A DNA stretch of 64,000 nt from Siphonodentalium dalli (lineage: Eukaryota > Mollusca > Scaphopoda > Gadilida > Siphonodentaliidae), in the NCBI GenBank assembly GCA_032622095.1, contig CP136069.1:125817450-125881449 (forward strand). The letters are read 5' to 3'. How positions within the stretch are numbered: position 1 is the first letter of the stretch; every line of letters starts with the position of its first letter. The translations under genes were made by a program, and so were the position numbers. A model generated the notes under the pieces. That model ran no database searches. It saw only the letters and a list, made by a program, of their open reading frames with translations, and was not told the DNA's origin. Positions 1 through 64,000 of the stretch are shown piece by piece.

Positions 1-403
1 ATCAACCGTGGAAGAATTCAAGCGTCTTCTGAAGGTCGGTCATACTAATTTCGCTAAGTTTTATTATCATAGTGACTCTCGTAGAGGCCAAGTATATCAC
101 ACAAGAATGAGACTGGGGTGCAGCCATCTGAACAAAGATCTTGTTGTAAATTACGTAAGAGATTCCCCATTTTGCTCTTGTGGAGAATTTGTAGTTGAAT
201 CCGCGTACCACTTTCTTTTGCAATGTCCCCAATATAGTCAAATTATAGCTGATATGATAGCCGCTCTGCCATTTTCGCCAGCAGATGTGAACATTGATGT
301 CCTATTATATGGGTCTAATGAGATGTCCGATGAAACAAATTCTATAATATTTGAAGCTGTACAACTGTTTATTATCCAAAGTCGACGTTTCGATAATGTG
401 TGA
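1..403 (+). pseudogene. LINE reverse transcriptase, C-terminal end (partial at window edge)
   Basis: An open frame enters from the left edge and stops at 401-403. It carries a cysteine/histidine cluster, FCSCG followed by YHFLLQCP, which is the Zn-knuckle-like tail found after the thumb region in many LINE ORF2 proteins. The upstream HTRMRLGCSHLN stretch also fits that region. The endonuclease and RT core lie outside the window, so activity cannot be judged. Its residues differ from the LINE copies at 8.7, 37 and 45 kb, so this is probably a separate LINE family. The LINE assignment is fairly secure; the clade is not. Confidence 0.7.
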
Positions 404-1135
404 GCTCCGTGCGCAGGGGGTCGTGTATGTGAACATGAGGTGCATAACTTGTATGTATAAATATGTAAGTCGCGTTTCTGCACATTGTGTTCGGGCATAT
501 CCGGCTGTCTGCCCACGGAGTGCATGCTCAACCGTGCTGACCTTGGCATATTAATGGACTTACTACTGATTGTACTTACATGTACTAATTGTATCTAGAT
601 TATATTGATACGCACTACAAGTATAACAATTATCCTAATATATACTTATTTTCATGCATCATCTCTCCTGGGTGCCGAGACGTATTTGGGGTCTAATTCC
701 GTTTCTATATTGGACAACACACCATGATTTAACGCCATAATGTAAAATTTAGATTATGACTGAGGGATTATTGTATACAGCATTTATCACACTTCTTTTC
801 CACCTACTTTATTATCTTTCTTATCTATTTCATAATCTCATCCCTTCTATCACTCCTCCATCTTTCTGATCCCTGCACTCACTTAACTAAGTTCCCAACA
901 TTTATTTGAAAACACAGAACAATATTCAAATTCCCGTCCTTTTTACCCTGTAGCTGTCTGTATTGACACTCGGGGTAACATTTTTGGAGGAAAAGATTTT
1001 ATAAAAGCCATAGGCTCATGGCTTGTTATCTAATCCTCATTTGAACTATGTTTTTTTTCTCAATATGTATAATTGTCAATGTGATGTTCTGTTCTTTTGT
1101 TCAAATAAATATTGTTTACACTAACATCATGTGAG
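404..1135 (+). other. Probable LINE 3' untranslated region
   Basis: There is no coding potential here. The stretch follows the LINE stop codon directly and contains AATAAA at 1104-1109, which could be the element's polyadenylation signal. I could not place the exact 3' end. Confidence 0.35.
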
Positions 1136-2490
1136 TCAGAAATATGGTGTTTATTGGTTTATACATGCACAGCCAAGTAGGACATATCGCAGTATTGAAC
1201 AGTGCACATGGGGCGGGACGGGGGTCGATTGACTCATTTTTAACGACGATTTCAATCCCAAATCACCGGATCACTATTTAAAGGGGCAACTGAATTTGCG
1301 GTACAAATCTTTATTTGTCTGACAGACTCGGAACTTGTTTAATGGTCATGTTCACATTTTTCGTTAAATTTTGTATTGACTTTTAGTTAAATATATCATA
1401 CATTGTAATATCATTGACAAATTTCTAAGTAAAATTATAGCGATTTTTTTTTAATTCTTCTTTAAATACTGAGGTTTAAGATAGATATTCCCCTCGCTGT
1501 CGGGCATTCGCATTCGCCTGGGAATTATTTTTCCGAATTCCCGACAGCTCGGGGAATATTCTATACGTAGTTGTCGTGGACTGAAAATCTCTGACGCAAA
1601 TGAACAGTTGTATCAAGTGTCGGGCACAGGCACTTTGTAGAAAATAGTGTTTACATAATATGTATATATAAGACAAGGCTAGACAATGTTCGGTTTCCGA
1701 TTTCCTATATTCGTTGCATTTCTGACTCACCGAACCGATTATGGCCGCGTAAACGGCATTGTCGCTTGTTTTTCTTCTTTCAAAAGTGAATAAAAACCTC
1801 CTTACACTGTCAAATGGAGTGGAATGTCTAAAAACAACTTTTGTATACTTTGAAGTGAGAAAATTGCTTCAAATCAAATCACTAACATGCACTCCACGGT
1901 TGGTGATTATCGGAATACGATATGGGAACACTCCGACGTACGTACTCAGATTTCACCAATTTTCGTACCTTGCTTGACTGTACCAAGTTTCACGGGAAAA
2001 AGACCAATTTGATTCTAATTGTCGTTATATATATTTATTACCCCATTTGTTATTCCTTTTCATAAAAATAAAATAAAACAAGCCGAAAATGATATGTTTA
2101 AAATGTCTTAAGCATGATATTGGCGATAAGTTGTTATCAGAGTACGTTATACTTGTGATAGTTACGTTACGCACACGGTATTAGCAAATGTGACTCTTTC
2201 ACATTGGTCGATATACACAATATTTTTTTTCGGACCGTCTTTTCATAAACAAAGCCACGTGAATATCGACCAATCGGAAAGAGGGCATTATGTTGCCACG
2301 ATTAATGGTGAATCGTCCCATGTGTGTGCTTAGATTAGAAAGATTTCTAACAATAGCACGTATAAAACAGGTTTATATCGGCATTCTACAGCACTCTAAA
2401 TGGTAAGGAGGGTTTATATCACTTTTGGAAGTAGCAATATATGCGACAATACCGTTTATCCGACCAAAATCGGTGCAGTGAGTCAGAAAA
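1136..2490. other. Non-coding stretch with small inverted repeats
   Basis: I see no gene. Two imperfect inverted repeats are visible. One pairs ATTCCCCTCG near 1488 with CGGGGAAT near 1552. The other pairs ATTGGTCGATAT near 2203 with ATATCGACCAAT near 2264. Both look like remains of small hairpin (MITE-like) elements. Confidence 0.3.
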
Positions 2491-2496
2491 TCAACG

Positions 2497-3030
2497 TTGA
2501 CGGCGTTCGGCGCTATTCCGTACCGAATTAGTGCATTCCCCTGTGGTATGTATAAGGATATATTTCAATATGTGTTTGCCACAAGTTCCCCGTGTTGTCG
2601 GGTGCAACGAGCCAACGACTTACTGGGGCAGGTAGCGAGCGATAATCGTGTCCACACTGACACGGTCAGTTCAGTTGTGGTGCACTTAGGGACCAACGGC
2701 ATTATTCACACACGCGCGAAGGCTACCATAATGATTAGTGTCACAGGCGAGGCTTTGCCGCAGATACGGAAACTATTTCCAAACGCTGAACTGAGCTTAT
2801 GCAGTGTGCCTCCCAGAAAAGGGAAAAGCGCCCGAGTTCAAGATCACAACAGTGTCGTTATACTAGTCAATGAATACATTGAATACATTTGCGGAAAGAA
2901 ACCAAATTTGAAATTTGTTGACAGTTCTGCTGTATTTTGGGATGGTGACGGTGTAGCGAAGGCACTGTTCGACGAAAATGACAGAAACGGTCTTGGTGTA
3001 AACAAAATTAATTTCGAACAAAACATGTAA
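2497..3030 (+). pseudogene. SGNH/GDSL-hydrolase-like fragment, probably transposon ORF
   Basis: The 177-codon frame contains VVHLGTNGI, which fits block III (GxN) of SGNH hydrolases. LFPNAELSLCSVPPRKGK follows, and then an IEYICGKKPNLKFVDSS strand typical of esterase-type ORF1 proteins carried by LINEs and other retroelements. The block I serine motif is missing, and the expected DxxH near the C-terminus is replaced (GVNKINFE). The copy is therefore truncated and presumably inactive. The frame opens with TTG and the first ATG is near 2548, so no genuine start is evident. It could belong to the LINE that begins near 4.57 kb, but the GAT tract and other sequence lie between them. Confidence 0.5.
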
Positions 3031-3990
3031 TACATACAAACAATTTGACATAAATAATAATAGAGTTCAAAACGTGGATTAGACAACAAGCCCAAAGGCT
3101 TTTATCAAGTATTTTCCCCGGAGAAGGAAAGTTTACCCTTGGTATCAGAATAGATACCATATAGGGTAAGTTTAGAAGACGGGGAAAACATGTTAGATCC
3201 GAAAAATATTGTTCAAGGAGGGGTATAGAGGGATCGAGTGCAGGAAGGAAGAACGTTTGTCAAGTTAACTGGTATTGCATTCCGTGCATCAGCCAACACG
3301 AAAGATGGGAGTGAAGCGACTTCAATAATGATTATCTCTATTTTGATATGCCGTGAGGTGGAGTCTAAATTTTCATACATGAGATCATTTGATAAACATT
3401 AAATTATACTGCAAGTGTTATCAAGTTGTATAAAGTGGTTAACCAAGCATGGGTCCCCAAAGAAACCCATCTCGGTGATTTCCGGAAATCCAAACTTGGC
3501 CCACCCCCTGAGGATCATGTGTGCATATATGTTTAAACACGAAGGGGGGGGGGGGGGTAACTAAGTAAGGGTCCCTAGAGAAACCCATATCGGCGTTTTC
3601 CCGGAAATCCAAACTCAGCCGACCCCCTGAGAATCATGGGTGCACTCATTAAGTTTCATTCTATAAAAGGGCATAAATGAATCACCTCTGTGCGTCAATA
3701 TATGACCACGGCATAACAAAAAGAAACAATAAAACTTTGTAAAAGTACCGTATATATTTTAGTTACACAACTTTGATATTTATAACATATATTATTTATT
3801 TAAGAAACGGTCTTCATTTCAGCCCCGATGACCGTGATAAGTTGAGTGTAGCTTTAGTGGAAGCTTCGAATGCATCGAAGCGTGGGCGACAGGAAACACC
3901 ATTCCCTGCCCAAAACAAGGCACACAGAACTGGGACATGAACTGCATGTACTGACAATGTCATTGTGGTCAAAATGTTAATAACGCTGTA
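3031..3990. repeat. Non-coding, with a tandem duplication of about 120 bp
   Basis: There is no gene. Two related units lie at about 3437-3535 and 3558-3645. Each contains AAGAAACCCAT or AGAGAAACCCAT, a GGAAATCCAAACT core and ACCCCCTGAG. A run of about 14 G near 3546 separates them. Confidence 0.45.
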
Positions 3991-3994
3991 GCTC

Positions 3995-4570
3995 ATGCAT
4001 GTATCTGTGAATGAACGTGGTGGTGATGATGACGATGGTGGTGACAATTGTGATGGTGCCGACGATGATGATGATGATGATGCTGCTGGTAATGACGACG
4101 ATAATGATGATGATGATGACAATAACGATGACGATCATAATGGTGATGACGCTGAAGACAGTGAAGCCGATGATGATGACAATGATGATGATGATCGTGG
4201 TTATGACAACGACGACGATGATGATGATGATGATGATGATGACAATAGTGATGAAGATGATATTGATGATTGTGAGGACGACGGTTAAGCTGATGGCATT
4301 ACTAATATTGATGATGATGGGTCGATAATGAAAATTGTGATAACGCTGGTAACAATGCTGATACTGATGATGATAATGATAATGATGGCGGTGATGATGA
4401 TGATGATGATGAGGAAGATGATGGTGTTGATGATGATAATGATAGTGTTGATGCTGATGAGGATGGAAGCGTTGACGTCGATAATGATGACGGTGATGGT
4501 GATGGTCACGATGATGATGGTGGTGCACATGGTGATATTTATGAAGATGATGGAAATGATAATGATTCTC
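3995..4570 (+). repeat. Degenerate GAT-repeat tract, partly in frame with LINE endonuclease
   Basis: This is a trinucleotide tract of GAT, GAC, GGT and AAT codons that reads as Asp-rich on the + strand and His/Ile-rich on the - strand. From 4318 onward the + frame has no stop and runs straight into the endonuclease domain at 4571. The part before 4288 is in another frame and ends with TAA. A similar tract lies beyond the 3' end of the same LINE (10985-11225). It is either an acidic linker of the LINE protein or a microsatellite target; I cannot decide which. Confidence 0.6.
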
Positions 4571-5612
4571 AACACCCTGGTGGTTTAAAAATATTATCTC
4601 TTAATGTTTGTGGCCTGTATCAAAGCCTGAACTATCCCGAATTCCAATCGTTATTAGATCAGTATGCCGTGATTTGTCTTTGTGAAACGAAAACATACAT
4701 GGAGGACGATATATATGTACCGGGTTTCGAAATTATATCCACGAGGAGCAGACTTAGAGTTGAAAGTAATCGGTCAGGTGGAATATTAATAGCCGTAAAC
4801 GTTCGAAACATTTGGTAGTCAAACAAATTAATCTTAGTTCAGAACATGTGACTTGGGCAACAATATCAGTTTTACCACAACAAATCCGCTGTCAAAACTT
4901 ATACATAGGGGCGGTCTATGTACCACCACAAACACTAGATACGCAGATAATCAATGGTCCGATAATGTATTACAGGATATTCTTACCATCAGAGGATCGG
5001 ATCAAGAGGTTCTACTATTGGGCGATTTTAATGCAAGGACGAGCACACTGAACGACATTACTGATGAAGATAAACGGACAGGCATTGACTATCTTGACAA
5101 TTATACATGTGTACCTGACAATTTTGATGAGCCCATTTCAGTTATTCAAATTCCACAAATATTTTCAAAAAATAAAGGGAAACCAAACTCGTTGGATACC
5201 GATTTATCGACTTGTGCAAGGGTGGTAGGATTAATATCGTGAATGGAAGACTAGGTAACGATCGCGGAATAGGAAAATGCATAATTATGTTGAGAAGTAC
5301 GTTAGTGTTGTTGATTATGCAATTGAGACTAGAATGCTATTCCCACTGGTTACCAATTTTGATATGCTCGATTTTTCAAACTTTTTTTTCAGACGAGCAC
5401 AGTGGTCTGAACATTACGCTTGATTGATCTTATAGCGACCAGACTTATGCTCAACCGACTAATGGGGCCCCTTGAGGGCGCAACAAAAATAGTAACTATA
5501 TCGCCGTGGTGCAAGAAGCTATACCTGAACTGAATGATTTGTTTAATTCTGTTAACTTAACTCTGTGAATTCGTCCCAAGATATTGACTTATTGACCAGG
5601 GGAGTGTCCGAT
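4571..5612 (+). pseudogene. LINE endonuclease (APE-type) domain, frameshifted
   Basis: The sequence begins with LKILSLNVCGL and then AVICLCETKT, the first catalytic blocks (N, E) of the AP-like endonuclease of non-LTR retrotransposons. It continues in shifting frames with IGAVYVPP, then LLLGDFNARTS (the GDFNA block), DLCKGGRINIVNGR, VDYAI, and a DEH motif near 5394. These are successive motifs of one endonuclease spread over at least three frames, with a stop at 4816-4818. The copy is therefore dead. The RT half resumes at 8693, after the insertion at 5621-8684. Confidence 0.75.
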
Positions 5613-5620
5613 GTTTTAGC

Positions 5621-8600
5621 CACTGTGGAGGATCTATTCCTAGGAATGTGGTGCTCTACCAATTTTTTTAGCAATTTTTATCGTGACATTCCGGTGCTTT
5701 ACTGGGGATTTTTTATTTTCGCCGCACAAAAGTGAAGAAAAATTACAGATTATGTAAGTATATCGCAGGTTTCTTTTAACCAATGGATTATTTATATTGA
5801 TGTTCACATTGATATGTGAGAAAATGTAAGAAATCCCATAGGAATGCCCGTAAAACGACATTTTATAATTATATTCCGATACTTTACAGAGTGCTCAGTG
5901 CTCTCCCAATAGTCAAGTGCTCTCCCCAGGATCATGTATTGTGCTATACCAAGCAAAAAAGCGAATAAATACTAAATATGTTATTTTGCGTCGCATCTAT
6001 ACGTCCATAAAGGCATACTTTGTTCGTTTAATCACGTATTTCAGGGGTAGCTAGCAAACGCAATGGGGAGTATATGAATGAACTATGTAATCTACAATTA
6101 TTTCCATGTGTTCTATTGGATATAACTGATAACAAACGCTCAATTCTTGTTCAGGAAATGATTGTCGAACGTATTTTTATTGTGTAACTGTAATTGTGGC
6201 CAATCTTGGAATGTGACATAGTTGGTTGGTTTATGGCAATTAATAGGTCATTATCCTTGTTATATCCCCAACAGAAACTGTTGCACCAGTGTTCACAAAT
6301 ATCATGTTTCATGTAAAATATCATGCTGAGATTTTGAAACAACCGAGCAGTCGAAACCGGAAAACATCAAACATTCTTACGTAGTTTGGTGGAATAACCG
6401 CGAAAAACTAAACACGATATCAGGTATGACTATACACAGGTTCATGCAATTAGGTCCATTCGAGCAAAACTTACAACACAATCAGGTAGTAAGAGTGTTT
6501 CAATAGAGTAATCCCACGCTACTGTTCCTGCTGTGGCTAAAAAAGAGCTAAACTACACTTTACATGTGTATCACGGGGTGATAGAACGTTGATGGACCAG
6601 TGGGGGTGTTTTTATTCTCATCGTTCAGTGATGTTCCGCGATAATCGTGACCAGATTTTCATTGCGAGCTCGAACGCCAAATTACAAACCCGCCAAATTA
6701 CAAACCCGCAAATGTGTAAGTGTATATAAATATGTTTATGTGTGTATTTGAGTGGTCGTTTGTATGTATAATTGTTTTATTTCGACATTTGCGTCGTTTT
6801 GGTGGTCAGTGCTCTGTTTCTGATTTGTGACGCCATCATGTGTGTATGCACCAATGTTGGATTTTCATTATTCGTATTTATATATTCATGTATTCATATA
6901 TTTATTGTCATGGACCTTAGTGGTTTACACCACATGCTTGGGGTCAGTTGTATGGATTACATGTCTATTCTTAAAGCCATTTTGCAATTATTTTATATTT
7001 ATACTATTTGTCTTCGCTATGTGTGTTCTTGTGTGGCTCACATTCATATGGATAATCCACTTGGGTGTGAGTCATATGCATTGTATGGGAGGCCAAATTC
7101 ACATTTAATAATGAATTGTGCTTAAGCGCAAATAGGGCATTTACGCTTAAGCGTAATTAATGACTACTATCTAACTTACCCATTAACTATTAGCACGACC
7201 TGGTGTATCACCTAGCAACACAAGATGAGCATTGAGCTAATTTTAACCTGTACTCAACAGTCAACTGTGAGTTTGTGTTCAACAATGAGAATCCCTAATT
7301 ACATATTATCAGCATCCCTCTATCCAAAGAATTGATGTCTCCTTCCCGGAACTCTAGTATTTTTTTGTATGATGTTTTTAATGTATTTTTGCACAGATTT
7401 TAGCATTTACTATGGTAATATCCTATACATGCATGCGGTGTCACTGCATGAGGGCTTTCTTACCTCATACAGTGATGCTCTAAGTAATCGACTTCTTAAC
7501 CACAGTATAATTATGGGTAACTTTTCAGGATTTAGTCGGAAATATGATTTGTTGCCATTCATCGAAAAGCTCTAAATCCTGAAAAGTTATCCATAATTCT
7601 GCTGTGGTTAAGGAGTTGATTAATTAGAGAATTGCTGTATGGTTTACTTATTGACTTAAATCAGGGGAAAAAACCCTATTTTCATATTATCAACATCTTT
7701 GTCCAAAAAATGGTGTGTAATTACTGAAGCTTTGGTGTCTCAGTCCTGGAGCTCTAGTTTTTCTTATTAAATCAGCAACTCTTGCACAAATCTATAGTAT
7801 TTCCATGATCATATAGTGTGAATGTGGTGTCACCGAGGGCTTTCTTCCCTCATATGGTGTGCCTGTATACTCGAAAATTGAAGAAAATCAATGTCGCCCC
7901 GACTAATACAGAAAGTAATGCTAATGCAAGTACCCCCAATTAATACATATTGTATGTAATATATTATATATAGTTTATTAAGTTGACTATTTTGTGAGCA
8001 TAAGCATATTGTCAAAATAATTGACGTTATATTAACTACAGAACGGGTGAGCTACTTCATTTGTATCCCGGCATGGCTTGTATTATAATTTCTTAACAAA
8101 TAATCACCAATGTGGCTTTATACGAGGTTGTTTTAGTAGGATTTCAGCCAGCTGAGTTTTCAGTACAGCACCGGAATAACGATTATTCAACTCACAAAGC
8201 ACCGGAATGACTAGTAAACCACCGGAATACACATGTAGACCTATTTTATGGTCGTTTTCTTCGATTTGGTATGTTATTAATGATATTTTCATGTTGCATT
8301 GACTTCAGGAATGTATTGAGGAACAGGCATTCAAAGTTACAATATACAGTATTCAGTATTAAGTCGGTAATACGCCGTTGAAGTGACGAATTTCCCAAAA
8401 AACGCAAAATATCGAGTAATTTATTTATATTACTGGGCAGTATGCCAATATAGTGGCATAATATTACAACATATATTACTCACCTTCTTTGGCACGTCCA
8501 TCTTGTATTCATTCGTCCAATATTTGCGTTTAAAACATTACTAAAACGCGTGTTTATTACCCACGCATGTCATCTCTGTCGCACAATGAGCAAAATGTGA

Positions 8601-8684
8601 CATAACACCGGAATATTTGCTCGCCAAGCACGTAAATATTGCTCGGGAGAGCACCACATTCCTAGGAATAGATCCTCCACAGTG
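5621..8684. mobile_element. Non-autonomous hAT-like DNA transposon inserted in the LINE
   Basis: The ends are inverted repeats of about 37 bp. The left one begins CACTGTGGAGGATC at 5621 and the right one ends GATCCTCCACAGTG at 8684. They are flanked by an exact 8-bp direct repeat GTTTTAGC (5613-5620 and 8685-8692). CA/TG termini with an 8-bp duplication suggest the hAT superfamily. No transposase is visible in any frame. Subterminal CCGGAAT and GAGAGCAC motifs recur near both ends. An inverted pair at 7490-7535 and 7573-7618 looks like a small nested hairpin element, and a short palindromic segment (GCTTAAGCG) lies near 7124-7157. Confidence 0.75.
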
Positions 8685-8692
8685 GTTTTAGC

Positions 8693-10860
8693 AAAGGCGG
8701 GTGATAAGACGTTTTCAATTACAAATATGACTAATAAGAAGTATTATAAGACAGGATCTAAGGAAAAAATGTGGTTTGACGCAGAGTGTAGACGTAAAAG
8801 GAGGGAATTAAAAAAGACTAAAAAGAATTTCAATAAATTAAAGTCGGATACAAATAAGCGTCACCTAAATATAGCATGCAGCAAGTCGTACAAAAAGACT
8901 TTGGATATAAAAATAAACACTATGCGAGATAATTGAGCTTCATACACTGTCGCACAATGAACCTTCCGAATTCTGGAAAACTGTTAGAAAATACTCTGGG
9001 ATAAATGAGCAAAGCGATTTTATTAATATGGAAATATTCTATACGATCATTTTAAGGAGTTGAACGAACATAATGATGATACTGATATCACAGATTTAAT
9101 ATGTCTAATGGAGGAATTATCTTGCTGTGACGAAAGGAATGCCCCTATGATAGCTTATGAAATTTTGAAAGTGATATATTCTCTCAAATCAAATAAGTCC
9201 GAGGGCCTCGATAGAATGTGCAATGAATATTTAAAGATAACTTCACAAATTATGTTACCGTTCTACCTGCGCATGTTCAATTATGTCCTTGATACGGGTG
9301 TTTATCCTGAAGACTGGGCTATTGGAATGATCGTTCCGCTATACAAGAACAATGGCGTGAAAACCGACCCTGATTCCCATAGAGGCATTACACTACTTAG
9401 TTGTATTGGTAAGTTATTTACGAGTGTCACCATCGCAAGCATTTCAAACTTTTTGAAACCATCAAGAAACTTCATGAAAATAAGTCAGAATTTAGAAAAG
9501 GACGATCCACTATTGATATCATATTCAGTGTATTTTATAGGTCAAACTATTGCGTAATGACATAAACGGGAAAGTTTTCAATGTTATTCGTAATATGTAT
9601 AGGGTGTCAAAGTCTTGTATTTTCAAAAATGGTAGTCGATCAGACTTTTTCATATGCAGATCGGGAGTGAGGCAAGGGGTTAATTTATCAACGCTTCTAT
9701 TTCCCTTATACTTGAATGATGTACAGATATTTTCCCAAGAACTGTGCACTGGACGGCCTACGTTACCTTGACCAGCGCAGCGTAGACCTAACTGGAAATT
9801 ATTTGAACTTATTGTGCCTTCTGTATGCAGACGATACTGTACTATCTGCTGATAGCGCGCAAATCCTCCAACGTATGTTAAATGCATTTAGTGATTATGC
9901 CGACGCATGGAATTTAGAGGTGAATAAGAAGACAAAAGTAATGGTATTTTCTGGTGCTAAATCAATGAACCATACATTTACAATCAGCGACGACAGCTTG
10001 GATGTAGTTGATGATTTTCAGTATCTTGGTATCGATTTTTTCTACAATGGTGGATTTTGTCGCGCAATCAAGAAGATACGATGAAAGGCAACAAAGGCCA
10101 TGTTCGGTCTTCTTTCTAACATCAGAACCCTACACCTACCTATTGATCTTTCCTTAAAACTGTTTGATTACTTGATATTACTGTACGGATGTGAAGTCTG
10201 GGGATTCTAAAACACCAAGACAATAGAAGCTATGCACTTGAAATTTTGCAAATTATTAACGCTTATGAAAGAAAGCACACCAAATTATATAGTACATGGT
10301 GAACTCGGACGATGGCCTCTAGACATCGCGATTAAAAAGCGCATGGTATCATTTTGGTCCAAATTAGTTGATAGTACTAACCAGGAGAGAATAGATGCGA
10401 AATTGTATACTCTTGTTTATAAAATGAGTTCACTTGGCAAACAGTTTATCGACCTTTATACAAAATACACTGACTCAAACTGGATTCACATGGGCGTGGG
10501 AAAACCATTCTTCACTTTACCCGACTATGATAAAATTGTTTTACATGACATGGAAGGATGACGTTACTAAATCATTAAGGGGGCAATTTTATACCGTCGT
10601 TGTCCAAATGTTACACTTTGAACTTTTCATTTAGTATTTATATACAGAGGCCGAGGACAGCAATTCATAGACTTGCTGTAGAAGTGACTCGGTGGAAGAA
10701 AGGAAAGCGAAAACATGCAAGCAGTGGCCACCAAGCAGTGGCCACCAACGATTCATTACGTAGCATTTGTAAAGGGGAACAAGGGGATGGGTATCACTTT
10801 CTGCTGAAATGCCCTAATCTTCGGGAACTTAGAATTAAATATTTACCAGAATGTTAGCGA
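8693..10860 (+). pseudogene. LINE reverse transcriptase region, broken into several frames
   Basis: This resumes the LINE protein interrupted at 5612. In order it shows KMWFDAECRRKRRELKK (the linker after the endonuclease), LKSNKSEGLDRM, YRGITLL-type HRGITLLSCIGKLF, a SGVRQG motif near 9661, and LYADDTVL with an intact YADD near 9823-9834. GELGRWPLDI follows, and finally a C-terminal CKGEQGDGYHFLLKCPN knuckle. At least five stops or frameshifts separate these pieces. Very similar protein segments occur at 37.1-39.9 kb and 40.0-46.3 kb, so these look like copies of one LINE family (clade unassigned; CR1/L2/RTE-like). Confidence 0.8.
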
Positions 10861-11500
10861 AATTATTTTTTCGAAAGAATCGTGTTATGCATTATTAAAC
10901 GAAACCGATATTAACACATTGCGGAATCTATGATAATTAATAAGGGTCTTAAGTTAACAGCACTTTAAATGATATTATATAGCTATGATGAAGATACTGA
11001 TGGTGATTAAAATGATGATACCGATGATGATTGTAATTATTATTATTATTATATATGCCTTTATTTACGACGACGGTGGTGATGATTTATATGATACTAA
11101 TGAAGATGACAATGCAGACAATTACGACGATGTGCACATAGAGCACTTTTGATGATGGCCGCGATGATGATGATGACGGTGGCGATGATGATGCTGATGA
11201 GGGTGATGTTTATATTTTTGATGTATTTTGTGTTATTGTGTTATCGAATTCTCATGTTGCACATATTGTGTCTGAACAATAAACCATTGATACAGTCGAT
11301 ATCTAACTAGTATAATTATATAGAACTGGAGTATAGCGTTGGTTGATATGCCGGGTAGGTGCCCACTTTTAGGGTCATTAACTACATAATAGTATACCAT
11401 AAAAGACACGGAAATCGTGTTGGGTTACGCCGTGTCAGGACTAATTAACCACCCGATACTAATTATTGGGATCGACGGAGAGCGTGTACATCTGCCGAAT
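10861..11500. other. LINE 3' flank with second GAT-rich tract
   Basis: There is no gene. 10985-11225 is rich in GATGAT, GATGAA and GACGAT triplets, matching the tract before the endonuclease. The rest is AT-rich and unremarkable. It leads to the receptor exon. Confidence 0.5.
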
Positions 11501-11576
11501 GTGACATTCGTATATTCATCCATTCTTATACCACAAAGCCCTGCCATCACATTTGATAACTGACTTATTCGAGAAA

Positions 11577-11799
11577 ATGTTAACAGGAACATGGACGTTT
11601 CTAGTCATCAGTGCCTGCTTTCTTTTATTTTCGGTATTTGGGAATTCGATGGTGATATTAAGCGTGATTCGCTTCAGACATATGAAAAATGTTACTAATA
11701 TGTTGATCTGCAATTTAGCAACTAGCGATATAATTCTGGCTGGTGTTGTGATACCCCAGATATTATATGACATGTCACACACAGATAATTTCCACGCAG
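11577..11799 (+). CDS. GPCR exon encoding TM1-TM2 (rhodopsin class, peptide-receptor-like)
   Basis: The translation starts at ATG 11577 and gives TM1 with the conserved asparagine (FGNSMVILSV). A short loop (RFRHMKNVTN) and TM2 with the LAxxD motif (NLATSDI) follow, then the start of the first extracellular loop. The exon ends at CACGCAG before GTATGT, leaving one base of a codon (phase 1). This matches exactly the two bases supplied by the exon at 53760. Only about four residues precede TM1, although the frame is open upstream to 11505. Receptors of this class usually have a longer, often glycosylated N-terminus, so a 5' exon upstream is likely and the start given is provisional. Confidence 0.85.
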
Positions 11800-11939
11800 G
11801 TATGTTACTTTCTCAGTTAACCTTTTCTGTACTAAATGGATTCTGTACTCAGTTATAACAGTATACATTGGAATTGTCTAGTATTCAATTGGAGGGGTGT
11901 TTATGATAAGTTAGCAGACGACAGTTAAACGAAAATATA

Positions 11940-12584
11940 TTTTTAAGCCGTGCGCACGGATTACTAATGAATAAATAGTAATTACTAACGGATTAAAATT
12001 ACCACAGCTTGTCCCTCCATAGGCATCAGTCATTGAAGGTAACTTCAATAATTAATTATGATTATTAAACAATAATTATTCGCATTTAGTAATTATGATT
12101 ATTAATTTATTATGAGTATTAATTGATTACGAATATTAAGTAATTAATATAAATTATGATTATTAATTAATTATGATGATTACAAATTAATTATTCGCGT
12201 TTAGTAATTTTGATTATTAATTTATTATGAGTATTATTTAATTATCAATATTAATTAATTAACATTGATTATGATTATTAATTAATTAATTAATTATGAT
12301 TATTAAAAATTTATTATTCGCATTTATTAATTTTAATTAGTAAAAAAGCTCTCAATGTAAAAAAAAAGGTGGAACCCTACATGACATGGTAACCAGGTGG
12401 GGCGGATCGGGACCCCAACCCATGCAGGGCGGGATGGGATTCTAACCCTAACCATGACCATAACACTAACCCATGTCACAACCGGAACATGGTGCATCCT
12501 AAAATAACCCTGACCAGGACAAGATGGGACGGTGTGGGGCGCACCGGGGCGAGGCGTGACGGTGTGGGACGGGACGAGACCCTT
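11940..12584. repeat. AT-rich tandem repeat and GC-rich repeat
   Basis: At 11948-12000 a CCGTGCGCACGGATTA motif precedes a TAATTA-rich stretch. Within 12050-12340 a unit starting near ATTCGCATTTAGTAATT recurs about every 115-125 bp (three partial copies). 12370-12584 is GC-rich, with GGGACGGG and TAACCCTAACCATGACC segments. These resemble, in inverted orientation, the sequence around 47640-47841 and 52758-52960. Confidence 0.5.
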
Positions 12585-13790
12585 TACTCCAGGAGATATT
12601 GGCCTTTGTACCACCAGGACTCAACTTCACCACACTTATTTTCTTCCTTAGTGTCACCTCTAATTGTATTCGGTTGTTACGCTTATTGAGAATGCAATTC
12701 GAAATGCCACATCGGGATTATTCATTGTGAGTGTTCATTATCCCAATATGCTACTAGCGGCATCCGAAGACGTTTTAAATAGGTACCGATAGATGATTTA
12801 TGCACGGTTTCGTCTATACATATTGACATTATAACAAGAGTGTAAATTATAATGCGAAAATATCGACGACTTTTTAATTTCTGGCCACCAATTTGGCCAG
12901 CATCTTGGCGTGAGTGTCAATCGCGCAACTAAAAAAAAGTTCTTCTTATCAATGTTCCCTATACCAACATGTAAATATGGGTGGAATTCGCGGAGTAATT
13001 AGGCTCATTGTAAGACAGTAAAGGAATATCAACGTGTTTTCAAGTTTCGGTCACCACTTTTAGCCACCACCTTAAATTGTAATTGGGAAGTTGTTTCTGG
13101 GATTGGATATAAGCTAAAGGTACTCAATCCGATCAGACGCTCGCAAATTACTATTTCCTTGGCTTCAGGGGTAAAAAATATTTGATTCGAGTCGAAGAAC
13201 CCACCCATCACAGCTCAGAGTGATCAGATATCGATGTTTGAAATCTATTATTCTAATTGTATGTGGCCCAATAGACACACAACGAGAATAATTTCATGGA
13301 CCAAATTGCGGGAAAAGATGGATAACTCTAAAATCAAGTGGCTTTTTGTGTCAGATATTTGAAAAACCGGCAAAATTGCTGATAACTGAAGCGGCATTTA
13401 AAAAAATGTTGTTGTTGTTGGAATGTGATGATATGGGGACCCTCTGATCGGATTGAGTACCTTTAATTACTTCGCCTCAGTATTCCAAACTCAATTGTAA
13501 GTATCGATGGAGTTTTCATGACAATAACGTCCACTGATGAGAATATGAGATATTTTCGGTGATTTAAAAAAATTATTTCTGCCATTTTTGGTGCCATTAT
13601 GGATTTGGGGGGGGGGGACTTTTTGTTGGACTTGTGTTGAAGTCAGTACTACCAACTCACAATAGTAAGCCTGGATGGAGTTGTCGTGACAATAACGCTC
13701 ACTGATGTGAAAATCAGCGATGTTAGGTGATTTTTCAATTTCAGGTTGTCCTTTTGGCCTGGATTTGGGTGAATTTTCCTTAAAGGCACG
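12585..13790. mobile_element. Internally deleted copy of the 4.9-kb palindromic element family
   Basis: The left end TACTCCAGGAGATATTGG matches the terminus of the element at 40309. After roughly 100 bp it jumps to sequence matching that element's right arm (AAATGCCACATCGGGAT, then CGTGTTTTCAAGTTTCGGTC, then TGACAATAACGCTCACTGAT). Divergence is high. No right terminus is visible. It is interrupted by a smaller element at 13116-13464. Confidence 0.65.
13116..13464. mobile_element. Small inverted-repeat element (MITE)
   Basis: The termini AAAGGTACTCAATCCGATCA at 13116 and its inverse TGATCGGATTGAGTACCTTT ending at 13464 are nearly perfect inverted repeats. The element sits inside the degenerate palindromic element, whose sequence continues on both sides. 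Relatives occur at 15483-16006 and, degraded, at about 62915-63290. Confidence 0.75.
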
Positions 13791-14148
13791 TGAGGCCTTA
13801 GTTGTCGAAAATATTCATATTTGTTCTAATCACCGTAAACAGAAAAACATTAAAACGCATACAGTTTCGTTCATATATACCATGACCATCACGTAAACAG
13901 CATGTTATCATAAAGACCTACTATATTTTACCTAAGCAAGAGCCTGATTGTGTTACAGAAGACAGCACAATGCTACTGGCTAATCACACACAAATGACAT
14001 AAACGCTCTTTATTAGTTCCATATCAGGAATTCACCAACAAAGAACGCTCTTTATGTTTACTATCATAATATAAACAAACACCAGAAAAGTAACTTTTTA
14101 TGCTTGTGTTTACATACCAATGGTCAAACATTTGACAATAAAATACTA

Positions 14149-14568
14149 GATGTACCCAAATGTTTTATTGTTGCTCAAACGTGATTCGGAATCGGGGACG
14201 AGGAATGAAGAAGAATCGGTGTCTGTATTAATATAAACTGATATTGATTTATTTCATTAAACTTACGCCATTAAATACGCCAGAGTCTCATCTATCTAGG
14301 GACTCTTTCGCGGACAAACAACGCATATATAGTTACGTGAAACGTCGTCGCATGCCTTATAGAAGCCGCTGTTAGTTTCACGTCCAATTTATTGATTTAA
14401 GTATGTTTTCTTGAGGTTTTGGATCAAATAATAAATAGTATGTATAATAATGATAAACAATGGCCATTGCATAACAGGAAGTAGTGCCAGATGTACCAAA
14501 ATGTATTATTGTTGCTCAAACGTGATTCGGAATCGGGGGACGAGGAATGAAGAAGAATCGGTGTCTGT
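14149..14568 (+). repeat. Direct repeat pair of about 80 bp
   Basis: GATGTACC...GTCTGT at 14149-14226 recurs at 14490-14568 with few differences. Both copies contain ATTCGGAATCGGGG and GAATGAAGAAGAATCGGTGT. Between them, 14313-14425 resembles 26879-26995, which lies just beyond the Ngaro-like element. The rest of 13791-14579 shows no gene. Confidence 0.65.
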
Positions 14569-14619
14569 GATATCAATATTACGGAAGCACAGTAGCGCCA
14601 CAAATAAAATAATAATTAC

Positions 14620-14697
14620 GGCGTTTAAACGCCCTATTACGGCGTTTAAACGCCCTAAAACGCGTTTAAACGCCCTAATTACGGCGTTTAAACGCGA
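14620..14697. repeat. Left iteron array, GGCGTTTAAACGCC
   Basis: Four copies of the 14-bp palindrome, one imperfect (ACGCGTTTAAACGCC), lie directly inside the left terminus of the foldback element. Each is a perfect or near-perfect dyad, the form expected of a binding site for a dimeric protein. Confidence 0.85.
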
Positions 14698-15031
14698 CAT
14701 ATATGGAATGACTAGTGAAACTTCGGACTGAACCTTCGGACTACTGAACCCTACCCGATCAATGTCTGAACAGAATGAGGTCCCCTAGCAAATGGTGAAT
14801 TTGGTGATGCTATGCGGGGTAATATCTCTAAATTCACCCTCTGGGGACCTCATTCTGCAAATGTCAGGCACCTTATTTCCGGGCTTGATACCACCACTGG
14901 TATATGCGTTGGTTTGGGTGCAATGTGTCTAACAGTGAAACATGTGGTCCCCTGCTATAAGCATATGCCCTTTGCTATGTGCATATTCGACTACATGGGG
15001 GTGTTTTGAGTGCATTCTAGTTCATTTTGGA

Positions 15032-15175
15032 TTTTCGGAGAATCGGGCCTTCGGAGAATCGGACCTTCGGAGTTATGGGCTTTCGGAGAATCGGGCTTTC
15101 GGAGAATCGGGCCTTCGGAATTATGGGGTTTCGGAGAATCGGGCCTTCGGAGTTATGGGCTTTCCAGGGCTGGCA
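15032..15175. repeat. 16-bp minisatellite TTCGGAGAATCGGGCC
   Basis: There are about eight 16-bp units, alternating TTCGGAGAATCGGGCC and TTCGGAGTTATGGGCT. An inverted array of the same units lies at 17550-17690 in the opposite arm. The period is not a multiple of three and the unit has no stop, so the same repeating peptide is open in all three frames. This explains the apparent ORFs here. Confidence 0.85.
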
Positions 15176-15482
15176 TTCTCAGAAATCCGGGCGGGCTAAG
15201 ACCAGCCCTCCTCAATCAGCCTAGGTGGGCTATAGCCCTTCTCAGTGATGATGTCATAGCATGGACATTTTAGCCAACTACAGCGAAATCACATTCACGA
15301 TAATGGAAATAGTCATTATCTGAACTAAACTGCGTTAATAAATTTTACAAAGGCAGCCATTCCAAAATGTACCTCACCCCATATACTTTACCCACCCGAA
15401 TAAAGGCCATCGGTTATAGGGTGATAGAGCCAGAAACATTAATCGTGAGTCACTACTCATATAATGCAGTGGTCTTGTTATT

Positions 15483-16006
15483 GTGTTTGATGCACCAACT
15501 AATGGCTAAAATGTAGACAGTCATTTAATCTTATTAATGGTTCTCAATCTGATTAAGCACCCCTAAATTACTATTTCTTTGACTTCGGGTGTAAAAAATA
15601 ATTGATTCGAGTCGACGAACCTACCCATCAACGCTCAGAGTGATCAGATATCAACTTTCGAAGTTGTTTTACATCTATTGTTTGTGGCACAGAACACGCC
15701 GTCAACAGGATGTTCTCAGTCAAAATTGCGTTAGTATTACCATTTATTTTTAGTTATCCACCTTCGTCCGTTTGAATAAGTGTTTCTGTGGCAATTATCA
15801 GTACACATCTCGAGAAAATTACAAACTTCAAAAATCAATATCTCATCACTCTGAGCTTTGATGGATGGGTTCCTCGACTCGAATCAAATATGTTTTACCC
15901 CTGAAGCCAAAGAAATAGTAATTTAGGGGTGCTTAATCGGATTGAGTACCATTAATAAGATTAAACGACTGTCTACATTTTAGCCATTAGTTGGTGCATC
16001 AAACAC
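15483..16006. mobile_element. Nested inverted-repeat element (MITE)
   Basis: GTGTTTGATGCACCAACTAA at 15483 is mirrored by TTAGTTGGTGCATCAAACAC ending at 16006. The arms extend about 180 bp and include CTCAATCTGATTAAGCACCC and its inverse. It is related to the element at 13116-13464. Confidence 0.75.
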
Positions 16007-16024
16007 AACAAGCCGCCGGAGACG

Positions 16025-17232
16025 GCGGTATCCCCCGCCGAAATGTGCAGTTGGGGAAGTGCATTCTCAATAAAGTTTACGTTCTCAGTACGTGGTAAAT
16101 AAGAGGTGGGATTTTGTCAAAAAGGCTCGCGAACTCATTTTAGGTACTAGTCATGGGAACAAATATACCAAAACTCTTTTAAATCCGTTGATATAAATTT
16201 TGAGCAAAATTAAAAAAAAAAATATATTTGATAAAATATACCTCAATATCTCCATAACCATGCATAAATATTCTTAGAATGACATTTTACTTCTTGACAT
16301 CCCATATCACATGGTGGTCTGTGTACAGAACTGGAAAAGCATGTGTGTCCATTTTAATATTAGAGAGAAGTAGGTCGAGTATTCCTTCAAGTATATGTGT
16401 CGGCTGCACAACAGATTGATGTATTTTGAAGATGTTTTCAAGTTGAGACACATATTTCTCCTGATGGATGTTGAAATTGAAATCACCAGTGCAGATTATT
16501 GTAACAAATTTTAAAAAGTCCAATAACTCTGCTTAAAATAACCGGCCGGACCTGGTTTGCGAACTCATTCTAGATACAGGTCATGTGAACTCATTTACCG
16601 AATATCTCTGAAATCCATTGAGATTTGTGGAAATGAGCCCTGTGACGTCGTCCATTTGCACACACACAAATAAACAATGTCCAATAACTCTGCTTAAATT
16701 ATCCTGCCGGACCTGGTTTTCGAACTCGTTCTAGATACTGATCATGTGAACACAAATAACAAAAATCTTTGAAATCCGTTGACATTTGTGGAAATGAGCC
16801 CTGTGACGTTGTCTATATGCTATTTGGTAAATAATAAACAAAGTCCAATAACTCCGGTAAAAATAACCGGCCGGACCTGGCATGCGAACTCATTCTAGAT
16901 AATGGTCAGGTGAACTCATATACCAAATATCTTTGAAATCCATAGAGATTTGTGGAAATGAGCCCTGTGACGTCGTCTATATGCTATTTGGTAAATTCAA
17001 CAAAAATAATAAACAAAGTCCAATAACTCTGGTAAAAATATCCTGCCGGACCTGGCTTGAGAACGCATTCTAGGTAACGGTCAGGTGAACTCATATACCA
17101 AATATCTTTGAAATCCGTAGACATTTGTTCAAGTTCTGACTCGATCAAATTCGGGACAGACGGACGGACGGACGGACAGACGGACGGACGGAACCCATTC
17201 CTATATCACCCGCAAATTTTCAATTTGGCGGG
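16025..17232. mobile_element. Element with TATCCCCCGCC ends, internal tandem repeats and GACG microsatellite
   Basis: TATCCCCCGCCGAAAT near 16030 faces ATTTGGCGGGGGATA near 17215-17229. In between are four units of about 161-176 bp starting at 16518, 16679, 16843 and 17019. Each has GTCCAATAACTC, CCGGACCTGG and AATGAGCCCTGTGACG. A GGACGGACGGAC microsatellite follows at 17158-17191. I see no coding frame of its own. Confidence 0.6.
16280..16530 (-). pseudogene. LINE endonuclease fragment
   Basis: The minus-strand frame reads TGDFNFNIHQ, then FKIHQSVVQPTH, LDLLLSN and YTDHHVIWDV. These match the GDFN, QxVxxPTH, LDL and SDH blocks at the C-terminal half of APE-type LINE endonucleases. It is only about 80 residues long, with no RT nearby. 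It is a decayed scrap inside the element with TATCCCCCGCC ends. Confidence 0.7.
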
Positions 17233-18029
17233 GGATAATAACAAGAGCACTGCATTGTATGAGTAGTGACTCACGATTAATGTTTCTGACTCTATCACGC
17301 TATAACCGATGGCCTTTATTCGGGTAGGTAAAGTCTATGGGGTGAGGTACATTTTGGAATGGCCCCCTTTGTAAAATGTATTAACGCAGTTTAGTTCAGA
17401 TAATGACTATTTCCATTGTCGTGAATGTGATTTCGCTGTAGTTGGCTAAAATGTCCATGCTATGACATCATTCACTGAGGAGGGCTATAGCCCACCTAGG
17501 CTGATTGAGGAGGGCTGGTCTTAGCCCGCCCGGATTTCTGAGAATGCCAGCCCTGGAAAGCCCATAACTCCGAAGGCCCGATTCTCCGAAACCCCATAAT
17601 TCCGAAGGCCCGATTCTCCGAAAGCCCGATTCTCCGAAAGCCCATAACTCCGAAGGCCCGATTCTCCGAAGGCCCGATTCTCCGAAAATCCAAAATGAAC
17701 TAGTATGCACTCAAAACACCCCCATGTAGTCGAATATGCACATAGCGAAGGGTATATGCTTATAGCAGGGGACCACATGTTTCACGGTTTGCACCCAAAC
17801 CAACGCATATACCAGTGGTGGTATCAAGCCCGGAAATAAGGTGCCTGACATTTGCAGAATGAGGTCCCCAGAGGGTGAATTTAGAGATATTACCCCGCAT
17901 AGCGGCTAGCATCACCAAATTCACCCTTTGCTAGGGGACCTCATTCTGTTCAGACATTGATCAGGTAGGGTTCAGTAGTCCAAAGGTTCAGTCCGAAGGT
18001 TCACTAGTCATTCCATATATGTCGCATTA

Positions 18030-18219
18030 GGGCGTTTAAACGCCGTAATTAGGGCGTTTAAACGCCGCATTAGGGCGTTTAAACGCCGTAATTAGGGCGT
18101 TTAAACGCCGTAATAGGGCGTTTAAACGCCGTAATAGGGCGTTTAAACGCCGTAATTAGGGCGTTTAAACGCCGTAATTAGGGCGTTTAAACGCCGTATT
18201 AGGGCGTTTAAACGCCGTA
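18030..18219. repeat. Right iteron array, GGCGTTTAAACGCC
   Basis: Nine regularly spaced copies of the palindrome, joined by GTAATTA, GTAATA or GTATTA linkers, lie just inside the right terminus. The palindrome core is almost invariant while the linkers vary in length. This suggests the core is the selected or homogenised part. Confidence 0.9.
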
Positions 18220-18324
18220 ATTATTATTTTATTTGTGGCGCTACTGTGCTTCCGTACAATATAGTTTTAAAATTTGTTTAATTAAATTTGCGCCACTAAT
18301 TACACCAAATAGTCTTATACATAT

Positions 18325-18466
18325 AATATACGCATAGTGTTTCTGAATAACAAATTTAATCCACGAGTGGGATTGGCGATTTACACCACGAGCTTCAGCG
18401 AGTGGTGTAAATCGCCAATCCCACGAGTGGATTACATTTGTTATTCAGAAACATTATGCGTATATT
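18325..18466. mobile_element. Hairpin MITE of about 140 bp
   Basis: Arms of roughly 60 bp begin AATATACGCATAGTGTTTCT and end AACATTATGCGTATATT, around a loop near GAGCTTCAGCGAG. The inner arms GGGATTGGCGATTTACACCA pair almost perfectly. It lies between the foldback element and the Ngaro-like retrotransposon. The remaining 18467-18663 holds nothing recognisable. Confidence 0.75.
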
Positions 18467-18665
18467 TTGTTTATGCCGCGATCTTTACAATGCGATGGAT
18501 AAACACTTTTCCGTTCAAATTGTATGGAGAAAGTTTAATCCACTCTGCGAAGTTTAATCAACAGTAGGCACGTTTAATCAACAGGTGTTGATTAAATGTA
18601 AAATTTAAACCGATGGCTTTATTTATATAGTAAAATAGGCGACCGTGGTATAAAGTTATATATAA

Positions 18666-18998
18666 GATATTTACAAAGTAAAACTATTTATGTCAGGACG
18701 AACCAGTATCAATTCATTCTGTTGCAGGCCACACCGGGCCGTTCTTTCCGCTAGGGGTCGACAGAATGTAAACATCACATGGTATAAAAGACACAACGAA
18801 GTACCGTGTGCATAGTAAGTGAGGTGTGCATATTTAACCAATCACAGGGCGCGTTGCTTAACAGTGTTGGCTGTTAACCAATCGTATCACGCGTTAGAAA
18901 GCGCAGTTCGTAACTTAGCGTCAGGACGCTAATTATTATTCATCACTTCCAGGAATACACAATACGGACAAAACAACAATCCAAAATAAATAATTTTC
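18666..18998 (+). repeat. Ngaro-like element split repeat A1 (333 bp)
   Basis: It starts GATATTTACAAAGTAAAACT and ends AAATAAATAATTTTC. It is repeated at 25831-26163 with identical length and almost no differences (for example GGGCCGTT versus GGGTCGTT). It holds TATAAAAG at about 18783 and CCAAT-type motifs (AACCAATCACAG), and so probably carries the promoter. Confidence 0.9.
18782..18790 (+). promoter_or_regulatory. Candidate TATA box of the Ngaro-like element
   Basis: GGTATAAAAGAC lies inside the A1 repeat, about 320 bp upstream of a good splice donor and 460 bp before the hydrolase ATG. The copy in A2 would be near the 3' end. Position and sequence are suggestive only. Confidence 0.35.
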
Positions 18999-19248
18999 TT
19001 TTTCCATTTATATATTCTTTCCGGCTAACTTAGTATCTTTCTGCGAAGATCTTCACCAGGACAACTGAATAATATTTAACATCCACCGACCGTCATTTTA
19101 TAAAGGTGAGTTTACCTACAGTTTCTGACTGTTTATAACTTAATATAAGAGTTTCGATTTGTGGTGTCTTGGAATTCGCGGAGAACTTTTGTCTCAGACT
19201 GTTTTCAAATTCAGTTTGCGTTCGTTTTTGTTTTCATTTCTGTTGAGA

Positions 19249-19921
19249 ATGCCGGTCAAAGTCTTGATTTTTGGGTCGAGTCATGTTTCACATTTTGTGA
19301 GGGATTTATTCGATGGGGATCGAGCGGCATCGCATCCAATTAAGCGGGATTGTCGTTTGCCTTTGCAGTTAGACAGTTCTAGCGTGGTGGTGAAATGTTT
19401 TGGAGTATCAGGTTTTCGAATCAGCGACATCACGGAGGGAATTCGGGGGCGTATTCGAGGTTTTAAACCGGATGTCCTCCTTGTTATGTGTGGAGGAAAT
19501 GATCTTTCTGATCAGTCACCTGATCATGTGTTTCAATGTCTGCTTGGTCTGGTTTTACACTTCGAGGAAAAATTTCGGCTCAAATTTGGTCCGCATCTTC
19601 GTGTTTGAGGTTCTTGAGCGCCTCCAGGTACGTCTGCCCGGTCCCGACAGGATCAATACGAAAGACCCGGGAGCTGTGGCAGCTTTTAATGCCAAAGTCA
19701 TGGAACTTAATATTGCTCTCAGGAACCGCTTGAGTCGGAATTCTCGGTTGGCTTTTTATTGGCCATTGCGTCGCCTTGCTACCATGGCCAAAGACCTCTT
19801 GGAGGATGATGTTCACCTAAATGCAGCAGGCAACCAGCGTTTGCGTCGCAATGTCAAACAAGCCATTGTTCACGCACTTCGGGAATTTGAGTTGGCCCCA
19901 GGGGGCAATACTGGTAAGTGA
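19249..19921 (+). pseudogene. SGNH/GDSL-type hydrolase ORF of the Ngaro-like element (one frameshift)
   Basis: The frame starts at ATG 19249. All three hydrolase blocks are visible: FGSSHVSHF (block I, nucleophilic Ser), CGGNDLSD (block III, Gly/Asn), and DDVHLNAAG (block V, Asp-His). The first part is open to 19608. The second continues in the next frame (VFEVLERLQVRLPGPDR) to a stop at 19919-19921, so a single indel near 19585-19605 splits an otherwise complete protein of about 220 residues. The ATG follows a strong pyrimidine-tract splice acceptor by one base. The natural substrate of such retroelement hydrolases is not established as far as I know. Confidence 0.85.
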
Positions 19922-20821
19922 ATGTTCACTCACAGGATGTTTTTTTGTTTTCCCCCACAATTTCATATCTGGGGTGCAGTCTCTCTATGTGTCCGGTTGG
20001 AAGAATTATGGTGGTTAAGTTGCTCGTTCATCAACCTGCAGTGGTGTGGTGTTTCTATATGTTGACAAGCCTTAAGGGTTCACTGTGTTTCAAGGCTCTT
20101 TGCTAGCATTAATTACCAATCTCATAGGCCTGTTTGCTAGTATTAATTACCAATATCATAGGCCTGTACCGAACACATCTCTCCTGCCGCTGATCTCTGC
20201 TTTGCAGGGTTATTTACTACATGTCTTGTTATCTGTCAGTGTGCTTGTGGGAGTTATTTATCATTGCTGTGTTCTGGTGTTCCATGCCTCTATTATGCCT
20301 GGGTCAAATTTCATGATCAGTGTTTCTCTAACTTGTAAACACCTCTCCTCTAGCACCACTTATCTCTGCTCTGCAGGGTTATTCATGGGGTGATATATCT
20401 CAGTGCACTTTTAAATTATATGTATCAGTTTTCACTGTTATGAGTAGTGTCACTGATCTCTGCAGTGCAGGGTTATCACTGAACTGTTATCTTTCAGTGT
20501 GCTTTTGGGGTTATGATTGTTAATATTGAATTATTTGCCATTTATTTGCTATTCATTAGAAGACCATAATTCTTAATATTGTACTTATCCCTGCCATGCA
20601 GAGTTTGTTCGGATGATATGAATAATATCCATGCTATACAGGGTTCCAATGAACTATTATCTTTCAGTGTAATTTTTGGATTAATTTATATAAACACATC
20701 ATAAGTACACAAATTAATTTAAGCAGATACCGTAGGACGTAGAGTGTAATATTTCTTATCCACTCGGGGAGCGGTGGCTCATCAGAACTCTGTTACTCGC
20801 TTCATTGTTGTTTGCTTTCAG
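19922..20821 (+). other. Ngaro-like element inter-ORF region, possible intron
   Basis: There is no long frame. Repeated motifs TCTCTGC(T/A)..TGCAGGGTTAT and TTATCTTTCAGTGTG recur about every 60-130 bp between about 20190 and 20670, making a loose tandem. It ends in TTGTTTGCTTTCAG directly before the Gag ATG, an excellent 3' splice site. GTAAGT at 19914 is a matching donor. Confidence 0.5.
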
Positions 20822-22012
20822 ATGCCAAAAGCTACAGCGAAACGTGCCGATCGGGGCCCGCAATCCAGCATGACCACCCCTGCACGCAGAGGACGAGGCC
20901 GGCCTTCAACGAGGGGCAGACGGGGTCGCAGTGCTAATGCAGCTGACACAATCGAGGATGGCCTATCGCATATGACATATAATCAGAGTGACAATCAGGC
21001 AAACCATACAATGACCTTGAACTCACGCAGGCAAACTCAGACACACGATTTAGTGTGCATTCCAGACATTCTTTCGCCAGCCCAAACAAAACAGGTGATT
21101 GTGGAGCTGCAGCAGAAGTTGTTTCAGATGCAGTCGATGCCAACAGCTGTTGACTTTGGTGAGGACATTATGCCCTCTCTGATATCCGCGGGTAGCCAGG
21201 GTCCTATAATGGAAGACACATCCAATGCGGGCCCCTCTTCTTTGATATGCTTGCCGTCTTTGGCCAATGGGGCTGGCCCCTCAAAGGTGGTGAATTCCGC
21301 AATTCCATTGGCAGCCCATGTTACACCAGCATTGAAAAGAAAAGTATGGGCCGATGAATATGTGGAATTCTCCTCACTGCTTGACCATGGCAGTTCTCAG
21401 ACACAATATACCATTGATGTCAATCCGTCTGGGGAGGGCTCACCTCTAATTTGCGTTCCCAAACCGGTTCGCAAAATTAATGATATAGACCAGTGGCTCA
21501 CTGCATTTGAGATTTTTAAGGATATCTATCTCACAAAATATCCATCCACTTCTAAAGCTCTTAATCAATACCAGAGCTTCATTCGATCAATGGCCAGGGA
21601 CGGCGCCAATTGGGCTTGGTATGACAGGCAATTTCGGCTTTTCCGCCAGTCTGATGAGAATCTGACCTGGGATTCATTACATTCCATACTCTATACAAGA
21701 GCCAACAAACCTCGCCATATTCAGCCTCAGCAATCTCAGCGTGGCAACACTTTTCGACGCACCGCTCCAAATTCAACTGCTCCAAATTCAATGCCAACAC
21801 AACGACGTCGATTTCCTCACGGAACATGTTTTAAATTTCATGGGTCAGGGTCCTGCGATGGATGTGAATTCCCACATAAATGTCTGGTGTGCGACAAGGA
21901 CCATTCCTTGCAAAAATGCCCCAGAAAGAATGAGTGGTTTCGGGGGAGCTTTCGGAGGAACAGTTCCTTTCGGACCCGAGGTGCCCCGAAACCATTCGGC
22001 TCTCGACCGTGA
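20822..22012 (+). CDS. Gag-like protein of the Ngaro-like element
   Basis: The ORF is intact, 396 codons from ATG 20822, the first ATG in a frame that is open from 20774. The N-terminus is basic and Arg/Gly-rich (RRGRGRPSTRGRRGRS). The middle has a WLTAFEIF...YLTKYP helical segment, typical of DIRS/Ngaro capsid-like regions. The C-terminus carries a CCCH-like cluster (C-x8-C-x2-C-x3-H) followed by a CCHC-like knuckle (CLVCDKDH...C), presumably binding nucleic acid. It overlaps the RT frame by about 270 bases in a +1-shifted frame. How RT is expressed (shift, re-initiation or splicing) is not shown. The start immediately after a splice acceptor suggests a spliced mRNA. Confidence 0.85.
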   Translation: MPKATAKRADRGPQSSMTTPARRGRGRPSTRGRRGRSANAADTIEDGLSHMTYNQSDNQANHTMTLNSRRQTQTHDLVCIPDILSPAQTKQVIVELQQKLFQMQSMPTAVDFGEDIMPSLISAGSQGPIMEDTSNAGPSSLICLPSLANGAGPSKVVNSAIPLAAHVTPALKRKVWADEYVEFSSLLDHGSSQTQYTIDVNPSGEGSPLICVPKPVRKINDIDQWLTAFEIFKDIYLTKYPSTSKALNQYQSFIRSMARDGANWAWYDRQFRLFRQSDENLTWDSLHSILYTRANKPRHIQPQQSQRGNTFRRTAPNSTAPNSMPTQRRRFPHGTCFKFHGSGSCDGCEFPHKCLVCDKDHSLQKCPRKNEWFRGSFRRNSSFRTRGAPKPFGSRP

Positions 22013-23639
22013 GTCACTGAACAATGTTGTGATCCACTGCAACCCTGGCAATTTACATGCACTTCGATCTGATTGTACAGTAGTTACACCAATCAATGTT
22101 CCAGCACTAGCTTTTCTTCTTCAAGGCTATGATCAACAGCAAGTTAATTTCCTAGTCAATGGTTTCCGGCATGGTTTCAATTTAGAATGTCAAATGTCGG
22201 TCATGAATTTACATGTTAACAATCTTAAATCAGCTCTGGAGCTGCCACATATTGTTGAAAAGAAATTGAAGGCCGAGCTAGCTGCTAATCGTATAGCAGG
22301 CCCATTTCCTGCTCCTCCATTTGCATCATTTCACGTTTCACCACTTGGAGTGGTCCCAAAGAAAACACCAGGGGAGTATCGCATGATACACCACTTATCT
22401 TTTCCGGAGGGTTGTCCCGTTAACGATGGTATACCGCATGAACAATCAGTGGTTCACTACTCCTCCGTGCAGGATGCCATTACAATTATCAAACAAACCG
22501 GGGTTGGGGCAGTGCTTTTGCGTATTGATGTACTTTCTGCCTTTCGTTTGGTGCCAGTCCGAATGGAGGATCATCACTTGCTGGGTTTTAAGTGGAATGA
22601 GTGCCTGCCAATGGGTTGCAGTCGGTCATGTCTTTTGTTCGAGAGCCTCAGCACTGCAATTGAGTGGATAGCCACCACAAAACTTCACATACCACTGGTG
22701 CACTATCTTGATTATTTCTGTCTGATCCTTAGCAGCTATAAAGAAGCCGATTTGGCATTACAATTATTTCTGGACATGTGTGATATTTTAGGGGTTCCGA
22801 TAGCACATGAGAAAACCCTGGGCCCAAGTACAACTTTGGAATTTCTCGGCATACAGTTGGATTCATGTCGCATGGAGGCTACTTTGCCTTTGGACAAAAT
22901 TAAGAAATGTCAAGCAGAAATTAGGCAACTTCTTAATATGGAGAAGGCTACACTCAAACAACTTCAATCAATCATCGGTACTCTGAGTTTTGCCTGCTCG
23001 GTGGTCGTTCCTGGTCGGGTGTTTCTGCGACGGCTTATTAACATATCTATGAAGCTCAAGCACCCATCCCACCGGGCACGACTGACGAGGGAGGTAAAGC
23101 TTGACTTGCAATTATGGCTTTCTTTTCTGCAGGGATATAATGGAAAAACTTTCTTTTTAGAGGAACAGTGGATTTCTGCAGATAAAATTCACATGTACAC
23201 AGATGCTGCCTCCACCCTTGGGTTTGGCGGTATTTGTGGCAAGTTTTGGTTTTATGGGGAATGGCCACCTGCAGCCAAGAGGCTTAACATTGCCATTTTG
23301 GAGCTTTATCCCATCTGGTTAGCCCTTAACATTTGGGGACATCGTTAAAAAAATCATAAGCTCATGCTCCATTCGGATAATGCGGCAGTTGTGGCTATCA
23401 TTAATTCTCAAACAACTACAGATTCTAGTCTTTTAAAACTTCTTCGTTTGCTTGTCTTAATTACACTCAAATTTAATATCGTTATTCGATGTCAGCATAT
23501 TGCGGGTAAGGACAATCGCTTATCGGATCTGCTCTCGAGGTTGCAGGTAGACGAGTTCAGACAACAGGCGCCATGGGCAGTAGCCGAACCTACAGCGATA
23601 CCACCTCAGCTGACCATCGGCAACTTATTTCCACTATGA
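21741..23639 (+). pseudogene. Reverse transcriptase-RNase H of the Ngaro-like element
   Basis: The open frame runs 21741-23348; no clear start is known and the first part overlaps Gag. RT motifs in order: PLGVVPKKTPGEYRMIHHLS, LLRIDVLSAFRLVPV, LPMGCSRSCLLFE, then YLDY at 22704-22715, where the family has YLDD. The second catalytic aspartate is therefore Tyr. FLGIQLDS and the connection domain follow, then RNase H (MYTDAAS, AILELYPIWLAL). An in-frame TAA at 23346-23348 interrupts RNase H, which continues in the same frame (LHSDNAAVVAIIN, HIAGKDNRLSDLLSR) to 23639. Both changes should inactivate this copy. Confidence 0.9.
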
Positions 23640-24526
23640 AGCATCTAGCTGATCAGGCTATGGCCACGACAACTAAAGAAACTTACAGCAAATATTGGGG
23701 AAACTTTTTAGCTTTCTGTCAGAAGTATAATCTTTCAACCGAAATACCTATCTCGGTTGGTACGGTTTGTCTTTTTGTGGCCCACTTATATAATGCTTCT
23801 TATGGGGTGGCAACAGTACGCACGGTGTTATCGGTTATTAGTTTCTTTCATAAAATACAAGGTGTCGGTGACCCAACTAAAGATTTTTATCTCCAGAAAT
23901 TAATCATTGGTTTTCAAAAGTCTCGTCCTTCCTGCGACCTCCGCATGCCTGTCACATTGTCCTTACTTGAGCGTTTCCTACAAGCAATTCCGCAGTGTGT
24001 ATCGAGTAACTATCAATCTAGGCTTTTCAGCGCAATGTTTGTTTTTGCCTTTTTTACCTTGTCTCGCATCGGAGAAATCTGTGTTACACGCGAATCACAT
24101 TCCCATATGGTTATAACAGCAAATGATGTTATTTGGAAAGAAGACGAGATCGTAATACGGTTTCGTCATTTCAAGCACAATGTTTCAGGGACACCACACT
24201 TTATCGCAATCCGGCCTCGATCGGCAGAGTTACTTTGTCCCTTTCGGATTATGCAGCAGTATAGGCAGACTCGGGGTCATGCCGAAGCCCCCCTATTTTG
24301 CCACCCAGATGGCAAAGGTATTCATTGCCGTTTGTTTGATCAAGTATTGGCACAAGTTTTGACATACCTTAATTTAGATGGGCAAGTCTTTAAAGCGCAT
24401 TCATTCCGTATTGGCGGTGCTTGTCTTGCCGCAGCACGTGGTTTCTCCGATGCACAGATTCGGTCTTTAGGTCGATGGCAGTCAGACGCATTTAAAAAGT
24501 ACATCCGTCCACCAGTTCTTTATTAA
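23573..24526 (+). CDS. Tyrosine recombinase (YR) of the Ngaro-like element
   Basis: An intact 317-residue frame from ATG 23573, overlapping the end of RNase H by about 67 bases. It has an N-terminal SAM-like core-binding region (TYSKYWGNFLAFC) and a complete catalytic set: R165 in LSRIGEIC, H276-x-x-R279 in AHSFRIGG, W302 in LGRWQSD, and Y310 in KKYIRP. Recombinases of this kind integrate a circular DIRS-class intermediate without target duplication. This is the only ORF besides Gag that looks undamaged. It could therefore still act in trans if expressed. Confidence 0.93.
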   Translation: MGSSRTYSDTTSADHRQLISTMKHLADQAMATTTKETYSKYWGNFLAFCQKYNLSTEIPISVGTVCLFVAHLYNASYGVATVRTVLSVISFFHKIQGVGDPTKDFYLQKLIIGFQKSRPSCDLRMPVTLSLLERFLQAIPQCVSSNYQSRLFSAMFVFAFFTLSRIGEICVTRESHSHMVITANDVIWKEDEIVIRFRHFKHNVSGTPHFIAIRPRSAELLCPFRIMQQYRQTRGHAEAPLFCHPDGKGIHCRLFDQVLAQVLTYLNLDGQVFKAHSFRIGGACLAAARGFSDAQIRSLGRWQSDAFKKYIRPPVLY

Positions 24527-25535
24527 GCTATAAACTTGTAATTTTTCTATCCTCAGGGACCTGGCTACCATAACCATATATTCAATCATTATGATGTTTA
24601 TTAATGACCATTTATCATCAGTGAACACTTTTGTTGGGGGGGGGGTGGTAGTTTTCTTTTGTTGAGCCTGTCGTTACAGGCCAAAGGATTTCTGCCATCT
24701 CTTTCAACTTTGGAGTCGAGTCTTGATCCTCATTTGGAGCTTGTCGTCACAAGCTAGAGGACCAAGACAGTGGCTGCATACTTTGTAGATGTCATGCAAG
24801 GTTTTTCTTTTCCTTGTGATCAATTTTGCTTTTCAAGTTTTTCTGATAGGATGAGCTTATTGTGCAGTTTTCGGGGGAGGGCCTGGTCTTCATTTGTCCA
24901 GAGCATGTTGTCTATTCCAATGGGGGGCCATGCCTGGCTATCACATGACAAGTTTGTCAAAATGACGCTACAAATGGCTATCCTCTGTCGAGGATAGCCA
25001 GAAATAAATGTATTGTATGGTAGTATAGAGAATTTGGCATGCCGTAGTTCATTTAGTCAAATCGAGAGTGAGCGATCCTTTCTATGAAAGGCTAGATATG
25101 CGGATGTATATAATTGTTGGTGTGGTTTGTGTTGTTTCCCACTGTGATACTTACTCTTGGGTGCCGGGTAAACGTGCTGGCACGCTTATTAATTTTGGAG
25201 AAATATGTTGGCCATCACTATTATTTGGTCATGATATATATAGTGAAAATGCCACCAATATTAATAATTTTAGGGGTAAATGTAAGCCAGCACGTTTATT
25301 CAGCCATCACGTTTGTTTGGCACCTGCGAGTGATTAAGTTACCTCATGCGTTAAGTGCCAAAAAATACCTAGAGGTCTTTCTACACTGGGTGTTTTCATT
25401 GTATATAATTATGTGATAATCTTGTTTCTTCTATGGCAGCATTGGAAGTAAGGGTTTCCCTGTCCGCTCCTTTTCTTTCTCTGTGGGTGCATGTCTTGAA
25501 TTTCGCAAACTCAGTAGGCTCAATTTCAGCCATAT
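24527..25535 (+). other. Ngaro-like element 3' non-coding region
   Basis: No ORF is supported. There is a G10 run near 24638 and a short hairpin, GGCTATCCTC TGTC GAGGATAGCC, near 24977-25000. It leads directly into the B1 repeat. Confidence 0.5.
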
Positions 25536-25829
25536 GGCGTTTTACACCCACATTAGTGTTACATAACTGGTTACAAGCAAAACATTTGATGCGAAAGCTA
25601 TTCCTAAAATTCATGAACAGCAATAACTATGTACATTGCTATTTTGTAAATGTTTCAACCAGAGGCGAGAATAAATCGTCGGACATGGAAATTATGTTTT
25701 AGTGTCTATTTATCCCAACAAATAAAAAAGGGGGTTATATGTTTGTTATGTCAAGGCTTGATAATAAGTCAGGGCATAACCTATGGGTCCAAACTCATGT
25801 CAAAGCTTTAAAGTGAGTCGGGGCATAAA
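25536..25829 (+). repeat. Ngaro-like element split repeat B1 (294 bp)
   Basis: It starts GGCGTTTTACACCCACATTA and ends GGGGCATAAA. It is repeated at 26565-26858 with equal length and few differences. It abuts A2 directly, giving the B1-A2 junction diagnostic of split direct repeats. Confidence 0.9.
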
Positions 25830-25830
25830 A

Positions 25831-26163
25831 GATATTTACAAAGTAAAACTATTTATGTCAGGACGAACCAGTATCAATTCATTCTGTTGCAGGCCACACC
25901 GGGTCGTTCTTTCCGCTAGGGGTCGACAGAATGTAAACATCACATGGTATAAAAGACACAACGAAGTACCGTGTGCATAGTAAGTGAGGTGTGCATATTT
26001 AACCAATCACAGGGCGCGTTGCTTAACAGTGTTGGCTGTTAACCAATCGTATCACGCGTTAGAAAGCGCAGTTCGTAACTTAGCGTCAGGACGCTAATTA
26101 TTATTCATCACTTCCAGGAATACACAATACGGACAAAACAACAATCCAAAATAAATAATTTTC
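25831..26163 (+). repeat. Ngaro-like element split repeat A2 (333 bp)
   Basis: This is the second copy of A1 (18666-18998), the same length to the base. Confidence 0.9.
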
Positions 26164-26564
26164 CCTACCCTCCCTCCCAGATTTTGTGGCAAGAGTACTT
26201 GTAATCCTCTATTGCAATCATGGTTGGGTCATTCCCTTAACTTCTCTTGTCTTCAATGCTGCACATCACTCATTTTAATTATAAGAATGTTCCAGTTTTG
26301 GATTGTTAAACTTTTGTTAGTATTAATTGTTAAGCACTTATATTACATGTATACATAGATATATATTTTTGACATGTTATACCTTTGCTTATATCCATCT
26401 ACCTTATTGATTGTATATGTATGTTTCTTTTCATATTTCTGCTGATCGTTACAGGTCTGCCTAGCTTTTCCCAGGCAGTCCACCTGGTTTTGCATGCTGG
26501 CAGACCTACTGGTTGTATTCTTTTGGCTATTTTCGATTAACTCTCTGGCTTTGCAGAGGGTTTA
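26164..26564 (+). other. Spacer between A2 and B2 of the Ngaro-like element
   Basis: 400 bp of AT-rich sequence unique in the window, with no ORF. In Ngaro-type elements a spacer at this position is expected between the paired repeats. Confidence 0.6.
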
Positions 26565-26858
26565 GGCGTTTTACACCCACATTAGGGTTACATAACTGGT
26601 TACAAGCAAAAAATTTGATGCGAAAGCAATTCCTAAAATTCATGAACAGCAATAACTATGTACATTGCTATTTTGTAAATGTTTCAACCAGAGGCGAGAA
26701 TAAATCGTCGGACATGGAAATTATGTTTTAGTGTCTATTTATCCCAACAAATAAAAAAGGGGGTTATATGTTTGTTATGTCAAGGCTTGATAATAAGTCA
26801 GGGCATAACCTATGGGTCCAAACTCATGTCAAAGCTTTAAAGGGAGTCGGGGCATAAA
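26565..26858 (+). repeat. Ngaro-like element split repeat B2 (294 bp), element end
   Basis: This is the second copy of B1. Element sequence stops at GGGGCATAAA. After it, TGGTGACTATG begins a flank that is related to 14310-14430. Confidence 0.9.
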
Positions 26859-27633
26859 TGGTGACTATGTGTTTACTCAGGCAAACATCGCATAGTTACG
26901 TGAAATGTCATCGCACGCCTTATATAGAAGCCGCTGTAGTTTTGAATACGTCCCATTTATTTATTTAAATATGTTTTATGGAGGTCTTGAATTGCATGCA
27001 CATCCAGCCTTAAATATGTGTATTACTTATATAGAAGAATTGCAACAAAGAAGAACTCACTATGATTTATCGCTTAACATACGAATAAAAAATTCCAATA
27101 CATAATGCAAAACAACGAGCCTCATACATGCAATATAATCTGCAACATGGTCCGGACATTTTCCAAAGAAAGGTCAAATTCTACTGATATAATAATGAAA
27201 TAGTTACTATCGTATATATATTATGTTGAATCATTGTTGACATCTCATATATATTTCGAAGACCTCTGTCTGTCTGTCTGTATGTCCTTTATAGAATCGA
27301 AAACGGGTTGACCGATCGAGACCAAACTTCCTATCTAAAGGTAAAATCCTACGGGAATCGTCGACGTCGCATTTTGGACAAGCTCTGAGCACCGATTCTC
27401 CACTCCCAATAATCAAAATCACCGCAAACGCCACTTCGGGGGTTAAGGCATCAACGATCTTTATATTGACCATATTCGGAGGTTTTAAGGACTAACTCTC
27501 TTTATTACAATCGAAGCTGCTAAACGGTTACCCATGCGTAAAATACGGATGCAAAACGAAACGCGGAATGCAATTATCTCGATTAAAAAGGCAGAATGGG
27601 TTGTTGTGTCATATATGTCCTAGGAACAGCAGG
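26859..27633. other. Repeat-derived non-coding sequence
   Basis: 26879-26995 is similar to 14313-14425 (GTTACGTGAAATGTCATCGC, AGAAGCCGCTGT). 27230-27480 has a CTGT microsatellite and an AAAACGGGTTGACCGATCGA motif, also found in variant form at 29320-29350 (CGACCGATCGGGACGAAACT). No gene. Confidence 0.4.
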
Positions 27634-29236
27634 CGGAGTCTGGAAAAAAATTGCACATATAGGGCCCAAAAACTTTTTTTCCGACCCCGAGGGACCCACC
27701 ACCCCATTTGTGCAAAAAAAAAAATTTTCCTCCAAAATTTTGGGGACCCACCCCCTTTCTCATGTTTTATATAAAAAATTCTGAGTTTTTTTAGCCGTTC
27801 TTCAATAACTGTGTTAACTGCCTTTCAATCCCATTCCACTATCATTTTTTTGGTGCAAACTCTTGCTGTGTACCATTAAGACTCAAGCAATAACATGCTT
27901 AATTGGTAAACACAGATCAGAAAAACGAAAAATAAACTGTATTTCCAGGTGTTTCCTGGTGTTTTCAGTATCTAACAACAATAATAAAGCATTGTGTAGG
28001 TACACTATATGTCACAAATCGCCCTAGACCCCATTATACATTTCGAAGTCAAAATTATCCAGATAAATGCGATCAATAATCCTACGATCGATTCATGACG
28101 TCATTCTAACGTCTACGGAACGCTGACAGCATAACGTTCGTTGTCAATATTTTAGCTAAAAAACGACACTTTTAAAATGTCTATAATTCGTAAAATATGC
28201 GATGTAGAGGGTGACAACAGGGCTGAGGGTGTTTACTGGGTCTATGTGACTAGAAATTAGCCTGTTGTCAGCTTCTACCCTCCAAGTTTAACGAAAGTAA
28301 CATTCTCGAGTTTGGCTCCCTGACTACATTATAGCCTTAATATATCGAGTGTGTTGTGTCTGACAGAGAACACTGGCCAGTGTAAATAGTGGTAAACAGG
28401 TCAGGGGTTCCACAATTATTTGTGCATGACCAAAGAACTCTTTAGTCTTATCCACCGGGGTGGGGTGGGGAGGGGAATTGTTTTTGGTTAGGTATACACC
28501 TAGATATATGGTTACCCCCCCCCGATATTAGTCGGCGGGTATATAGTTGACGTCTCGAGCCGTCCGTGCGTCAGTCCGTACAAACATTTTGCATTATAAC
28601 TCAAGAGTCGGTTGTCATATTTTGATGCCCTATGGCATGGTGACAGACCAGAAATGGGGAACGAATATGCATAATATCACGGATTGTGACCATCAATGCC
28701 TACCAGATTTATGGGCCCTGTTCGACTTTATGAAATTCAGTCCGTACAAAGTTTTTGCAATATAAGTTAAGTGTCAGTTGTCGAATTTTTATGCGGTTTG
28801 GTATGGTGATAGACCAGAATGATAGGGGAAGGATGTATGCACATATTACTGCATATCACAGGTTTCGCCTATCAATGCATACCAGAGTTACCGGCCTTGT
28901 TCCATCCGTAAACACGTTTTGCATTATTATAACTCAACCATGGGTTAAGTTTCCTGAACGCTATTACGGTGGTCCACTGTAAAGTGGGCCGGGATTCTGT
29001 GAAATCCAGAATGTTGCTAAATCTGAGGATAAAGAGTCACAATAGCTGCATATATAGCCCTATACCATGCACAATCATGGTACTAACATGCTTACAAACA
29101 ACATTACATGGTCAGTACTTGTAAATTGTTTGAAATAAAACCATTTTGGAAAAAAAATACAAGCACAATTTTTTCGGCCTCTGGACCACCCACCCACCCC
29201 GGCCCTATATACGGAATTTTTTTGCAGACTCCCCCC
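27634..29236. mobile_element. Element with G/C-run inverted ends, copy 1
   Basis: The left end GGAGTCTGGAAAAAAATTGC...TATAGGGCCC mirrors the right end GGCCCTATATACGG...TTTTTTGCAGACTCCCCC. The same sequence blocks occur in inverted order and orientation at 49728-52041: GGGACCCACC, TTTTGCATTATAACTCAAGA, CGCTATTACGGTGGTCCACT, GTCAGTACTTGTAAATTGTT. Imperfect tandem halves (AGTCCGTACAAA near 28575 and 28738) are present. It has no protein-coding frame. Confidence 0.65.
28039..28327. mobile_element. 289-bp insertion inside copy 1
   Basis: It is flanked by ATTATA at 28033-28038 and 28328-28333. The sister copy at 51700-51716 reads straight through this point (AAGGCTATAATGGGGTCTAG), which shows the empty site. 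No obvious terminal inverted repeats. An internal pair, GAGGGTGACAACAGG and CCTGTTGTCAGCTTCTACCCTC, could fold. Confidence 0.6.
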
Positions 29237-30248
29237 TGGGAACAGGGGAATTTTTCATCGGGTCAGTCTTTGAGGGACGGGTACCATGAATTAATTCATG
29301 AAAAACAAAAAAAGCGTGTTGTGCTGTCTTTTCGACCGATCGGGACGAAACTTGGTACGTGTGTGTAGTTTGACCAGGCGGTCGTCCTTGTCGTATTGGC
29401 GAGCCCGTGCGACGCCCGTGCAGCGCATGCGCAGACGAGATCTCGGAAACGGGTGGAGCTATCGACTTGAAATTTGCTATGTGAATGTATCTTGCCCCGG
29501 ATACGATTTTTTATCGGGTCGCCGAGCCCGTGCGACGCAAGCTTCGCGCATGCGCAGACCAGATCTCGGAAACGGGTGGAGCTATCGACTTGAAATTTGG
29601 TTTTTGAATAGCCCGGACAACGTCGGGCTCATCGGCTAGTTGTTATATATATTTGTTATTTTGACATCGGTCTCGTGAGGAAGTTTTATGTCATTAAACG
29701 ATTTATCTATCTATCTACGAATAATAACATTGATATTCAATGATTTCCCACAGGTAAATATAATTGACCATTATCTATCTGCCATATAGTCATCATGATT
29801 TGGTATAAACTAAAGAGTCGTACTATTTTTCGCTCAGTTTTAAATTTTCGAACCGACGGGTGCGCAAATTCGGCGTTGACCGGATTATACCGGAATTTAG
29901 AAAAAAAGTTATATCGGGAAACAATAACCGGAAAGAAATGCATATTATGGTATCAGTGTGTGAGTAAATGACTCTCCTATAAGAATACTGTACAAGAAAA
30001 GAAGATGCATGCATCAGATCCACATGAACTATTTTACAAGATTTAATCACGTATATTTGGAAAGTATTATAAATTTAATATATTTATTTATAACACAATT
30101 TAATAATTGGCCCCTAAATTCGGCCTCATGATTTAGCAAGACACACGTTTATTACCGACACGCACAGTGACGCGCTTAGAGCAATTATATCATTGGCAAC
30201 ACCAGAACATTAGTATTATGTTAATAGTCCAGTGCATTTGTGGCTTTC
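29237..30248. repeat. Tandem GC-rich units with (ATCT)n tail, then AT-rich sequence
   Basis: Two units contain GAGCCCGTGCGACG, GCGCATGCGCAGAC and GATCTCGGAAACGGGTGGAG, at about 29400-29475 and 29525-29600. The block ends ATTAAACGATTTATCTATCTATC near 29692-29716, a tail like that at 62496-62519. Such tails mark the 3' ends of some LINEs and SINEs. 29720-30248 shows nothing I can name. Confidence 0.5.
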
Positions 30249-30735
30249 CCTCAAACTATTTGCAACAAAAGTTTCTCATTGGGAATAAGTACATTAGCCA
30301 ATTAAAAGCAACATGCTAAAAATAAAAAAGAATCAAGAAAGGCGAAATTGATGAATATGTGAATTTTGTGAAATAAATTTGTCAAAATTTGGTAAAATAC
30401 ACAATTTATAACTTTTCAACAATGTTTATAAAAATAATATTTCACAAGGCTTTCCATTTGTGTATCCATTTTTTAAAGTGCGTAGACAATCCTGAATACA
30501 GAACAGAAAACTTTTCCCAGATATGTTCAGTATTTTTCGGGTTATTTGCCTCAAAATATAACATATAAAAATATATATTCTTAAACAAATTGTGTTTTCC
30601 ATTACATGGACAGCCAAATTTGCCTGTGATCGAGAACGGGCGTGATGAAATAGGATATTTGAGGTCATACAACTCAATACATATAAATCCATATTCCCTT
30701 CATTTCTCATAACAACTTATGTATACATGGTTATA

Positions 30736-31579
30736 GAGCCCGAAGTCGCCATCGTACGCCGCCGCCGCCAGCCATATTGGCCACAAGCCGCCGCCAGCCA
30801 TATTATTTCTAACGCCAGCCACATTTAAAAATCTCCGCCGCCGGAATTGTAAAATGGCTGAGCCATGTGCATGGGCTTATATGTCAAGCACAACTGTACT
30901 GTGAATCGCAAAGAACTAAACCCTATTGCCTAATATTGGCATACTCGCATGGTTGTTATATTATCGGAACACCTGCCCCTTAATGTGGAATAGACTATCC
31001 CAATGCATGCTTTCATATAACTGAATGGGCGCATCCATTCGGTATTGAAAGGGTTAAATTGTTTATATCGACAACACCCAGTCTCAGACATCACTGGCAT
31101 TTGTCAATATATACACATAAGAATAGAAAATAGTTTGAAATAGTATATATCATTACTATCCGGTTCATCATTCAATGATGCATGCATATATCGCAAGATG
31201 GTAGTGATGATAGCAGTCTGAAGTCGACAGAAGTCCCAATGTAACTACTTATACCGATTAGATGGGAAACTACATAGTATATCCATGCCAGTCCTTCGTG
31301 AATTTCGCCGTAATGGAAAAGCCCAACATCAAAAGATTACGTGTGGTCTGGAATTCTACGGGTTCACCACAAACGCTAAAAAAAACGGCATCTATAACCG
31401 ATAACAGGGGATTAGGAACATTTCGGAAACGGAAATACGCTGAATGATAACATCTCAGCCGGCTGAGCCGCCATATTTCGTCAGCCACGAACGTCGTGAC
31501 TGAGCCGGCTTAGCTAGCTAACCAGCCACGAAAATCGGTTGAGCCAGCCATGAAAACTATTTGTCGTGGCTTCGGGGTC
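30736..31579. mobile_element. 844-bp insertion with 12-bp target duplication
   Basis: It is flanked by TACATGGTTATA at 30724-30735 and 31580-31591. The short imperfect inverted ends are GAGCCCGAAG and CTTCGGGGTC. The opposite arm of the host palindrome (about 34080-34105) shows the uninterrupted sequence, an internal empty-site control. The interior is GC-rich with CCGCCGCCAGCCATAT repeats near the left and GAGCCGGC/CAGCCACGA repeats near the right. No coding frame. A 9-11 bp duplication is usual for Mutator-like elements; 12 bp is longer than that. Confidence 0.75.
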
Positions 31580-31639
31580 TACATGGTTATACACACTGTG
31601 AAAGAATTTCCTGAAACATTGTTTAGAAAATCAACTTAT

Positions 31640-31925
31640 GGCCCAATGAATCCTCAGTATTAACTTATTTCTAAAAATGCGATTTCGGGGCGCTTTTGTC
31701 CATTTACAAAGGTTTTTGTTTGTAAATAGTAAAAGCAATGTTCGTTTACCCTAAAACTCTTACGGTTGAATTCTGGTCTCAGGCCCAATGAATCCTCAGT
31801 ATTAACTTTTTTCTAAAAATGCGATTTCGGGGCGCTTTTGTCCATTTACAAAGGTTTTTGTTTGTAAATAGTAAAAGCAATGTTCGTTTACCCTAAAACT
31901 CTTACGGCTGAATTCTGGTCTCAGG
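31640..31925 (+). repeat. Tandem duplication, 142-bp period
   Basis: GGCCCAATGAATCCTCAGTA at 31640 recurs at 31782 and the copies match almost base for base through GAATTCTGGTCTCAGG. It lies in the left arm of the palindrome only and so arose after the arms separated. Confidence 0.85.
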
Positions 31926-34779
31926 TCTGGACCACCCTAATAATTACGGTGTTCCATGTCAGGACTTGGTCTCGCGAAACCACCTGGTCGCAAGCTGGGA
32001 TCGGCGCATTGTTGTACAATAAACGACAATTAATGACAATATATGGACAATGGCGTGCTGAGCGCTGCATCGGTATTGGTGTGTTGGTGTCTCCAACCCT
32101 GAGCATGTGAAAGCGACTTATATCCGTGTTATTTAGCGGTATATGTATGCCGTGGCCGTTCGACAGGGATCACGGGGTAGGGGTGGTGCGGATTTCTCAC
32201 CCCATATGCGGAAAATCGAGATGGGTGCGTTGTATCACACTCCCGATAGCAGATATTTCCATTGATTGCCATGTAATTTGTTTTCCAAATCCATGTTTAA
32301 AGATAAATTATGACAAATAAACCAATTTGAAATGTCAAGGCTTAAGAAACTGGACCAAATAAATCATTAATCAAGAGCAGGGGTCCCATGCATTTACTTT
32401 AATTTAATTCAATTTAATCGGACATTTCCTTATTTTGAACCACAATTTTTCGTTCTGTCTTAATATAATTTTGAGAGTTTTTGCTGTCATATTGTATATC
32501 CAGTCCAGCAATAATTTATTATCAAATGATGAATTAGTACTATCAAAACTAGCTCCGACCTCAATTCATTTCAGAAACACGGAACGAAAGACACCCGCAT
32601 CCAATGCAGATTACGTGCCGATTGCAAAACTACTATCATTCCCTATTTATCCGTGTCAACCAAACCTATCGATAACATATCAGAAATAATAGCACGAAAA
32701 TGTGACTTAATCTATCTAACGGTAATATGCTTTCAAACACGGCAAGGATGTTATAAATAAAACTCCACTGTAAAGCCAGATAAACGCACGCATGATTGAC
32801 AATCAAATTACCAATCTGTATCGTTACTGCGAAAACAGAAAAAAGGTATTCTCGTCTCAGGCTCAAGTCTCGGTTTATACAAAAATCTCAGACCGGTGGG
32901 GGAAGGGGGGGGGGGGTACTAGGTCTCAGTTGTAGACTATTACCTATAATACACATAATTATCGATTATATTACATTTTGTCCAGTTCATATATAATTAT
33001 AATCTTTCTTCTACACGGCATATCAATAAAACACAATTCCTATTTGGTTAACATAAAGATAAATGCTTCCAAAAATACATATGTTTCTGTTACCAGAACG
33101 TGTACGTTACCACATGGTTCGAATTATGAACAGACCGACACAGGCTTGAATGACAATAAGAAGGCAAACCATGGTTTACGTAAACCTGAGTTTCAATAAG
33201 ACGAGAATACGGACCAGTGCTGACCAATAATCCCAGCTTACTCGCATCGAAGCTGGGTAACACATGGCGATCACCGTGGTTTCGGCCTGGTCTAGACTAT
33301 AGTTTACATGAAATCCTGGTCTAGACCAGGGACCAGAATTCGGCCGTTAGTGTTGAAATAATAGCTTTACATTGGATATGTCAATGAATATCACTGGATT
33401 TCACTCAAGTTGCTGGAAACTGACTCCAAATTGAATATCGGAAAAATGGGGTAGGGGAAACCATATTGACAAAATCTCAGAAAACATGGATCTTGATACA
33501 TAAAATATTACTAAAAACATTCTTTCATACAGAGTTTACTGCTTCCTGATCTGATGTTCATATTCAGAGCTACAATCCTTTGTGTTGCCACTCGATGGCG
33601 AATTATTATTTCGGGATTGTTCTATATGACATGCCCATTAAGTTCTAAATATACCTCCACTAAAGTACTAATGAAACGATCTACACAAACTGGAATAAAA
33701 CAACTTTTGTCTGCAATGACTAGAATATGGGATGACAAGATTATAGCCTTTTATGATTACGCCTACCCCATTATCAACGTTCAAATTTGGAGTCAGTTCT
33801 TGAAAAATAATGTGAAATCCAGTAACTGTTGATTGGCTTAATCAATGTAATCCTATTTTTTCCAACATAAGTGTTTTAGGAGGAACGTTCAAATGATTAT
33901 ACACATTAAACACTAATTGTGTTCATTGTTGTTTACTATTTGGGCACAAAAATACCTTTTAAAACGGACAAAAACATCCAAAAACAGTCCAACATGGCAT
34001 TTTGTGGAAAATATTCAAAACTAAGGATTCATAAGGCCATAAGTTTTTTTGATGGCACAACTGTGTTTAGCAATTCCAACACAGTGTATTTAACCTTGTA
34101 TACTTAAGAGGTTTTTAGAAATACGGGGCATATGGTTATCAATGTATCGAGTTGTATGACTTCAAATATGGTATTTCATCATATCAGTTCTGTGTCACAA
34201 TGCAAATTTGGCTACACAATGGAACACTCATTTTGTTTAAGAACATTTTTGTCTTCTCAATCACAGATGCATAAAGTAATCATTGTTTTTGCACAATCTA
34301 GTTAGGAAATTAATACAACAGCATGATATCCTTTTTTTTAAATACTGGACCATAAAATATGGAGTTTAGCTAATTCTTAGAAATTGAGTCTCCGCCATTA
34401 GACAAACTCCCAATTTTGGAGGCACATAACTCGAAAAATACTCAACGTATTGGAAAATGTTTGCTGCTCTGTAATCAGAATTGTTTACTCTACAAAATGG
34501 ATATACAAATGGAAGGACTTGTTAAATTGAGTTTTTTATAAACATCACTGAAAAGGCATAAATTGATTATTTTACCAAATTTTGGCAAATTTATTTCACA
34601 AAATTTATCAATTTCGCCTTTCTTGATCCTTTTTTATTTTTAGCATATTGTTTATAATGGGTTAATAGACTTATTCCTGCTAAGAAACATTGTGTTGCAA
34701 TTAGTTTGAGGTTTTTTTCTCATAACAGTTAAAACTTACTGCATATGTTGGAAGTTATTAACCCGAGGGGAGAGTGATA

Positions 34780-35385
34780 ATGAAACATGTCGGTATGGTC
34801 CAAGGGGCATGCAGTAAAGAGACCAGCCATGAGAACATACATACGAACTGTTCAAATAGACCCAACTGTACATTGTCCTATGCAATATAAGTACCCGGGC
34901 CACACCAACCCAATCTGACAGGTCCATGTGACCTGCCTTGGAACATACACATGACTTTATAAAATAGACCCGAATGTGTCCCATGCAATATAAGTACGTA
35001 CACCCAACCCCATGTCGACACGCCCCTACGTGTGACCAACCCGTTTGAGAGCATGCCCATGCAATTTTAAAATAGACCCGACAGTGTCCCAAATAATATG
35101 AGTATGCGTGCACCTCAACCCTCTGTCGCCGCGTCCCTGTTACCAGTCCATATAGACCGATATTGTGCCCTGCAATATGTACGTACATCCAAAACCCTCT
35201 GTCGCCGCGTCCCTACACGTGATAAGCCTTAAGTCGAGAACATGCACATATAGTGTTCACCGCGTCCCTATACATGTAACCAGTCGTGAAAACGTGCACG
35301 TTACGTGTTCAAACAGACACGACAGTGCCCCCGTGCATTATAAGTATGTACACCCAACCCCCTATATCGTCATGCCCCAACAAGG
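34780..35385. repeat. Degenerate satellite, units of about 110-120 bp
   Basis: Five or six diverged units contain AATAGACCCGA, GTGTCCCATGCAATATAAGT, ACGTACACCCAACCCC and GTCGCCGCGTCCCTA. The repetition produces an open minus-strand frame of 150 codons (34736-35188) that is explained by the repeat and not by a gene. Confidence 0.65.
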
Positions 35386-37120
35386 CTGAATGTACATTAA
35401 AATTAACTTGCGCACAAGGAATGGCTTGCATGATGGGTTTTCATGAGACACAAGCACTATGCTGCGTGGCCACTAAAATCATCATAATTAGACGCCAAAC
35501 GGGCGGTTCGGGTTGTTCGCTTCATTGGCGGCGAACATATAATCGGCGATGATGACATATCGAGGGTTAATTGCCAGGATATGTTGGGCAATATTCCTTA
35601 TTACTTCGCGAATCTATAATCGACGTTAGTTCCGTTATACCGACATATGTGGAGTTCTTCGTGGTACGATTGTGATAATATTGAAATTGTGGAAAGTAAT
35701 ACTTACGCGCGGTTGCATCCCCCATCCGTGCGTGGGTGGGTTTTCATGTGATTCATCGCGACAAACACTGTGATGTCGCCATTTCGAGTGCTAATTGCCT
35801 GGCATGGCTTTCAATTCAATTGTTTATTTCTCTGGTTCCATTGGAACATTGAGATACAGAATAGATATTTACAAAAAGTAGTAGGTGGTAATGGTAATTA
35901 TGGTATATAGACAATATATACAAGTCTCCCGGTAACACATATTATGTACATAACTAGTTTGACATGTCGCGTAATAGGTATACATATTTGTCGCAGTACG
36001 ATGTTCTTACAGTACGAAACACGCACGTCGGCATGGTAATTGTCGTCTAATTTCGTAGCTGTCTGGCTAAATAATGTTTACACATTTTATGGTTGAATAA
36101 AACCATTTGGCTTAATATGTGGATAGTAATAATAAACTGTAAGATTTCTCCAAATTACGTGGTACTGATTTAGACGATTAATTATAACGTTATACTGGTA
36201 AACTTATCAGGTACCGTTCGCATCGTGTTTGTGTGGGGAGGGGGTGGTGATGGCCTGTTATCAATCCAAATTTATACATCAGCTATATATTTAATTATTA
36301 TTTAGACAAAGGTAAACTTCACACCTCCAAATTACCAATTGTATAAATTATAAGCTGGCAGGTTGTCCCCCAGCAAAATGGATGGGTTGTCCCGGGGTGG
36401 GGGTTCTTTGACACATTCACTTTTGCATTATTCGCCAGGAGAACTATACATGTTCAATTTGATACTATACATATATATAATAGAGAGTGTATGCTGAACA
36501 AATGTTATGCTGTAGCATGATCATGGATGGTGTAAATTTCATATAATACACTGATGTGATCAAATTCAGATCCAAGCTCCACTGGTGTGGGGGTGTAGCC
36601 CTATTCATAGGCGCAGATATGCAACCTCCATCTCAGTGGTAATCTGGAATTTATAAGTTTTCCGAGATTTCACAAATCATTATATTCAGCATACATCAAT
36701 CATAATCACATACATCATGCACAACACATTTTAATCATGGTCAATATGGAATTAAAGTAAACATAAGCAAACATTGAATAATTCATGATGATTGTCAAGT
36801 TCACGATATCTTGCACACTAATATATACAATTATATATCTGGGACTGATATCACCACGGTATAATATATTTAGAATTTATAAACATAGCACTCATCTTGC
36901 TGGTACATGTATCCAAGAGTTATACTACGTGTGTTATACAAGAGTTATATATACTACAATAGTTGTATGTATATGTACTACTATAGTATATATATTTTTT
37001 TATGCTGCGAAATGCATGTATAGTTTAGATCTGTTCAATTCAATTTATATGTTAACATGTTTAATTAGATATATTGAGTATTATAGGTATTATAGTATGT
37101 TTATGGGGAGTTAGGTGTAT
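35386..37120. other. Non-coding sequence
   Basis: I see no gene. 35635-35760 is similar to 46310-46560 (CATATGTGGAGTT, GTGGTACGAT, ATATTGAAATT..GGAAAGTA, GTGCGTGGGT), so it is a dispersed repeat. Several G-rich runs occur at 36230-36420. The remainder is AT-rich. Confidence 0.4.
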
Positions 37121-37149
37121 ACCCTATCGATTTAAAAATAAAACTAAGG

Positions 37150-37540
37150 TGCCTTGGCTATTGGGGGAGACTGATTATGGGAAATCGTTGTAAACTAGCG
37201 TATAAACTGTATTGTATGATGTATGATCTTCATGGTTCTAACCAAATCGAATGCCCTTGGATTGACTATATGAAAACGACGCTATTTGAACTTGGCATGA
37301 TGAAAATCTGGACGTATCAACATGTACAAAACATTAATTGGTTCTACGACGCTTGTAAGAGGAAGATACATGACCTTTATACACAGCAATGGATGGGAAA
37401 TATACGATCCTCTACTAAATGTATTTTCTACAATCAGATCAGGTGCGATTTCATTAGACCTAAATACTTGTCACTTCCATGTATCAGTAGTGTAACAATA
37501 CTGATGAAATTTAGAACCAGAAATGATAAGTATAGGTTAT
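37150..37540 (+). pseudogene. LINE ORF2 C-terminal region, 5' part (split by Crypton-like element)
   Basis: The frame reads LAYKLYCMMYDLH, PWIDYMKTTLFELGM, CKRKIHDLYTQQW and LMKFRTRNDKYR. This order matches the region between the thumb and the C-terminal knuckle of the LINEs at 10.3-10.8 kb and 45.2-45.7 kb. The frame then runs into a perfect hairpin at 37541-37603 and a 2.1-kb insertion. The LINE sequence continues at 39707. Confidence 0.7.
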
Positions 37541-37603
37541 TACCCGCTTGGGTGTCTGTACGAGGTCTATATTCCTTGTACAGACACCCAAGCGGGTAAT
37601 AAC
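37538..37603. repeat. Perfect 26-bp inverted repeat (hairpin)
   Basis: GTTATTACCCGCTTGGGTGT continues to GTAC, then a 16-base loop, then the exact inverse ending GTAATAAC. It sits exactly where the LINE should continue into its IGDEFH knuckle region, some of which is missing. This suggests a template-switch or repair event rather than a regulatory hairpin. Confidence 0.8.
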
Positions 37604-37605
37604 AT

Positions 37606-39699
37606 ATTTATGAACTGATTCGCACCCCGAGGAACAGATTGTCATTGAAAATATCAATTACGTATGATAACCTATCAGATCAATCACATGTGAGCAGAGT
37701 TAATTTAGCCCCGACATATTCACTATATACTCGACCGTGAGTACTCAATTTGAAAGAAACTCATTCTATTGACCCAATGAATTTGCCACCTTATATTAGT
37801 ATATCACGCTTCAGTCCGCTCACAATATCATTTCTTAGTTTGATTACTGGTATAACACGACTATTTCAAATGGATTTATCAACTGGCGATTTTTCACTTG
37901 AAAATCATTGGGACGATTTGGATTTAACGACAGTTGATATGGCTTCATATGGAAGTCCGACCATCGCAAATAGCAGATTTGCGGCACCAGTTGATGGCGG
38001 TGAACTCCAAAACCGTTACCGCCAATGTGTCCCACGAAACACTAGATACTCATGGGGATTAAACGTTTGGCGAGAGTGGGCTGAGCATAGAAATTCACTG
38101 GAGACAACAATGATAGAGGCGAATTCGCTGGTGCCTCTGGAAATAACATCTGAAATTCCGTTACCCGTTATGGATTTTTGGTTAGAAAGATTCATCACTG
38201 AAATTCGTAGAAAAGATGGAAGTGATTACCCGTCATCCACCCTCATGAATATTGCCTCCAGCATTCAGCGGGAACTGCGGAACGTTGGTCACGTGGAGAC
38301 AAGTATGTTTTCAAAGACTGATACAACATTTGTAAACTTTAGAAAATCGATTGATTGTCGAATGAAGAAGTTGACGGCCGAGGGTGTAGGTGTGTCCCAG
38401 AAACATGCTGATCCCATTTTACCCAAGGACGAACTTGCATTTTGTGATACCGGAACGTTTAGCTTGGATAGCGCACGGGGACTGTTTAATGCAGTGTTTT
38501 TTTTATAACTGCAAGTGTTTTGGAATGAGAGCTATGGATGAGCACCGTGATTTAGATTCATCACAATTCAAAGTTGTCTTTGACACAGAAGTTGAACTGA
38601 ATAAAATAATGTTCCAGGGCCGAAGTTCCAAAAATGTTCAAGGTGGTTTGAACCAGCGTGGCGTGAAACCAAAACAGATTGAACATTTTGAGTTGAAAGA
38701 AAACCCCAGATGTTTTGTAAAGTTAATGTCATTGTATTTATCTTCGATTCCTGAAAATGGACCATTCTATAGGAAGCCACTTGTGAAACTATCAGAGGAC
38801 AATAAACCACGTTTTGGACAGCAACCGGTTGTTAAAAACACATTATCCAAAATGATGAAAACTCTTTTTATTTCTTCTGGAATAAGTATGGAAGGGAGAA
38901 ATATCACAAATCATTCAGGAAAAGTTACTTGTGTCACTACCTTATATGACCAAGGTTTTTATGACAAAACTGTGAAATCGATCAGTGGACATCGTTCGAA
39001 TGCAGTGGACGTCTACAAACGAGTCAGCGTGAAGCGAAAGCTAGAAGTAAGTGCTGCGCTTGCGCCCCCACCTACAAAAGTTACTGCTGAAAGTTCGGTA
39101 AAGGCAGAGGAACCCACCCTTTTGATTCCGAAGGAGACATCTTTGTGTTGTGTGGGTGGACATAATTTGACGGTTAGTCAAACCGGCAAACGACTGAGTG
39201 TGGAAATTCCGGACTGCATTGACGAATTTGTGTACACATGGAAGGGTAAAGTGACACAGGTTAAACTGAGTGGATGAACTAATGTGCGTGATGTTCTAAG
39301 ATCTGTGAATTGACATGTACAATAACGCATTGTGGATTATTATTGTGTTGTACTTCTACTATATTCCGAATCACATCTTGAATACTATATATTTGAAGAT
39401 TCTAAGATTTTCGTTTTACTGAGAACAACCCCCCCCCCCCGCCAAACATTTGGAAATCACTGTACACTGGAGCGAGTTCACAATCCAATCCCAACGCCAC
39501 GTGATCACTTACAATATATTCGCGGTGTGATTTCACACCTATCCCAAGTTTGCAAGCGTTTAATTCCTGAGCGTTGATTGTTTTCCAATGACACCATTGT
39601 TCAGATTAATATTTTCGGTCCGCAGAAATACAGATTCATACAAGGATTATTGTTCAGCAATTCAAGCAATTTCATTGGTCGAGGGGTGCGAATCAGTTT
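37606..39699 (+). mobile_element. Crypton-like tyrosine-recombinase element inserted in the LINE
   Basis: A recombinase ORF pair is bracketed by ATAACAT at 37599-37605 and 39700-39706. Removing the segment joins LINE coding sequence. The ends also carry a 16-bp inverted repeat, AACTGATTCGCACCCC (37613-37628) and GGGGTGCGAATCAGTT (39683-39698). Short direct repeats at the borders fit crossover by a recombinase; inverted ends are not usual for Cryptons. No RT is present. Confidence 0.7.
37777..39277 (+). pseudogene. Crypton-type recombinase (DUF3504-like), one frameshift
   Basis: First frame, ATG 37777 (alternative ATG 37870) to 38508: core-binding part with YSWGLNVWREWAEHRN, MDFWLERFITEIRRKDG, TLMNIASSIQREL and an FRKSIDCRMKKL segment. 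A run of eight T near 38497-38505 shifts the frame. The second frame continues CFGMRAMDEHRDL (catalytic Arg region), NPRCFVKLMSLYLSSIP, GPFYRKPL, TNHSGKVTCVTTL, and SGHRSNAVDVYKR (His and Tyr), to 39277. This is the domain organisation of Crypton-derived proteins such as the ZMYM2/QRICH1-type C-terminal domain. The HxxR arginine is Lys here (HSGK). Together with the frameshift, this suggests an inactive copy. Confidence 0.8.
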
Positions 39700-39706
39700 A
39701 TAACAT

Positions 39707-40036
39707 TTTATTATCACATGTGAAATTCTTAAAGAACTAAGAGAAAAATATATATATTTCTATAACGACCAGACCATATCAAAGTTGATTAAGTTATTCG
39801 ATACACACGACGAAGAAAGGGTCAATAATCTCGCGTCATTTATTAAGAAAGCGACGGCGAAATTGTAACCACCTCAAACATTGATAATATATAAATGTGC
39901 AATGACCGGGAGTGATTACGTATTAATGCATTTATGAAATGTTACTTACATTATACATGTATGTGTGTCTATATATATATTATCACAAATGTGAAGAGAG
40001 AGATATAATGAATGATTAAAACTTGAAAACTTGAAA
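39707..40036 (+). pseudogene. LINE C-terminus, 3' part, and 3' UTR
   Basis: Starting at the right border of the insertion, HFIITCEILKELREKYIYFY is the C-terminal knuckle and tail of the LINE begun at 37150, running to a stop at 39866-39868. AT-rich 3' UTR follows to about 40036, where an oppositely oriented LINE begins. Confidence 0.7.
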
Positions 40037-40039
40037 CTA

Positions 40040-40308
40040 GTATAGGTTTCGAATCACATACCGGTACTTGATTCCACTAGCATTATATTGATAGCTTTAA
40101 TAAGAGAACAAAGCTTTCGCAATAAAGTGGGGTTCTTTGAGTTTAAGATTTCTTCCATTATAAGGGTATATATTAGCTGAACCATTGTATTTTTCAGGTA
40201 ATAGCTGTTTTCTTTCTGCTGAGAATAATTTGCATTCAAGCAAGTAATGAAATTCATCACCAATCATTCGTCTGTGACTATGGCATAATCGGAATATTCT
40301 ATCCTTAT
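40040..40308 (-). pseudogene. Minus-strand LINE, C-terminal end
   Basis: The minus-strand frame reads RLCHSHRRMIGDEFHYLLEC and then KLFSAERKQLLPEKY, the C-terminal knuckle and tail of the same LINE family as at 8.7 and 37.2 kb. It is separated from its RT part (45236-46270) by the palindromic element. Removing that element with one 3-bp duplication restores a continuous frame. Confidence 0.75.
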
Positions 40309-43300
40309 TAGTCCAGGAGATATTGGTCAACCTCTGCACCCCCCCCAGGACTTAACTTCACCCCACTAATTTTCTTCCTTAAGGTCTCCTCTAATTTTTT
40401 TCACTTGTTAACAAGAAAAAAAAGTGGCCGCAGAGACTCCAGACAAGATGGCGTCCATCATGGCGGCCATTTTTTTTAAATGCACCAGGTCTCTTTGATT
40501 GCCGTTATAGTAAAGATGATGTCACATGCCGTCCTGTTTTCCGCTCGATTCGTTATGCTAATATACAACCCTTACAAATTAGCCAAAAATCCGACACCAG
40601 AATCCAATATGGCGGCCAAGATGGCCGCCGAAATGTGAAATTATGCTATTTTTCTGTCATGTTACCACCTTTCGTTTGTCTCTGTGGGAAAATGTTAGAA
40701 TATTTGCGTCATGTTATACATTTATCATATAGAGGAGTCATTGGCGAATACATGGGGACCATAATATGCATTCATTGCGGGATATTTTTGTCCGATATCA
40801 CGTTTTCCCAAATGCCGGTATCATAGGTCAAAGCCGAATCTCCGTTAATAACGCGATGTTATGTTTCGAATCAATTAATGTTATTGCTATTATAACAACA
40901 CCCATGCATATATATTTGCAGGAGATACTCGAGCTAGGATTCCTCTTATACCTGAGTCGAGGAATATTTACCCAAATCCAAGATGGCGGCCAAAATGGCC
41001 ACCAGAAATAAAAAATCGCTGAAAATCGCTGATTTTAACATCAGTGAGCATTATTGTCATGACAACTCCACACCTGCTTACTATTGTAAGTTGGGAACAC
41101 TTAGGCGAAGAACTTTCCTTGTACCATATCCAAATAAAAGTCCCCCAAATCCAAAATGGCGCCCACAATGCCGGACAGATTTTGAAAAATCACCGAAATT
41201 CCCTCATATTCACATCATTGGGCATTATTGTCGAGACAACTCCATCCATGCGTACAGTTGAGTTGGAAATACTGAGGTGAAGTAATTACCTTACATCTCA
41301 TGCAAGAAAAGGTTTTCCAAATCGAAGATGGCGGCCAAAATGGCGACCGAAATTTGAAAACACGCCTACATTCCTTTACTTTCTTAGGATGGGCGTTATT
41401 GTTTCGCGATTTCTACCCACCATTACATGTTGATATGTATGAATTATTCATTATGGTTTGGCAAGTGATACTCGCAGTCAATATGGCGGCCAAACTGGCG
41501 GGCAGAAATTGAAAAGAAGCCGATATTATCACATACTAATTTCATCTTTTTGTCATAATATTAATTTGTATAAACGAAGCGGTACATAATATAAGCCATC
41601 TATTAGTTCCAAAGTAAGTCGTAGCCTTTTGGAAGGATGAAAACACACAATCGCGATGTGGCATTTCAAAATCCATTCTCCACTAAGGGCTCATACTGGC
41701 CGTAACCGTATATAGGTGCGCCGAATAGTCATATTATGACTTCCAAGAATCAAACAACAGTACCTGAGCTTATTCTGAATTGCCACATTCAGCATTGTCT
41801 AGACTCGTTTCCGTCTCTTCGTCAGATTAATCTATCTCACTCACAACAACAGTTCACTACTCTTCTTCGTAGAAGGGTGCCACTAATCAGAATGTTTCAA
41901 ACAATACATATGCCGGTGTCCAGCTCACGTGTTTGTTTCGAAAGCTTGGAATTCTTAGCGATCGATCGAGCTTCATTCGTGGTATAGCTTATGGTATAAT
42001 TCAGATGCTACATATGGGGTATATGCGTCATCTTGTGCGATACACTATAAAGGTATATTCGGTCGATGCGTATACTAGCTTTCAGAAGGACATATCTATC
42101 TGCGTATTGTCAGCTTTGGTGACCTAATGGGGATAACAACGTGCTAAGGCGTAGAAGACCATAATGCATAATATACCCAAACTCCTTGACCATGATCATA
42201 AGAACAAGCTTGTTGGCGTCCAGCAATCGCCTCACCGAACAGTTCCAAGCAGATGATAACAATACACACGGTGCTAGTTTGTGGGTATGTGTCACGATAG
42301 TGGAAATGAAATTGGACCATGACTGCACCGCCCCATATTTGTTATGTTTTAGATTCAGACAGGATCTCATGTGTGGCTTTGCTTTCCTTGTATGCTAAGA
42401 TTGTATATTCCCATCAGTTTGGAAGCCGTTCTTAAACAACTGGACCAGGAGTATGCCATTGACTACTGTTGTATAAGCCCCACCAAGACTGGGGTGTAGT
42501 CTTAAAGGCGATACATTTGATAGTTGGTTGATATGTCATACTCACGCTGGGTGGTATGGTTCAAGAAAGTACAAATGCCATCAACAAAAGGGTGAAATGT
42601 TCAACGCGAAGAACATCCAGAGGAATGTTACGTTGATGAGCTCTTGCATTCAGTTAAACAAACGTTGGTACACCAAGTGATTTCTTGGTAACATCACCAT
42701 TGCGACCATTTTCCTACATGAGACATTAACTACTATATTCTAAAGTTATATATATATAAAGCTATATGATCATAAAGGTCGCGTTCCCCAACGTCCACTG
42801 CCATCGAGACTGTAAATTGTTCTTTAAACACATAGTGAAATAAATGCACCACAGTTCCTGACATTTTCTTGAATAATAACGCCCACATACTGACACTAAC
42901 CCCGAGAGAGGATAACAAAACACGCATACATTCATGCTATAAAGATATTATCCTTTAGTCCATCCGACTGTTTTGAGGGAGGCTGGCATAGTATTATCCA
43001 GACAAAAGTGTACGTAGTTGAATCAGAAAGGCTTCGAAACGGATGTGGAAATACAATCTTACCACACCAAATAAAACAGACACGCATGACATTCGATATC
43101 TTAAACATGCACCAGGTGTAGGGATGGTGTATAGAGTGGCTCATTTCATTCCCACTATCATGGCGCATGTTCACAATCTAGCACCGCGAGCATTGTTCTT
43201 CTCTGCTGGGAGATATTCGACGATACAACCGCGGGGCGTCATACAGTTTGCTTCGGATAATGGTCAAGAAGTGTGGGTAGTCTGTACACTAGGGTCTTCT

Positions 43301-45232
43301 CCTTAGCAGATAGACATCTGTCCAAGGGAATGAGACAGCTAGCAACCTTCGAACCACTGTCGAAGTTGTCCACATATGCCAATGCGTTCGCTGAGTTTGT
43401 GAGTTGACGAACCGTCTATTGAGAAGTGACTAGCTAACTGGTTCGCCAGGTGTACATGTCGTTATCCCATGGGGTATGAGACACATACATAGAGATGACC
43501 TTCTGTAAGCTTGTATACTCATCGGCCATATGCCTTCCTAGTTCAAGATGACGCACAAATATCATAGTTAGCAAATATTTACAATCGTAAGCTAGACACC
43601 GGAAAATGAATTGTTTGAAACGTTATGATTAGAGGGACCCTACTCCCAGGAAGTGGTGAATACTTTGTCGGTGTGAGCGACCTAGATTTATCAGACAAAG
43701 AAATGGAAGCTGGTCCAGATAATTATGGACGTGACGTGGCAAATCAGAATCTGTTATCGGGTAATTGTTCTGATATAACTATTTGGCGCACCACGCTTAC
43801 GGCCATTATCGGCGCTAAGTGGAGACTGGATTTCGAAATACCACATCGCGATATTAATAGTGGTTTTTCATCTTTCCAGAAGGATAAGAGCTATGTTATG
43901 CGTGTTGATACCTTCAAGTTGAACTAGTAGATGGTTTATGTACAGTTTCGTCCATACATACCGATATTATGACAAAAAGTTGAAATTAATATGTGAAAAT
44001 ATCGATTTCTTTTCAATTTCTAGCCGCCAATTTAGCAGCGATCTTGGCTGTGAGTATCAATTGCCAAACCCTAATGAATACTTCATGTCACTATTCCATA
44101 TCAACATGTAATGGTGGGTAGAAATCGCGAAACAATAACGCCCATCCTAAGAATGTAAAGGAATGTAGGCGTGTTTTCAAATTTCGGTCGCCATTTTGGC
44201 GGCCATCTTCGATTTGGAAAACCTTTTCTTGCATGAGATGTAAGGTAATTACTTCACCTCAGTATTTTCAACTCAACTGTACGCATGGATGGAGTTGTCT
44301 CGACAATAATGCCCAATGATGTGAATATGAGGGAATTTCGGTGATTTTTCAAAATCTGTCCGCCATTGTGGGCGCCATTTTGGATTTGGGGGACTTTTAT
44401 TTGGATATGGTACAAGGAAAGTTCTTCGCCTAAGTGTTCCCAACTTACAATAGTAAGCAGGTGTGGAGTTGTCATGACAATAATGCTCACTGATGTTAAA
44501 ATCAGCGATTTTCAGCGATTTTTTATTTCTGGTGGCCATTTTGGCCGCCATCTTGGATTTGGGTAAATATTCCTCGACTCAGGTATAAGAGGAATCCTAG
44601 CTCGAGTATCTCCTGCAAATATATATGCATGGGTGTTGTTATAATAGCAATAACATTCATTGATTCGAAACATAACATCGCGTTATTAACGGAGATTCGG
44701 CTTTGACCTATGATACCGGCATTTGGGAAATCGTGATATCGGACAAAAATATCCCGCAATGAATGCATATTATGGTCCCCATGTATTCGCCAATGACTCC
44801 TCTATATGATAAATGTATAACATGACGCAAAAATTCTAACATTTTCCCACAGAGACAAACGAAAGGTGGTAACATGACAGAAAAATAGCATAATTTCACA
44901 TTTCGGCGGCCATCTTGGCCGCCATATTGGATTCTGGTGTCGGATTTTTGGCTAATTTGTAAGGGTTGTATATTAGTATAACGAATCGAGCGGAAAACAG
45001 GACGGCGTGTGACATCATCTTTACTATAACGGCGACCAAAGATACCTGGTGCATTAAAAAAAAATGGCCGCCATGTTGGACGCCATCTTGTCTGGAGTCT
45101 CTGCGGCCACTTTTTTTTCTTGTTAACAAGTGAAAAAAATTAGAGGAGACCTTAAGGAAGAAAATTAGTGGGGTGAAGTTAAGTCCTGGGGGGGGGGGGG
45201 GGTGCAGAGGTTGACCAATATCTCCTGGACTA
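40309..45232. mobile_element. 4.9-kb palindromic (foldback) element with near-identical outer arms
   Basis: The ends TAGTCCAGGAGATATTGGTC (40309) and GACCAATATCTCCTGGACTA (ending 45232) are perfect inverts. The 3-bp direct repeat TAT flanks them (40306-40308, 45233-45235). The arms match over their whole length. The outer 1.1 kb each side (for example 41040-41280 versus 44254-44490) is almost identical, while the inner parts (41500-42700 versus 42800-44050) are clearly diverged. The centre is near 42770. Many CAAGATGGCGGCC/GGCCGCCATCTTG motifs recur along the arms. No transposase is recognised; frames inside are short. Related fragments lie at 12585-13790 and 46803-47177. Confidence 0.8.
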
Positions 45233-45235
45233 TAT

Positions 45236-46270
45236 GGGGTGTACCATTCCATCTGCCAATTTCAATTGGCAGGTGGTGGTTTGCTGTTCTGAATTTAGTT
45301 AATATAATTCTGTTTCTGCAGTCTAAAATATCTAGGTACTCGTCAAAAAATATGTCATGTTTGAAAATGCTGTATATTTTTCTCCTACTTGAGTTACTCA
45401 TACTTATTTTCCATGAATCTATTAAATCTCTTGTAAGGCAGCATCTAACACATTCTAAAAATTGACTAGCGGATGATAATGTTCCTGTTATTAATAACTG
45501 TGGCTGCTTACATTTATTAAGAATTTCCCGAACTGTTCTCAACCATTTAAAAGAGGTGTCTGCATTGTCGAGGAGTTTCAACGATAGTTTATACAGGGCT
45601 TTCCCATAGCGGGTTTCTTTCATGCTTAAAATTTGGTCCAGTATTTAATAATTCTCAGTAGTATTGTTATATTTAAAGGTAGTCTCCCGGATTCGCCATA
45701 TCCCATGCAATCTGGGGTTGATGGTTTCAAATTAAGTAAAAGTTTACAAAATTTTCTATGAATATTTTCAACTATTTCATTATCGCCAAAGCCCCAGACT
45801 TCACATGCATACAAAAGTATAGGTGTAACTTGTGCGTCAAATAAATCAAATTTATTTTTCACAGATAGGCAATTTGTCCTTGCGCGGGTTATCACGGAAT
45901 ACATGGCACTTGTTGCGTTTGCACATAAGGTTTGCTTTGCTTCTGCGAACTTTCCTGATTTGGTACGCGCAATGCCTAAGTAATTAAATGTTTTTTACTA
46001 TCTCGATAGTACTGCCATTAAATTTAAACTCCTTATTTTTTGGGTGACTTCGCTTTGAGATAAGTAAAACTTTGGTTTTGTCAACAATGACTTTCAACTT
46101 CCAGTCTCTACAGTAATCAGAAAATATATCAAGTTGTTTTTGCAGTTTCTTAGGGGTTTCTGCCATGAGGACTGTATCATCTGCGTAAAAAATAAGGAAT
46201 ATTTTCATATATGAGTTTAGGTTTTCTTCCATTTGGGCGGATATTTTGGTCAGGCCGATATAATCTTTTG
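45236..46270 (-). pseudogene. Minus-strand LINE reverse transcriptase, 5'-truncated
   Basis: Read from 46270 down: IGLTKISAQMEENLNS, then IFYADDTVLMAET (intact YADD at about 46176-46187), WKLKVIVDKTKVLLIS, LFDAQVTPILLYACEVWGFG, GESGRLPLNITI, and TKFRTANHHLPIEIGRW. The protein then meets the palindromic element. Frame breaks lie near 45984-45904 and 45626. The endonuclease and the N-terminal half of RT are absent, as expected from 5' truncation during LINE insertion. Confidence 0.8.
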
Positions 46271-46802
46271 GTGGGCGATTCCCACTTGTTTCTATGCGAA
46301 TATAGTCGATGGTAGTTCCGCTACATATATGTGTGGAGTTATTAGTGGTACGATGGCGACATGGGGTCTGCACAGTCTGCCATGTAATGTCAATTTTATA
46401 TGCAGATACCATATTGAAATTCTGGAAAGTAGGGGTTAATATCGCCACACTTCTGCGTGGCCGCGGCCCCAAACACTGCGTATAGAGGTTTCATTAAATC
46501 CTGCACTGTTCTGGTCTCTAAAATCCCGCCTAAAAACCATGCGTGGGTCCGGGCTGATTCGGATCCTAGCAGCTTCGGGCGGTTTTTATGCACGACACAC
46601 TGTCAATATATTTGGGCTGGTATTCTGCGATTCGGGGCTGGATTAATACGATTCCATATGATAACAAAGAACATTAATATTATTTTCGGGCTAACATTTA
46701 CTCCATGATGTCCACGCCATCATCATATATGTATTTGTATAAATGTGTATGTAAATATTACTCTCCCATGCGGAGGCATTAAAGATTATATATAGGATGC
46801 CC
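46271..46802. repeat. Dispersed repeat, non-coding
   Basis: 46310-46560 resembles 35635-35760. It ends in an AT-rich stretch with GGCATTAAAGATTATATA near 46776-46793, which looks like a retroposon 3' end. No ORF is supported. Confidence 0.35.
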
Positions 46803-47177
46803 ATGTTTGTCTCCACAGACAAACGATAGGTGGTGAAATGTCGACCATATAGCAAATTTTCACCGCCATCTTGACCGCCATATCGGCTTTTGGTGTCGGA
46901 TTGTTGACTAATTTGTAAGTGTGGTATATTAGCATAACGAATCGAGTTGAAAATAAAACCGCATGTGATATTATATATTTACTGTAATGGCGATCAAATA
47001 GCCCTGGCGCATACCAAGCAAATTTGTCGCCATCTTGACTGGAGTCTGTGCGGCCACTTTATTCTTCTTGTTAGCACCGAAAACAGTTAGAGGAGACATT
47101 AAGGAAGAACATTAGCGGGGTGAAGTTGAGTCCTGCATGGGGATGCAAAGGTCGATCGACCAATATCTCCAGGACTA
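46803..47177. mobile_element. Fragment of the palindromic element family, one end
   Basis: It matches the outer arm of the 40309-45232 element (AGACAAACGATAGGTGGT, AACGAATCGAG, AGAGGAGACATTAAGGAAGA) and finishes with CAATATCTCCAGGACTA, the same terminus. The opposite end is absent. Confidence 0.7.
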
Positions 47178-47841
47178 CTAACCGAGATATATATAGGACA
47201 GGACGGACGAGTCGGGAGTATAGACTAGAAACATACATGTGTAACACTTACCGGACGGGACACAAACATGAGCACGAAAGGACGTGCATGACCTGTTTGT
47301 TCCAAATAGCTATACATTTTCGGCCCACAGTTTCGTTCCACTTCATTAAAGACGGTCTTGTTTTCACGTCCTCAAAGTCTAGATATTTTCGGACTGGCCC
47401 ATGGCAAAACTGTTAAACATATATTACCGTTACTCGACGGTTATCAGTTTTTCAAACTCGACCAAAACGATATTGGGTCCAAAACGTTTGGTCATGCAGG
47501 GTGTCTATAAACCAATTAACCCATGCAGGTCCCAACACCTTTCGGTCCGAGCAGCTCTCGTCTTTTGTGAAGTGCATGGGACGAAAATTCAAGCCGAAAA
47601 TCTATTCACTCATAGCCGTTTGGACCAAGTGGGTCCCGTCCCCTCCCATTCCGCTTGTGTCCGGTCACGATCCAGTTATGGTTAGGTTAAGTGTCTCGTC
47701 CCGTCCAGCTAGTCCTCTCCAAGTTAAGGTCGTCCGATCCCGTCATGCCTCACACCGCTATATGACCAATCCCGGCTCGTCACGTCACGTTCCTTCTCAT
47801 CCAGCCCGGCATGCGTGGTCAGGGTTTGAATACCAGCCCGT
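47178..47841. other. GC-rich repeat, interrupted by the next element
   Basis: There is no gene. From about 47640 it contains GTCCCGTCCC, GTTATGGTTAGGTT and TGGTCAGGGTTTGAATAC, similar to 52758-52960 and, inverted, to 12370-12584. The foldback element at 47842-52751 is inserted in it. Confidence 0.45.
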
Positions 47842-47865
47842 TATGGCAAGCCGTTTTCACATTTT

Positions 47866-48490
47866 TGGGACTTAAGTCCAAATAGCGAATTGGACTTAAG
47901 TCCAAATGCCACATAATTGTGAATTCGGCGAGGAATTGTACTTAAGTGCAAATGAATTACACTTAAGTGCAAATACTGATATTTTCATCTATTTAGACTT
48001 AAGTCCAATTCCTCGCCGAATTCACAATTATGTGGTATTTGGACTTAAGTCCAATTCATTTGCACTTACGTGAAATTCAACTGTATAAGAAACACCCCCA
48101 TCAGATATTAAGCAGGTCCATCATTTGGACTTAAGTCCAATTAGTGGATTGATTTGGACTTAAGTCCAATTAGTGAATTGATTTGGACTTAAGTCCAATT
48201 CATTTGGACTTAAGTCCAATTATTTGGACTTGAGTCCAATTATTTGGACTTAAGTCCAAATATTCACTAATTTGACTTAAGTCAAAATCAATTCATTAAT
48301 TGGACTTAAGTCAAAATCATTTGGACTTATGTCCAATTATTTGGACTTAAGTCCAAATAATTGGACTTAAGTCCAAAATATTTGGACTTAAGTCCAATTA
48401 GTGAATTGATTTGGACTTATGTCCAATTCATTTGGACTTAAGTCCAATTATTGGGCTTTAGTCCAATTATTTGGACTTAAGTCCAAATGC
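47866..48490. repeat. Left array of TTGGACTTAAGTCCAA palindromes
   Basis: Roughly 20 or more units, many perfect, spaced irregularly by AATTAGTGAATTGATT or short AT linkers. Variants keep dyad symmetry: TTGTACTTAAGTGCAA and TTACACTTAAGTGCAA near 47936-47970 change both half-sites or nearly so. Confidence 0.9.
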
Positions 48491-49727
48491 TAAGTAGGAA
48501 CTAGATGACATATCTGGACATGCCATAAATGTATTTATTTTGACACATGGGCATGCATCCATGGACCTTTCCCTACTTACAGGGGCGTATGTAGCGTATC
48601 TATTTAAGACTGAGAACCAATTACTTTGATTCATCGTATCATTGATGAAGAACGGACGTATGAATTTGGTGCAAACTAGCGCTAAACATATTTGTATCAC
48701 TATCAGTTTCGGTGACCCTCACCTACCCTCCCCAATCGTATCACAAAGGTGACTTCCATTCCTTATTCGAATAGTTATATTTATGTCGAACAAAGGGTGT
48801 TAATTGTTGGGTGGCCACCATGGCACTCTTTACATACACCCGATCCCAAAATGGTCACTGTCCAGATGGGTTCAAATGCCATTTCTCAGCCCCCTGACCG
48901 AATTAGGTCACACAAATGGCGTTATACGAGCACAACTTGATCTCCAGCAGTTCGGGAGTGACGTCATTGGATGGTAATCATGTTGTGGAACAACATTAGA
49001 ATGCACACAGCTGGTTTCCGTTGTTAGCGACAGCGTCCTTATAGAAACGTCAACATACACAACGTATTTTCGTGCAATCGGCGGCGACCTCTTTCTAAAA
49101 GATCAAATGGTGCGCCCCAAATATAATTGTTTAAAGTTCAGTTTGTTAAGTCTGTAACTTGATTAAGCAACTGGAAGTTTGTTACTATAAAATATACGAT
49201 ATTCTTCCATCCGTGAGCTGGTGAATTTGCACTACCTATAATCGATATCGGTGCTATAGTCTAGACGAGTGCTAGTAGTGCTACTGGCTACTGCTCAACT
49301 TCAAGTTCATTCATAAACAACCAAATTCACATGACTGCTACATATACTCGTACAATTCAGTTTTTTTTTCATTTAGAACTTTACGCGAATCATAAGATTT
49401 TATTAGAAATCACAACATGGTCCATGCTATGATATTTTTCCTGCACAATTTAGAAATATAATTATAATATAAAGCGGACTATTTCGCTGTGCAGTCGTAT
49501 GAATACAAAACTTTCATTATCAGGTTTAGTCTCTACTATACATATAGGGGCCTGAACCCTAATTCCAGATTCCAGCATGCAATTTTCTGTTTGTTAATTG
49601 AACAGGTTCTGTTGCACATGCAGGCTCCAAAATAGCGTGTGTTCTGTCCCTTCTGTCATAACGAAATAAACCCATAAATTATTCTCTCAACTAGTAATGG
49701 CTGACAAAAAAAAACACACTTGCTGGC
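48491..49727. other. Interior of foldback element 2, non-coding
   Basis: I see no gene and no clear repeat in this stretch. It is ordinary AT-rich sequence between the left array and the inverted copy of the G/C-run element. Confidence 0.4.
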
Positions 49728-52041
49728 AGGGGGGGGGGGGGTCTGCAAAAAAAGTCCGTATATAGGGCCGGGGTGGGTGGGTGTTACAGAGGCCGAAAAA
49801 ATTGTGCTTGTAATTTTTTTCCAAATTTTTTTTTTTTCAAACAATTTACAAGTACTGACCATGTAATGTTGTTTGTAAGCATTTTAGTACCATGCTTGTT
49901 GGTATAGGGCTATATAGGCAGCTAAAGTGAATCTTTAGCCTCAGGTTTAGCAATATTCTGGATTTCACAGGATCCCGGACCACTTCACAGTGGACCACCG
50001 TAATAGCGTTCAGGAAACTTATGATCAACGGAAGAAATATTTAGTAACAAAATTAATATATTACCCAGTTGTATACCTGAATAAAAGTAATAAAACAAAA
50101 AAACTGTATCACAAATTGGATACTACATGGTGAATACTCAATGATGACTAGATATCATTAACCTGATTGTTGCATAACATGAAATTGAAAAGGGTATCTC
50201 ATAAATTTCTAATGTCTGAAATACTGTCTTGCATGTTCTGGCATGTAATCAAATTCATTCCTTCTGGTTATTTCTCATATTGAATGATTGCAAGTAATGT
50301 TAATTTGCAACAATTATCCAAATAAAACTGAATTGGTTATGATGAATGACCGTTACTATTTACTCAGCAGCTCAGACAATCCCAACTGAAGGTGACGCTA
50401 TTCTCATTGAATTTCCGAACTTTATCTTGGAGCTTTACTGCTCAACAAGACTAAACTAGAGGTGTGACTGTCCCAATGGGACTACAGATACCCCCCTGTT
50501 TTTAAAATACTAAGATGTTTCACATGTCAGTAAACATTTAGTTAAAATAATAAAATAACAGTTCCCATTGCAGGTGTACAACCATAACCCTAATCTTATA
50601 CCTATTGACCGAAAAATGTAGGAATAAAAGCTTAGACAAAATTATGTATGTTGCGAAAAAATTTCTAAGTCGAAAAAGGGGAATAACTCCACACAAAAAA
50701 TGTCGGACAGACATCATAATCGCAGGTGCACAGGTTCCCATGGTACTAAATATCAGTGCCAAGATTAAAAAACATTAATCGAAAAATGTAGAAATAAAAG
50801 CTCGGACAAAATTATGCATGTTGCAAAAAACAATTCTAAGTCGAAAAAGGGGGATAACTCCACCAAAAAATGTCGGACAGACGTCATAATCGCAGGTGCA
50901 CAAGTTCCCATGGTACTAAATATCTGTGCCACGTTTTAAAGAAATTGACCGAAAAATGTAGGAATAAAAACTCGGACAAAAGTATACATGTTGCGAATTT
51001 TTTCTAAGTCGAAAAAGGGGGGATAACTCCACCAAAAAAAGTCGGACAAACGTCATAATCGCAGGTGCACAGGTTCCCATGGTTGTTGATGTCTGCGCCA
51101 AGTTTCACGGAAATTGATCAAAAAACGACTGAGAAAAACTCCGGACAAATTTGTGTCCACGGACGGACGACGGACGGACGACGGACGGACGGACGGACAA
51201 GCTGACTCCAGTATACCCCCCCTAACTTCGTTGGGGGGGGGGGTATAACTAAAATACTAATTGTATACTGTTATCACTTACAAATAGATGAACAGACATA
51301 ATGTGATGCATTAAGATGCATTGAGAAATTACATTCTGGTAGGCATTGATGGTCATAACCCGTGATATTATGCATATTCGTCCCCCATTTCTGGTCCGTC
51401 ACCATGCCATAGGGCATCAAAATATGACAACCGACTCTTGAGTTATAATGCAAAATGTTTTTACGGACGGACGGCTCGAGACGTCAACTATATACCCGCC
51501 GACTAACATCTGGCAGTAAAATAACCATATCTCTATGTGTATACCTAACCAAAAACAATTCCCCTCCCCCACCCACCCCGTTGGATAAGACTAAAGAGTT
51601 CTTTGGTCATGCACAAATAATTGTGGAACGCCTGATCTGTTTACCACTATTTACACTGGCCAGTGTTCTCTGACAGACACAACACACTCGATATATTAAG
51701 GCTATAATGGGGTCTAGGGCGATTTGTGACATATAGTGTACCTACACACTGCTTTATTATTGTTGTTAGATACTGAATACACCAGGAAACACATGGAAAT
51801 ACAGTTTATTTTTCGTTTTTCTGATCTGTGTTTACCAATTAGTAAGGCAGTTAACACAGTTATTGAAGAATGGCTAAAAAAAACTCTGAAATTTTGATAA
51901 AAACATGAGAAAGGGGGGTTGGTCCCCAAAATTTTGGAGGAAAAAAATATTTTTGTGCACAAATGGGATGGTGGGTCCCTCGGGTCGAATTATTTTTTTT
52001 TTGGGCCCTATATGTGCAATTTTTTTCCAGACCCCCCCCCC
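49728..52041. mobile_element. Element with G/C-run inverted ends, copy 2 (inverted)
   Basis: The left end is a G run followed by TCTGCAAAAAAAGTCCGTAT. The right end is TGCAATTTTTTTCCAG followed by a C run. Blocks match copy 1 (27634-29236) in reverse complement. It carries an extra 50.03-51.33 kb segment that copy 1 lacks, and lacks copy 1's 289-bp insertion. Confidence 0.65.
50530..51245. repeat. 170-bp tandem repeat with GGAC microsatellite
   Basis: Units beginning GAAAAATGTAG(G/A)AATAAAA start at 50611, 50781 and 50951 (period 170). Each contains AAGTCGAAAAAGGGG, ATAACTCCA and ATCGCAGGTGCA. They are followed by GGACGGACGAC repeats (51167-51199) and a TATACCCCCCCTAACTTCGT end with a G run. 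The build resembles that of the 16025-17232 element: tandem unit, then GGAC tract, then a C- or G-run end. Confidence 0.7.
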
Positions 52042-52196
52042 ATGTTGCTGGGGAGAAATTCTTGTAAACATAATATAAACGAAACTGCATGTAGCATGTG
52101 CGTTGTCAAATAACAATTGAATCAAATCGTGAATTAATGTTACTTCATTCAATGATTCATACATACAGTAAGCATTTATTAAGATGTCAATTTGGG

Positions 52197-52640
52197 TTCG
52201 AACCATGTTCAATGATGCCGAAAACAAGCCACGTAGCAAAAGGGACGCAATTGTATGGCGTTTGACTGTCAATCAAGACTTGCAGGAATATATCGTTACA
52301 AAGAAGGGGACTATCGTTTTAAACCAGATGAATTGGACTTAAGTCCAAATGAATTGGACTTAAGTCCAAATCAATTCACTAATTGGACTTAAGTCCAATT
52401 ATTTGGACTTAAGTCCAATTATTTGGACTTAAGTCCAAATCATTTGGACTTAAGTCCAATTAGTGAATTGATTTGGACTTAAGTCCAATTTATTTGGTCT
52501 TTAAGTCCAAATGATTTGGACTTAAGTCCAAATAGCGAATTGGACTTAAGTCCAAATACCAAATATGGAGTTTGACTGTCAAGCAAGACTTGCAGGAATA
52601 TACCATTACAAAGAAGGGGACTATCGTTTAAAACCAGATG
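52197..52640. repeat. Duplicated 75-bp segment around the right iteron array
   Basis: GTTTGACTGTCAATCAAGAC...GAAGGGGACTATCG at 52259-52330 recurs at 52566-52640 with few changes, and each copy is followed by iterons. This indicates that the array grew by duplication of larger blocks. Confidence 0.75.
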
Positions 52641-52735
52641 AATTGGACTTAAGTCCAAATGATTTTAACTTAAGTCCAATTATTTGGACTTAAGTCCAAT
52701 TAATTGGACTTAAGTCCAAATAAATCAAAAATGTG
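52331..52735. repeat. Right array of TTGGACTTAAGTCCAA palindromes
   Basis: About 14 units of the same 16-bp palindrome as the left array, ending close to the right terminal inverted repeat. Confidence 0.9.
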
Positions 52736-52757
52736 AAAACGGCTTGCCATAGCCCGT

Positions 52758-53759
52758 AATGTTCCAGTTAGTTTTAGTGTTGGGGTTATGGTCAGGGTTT
52801 TTGGGTCCCGCCCGTGCTACATCTTTATGGTCATGATTAGGGCCCCGATCCGGTTATGCTTAGTTGTTGGACCCCGCCACACTCCACCCCTCGCTCCAAC
52901 GCTTCTCATTCCGTCCCGGTCGGGGTAATGGACCAGGATGCCGTCCTGTCACATCACCTCTTGGGCATATGATTGGAACATTGATTGAATGAATAACTGA
53001 TTACTACATGTAATCCGTGTGGACGGAGTAAGCAATCCGTTCGAACGGATTAGTAAATCGTGTGAACGGATTAGTAATCCATGCCGACCGATTAGTGTTA
53101 CGTGTGCACGGATTAAAAATTAATTTACAATGTCACCTCACTGGCTCCATCTACTTTTGTACTAAATATGGAGTTTTTATCGATACAATTCTGTGTTTGG
53201 AATCGACGGCGTGTTTTCTCCAGTAATGAAGTCTGCCAATCCAATATTAGAGACCTTTCGCAAAATCACGAATACGATTATGGACAGGTCAAAGTTCGAT
53301 CTTTATATACGCACGGGGTTCTTATGTGAAATGGAATAAACCCTACTCAGTTTAATTATGTGCAGATGTGTCAAGGATGTGCCACCGGTCCTGCTTAGGG
53401 ACGCTCTAACATTATCCGTGTGGTGTATAACACACGGACGTGAACATGGGATCTGATGTCAGAGACACACAATTCTTTTTACATATATATATATATGTGT
53501 AACTGAATATAGTGAGGCATATGCCGTCTCACCAATTAAACTTCATAAAAAATTGTGATGGTATCCACCTTACTATAGGACAATATATCCTATCCATAAT
53601 CGTAATATTGATTTTGAGAAAGTTCTCTAATATAGCGGTGCTTGGCACGAATATGTTGTTTATAGTCTGTTTTATGAGCTTTCGAACATTTCATCATATA
53701 ATTGCGAGGTTGAATTTCATGTAACTACAGTTCGTTCACAAGTCTCTGTCTATTTCCAG
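52758..53759. other. GC-rich repeat, ACGGATTA motif cluster, intron end
   Basis: 52758-52960 continues the GC-rich repeat of 47640-47841. 53005-53117 holds several copies of ATCCGT..ACGGATTA in both orientations (TCCGTTCGAACGGA, GTGTGAACGGATTAGTAATC, GTGTGCACGGATTAAAAATT). A related motif lies at 11948-12000. The segment up to 53759 is ordinary intron ending in the splice acceptor. Confidence 0.5.
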
Positions 53760-54280
53760 GAGCGATCTTTTGCAAATTGGTGAATTTTTCGCCCGTCCTG
53801 TGCATCATGGCGTCCGCCTATAGTCTCGTCGCTATATCCCATGAGCGTTATCGGGCGGTGTGTTGTGCAATTGAGCCACAGTTCACAAAACGCCAATGTG
53901 CTGTTATCATTATGGGAATTTGGGTTTTGTCATGGCTTGTCTCAATCCCAACTATCATAGAGTTCAACAACTACGAGGTGGTGGATGGTAACAAGACATT
54001 CACATCCTGTCGAAGTGGATCGGACCCCTACGAATTCTCGATTCTCAACGGATTCTTCGTGACTTTAGTTTCATACGTCATCCCTCTCGTGATAATCGTC
54101 CTCAACTACACGAGAATCGCACTCTTCGCAGCACAACAATCGACCAAGGAAAAGAAAAATCCACACGCTTTGAGGTCCATCATTTCCAAAGGTCGGAAGA
54201 AAATCGTCAAAATGATGGCCATAATCACAGCAATGTTTTCGATTTCCTGGTTGCCTTATTTCCTAATTTTAACAATATCG
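53760..54280 (+). CDS. GPCR exon encoding TM3-TM6
   Basis: It starts after TATTTCCAG and ends before GTAAGT (phase 0). In order: FCKLVNF with the TM3 disulfide Cys; SLVAISHERYRAV, an ERY version of the DRY motif; TM4 with WVLSWLVSIP; a second extracellular loop with a glycosylation site (GNKT) and Cys (FTSCRSG); TM5 with SYVIPLVIIVLNY, including its proline; a basic third intracellular loop (STKEKKNPH, SKGRKKIVKMM); and TM6 FSISWLPYF, where SWLP replaces the usual CWxP. The overall pattern suggests a neuropeptide or peptide-hormone receptor of the plasma membrane. I cannot name the ligand. Confidence 0.92.
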
Positions 54281-56953
54281 GTAAGTTGATCATTAACCAT
54301 TTCTTTACTGAATGGATTCTCCCATCAGTCATAAAAGTATATATTGGAATCGTATATTATTAATCTGGAGGGAGAACAGATGGCAGACATGAACTAACTA
54401 ATAATACAAGTTGTACAATGATTTTGTTTCAGTGAACATCATCGATACATGGGTTAAAATTGTTGGGGTATACACTGTTGCGTTAATGTTGAGTCAAATT
54501 CCAGAAGTTGGGTTCAATTGTTGGGCTAGATTTTTGGGTTAGATTAGTTTATTGAATAATAACTGGGTTTCAGTTGCTCCACTTGATAAAGATCTGCTGG
54601 ACGTGTGCTCTCTATGTATCTCTTATTGGTATCAAACTCAAATAGATTCACGGCGAATGCATCTGTTATGTCGGAATGATATAGCTGTAGTATTGCTTGT
54701 GCCTTTGGTACAAGTTTTCTTTTCTAGATTGATAATTTATTCCCGAAATGGAAGTCTTTAATGTTACACCTCGTTTCACTAGGTTCGAATATTAATTAAA
54801 TGTCTCTCATCTATACAGATCTTAAGATCAGAATTGAATCTATTGATTGGTCGCAGCTCCTGGAAACACGTTTTTTCCGGTGTTTTCTGGTGCTTGCAAA
54901 TGTTTTCCTTTTGCCCTTTTTTGACCTAATTACAAGCTGTTTAGCCTATATAATGATTGTTTTGATGTGTTATGATCTAAATAACACATGTAGTGTACAC
55001 ACAGTATACTAGATACAGTTATCTGTGGTCAGGTTGGCCTCAGAATGTTTTGATTATTTGGTCCCTTCTACTGAATACTAAGTAAAATTTAGTGAAATTT
55101 TTAACTGCGCTGGCCCACCTGGGTTGGATAACCACTTGGTATGTAAATATATTATAATGAACTCTAAAGACAAATAAACCACATAAACTTCAGTAAGTAA
55201 AATAAAATATCACATTACCACTATCTGTGGTATAAAACTGAAATTCAACTCTCCAAGTATGATATGAAACTGAAATAATGTGTAATATAAATGTAGAACA
55301 TGCCTGTTCTCTAATCTATAAACATGTTTCTGGCACAAAGTTACTAATACTATAAAAGACAAAAGTGGTACAGTGTTACATACCCAATTATTAATGAATA
55401 GACATTCACATGGATCTCTATCAGTCTCAATAGCATTTTCTTAGTAAAACATGACTGTCTTTCACTTGTGAAATAATGAGATATTATTTATTTATATGCG
55501 CTATTCTACAACCATTTAGCTATTGTTAATATTAAAATGATCCATCTAACCACGTACACTGCATATTGTAAAACAGGCAAGAAACAGTTTGATAAATGTC
55601 TAGTCTGAAATACTTGGGTAATTTTGTACCAGAAAATGTAACCAAAGTTTCTTGTTAAACTCATTCATTTCTTAATCCAGATTAGATAAAGATTTTGTAA
55701 GTCACTTTGCACAACGATAATTGAAACTTCACCTGAGTTTAAATTAACTTAAATAATTCTTCAATCAGCTTTAACGTTTTTCAAAATTCAATTTAGAAAT
55801 GTCAGTTGAACGACATCGATGATAAAATGAAAATGAATATATCTGATACATTTTGCATCGAAAGTCACTGCTACATCTGCCTCCATTAAATCCAATACGA
55901 TCGGAGTGGATCGTTCATAGGAAACTATATTAATACCACCAGTCAAAACACTTATAAGGACACACTTCCAATGGAAATATATAGGACATACACTTTATGA
56001 AATACTGCATAATAAAAAGAGCTGAACTGTCTCAGCACAAGCAATACACTCATATGAGATTTAAAACATTTATCTATAAAACCCCATCTAAACCTGGGCA
56101 GCATATCATTTTCCGGTGTGTCAGGATGTGTTGTGTGTTTACAAGTTCACTTTAACTAGCAACTTAAAAAATATATATAAAGTAAACACGAGTGCATTTC
56201 ATGGATAAAAGCACATTACACAAAGTCCAGTGCAAAGTCTGGAATAAATAATTAGATAAAATATTTTTTTAAAGTTGTTTTACTGGTTGTGTCAGCTGGT
56301 TGTGTTGAGTTTTTCATGATAAATGTTTTTAATCTCATGAGTGTATTGCTTGTGCTCATAGTTATAATTTATTAGTATTGAGTTTAACTGGTGGCGAAAG
56401 TACACCAAAGTTGGATGATGCTTGAAAAAACAGAATGGTCAAATTACGAATGACTGATAATTATTATATATGTTCATTCTAAATTAACCATTCTCTGTTT
56501 CTCAACATCAGCCACCTTCACTGGACATTCTACACCCTGATGTTTTTGCCTATAATGGCTCTCCAGCTTGATAAATTTCATTCAAATGTGACTGGAAAGG
56601 GGGGGGGGGGTCCCAAAACCATGAGTGGAATTTTTGTTTTGCACAAAAAGAGGGGGGGGGGTGGGGTCCAAAGTTCTGCAAAAAAAATATTCAGCGTTGT
56701 GTATGCAAATTTTTTCCTGCCGCCCCCCCCTGCTTCCATTGTAAATAATACACTTTGAACTACAATCCAGATAAAACTTAAGCGAAATAAAAAAGTTTAT
56801 TACACCGGATAAGTTGATAATACAATGTTTTGGAGCTTCTTTTTTCAAATGATATATAATATGGCATATAATTTATATAATGTGATCTGATGGTTCGAAA
56901 ATTAAGTGGGCCTTTAATGATTTCCTTTCATATAGTGTACTCTTCACTTTCAG
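54281..56953 (+). other. GPCR intron 2 (2.67 kb)
   Basis: The donor is GTAAGT and the acceptor CACTTTCAG. Phase 0 on both sides. It is mostly AT-rich. 56598-56745 has G-run and C-run blocks with TCCCAAAACCATGAGTGGAA and TTTGCACAAAAAG, a decayed relative of the G/C-run element family. No ORF worth reporting. Confidence 0.75.
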
Positions 56954-57217
56954 AAAATAACTGGAAAAACGGGAAGAGAAGACTTGTCGGGTCCATTTGG
57001 ACTCATAATGACAAGCTTCTCGACATTCAGCACATTGTATAATGTCATCCTGTATGCCGCATGTAACAAGAATTTCCGTGAGGTATTCAAATCGCTCCTC
57101 ACATGTCAGAAGCCGAGAAACATCGAAACGATTGAGATGTTCTGCATTACTGTCGCTAGGAGGGTGTCACCCCATGAACCCGCATGCATCCCGAGGCTTT
57201 CTGTTGAAACTAGCTAG
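56954..57217 (+). CDS. GPCR exon encoding TM7 and C-terminal tail
   Basis: It continues in phase 0 from the previous exon. GPFGLIMTSFSTFSTLYNVILYAACNKNF gives TM7 with NVILY in place of the NPxxY motif (Pro changed to Val). Helix 8 follows (NFREVFKSLLTC, with a candidate palmitoylated Cys), then a tail with Ser/Thr residues ending at TAG 57215-57217. The loss of the NPxxY proline is unusual but known in some receptors. It should not be read as proof of inactivity. Confidence 0.9.
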   Translation, partial: KITGKTGREDLSGPFGLIMTSFSTFSTLYNVILYAACNKNFREVFKSLLTCQKPRNIETIEMFCITVARRVSPHEPACIPRLSVETS

Positions 57218-58234
57218 CTGCTCATCCACATGGATGAATGGGTGACATTCAAACCGAGTAGCCAAATATCTGCCAATGAGCGCAGTGAGTATCCAGGTAT
57301 ATTTACACTTATAATAATTGGTTATTTATATAGTCATGTTATGATTGTTCACACTTAGCTTCTATGTTAGTATATTGAAATATATATGTATGGTTCCTGC
57401 AATCAATTATACAATAGTCACAACGAGTGAGCGATATGATTATCATAGTGTAAAGTTGTCAACCCACTGGGCTAGACCCTACGGCGCTACTACTGATTCT
57501 ATTCAACCAGTAGTAGCGCATAATTTGCTCCATTGACCTATTAAGTGTTATCTGAACAAGCACAAATTACTACTAAATAAAACATAATATCAACACAACG
57601 AGCCTTGATATTTTCTTATAGATAAGTAGATAAGTAGATAGGTAAGCATAGCATGATCTAAGAAATCACAATATTTACACATTGTTTCCTAGAATGACAC
57701 ACAGAAATGGTGAATTCCCCCCAAAAACAATCCAAGGAAAGACATCACATGTTTTGACAAACCTAGGGTTTCCAGTTATAAAGCAAGGAACCCAGGGGGA
57801 ATTTTCACCTTTTGACCAATGACATGGCCTGATGCTTTTCCGTGTGACTTTTGACCTAGTCACCGCCTAATGACATCACATTCATCAGCTGTTAAACCAC
57901 ATGTTCAAGATGGGAGTCCATTTTTGGAATTGGAAATAATGTTTTTATTTTGGATTATGCTATGCTTACCAAAGGTAAATTTATACAAGTCATGGTTATT
58001 ATACATCCATAAGAAAATATCAAGGCTTATTTTGTTGATATCTTGTGTTATTTGGTAGTAATTTTTGTTGGTTTATAGATAACTCTCAGCAGGCCAATGG
58101 AGGACGATCAGACGCTAAAATGGCTAGTTTGGTATACTTGCCATTTTAGCGGCGCAGTCTCTACATTTTGTCATACCCAAATTCTCAAAATAAAATAACA
58201 AATTGAGTCTTCACCTTTGTAGCTTGCTTGCTGA
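57218..58234. other. GPCR 3' UTR candidate and flank
   Basis: The nearest clear AATAAA is near 57576 (TACTAAATAAAACAT), which would give a 3' UTR of about 360 bases. It holds a small hairpin, GCGCTACTACTG paired with CAGTAGTAGCGC (57482-57518). There is no other gene to 58234. Confidence 0.45.
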
Positions 58235-58397
58235 TATAAGGATTAACTGTCATGTGGACTGTTTTTATGGAGATGTAACGGTGAGGTAAGTGGACATAAC
58301 TTGTGTAAAACCCGAAGGGTTTTACATACAAGTTATGTCCACTTACCTCACCGTTACATCTCCATAAAAATAGTCCACATGACAGTTAATCCTTATA
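58235..58397. mobile_element. Nearly perfect 163-bp hairpin MITE
   Basis: Arms of about 77 bp starting TATAAGGATTAACTGTCATG meet at CCCGAAGGG near 58316, with one mismatch and a 2-base indel. TA at the borders suggests a TA target. Such high arm identity implies recent insertion. Confidence 0.85.
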
Positions 58398-60927
58398 TTT
58401 ATATACATCTAGCGAAAAAGCCACTTTTGTAAATATATTTAAATCGAAAAGTGTATCGTGACAAGATCAGCCCAAAATACCCAATAGCACCCTTGGCAAA
58501 AGTTAATAGGAACAATTTCTCTTCATGTTGAAACCCGATGATGTATTAAGTCAATCCTGCGCGAGTCCAAATGCGCCCAAAACATTACGCGTTCGTCTTT
58601 CCAAACCTAATGACGTATCGATGGTGTTATTAGCTTGGTGTCATGAGGCGTTACGCATTCACCGAGAAATAACTGCAACTAGCCACGTGGGCGCCGACCA
58701 ATCAGAATGCTGGATTTAGTGATGACAACACTTAGTGTGTAAATATATTGAAATAACATCAGCTCGACTTAATTGAGATCTTAATTTGAGTCTGGCGTGC
58801 ATGGTTGTTCCGTATAAATAATAAAATTTATGATATATGAACCTATCTTTGTAGCTAAAACTAAACACACGTGTGCAAAGAAAACAACTTTTAGTTCCGC
58901 GTTGCACTCGATCTGTTTACTCCATCCAACAAGGTTTCACACGAGAGTGCGCCGTGCTTACTTCGGTCGATAATAAGCTATCAGCGGTGTCAAAATAAAA
59001 CTCCGAATATATTCATCGAAACTCAGCATTTCATTGACCCGAAACCATATATATTGTATATATTGCTATATGTCTATTGTATATGTACTTTTATAGTTCT
59101 ATATTTTAATATCCTTTATGTAATAATACATGTATTATCTTGGATGAGAGAATAAAGAATTGTACTTAGAGTTAATAAAGGGGTGCAAATACTGAATATT
59201 AAACACATACAAAAAAAAGCCCCCCCCCCTAATAGATTCGGTAATATTTTATGATATATTGGATGGATTTGATGAAACGTTTCACAAATGATTTGTGGTA
59301 CCAGAGACATCAAGTGTGCTAAGCACTGTGCTGTGAGGTGAGATATGGCTGAGTGAGCAGGTGAAGGTGAATCAGAATAGTTTATTTCATGACAAATCAT
59401 ATATAGTATCTAGTACATAAAAAAGTTAATATAACAAAAATAGACAAGTCATGTGGAGGCGACATGACCTATCGGGTCGTCTTCCTGTCGCCACCCTAAA
59501 ATTAAAGATATTGTTATTGATTATTTTGATAATAATAAATCCGGTCATGACATGTGAGAGCTGGTTACATCGTCGTTTATCCATTTGTTCAGGATTAAGT
59601 TAAATATTTCGTCTAGATTAGAATTTGTCGGTTTACTACAGCATTCAATTTATTTAATGGTGCAAGTGGACTGTTTGATATTTCGTTTCCATAAGTGAAT
59701 TCTTTGATTAAATTTGCAAGATAATATTAAAATGTTATACTGAAAGTCCACATGCACATATATCATTAGCATAACAAGTATATATATGGTATATTTCAAT
59801 GTATTAGTAAATATATAAAATCAATATATATTTTCCATATATATATTTCCACCGTAATAGCACTGAACTAGGCACCTGTCAGAACGTGCGACGTGAATGA
59901 GACAACAGTAATAGGTTATTGGATTAAAATAAGATGAGAGTTAGTAAGAAATCAAAAATCTGAAATCAATATCGCAAATAAGCGAGGTACGACTTATATT
60001 GACGTATTCTTTTTTCCGTTTAGTACCAAAATACAGAGTGAGCTGTGTTAATGTTGAACAATCTGGACAAAATCTGTTTGTGCATTTAACAGTCAGTGAA
60101 TAATTCCCAATACTTGTCTTAGAAATGTTGTTCACAAAGGTCGACTTAGGTCGAATATTTTGGGTAGCCTTATTAAGATTATTCCAGATTTTCGGAAAGA
60201 CATGGAGAGGTAATTTTTCTGAGCACGAATTGAATGGAAGTGGGGCACTTTTCAAAAGTTGCAAAAACACAGGTAGAGTCATTCGGCTGTGCCTTGGTCC
60301 CCCACTTATCCACGGGCTTGGAATATTCTTATCTGTTGGTACCTCAATGGCCTACATGGTGGGAAATATGGTTTACTGAATAAAATTATGGCTTCAAAGA
60401 GACTGATTTCAATAACTCTGTGTTGTTCACGGCATGAAACTTCAAGGTGTCATTCCAAAGGAATGTCGGTAGACTGAATGGCCTGGGCATGCAGCGGGCA
60501 CATTGTGTCTCGAAGATGACACGCATGTTATCGTGGACTCACAGTGTCACTTCCGGACAAAATTTACAGCCAGTAACAACTAATGTGAACAATGGAACAC
60601 TGAAGTGACTGTCCACTCAACGTCAGTGTTTTGCAACTTTTGAAAAGCTCTCCTCTTCCATTCAATTCGTGCGCAGCCGGCCATAAAATAACTCACAGGG
60701 CGGTGCCTCGCACAGGTTGTGTCACAGATACCACTAAACGTTTGCATAAATTTTCGTCAATATCTCATAAAATATTACCAAATATATTAGGGGGACTTTA
60801 TTTAATTGTGGAGTTTAGTCAATAGAGGATGCGACTACTAAATACCATAGAGGGGAAAATACGGAATACCAGTTAACAGAGGGGGTGAATACTGGACACC
60901 AGTTTAGATAATATGCATGTGAAGAAC
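58398..60927. repeat. Decayed repeats with inverted partial copies
   Basis: On the minus strand at 59205-59275 and the plus strand at 60750-60792, ATAAAATATTACC(A/G)AAT..ATTAGGGGG recurs. CTTTTGAAAAG..CTTCCATTCAATTCGTGC occurs near 60218-60275 (minus) and 60637-60672 (plus). The minus frame at 59941-60282 has FPKIWNNLNKATQNIRPKS, weakly like a LINE ORF2 tail. I would not call a gene. Confidence 0.35.
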
Positions 60928-61391
60928 ATATGTGACCCGCCATATCAAATCCAGTCGGAAGTCGGTATTTTTTTACACTGTGCCAATGCATTCTCTCATA
61001 TATGCGAGTCGACCATAGGTCGCCTCGCATATACACATGTATAAGAGAATGCATTGGCCTAACAATTTTAATAAGTTTTTCTTGTATTTTTTAACAATTT
61101 TATAATTTCACCCATACAGAACCCCATACAAACATTAGCAGACGACACTCTTCTATATGCTTCTATATATGTGTGGGGCTCCCTGCAGGGTAAATGGACG
61201 TTTTTTTATTTTATGTCCTAAAAATTGTAAGAAACATTTATTTAAAAAAAAATATAAAAAATTGTTAGGCCAATGCATTCTCTTATATATGCGAGGCGAC
61301 CTATGGTCGACTCGCATATACAAGAGAATGCATTGGCACAGGGTAAAAAAATCCCGACTTCCGACTGGATTTGATATGGCGGGTCACATAT
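60928..61391. mobile_element. MITE with ATATGTGACCCGCC ends and nested hairpins
   Basis: The left end ATATGTGACCCGCCATATCA and right end TGATATGGCGGGTCACATAT are perfect inverts with arms of about 130 bp. Each arm itself contains a palindrome: CCAATGCATTCTCT...AGAGAATGCATTGG around a GCGAGTCGACC/GGTCGCCTCGC core. The whole folds as a hairpin bearing two side hairpins. Confidence 0.85.
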
Positions 61392-61446
61392 ATAGACTTC
61401 ACACTTCAATAACATCTCTTTAATATCATCATGGTTTGTTCTGGGC

Positions 61447-61827
61447 TTGGATAGATTTTCACATATAGGTTATGAAGAGTTTAAAACCATTAAATGGCTT
61501 CCGGTTGAATCCAGAGTTTCCCAAAGAAAGCTGACTATCATGAAAAATATTACAGATGGGAAAGCTCCTACATACCTAAGAGATGGATTCCAATTTTCGA
61601 ACACTCATTGTAAATATAATCTCCGGTCTGGAATCTTTAGATTATCTGTGCCCCATGTTAGGGTATTTGGTTACAATAGCTTTTTCTACACAGGAATCAC
61701 ATTGTGGAATAATTATGTAAAATATATTGAACCTAACTGCAACTTGGCTACATGGAATCACCTAATAAAACAGGAATTATTCGATAAAATTTTAGGTACT
61801 GAGGAATCTGACTTTGTATATTATTAA
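61447..61827 (+). pseudogene. LINE ORF2 C-terminal fragment (jockey-like)
   Basis: The frame reads TIKWLPVESRVSQRKLTIM, then ITDGKAPTYLRDGFQF, YNLRSGIFRLSVPHVRVFG, FFYTGITLWNNYVKYIEPN, and a stop after DFVYY. This is the characteristic C-terminal module (LKWLPV...R..Y.TR...L.VP..K...G..SF.Y...LWN.LP) of jockey/CR1-type retrotransposon proteins. RT is missing upstream, so it is 5'-truncated. The element may extend to the (ATCT)n tail at 62519. Confidence 0.75.
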
Positions 61828-64000
61828 TGGTGTGAATCGTGCTATTAATAATACCATACGACCTTATGATAACTTGTGCTGTGGCCTGGTCAGTCATGTG
61901 GTCGGTTACCATTAAGGACCACAGTGGAAATAAGCAAGCTTTGGCTTGCGTTCCTGTGCACTCCTTGATGGCAATCGATGGCATGACTTGTCAGACGAGC
62001 GTATTCATATGTATATTTCTCTTCTACTACTCTATTTTCCTCTCTATCTTTCTATGTACGATGACAGTACTTGGCCAGCTGCATATATTGTCACTGCTGC
62101 CCGTATATAGGGATTCCATCTTTCGGTCATGGACATGCCAGTCTAAAGCCGGCCATACATGGCAGCAGTGTGTATATGCAGGTGGCGAAGAGCTGTTGGT
62201 TCTATTACTAGTATCTCTTAAGCAACATGACAGTCATGTTGAGGGAGGAGGGTGGGATAGCACGGGTTGATTTTTCATGTTGTATATATATATATACAGG
62301 TACGAGTATCTATTTAGTAGTCATTACTAAGCTAGGTTTATTCACTATCTTGTCCCTCTACAGAACTGTCAAGCTGCATTCTTGTTATATTTATATATCT
62401 ATACTTTTTATATTTATACTATATGAATGTCACACTCCGTGTTTACACTTTTGTATATATGCTTATGCTCATGTCTGCAAATTTTGCATCTTTTAGCCAT
62501 TAAAAAATTATCTATCTATCACTGTTCACACAAACGAACTCGTCGTCGTCAATTCTGCGAACAGGTTTTTGGACTTATTACGACTGCTATAAACTATTCG
62601 TAATTCTTATATGTATATAATATATGCAAGAAGCCGACAAGACGGCATGAAATCAAAATAATGTTATTTCAGTAAATACAACGAAGCAATATTATGTGGG
62701 ATATATTGACTGTGCCATTTATCATTCTTGAATAATTTACATTAATGAATTCTCTGTATGAAAGTAATATGATGATGGCATCCGATACTTGCCACAAGCT
62801 GTAAGGCAGAGTTATGTCCCCTCGCTACGCTTGTCTGACCGCTACCATTACCTATATATTCACGTTCGTAATTGAATCTAACATTTTTTATTTAAAGATG
62901 CATAATCCGAATTAATCCGAATTAACGCTCCTAATTTTACTATTTCTTTGGCTTCGGGGGTAAGAAATATTTGATTCGATTCGAGGAACTCACCCATCAA
63001 AGCTCAGAGTTATCAGATACCGTTTTTTGAAATCTGTAAATTTTTAACGCCTGAAATATTCGACGAATACCGACTGACATACTTACGATACCAAATTGCG
63101 TTGAACAAAATGTTGACATATAACACTTTTTGGGCAATTGTATACTATAGTTGACTCTGGTTAGCATTATTTTTTGTCAATTAATCGATTCTTATAACTG
63201 AAGCTGTATTTCAGGAAATGTTGTTGTTGTTGGAATCTGATGATATGGGGACCATCGAATCGAATTGTGTACATTTAAGTGTTTTGTCATTTACAAATTT
63301 TGACTTGATCTAGCCAATTTTCAAATGAATAAGGACAGTTCTGTTTCTCAGCATAATGCAGAATGAATATCTTGACAAACCTCTTAAACAAAAATACGAG
63401 TGATTTCCTCACAATATATGTATGTGATGGCAATGGTCAGGTCGGCGTAGCAGGGGACTGAACTCTGCCTTGCAGTTTGTACTGGTCGTTGTGGTAGCAG
63501 CACTGGCATACCGTGTTGCAAGCAGTCGAATGGCACCTGCAAGTTTACCGTCAGCATAATCTAAGTGCAGACTGCTGATAACGACCATTTAGAGGCAAGA
63601 AACCAACACAAAAATGTACTACGGTATAGACGTTCTATTTCCTGTACCGCGAGATTCCGCGTCAGTTTCACTGAGATAAAATCGTCCAATCGCAAAGATT
63701 AACGTAACGCGATGTGACGTAATGTTGGAGAACACGCGCACGCATGAAGAAATGAAATTTCTATGAGACTACGATATACTCAGTATGTCAGTATATATAT
63801 GAGTGTATGTTTGCGGCGACTGATATTTTCTGCGAGATCGTATAACCTACAGTACGTGTATTTGAAAATTGGTACTCACCGTCTTCGATGTCTGGCAAAA
63901 ACTATAGAACTGGAAAACACATATTTCAGATGTATTCTTTGGAATGTGTTACTAATTATATAATGTATTTAAAATTTAAATTATTTTTGTTTGTTCCATC
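61828..64000. other. LINE 3' region, then non-coding to the window end
   Basis: 62496-62519 (CCATTAAAAAATTATCTATC) is a tail like that at 29692-29716. About 62915-63290 is a degraded relative of the MITEs at 13116 and 15483 (TTACTATTTCTTTGGCTTCG, AACTCACCCATCAAAGCTCA, TGATATGGGGACCATCG). No gene is supported after 61827. Confidence 0.45.

Follow-up and report, generated by a model that had tools for sequence, protein, structure and literature searches.

Two transposable elements of the scaphopod mollusc Siphonodentalium dalli (Mollusca; Scaphopoda) carry dense arrays of a short palindrome, different in each, just inside both of their ends. We consider it probable that both are non-autonomous members of IS3EU-like families, in which these repeats (iterons) bind dimers of the transposase or of a partner protein, with one code per family. 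The elements lie in a 64,000-nt window, meaning the whole stretch of DNA that was analyzed (assembly GCA_032622095.1, contig CP136069.1, positions 125,817,450-125,881,449, forward strand), and the 2.23-Gb genome was searched for their copies. Their parts are given below in window positions, with the strand where one applies.

14148-14282, plus strand: candidate empty site for element 1, a paralogue of the invaded host repeat with the element absent (joined-flank comparison)
14574-14579: target duplication CAATAT, left side of element 1
14580-18256: element 1, with the 6-bp duplication CAATAT on both sides
14580-14619, plus strand: left tip of element 1, starting TACGGAAGCACAGTAGCGCCAC, repeated exactly in inverted form at the right end
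14620-14696: left iteron array of element 1, four GGCGTTTAAACGCC, two of them with one mismatch, in steps of 20-22 bp
14691-15482, plus strand: left foldback arm of element 1, inward of the array (inverted repeats I1, I2, I4 and I5, 96-98% complementary)
17237-18028, minus strand: right foldback arm of element 1 (inverted-repeat comparison)
18031-18216: right iteron array of element 1, nine perfect GGCGTTTAAACGCC in steps of 21/22 bp
18217-18256, minus strand: right tip of element 1
18257-18262: target duplication CAATAT, right side of element 1
47836-47841: target duplication GCCCGT, left side of element 2
47842-52751: element 2, with the 6-bp duplication GCCCGT on both sides
47842-47867, plus strand: left tip of element 2, TATGGCAAGCCGTTTTCACATTTTTG
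47866-48486: left iteron array of element 2, 22 TTGGACTTAAGTCCAA at up to 3 mismatches
52333-52719: right iteron array of element 2, 13 TTGGACTTAAGTCCAA at up to 3 mismatches
52726-52751, minus strand: right tip of element 2
52752-52757: target duplication GCCCGT, right side of element 2

The termini, exact 6-bp duplications and palindrome arrays reported in the preliminary description were all found again in both elements. The tips are exact inverted repeats, starting with TACGG in element 1 and TATGG in element 2. Element 1 holds 13 iterons, 11 of them perfect and two with a single mismatch; element 2 holds 35 at up to 3 mismatches, 24 of which are perfect. When the 64 kb were scanned for perfect palindromes of 10, 12 or 14 bp with at least three copies per 1 kb, only these two arrays came out, and 20 block shuffles of the window gave no such array at 10 or 12 bp. 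The candidate empty site, about 0.3 kb upstream of element 1, is 84% identical over 139 columns to the joined flanks of the element, the match to the right of the junction being looser and gapped. Both elements had been called foldback elements, a name that fits only the first: the arms of element 1 span about 900-1000 bp and are 96-99% complementary, but element 2 lacks long arms and consists at its ends of a 26-bp tip plus arrays, whose pairing is owed to their palindromy.

Elements 1 and 2 each represent a family whose ends number in the dozens to hundreds genome-wide. The family-1 tip is found as an exact 13-mer at 95 sites (control 21) and the family-2 tip as an exact 15-mer at 711 (control 0); the respective palindromes occur at 1,293 (control 1) and 3,931 sites (control 0). 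Of 20 loci fetched for family 1, 17 are flanked by an exact 6-bp duplication. For family 2, 20 regions were fetched; three lacked a pair, and 13 of the other 17 have the exact duplication. These copies did not refute the proposal on boundaries or duplication length: at unchanged ends, a duplication of 7 bp fits none of the 33 element pairs of the two families, though in 13 of these an A precedes the duplication, leaving the boundary ambiguous by one base. Nor did the placement of the iterons refute it. For family 1, 47 of the first 50 palindromes listed have another one no more than 5 kb away; for family 2, 48 of the first 50 listed have an exact end of their family at a distance of at most 2.5 kb (both counted by eye). 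Copies without a recognized transposase gene usually retain arrays at both ends. Sparse copies do exist, such as L025 with two exact iterons, and L036 and L068 with none in one half.

The ends and the target duplications agree with an assignment to IS3EU. IS3EU and GingerRoot elements have TA..TA ends, 6-bp target duplications and a DDE transposase without the HHCC motif (PMC10045372, PMC12730594), and fungal IS3EU ends read TAYGG..CCRTA (Kojima 2025, PMC12730594). As far as those papers describe the group in the passages concerned, the elements studied here resemble it in their TA...TA (TAY...RTA) termini, both in the window and in fetched copies, and in their 6-bp duplications, features common to families 1 and 2 and to the third family described below. 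They differ from it in their dense, perfect, family-specific palindrome arrays and in having transposase-bearing copies of 27-28 kb. Such arrays go unmentioned in the IS3EU passages of five papers that name the group (PMC10045372, PMC12730594, PMC8268682, PMC5844308, PMC9587614), and where three of these papers speak of palindromes, other matters are meant. Judging from titles and abstracts, the papers listed for the exact palindromes and tips deal with other subjects, and among the listed matches on subterminal or palindromic repeats of transposons nothing resembled these arrays.

A third family, reached starting from the Pfam domain rva_4, has a palindrome of its own and a transposase gene, which supports the earlier proposal of one shared design with a family-specific palindrome. 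Its palindrome, CCTGATATATCAGG, occurs at 3,921 genome sites (control 5). A reading frame of 346 aa with an rva_4 domain (E 4e-26) adjoins 32 perfect copies, spaced by 21 bp (16 times), 22 bp (14 times) and 43 bp (once), and between the end of the array and the likely start of the transposase, which lies downstream, there are 95-116 bp. The TACGG tip predicted from one copy was then matched 254 times genome-wide (control 0), including mates that bound elements of 28,218 bp and 27,080 bp, and the rva_4 (DDE) transposase gene lies inside both of these giant copies. All nine tested pairs of family 3, representing five distinct target sites, show 6-bp duplications. In seven aligned proteins the D of R-x-D-x-G-x-E-N and the E of N-x-R/K-I-E are conserved. 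In both giants, a 190-bp mid-element probe taken from the first is found at a distance of 13.97 kb from rva_4, in the same orientation. Of ten 190-bp samples of the inner DNA of one giant, five (L107, L111, L112, L113 and L114) match repeats, and the open pieces L105 and L109 from a giant's interior gave no Pfam family above the cut-off. Solved structures gave no match at E up to 1, and of 27 pattern matches in viral contigs none was confirmed as a relative of the family-3 transposase. None of 30 other rva_4 loci showed such arrays within the roughly 1.5 kb around the domain, a span that stops short of the element ends.

Termini and duplication length speak for the IS3EU assignment of families 1 and 2, but none of the copies fetched for them yielded a transposase. 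With tblastn, ten rva_4 proteins reached at best E 0.4 against these copies, and pieces of the family-3 protein E 3. Stop-free frames at the 40 fetched loci likewise disclosed no autonomous family-1 or family-2 copy. The longest frame is 124 aa in L025, L033, L034 and L036 and 120 aa in L073, with longer ones in L086 (189 aa), L019 (173 aa), L079 (169 aa), L022 (163 aa) and L024 (126 aa). The frame in L086 matches a GDSL hydrolase below the Pfam cut-off, and those in L019 and L079 have no Pfam match; at L079, where the family-2 pair spans nearly 12 kb, 10 kb of sequence were covered.

The geometry of the arrays bears on their possible role. Families 1 and 3 have tips identical at 15 of 22 positions and share a main step of 21/22 bp, while their palindromes are unrelated. 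In family 3 the first dyad lies 47 bp from the tip at all six measurable ends, and in family 1 it does so at 21 of 42 exact ends, 37 of which are followed by an iteron in the first 400 bp. Family 2 keeps its first dyad at 40 bp, not 47, and its pitch is less regular (20/21, but also 24, 29 and 46 bp), with a phase coherence of 0.53 versus 0.93 and 0.96 in the other two families. Its palindrome comes in two symmetric forms (3,931 and 843 sites), and hybrids number 242 where about 1,557 would be expected with independent arms, which makes them about six times rarer, in counts drawn from related copies and thus from non-independent events. For TTGCACTTAAGTGCAA, 27 of the first 50 sites listed are isolated and nine lie near an exact family-2 end (by eye). 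The idea that the iterons are dimer sites is supported indirectly by the coupled symmetry of the two forms, the pitch of about two helical turns and the preferred tip distance. Against it stands the variation among family-2 iterons: 189 of 456 deviate from the consensus, and because only seven of those 189 are perfect palindromes, most single changes are unmatched on the other arm.

In the mechanism that we favor, the DDE core would act at the conserved TAYGG...CCRTA tip, and a helix-turn-helix dimer (the transposase itself or a partner) would bind each palindrome. Adjacent dimers, about two turns apart and nearly on one DNA face, could then assemble into a cooperative filament, marking the element end and bringing both ends together. 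Because only about 100 bp separate the family-3 array from the likely start, the filament may also control transposase expression. Short derivatives such as elements 1 and 2 would be mobilized in trans provided that tip and iterons are retained. We propose that each family keeps its own palindrome so as to prevent its transposase from acting on the others.

The position of the family-3 array just upstream of the gene would also suit a dimeric host transcription factor, with the arrays acting as enhancers for transposase expression or open chromatin and the transposase reading the tip only. Perfect dyads fit many host factors, yet this reading is rather unlikely: arrays are usually kept at both ends of copies without a recognized transposase gene, three families in one genome would require three different host factors, and the preferred spacing between the tip and the first dyad fits end assembly better. 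Less probable again is an origin without function, in which hairpin or slippage-driven copying at the element ends would have expanded the arrays in the manner of a satellite. The wide range in iteron number (2 to 25 exact ones per family-1 copy), tandem duplications of right end plus flank at L033 and L085, and the rarity of perfect palindromes among variant family-2 iterons agree with it, but pitch and usual tip distance recur in families 1 and 3 despite unrelated sequences, and the scarcity of hybrids in family 2 also runs counter to it. Polintons, too, combine a DDE enzyme of the integrase type with 6-bp duplications, but no polymerase-B was found inside the two giants among the matches listed (69 of 1596 candidates scored). 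A Polinton-like, GingerRoot-like or other 6-bp-duplication superfamily in place of IS3EU is the least probable reading, even though Kojima 2023 (PMC10045372) places IS3EU and GingerRoot in a single lineage with TA ends, given that TAYGG...CCRTA are the ends reported for fungal IS3EU by Kojima 2025 (PMC12730594).

The iteron design also invites comparison with better-known systems. En/Spm, Ac, P and Galileo elements have subterminal repeats that are read by the transposase; as here, many short binding motifs lie inside both ends and non-autonomous copies keep them. Their ends and duplication lengths are different, and we know of no perfect palindromes on a two-turn pitch among their motifs. Foldback elements (Drosophila FB, sea urchin TU, Galileo) share with element 1 long, near-perfect inverted arms and internal tandem repeats, but differ in that our elements have these tips, 6-bp duplications and palindromic iterons, and element 2 does not fold back. 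Plasmid and phage iterons and multi-operator arrays likewise consist of repeated dimer sites near whole helical turns, adjoining the gene of their binder, whereas the arrays described here sit at both ends of a eukaryotic transposon.

More tentatively, and at somewhat less than even confidence, we suggest that an animal IS3EU-like lineage splits end recognition, using the TAYGG tip for catalysis and phased perfect dyads for identity. Each family's dyad would change symmetrically with the DNA-binding domain of its transposase, allowing one genome to house many families without cross-mobilization. If true, this would be a natural, readable code by which a transposase distinguishes its own ends from the ends of close relatives, with a similar tip, the same geometry and a different dyad. 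The code could be tested at once in family 3, for which a reading frame of the transposase and about 4,000 candidate sites are known. In addition, a poorly described superfamily would gain members of 27-28 kb with unread inner DNA.

The two mobile elements of the window, which found families 1 and 2, have the following limits.

Element 1: 14580-18256, 3,677 bp; starts with TACGGAAGCACAGTAGCGCCAC and ends with its exact reverse complement; CAATAT on both flanks.
Element 2: 47842-52751, 4,910 bp; starts with TATGGCAAGCCGTTTTCACATTTTTG and ends with its reverse complement; GCCCGT on the flanks.

The inverted ends, the CAATAT and GCCCGT duplications, and the palindrome arrays are as the preliminary description gave them. 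Element 1 carries 4 + 9 copies of the palindrome (iteron) GGCGTTTAAACGCC, two of them with one mismatch, and element 2 carries 22 + 13 copies of TTGGACTTAAGTCCAA at up to three mismatches. When all 64 kb were scanned without bias for perfect palindromes in clusters, these arrays alone came up, and 20 block shuffles of the window yielded no cluster at either 10 or 12 bp. The term foldback, which had been applied to both, suits element 1, with arms of about 900-1000 bp, but not element 2, where no foldback arms were found beyond a 26-bp terminal inverted repeat (tip) and the arrays. A paralogue of the repeat hosting element 1 lies at 14148-14282 without the element; the two are 84% identical over 139 columns spanning the junction, closely on the left side and more loosely, with gaps, on the right.

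Several other features occur in the window. A near-perfect hairpin (18317-18474; 78-bp arms, 88%) adjoins element 1 and has a relative at 2410-2569 of the family-1 copy L036, so that it is possibly a small hairpin element. By eye, the frames at 20750-24526 resemble those of a DIRS-like element for reverse transcriptase and tyrosine recombinase. Another pair of frames is present at both 40395-41261 and 44273-45139, on opposite strands, forming a large inverted repeat whose copies are about 3 kb apart. Frames 11505-11858 and 53714-54289 (+ strand) resemble parts of one putative rhodopsin-type receptor gene; if they belong together, both elements are intronic.

We searched the genome (2.23 Gb, nine contigs) for further copies. 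The exact 13-mer end of family 1 occurs 95 times (reversed-pattern control 21, so some are due to chance), and the exact 15-mer end of family 2 occurs 711 times (control 0). For family 1, 20 loci were sampled from 27 convergent pairs (counted by eye; the window pair is among the 27 only), and 17 have an exact 6-bp duplication; the exceptions are L021, L034, and L026 (4 bp in common). L017 and L018 share their flanks and look like a single, duplicated insertion. The family-2 sample comprised 20 regions of contig 1, taken from the first 100 of the 711 places with a preference for longer pairs. A pair is present in 17 (L074, L078, and L079 are without one) and the exact 6-bp duplication in 13 of these, with one base different in L068 and no duplication in L071, L076, and L086. 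Of 33 such pairs from the two families, to which L033, L080, and L085 contribute two each, none can be read as having a 7-bp duplication if the ends are kept, although in 13 an A precedes the duplication and leaves the boundary ambiguous by one base. The boundaries and duplication length first proposed thus hold in most of the copies sampled. L033 has three copies of the right end plus flank and L085 has two, which looks as if the arrays had promoted unequal exchange. The family-2 region L086 contains a 189-aa stop-free frame (1153-1719) with a GDSL hydrolase match below cut-off (E 1.4e-5).

The palindromes belong to the elements rather than lying mainly outside them. GGCGTTTAAACGCC has 1,293 sites genome-wide (control 1), and 47 of the first 50 listed are, by eye, within 5 kb of another; TTGGACTTAAGTCCAA has 3,931 (control 0), 48 of the first 50 listed lying within 2.5 kb of an exact family-2 end, again by eye. 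In the fetched loci, whose mostly 200-bp flanks favor iterons near ends, 242/264 family-1 and 317/345 family-2 iterons have an exact end no more than 700 bp away. Family 2 has a second symmetric form, TTGCACTTAAGTGCAA (843 sites, control 0), and forms of this type, several imperfect, build the arrays in L073 and in the final stretch of L074. Of the first 50 listed TTGCACTTAAGTGCAA sites, counted by eye, 27 are isolated and 23 have another copy within 5 kb; nine are near an exact family-2 end. Hybrids with one arm of each form number 242 (control 1) versus about 1,557 expected for independent arms. Among 456 family-2 iterons (window element plus the 20 regions), there is covariation between the fourth base and its partner: 38 iterons have changes in both arms where 12.8 were expected, and in 20 of the 38 the changed bases are complementary. 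Against arm covariation count the 189 off-consensus iterons, of which only seven are perfect palindromes, and the relatedness of the copies by descent.

A third family emerged from a Pfam search with rva_4, a DDE-type domain, which gave at least 126 matches (150 of 241 candidates scored). L087, the 3.4 kb around one of four equal-scoring matches, holds a 346-aa frame (rva_4 E 4e-26; helix-turn-helix E 0.02, below the model cut-off) and, in addition, a probable C-terminal exon. Upstream lies an array that includes 32 perfect CCTGATATATCAGG copies (steps of 21 bp sixteen times, 22 fourteen times, and 43 once). From the array to the likely start codon the distance is 95 bp if an imperfect copy is counted and 116 bp for the first exact one. 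At the far edge of the array is the terminus TACGGCGGCCTGGAACC with GTTTTA beyond, and this pattern, predicted from L087, has 254 genome sites (122 + 132; control 0). The mate end, preceded by GTTTTA, is at C4:26576442, 28,218 bp away. A second such giant, from C4:60622662 to C4:60649741 (27,080 bp, TATATC on both sides), encloses another of the four matches. All nine family-3 pairs tested have an exact 6-bp duplication; five have a common target repeat (GAAATC or its complement), leaving five distinct target sites. The pairs with the common target (L091-L094 and L097-L102, on C1, C2, and C4) occupy an identical position in one host repeat, within which the element may have multiplied. The CCTGATATATCAGG palindrome occurs 3,921 times (control 5). 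Its first 50 listed sites all fall inside two bounded elements, and the first 100 listed ends form 38 convergent pairs, 32 of them of 2-3 kb and presumably deletion derivatives. Over all three families, a C adjoins the element at 33 of 74 target half-sites (P 8e-7 against an assumed 19.5%; duplicate L018 excluded), a preference seen in family 1 (19/34) and family 3 (6/10) and absent from family 2 (8/30). A different rva_4 exon occurs in about 20 near-alike copies (L040-L062 minus L053 and L059; mostly 294-aa frames), probably a recent family, and no palindrome clusters were found within 1.5 kb of them.

The giants look like units rather than accidents of nesting. Seven places in the genome match a 190-bp probe taken midway along the first: in both giants the probe lies 13.97 kb from rva_4 in identical orientation, on C7 it is about 16 kb away from the third of the equal-scoring rva_4 matches, and on C9 there is a 100% copy with no rva_4 among the matches listed, the remaining three being weaker (81-84%). 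The probe has no match at the fourth rva_4 site, on C5. Ten samples of 190 bp were taken from the first giant, and L107 and L111-L114 among them match repeats. Polymerase-B matches number at least 149 in the genome, with several per frame; their frames reach 1,330 aa and all but one are stop-free inside the match, suggesting recently active Polinton-like elements.

Complete IS3EU families, joined with GingerRoot, are described as always having TA..TA ends and usually 6-bp duplications (Kojima 2023, PMC10045372), and fungal IS3EU with a TET/JBP gene as having TAYGG..CCRTA ends and 6 bp (Kojima 2025, PMC12730594). By the available text of these papers, the ends and duplications found here agree with the IS3EU definition, in keeping with the termini and duplication length that the preliminary description gave for IS3EU. 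Palindromic arrays may set the present families apart: the literature searched (available text of articles, including PMC10045372, PMC12730594, PMC8268682, PMC5844308, and PMC9587614) yielded no report of them in IS3EU.

Tip identity is 15/22 bases between families 1 and 3 and 9/22 between family 2 and each of them. An iteron lies within 400 bp of 37 of the 42 exact ends fetched for family 1, and the center of symmetry (dyad) of the first iteron is 47 bp from the tip in 21, 46 bp in four, and 68 bp in five. In family 3 the first dyad is at 47 bp, its iteron beginning 40 bp inside the tip, at all six measurable ends (L087, L088, L089, the two ends of the C1:24054624 element, and the left one of the C1:79600533 element). 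In family 2, 42 of 45 ends have an iteron within 400 bp, the first dyad being at 40 bp in 27. Steps between iteron centers (up to 60 bp) are 21 or 22 bp in 163/206 cases in family 1, where 41 of the remainder are double steps of 42-44, and in 40/40 in family 3; family 2 has 20 or 21 in 131/234, followed by 29 (31 cases), 24 (15), and 46 (14). Phase coherence (10.5 bp) is 0.93 in family 1, 0.96 in family 3, and 0.53 in family 2. Families 1 and 3 have their geometry in common but not their palindrome letters, and family 3, with its own palindrome and its transposase frame, bears out the shared design with family-specific palindromes that had been proposed from two elements. We infer that the iterons are binding sites and that families 1 and 2 likewise belong with an rva_4 enzyme. 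Common geometry with differing letters would be expected if a diverging DNA-binding domain reads the letters of the palindrome, while an assembly common to the families reads the geometry of the array.
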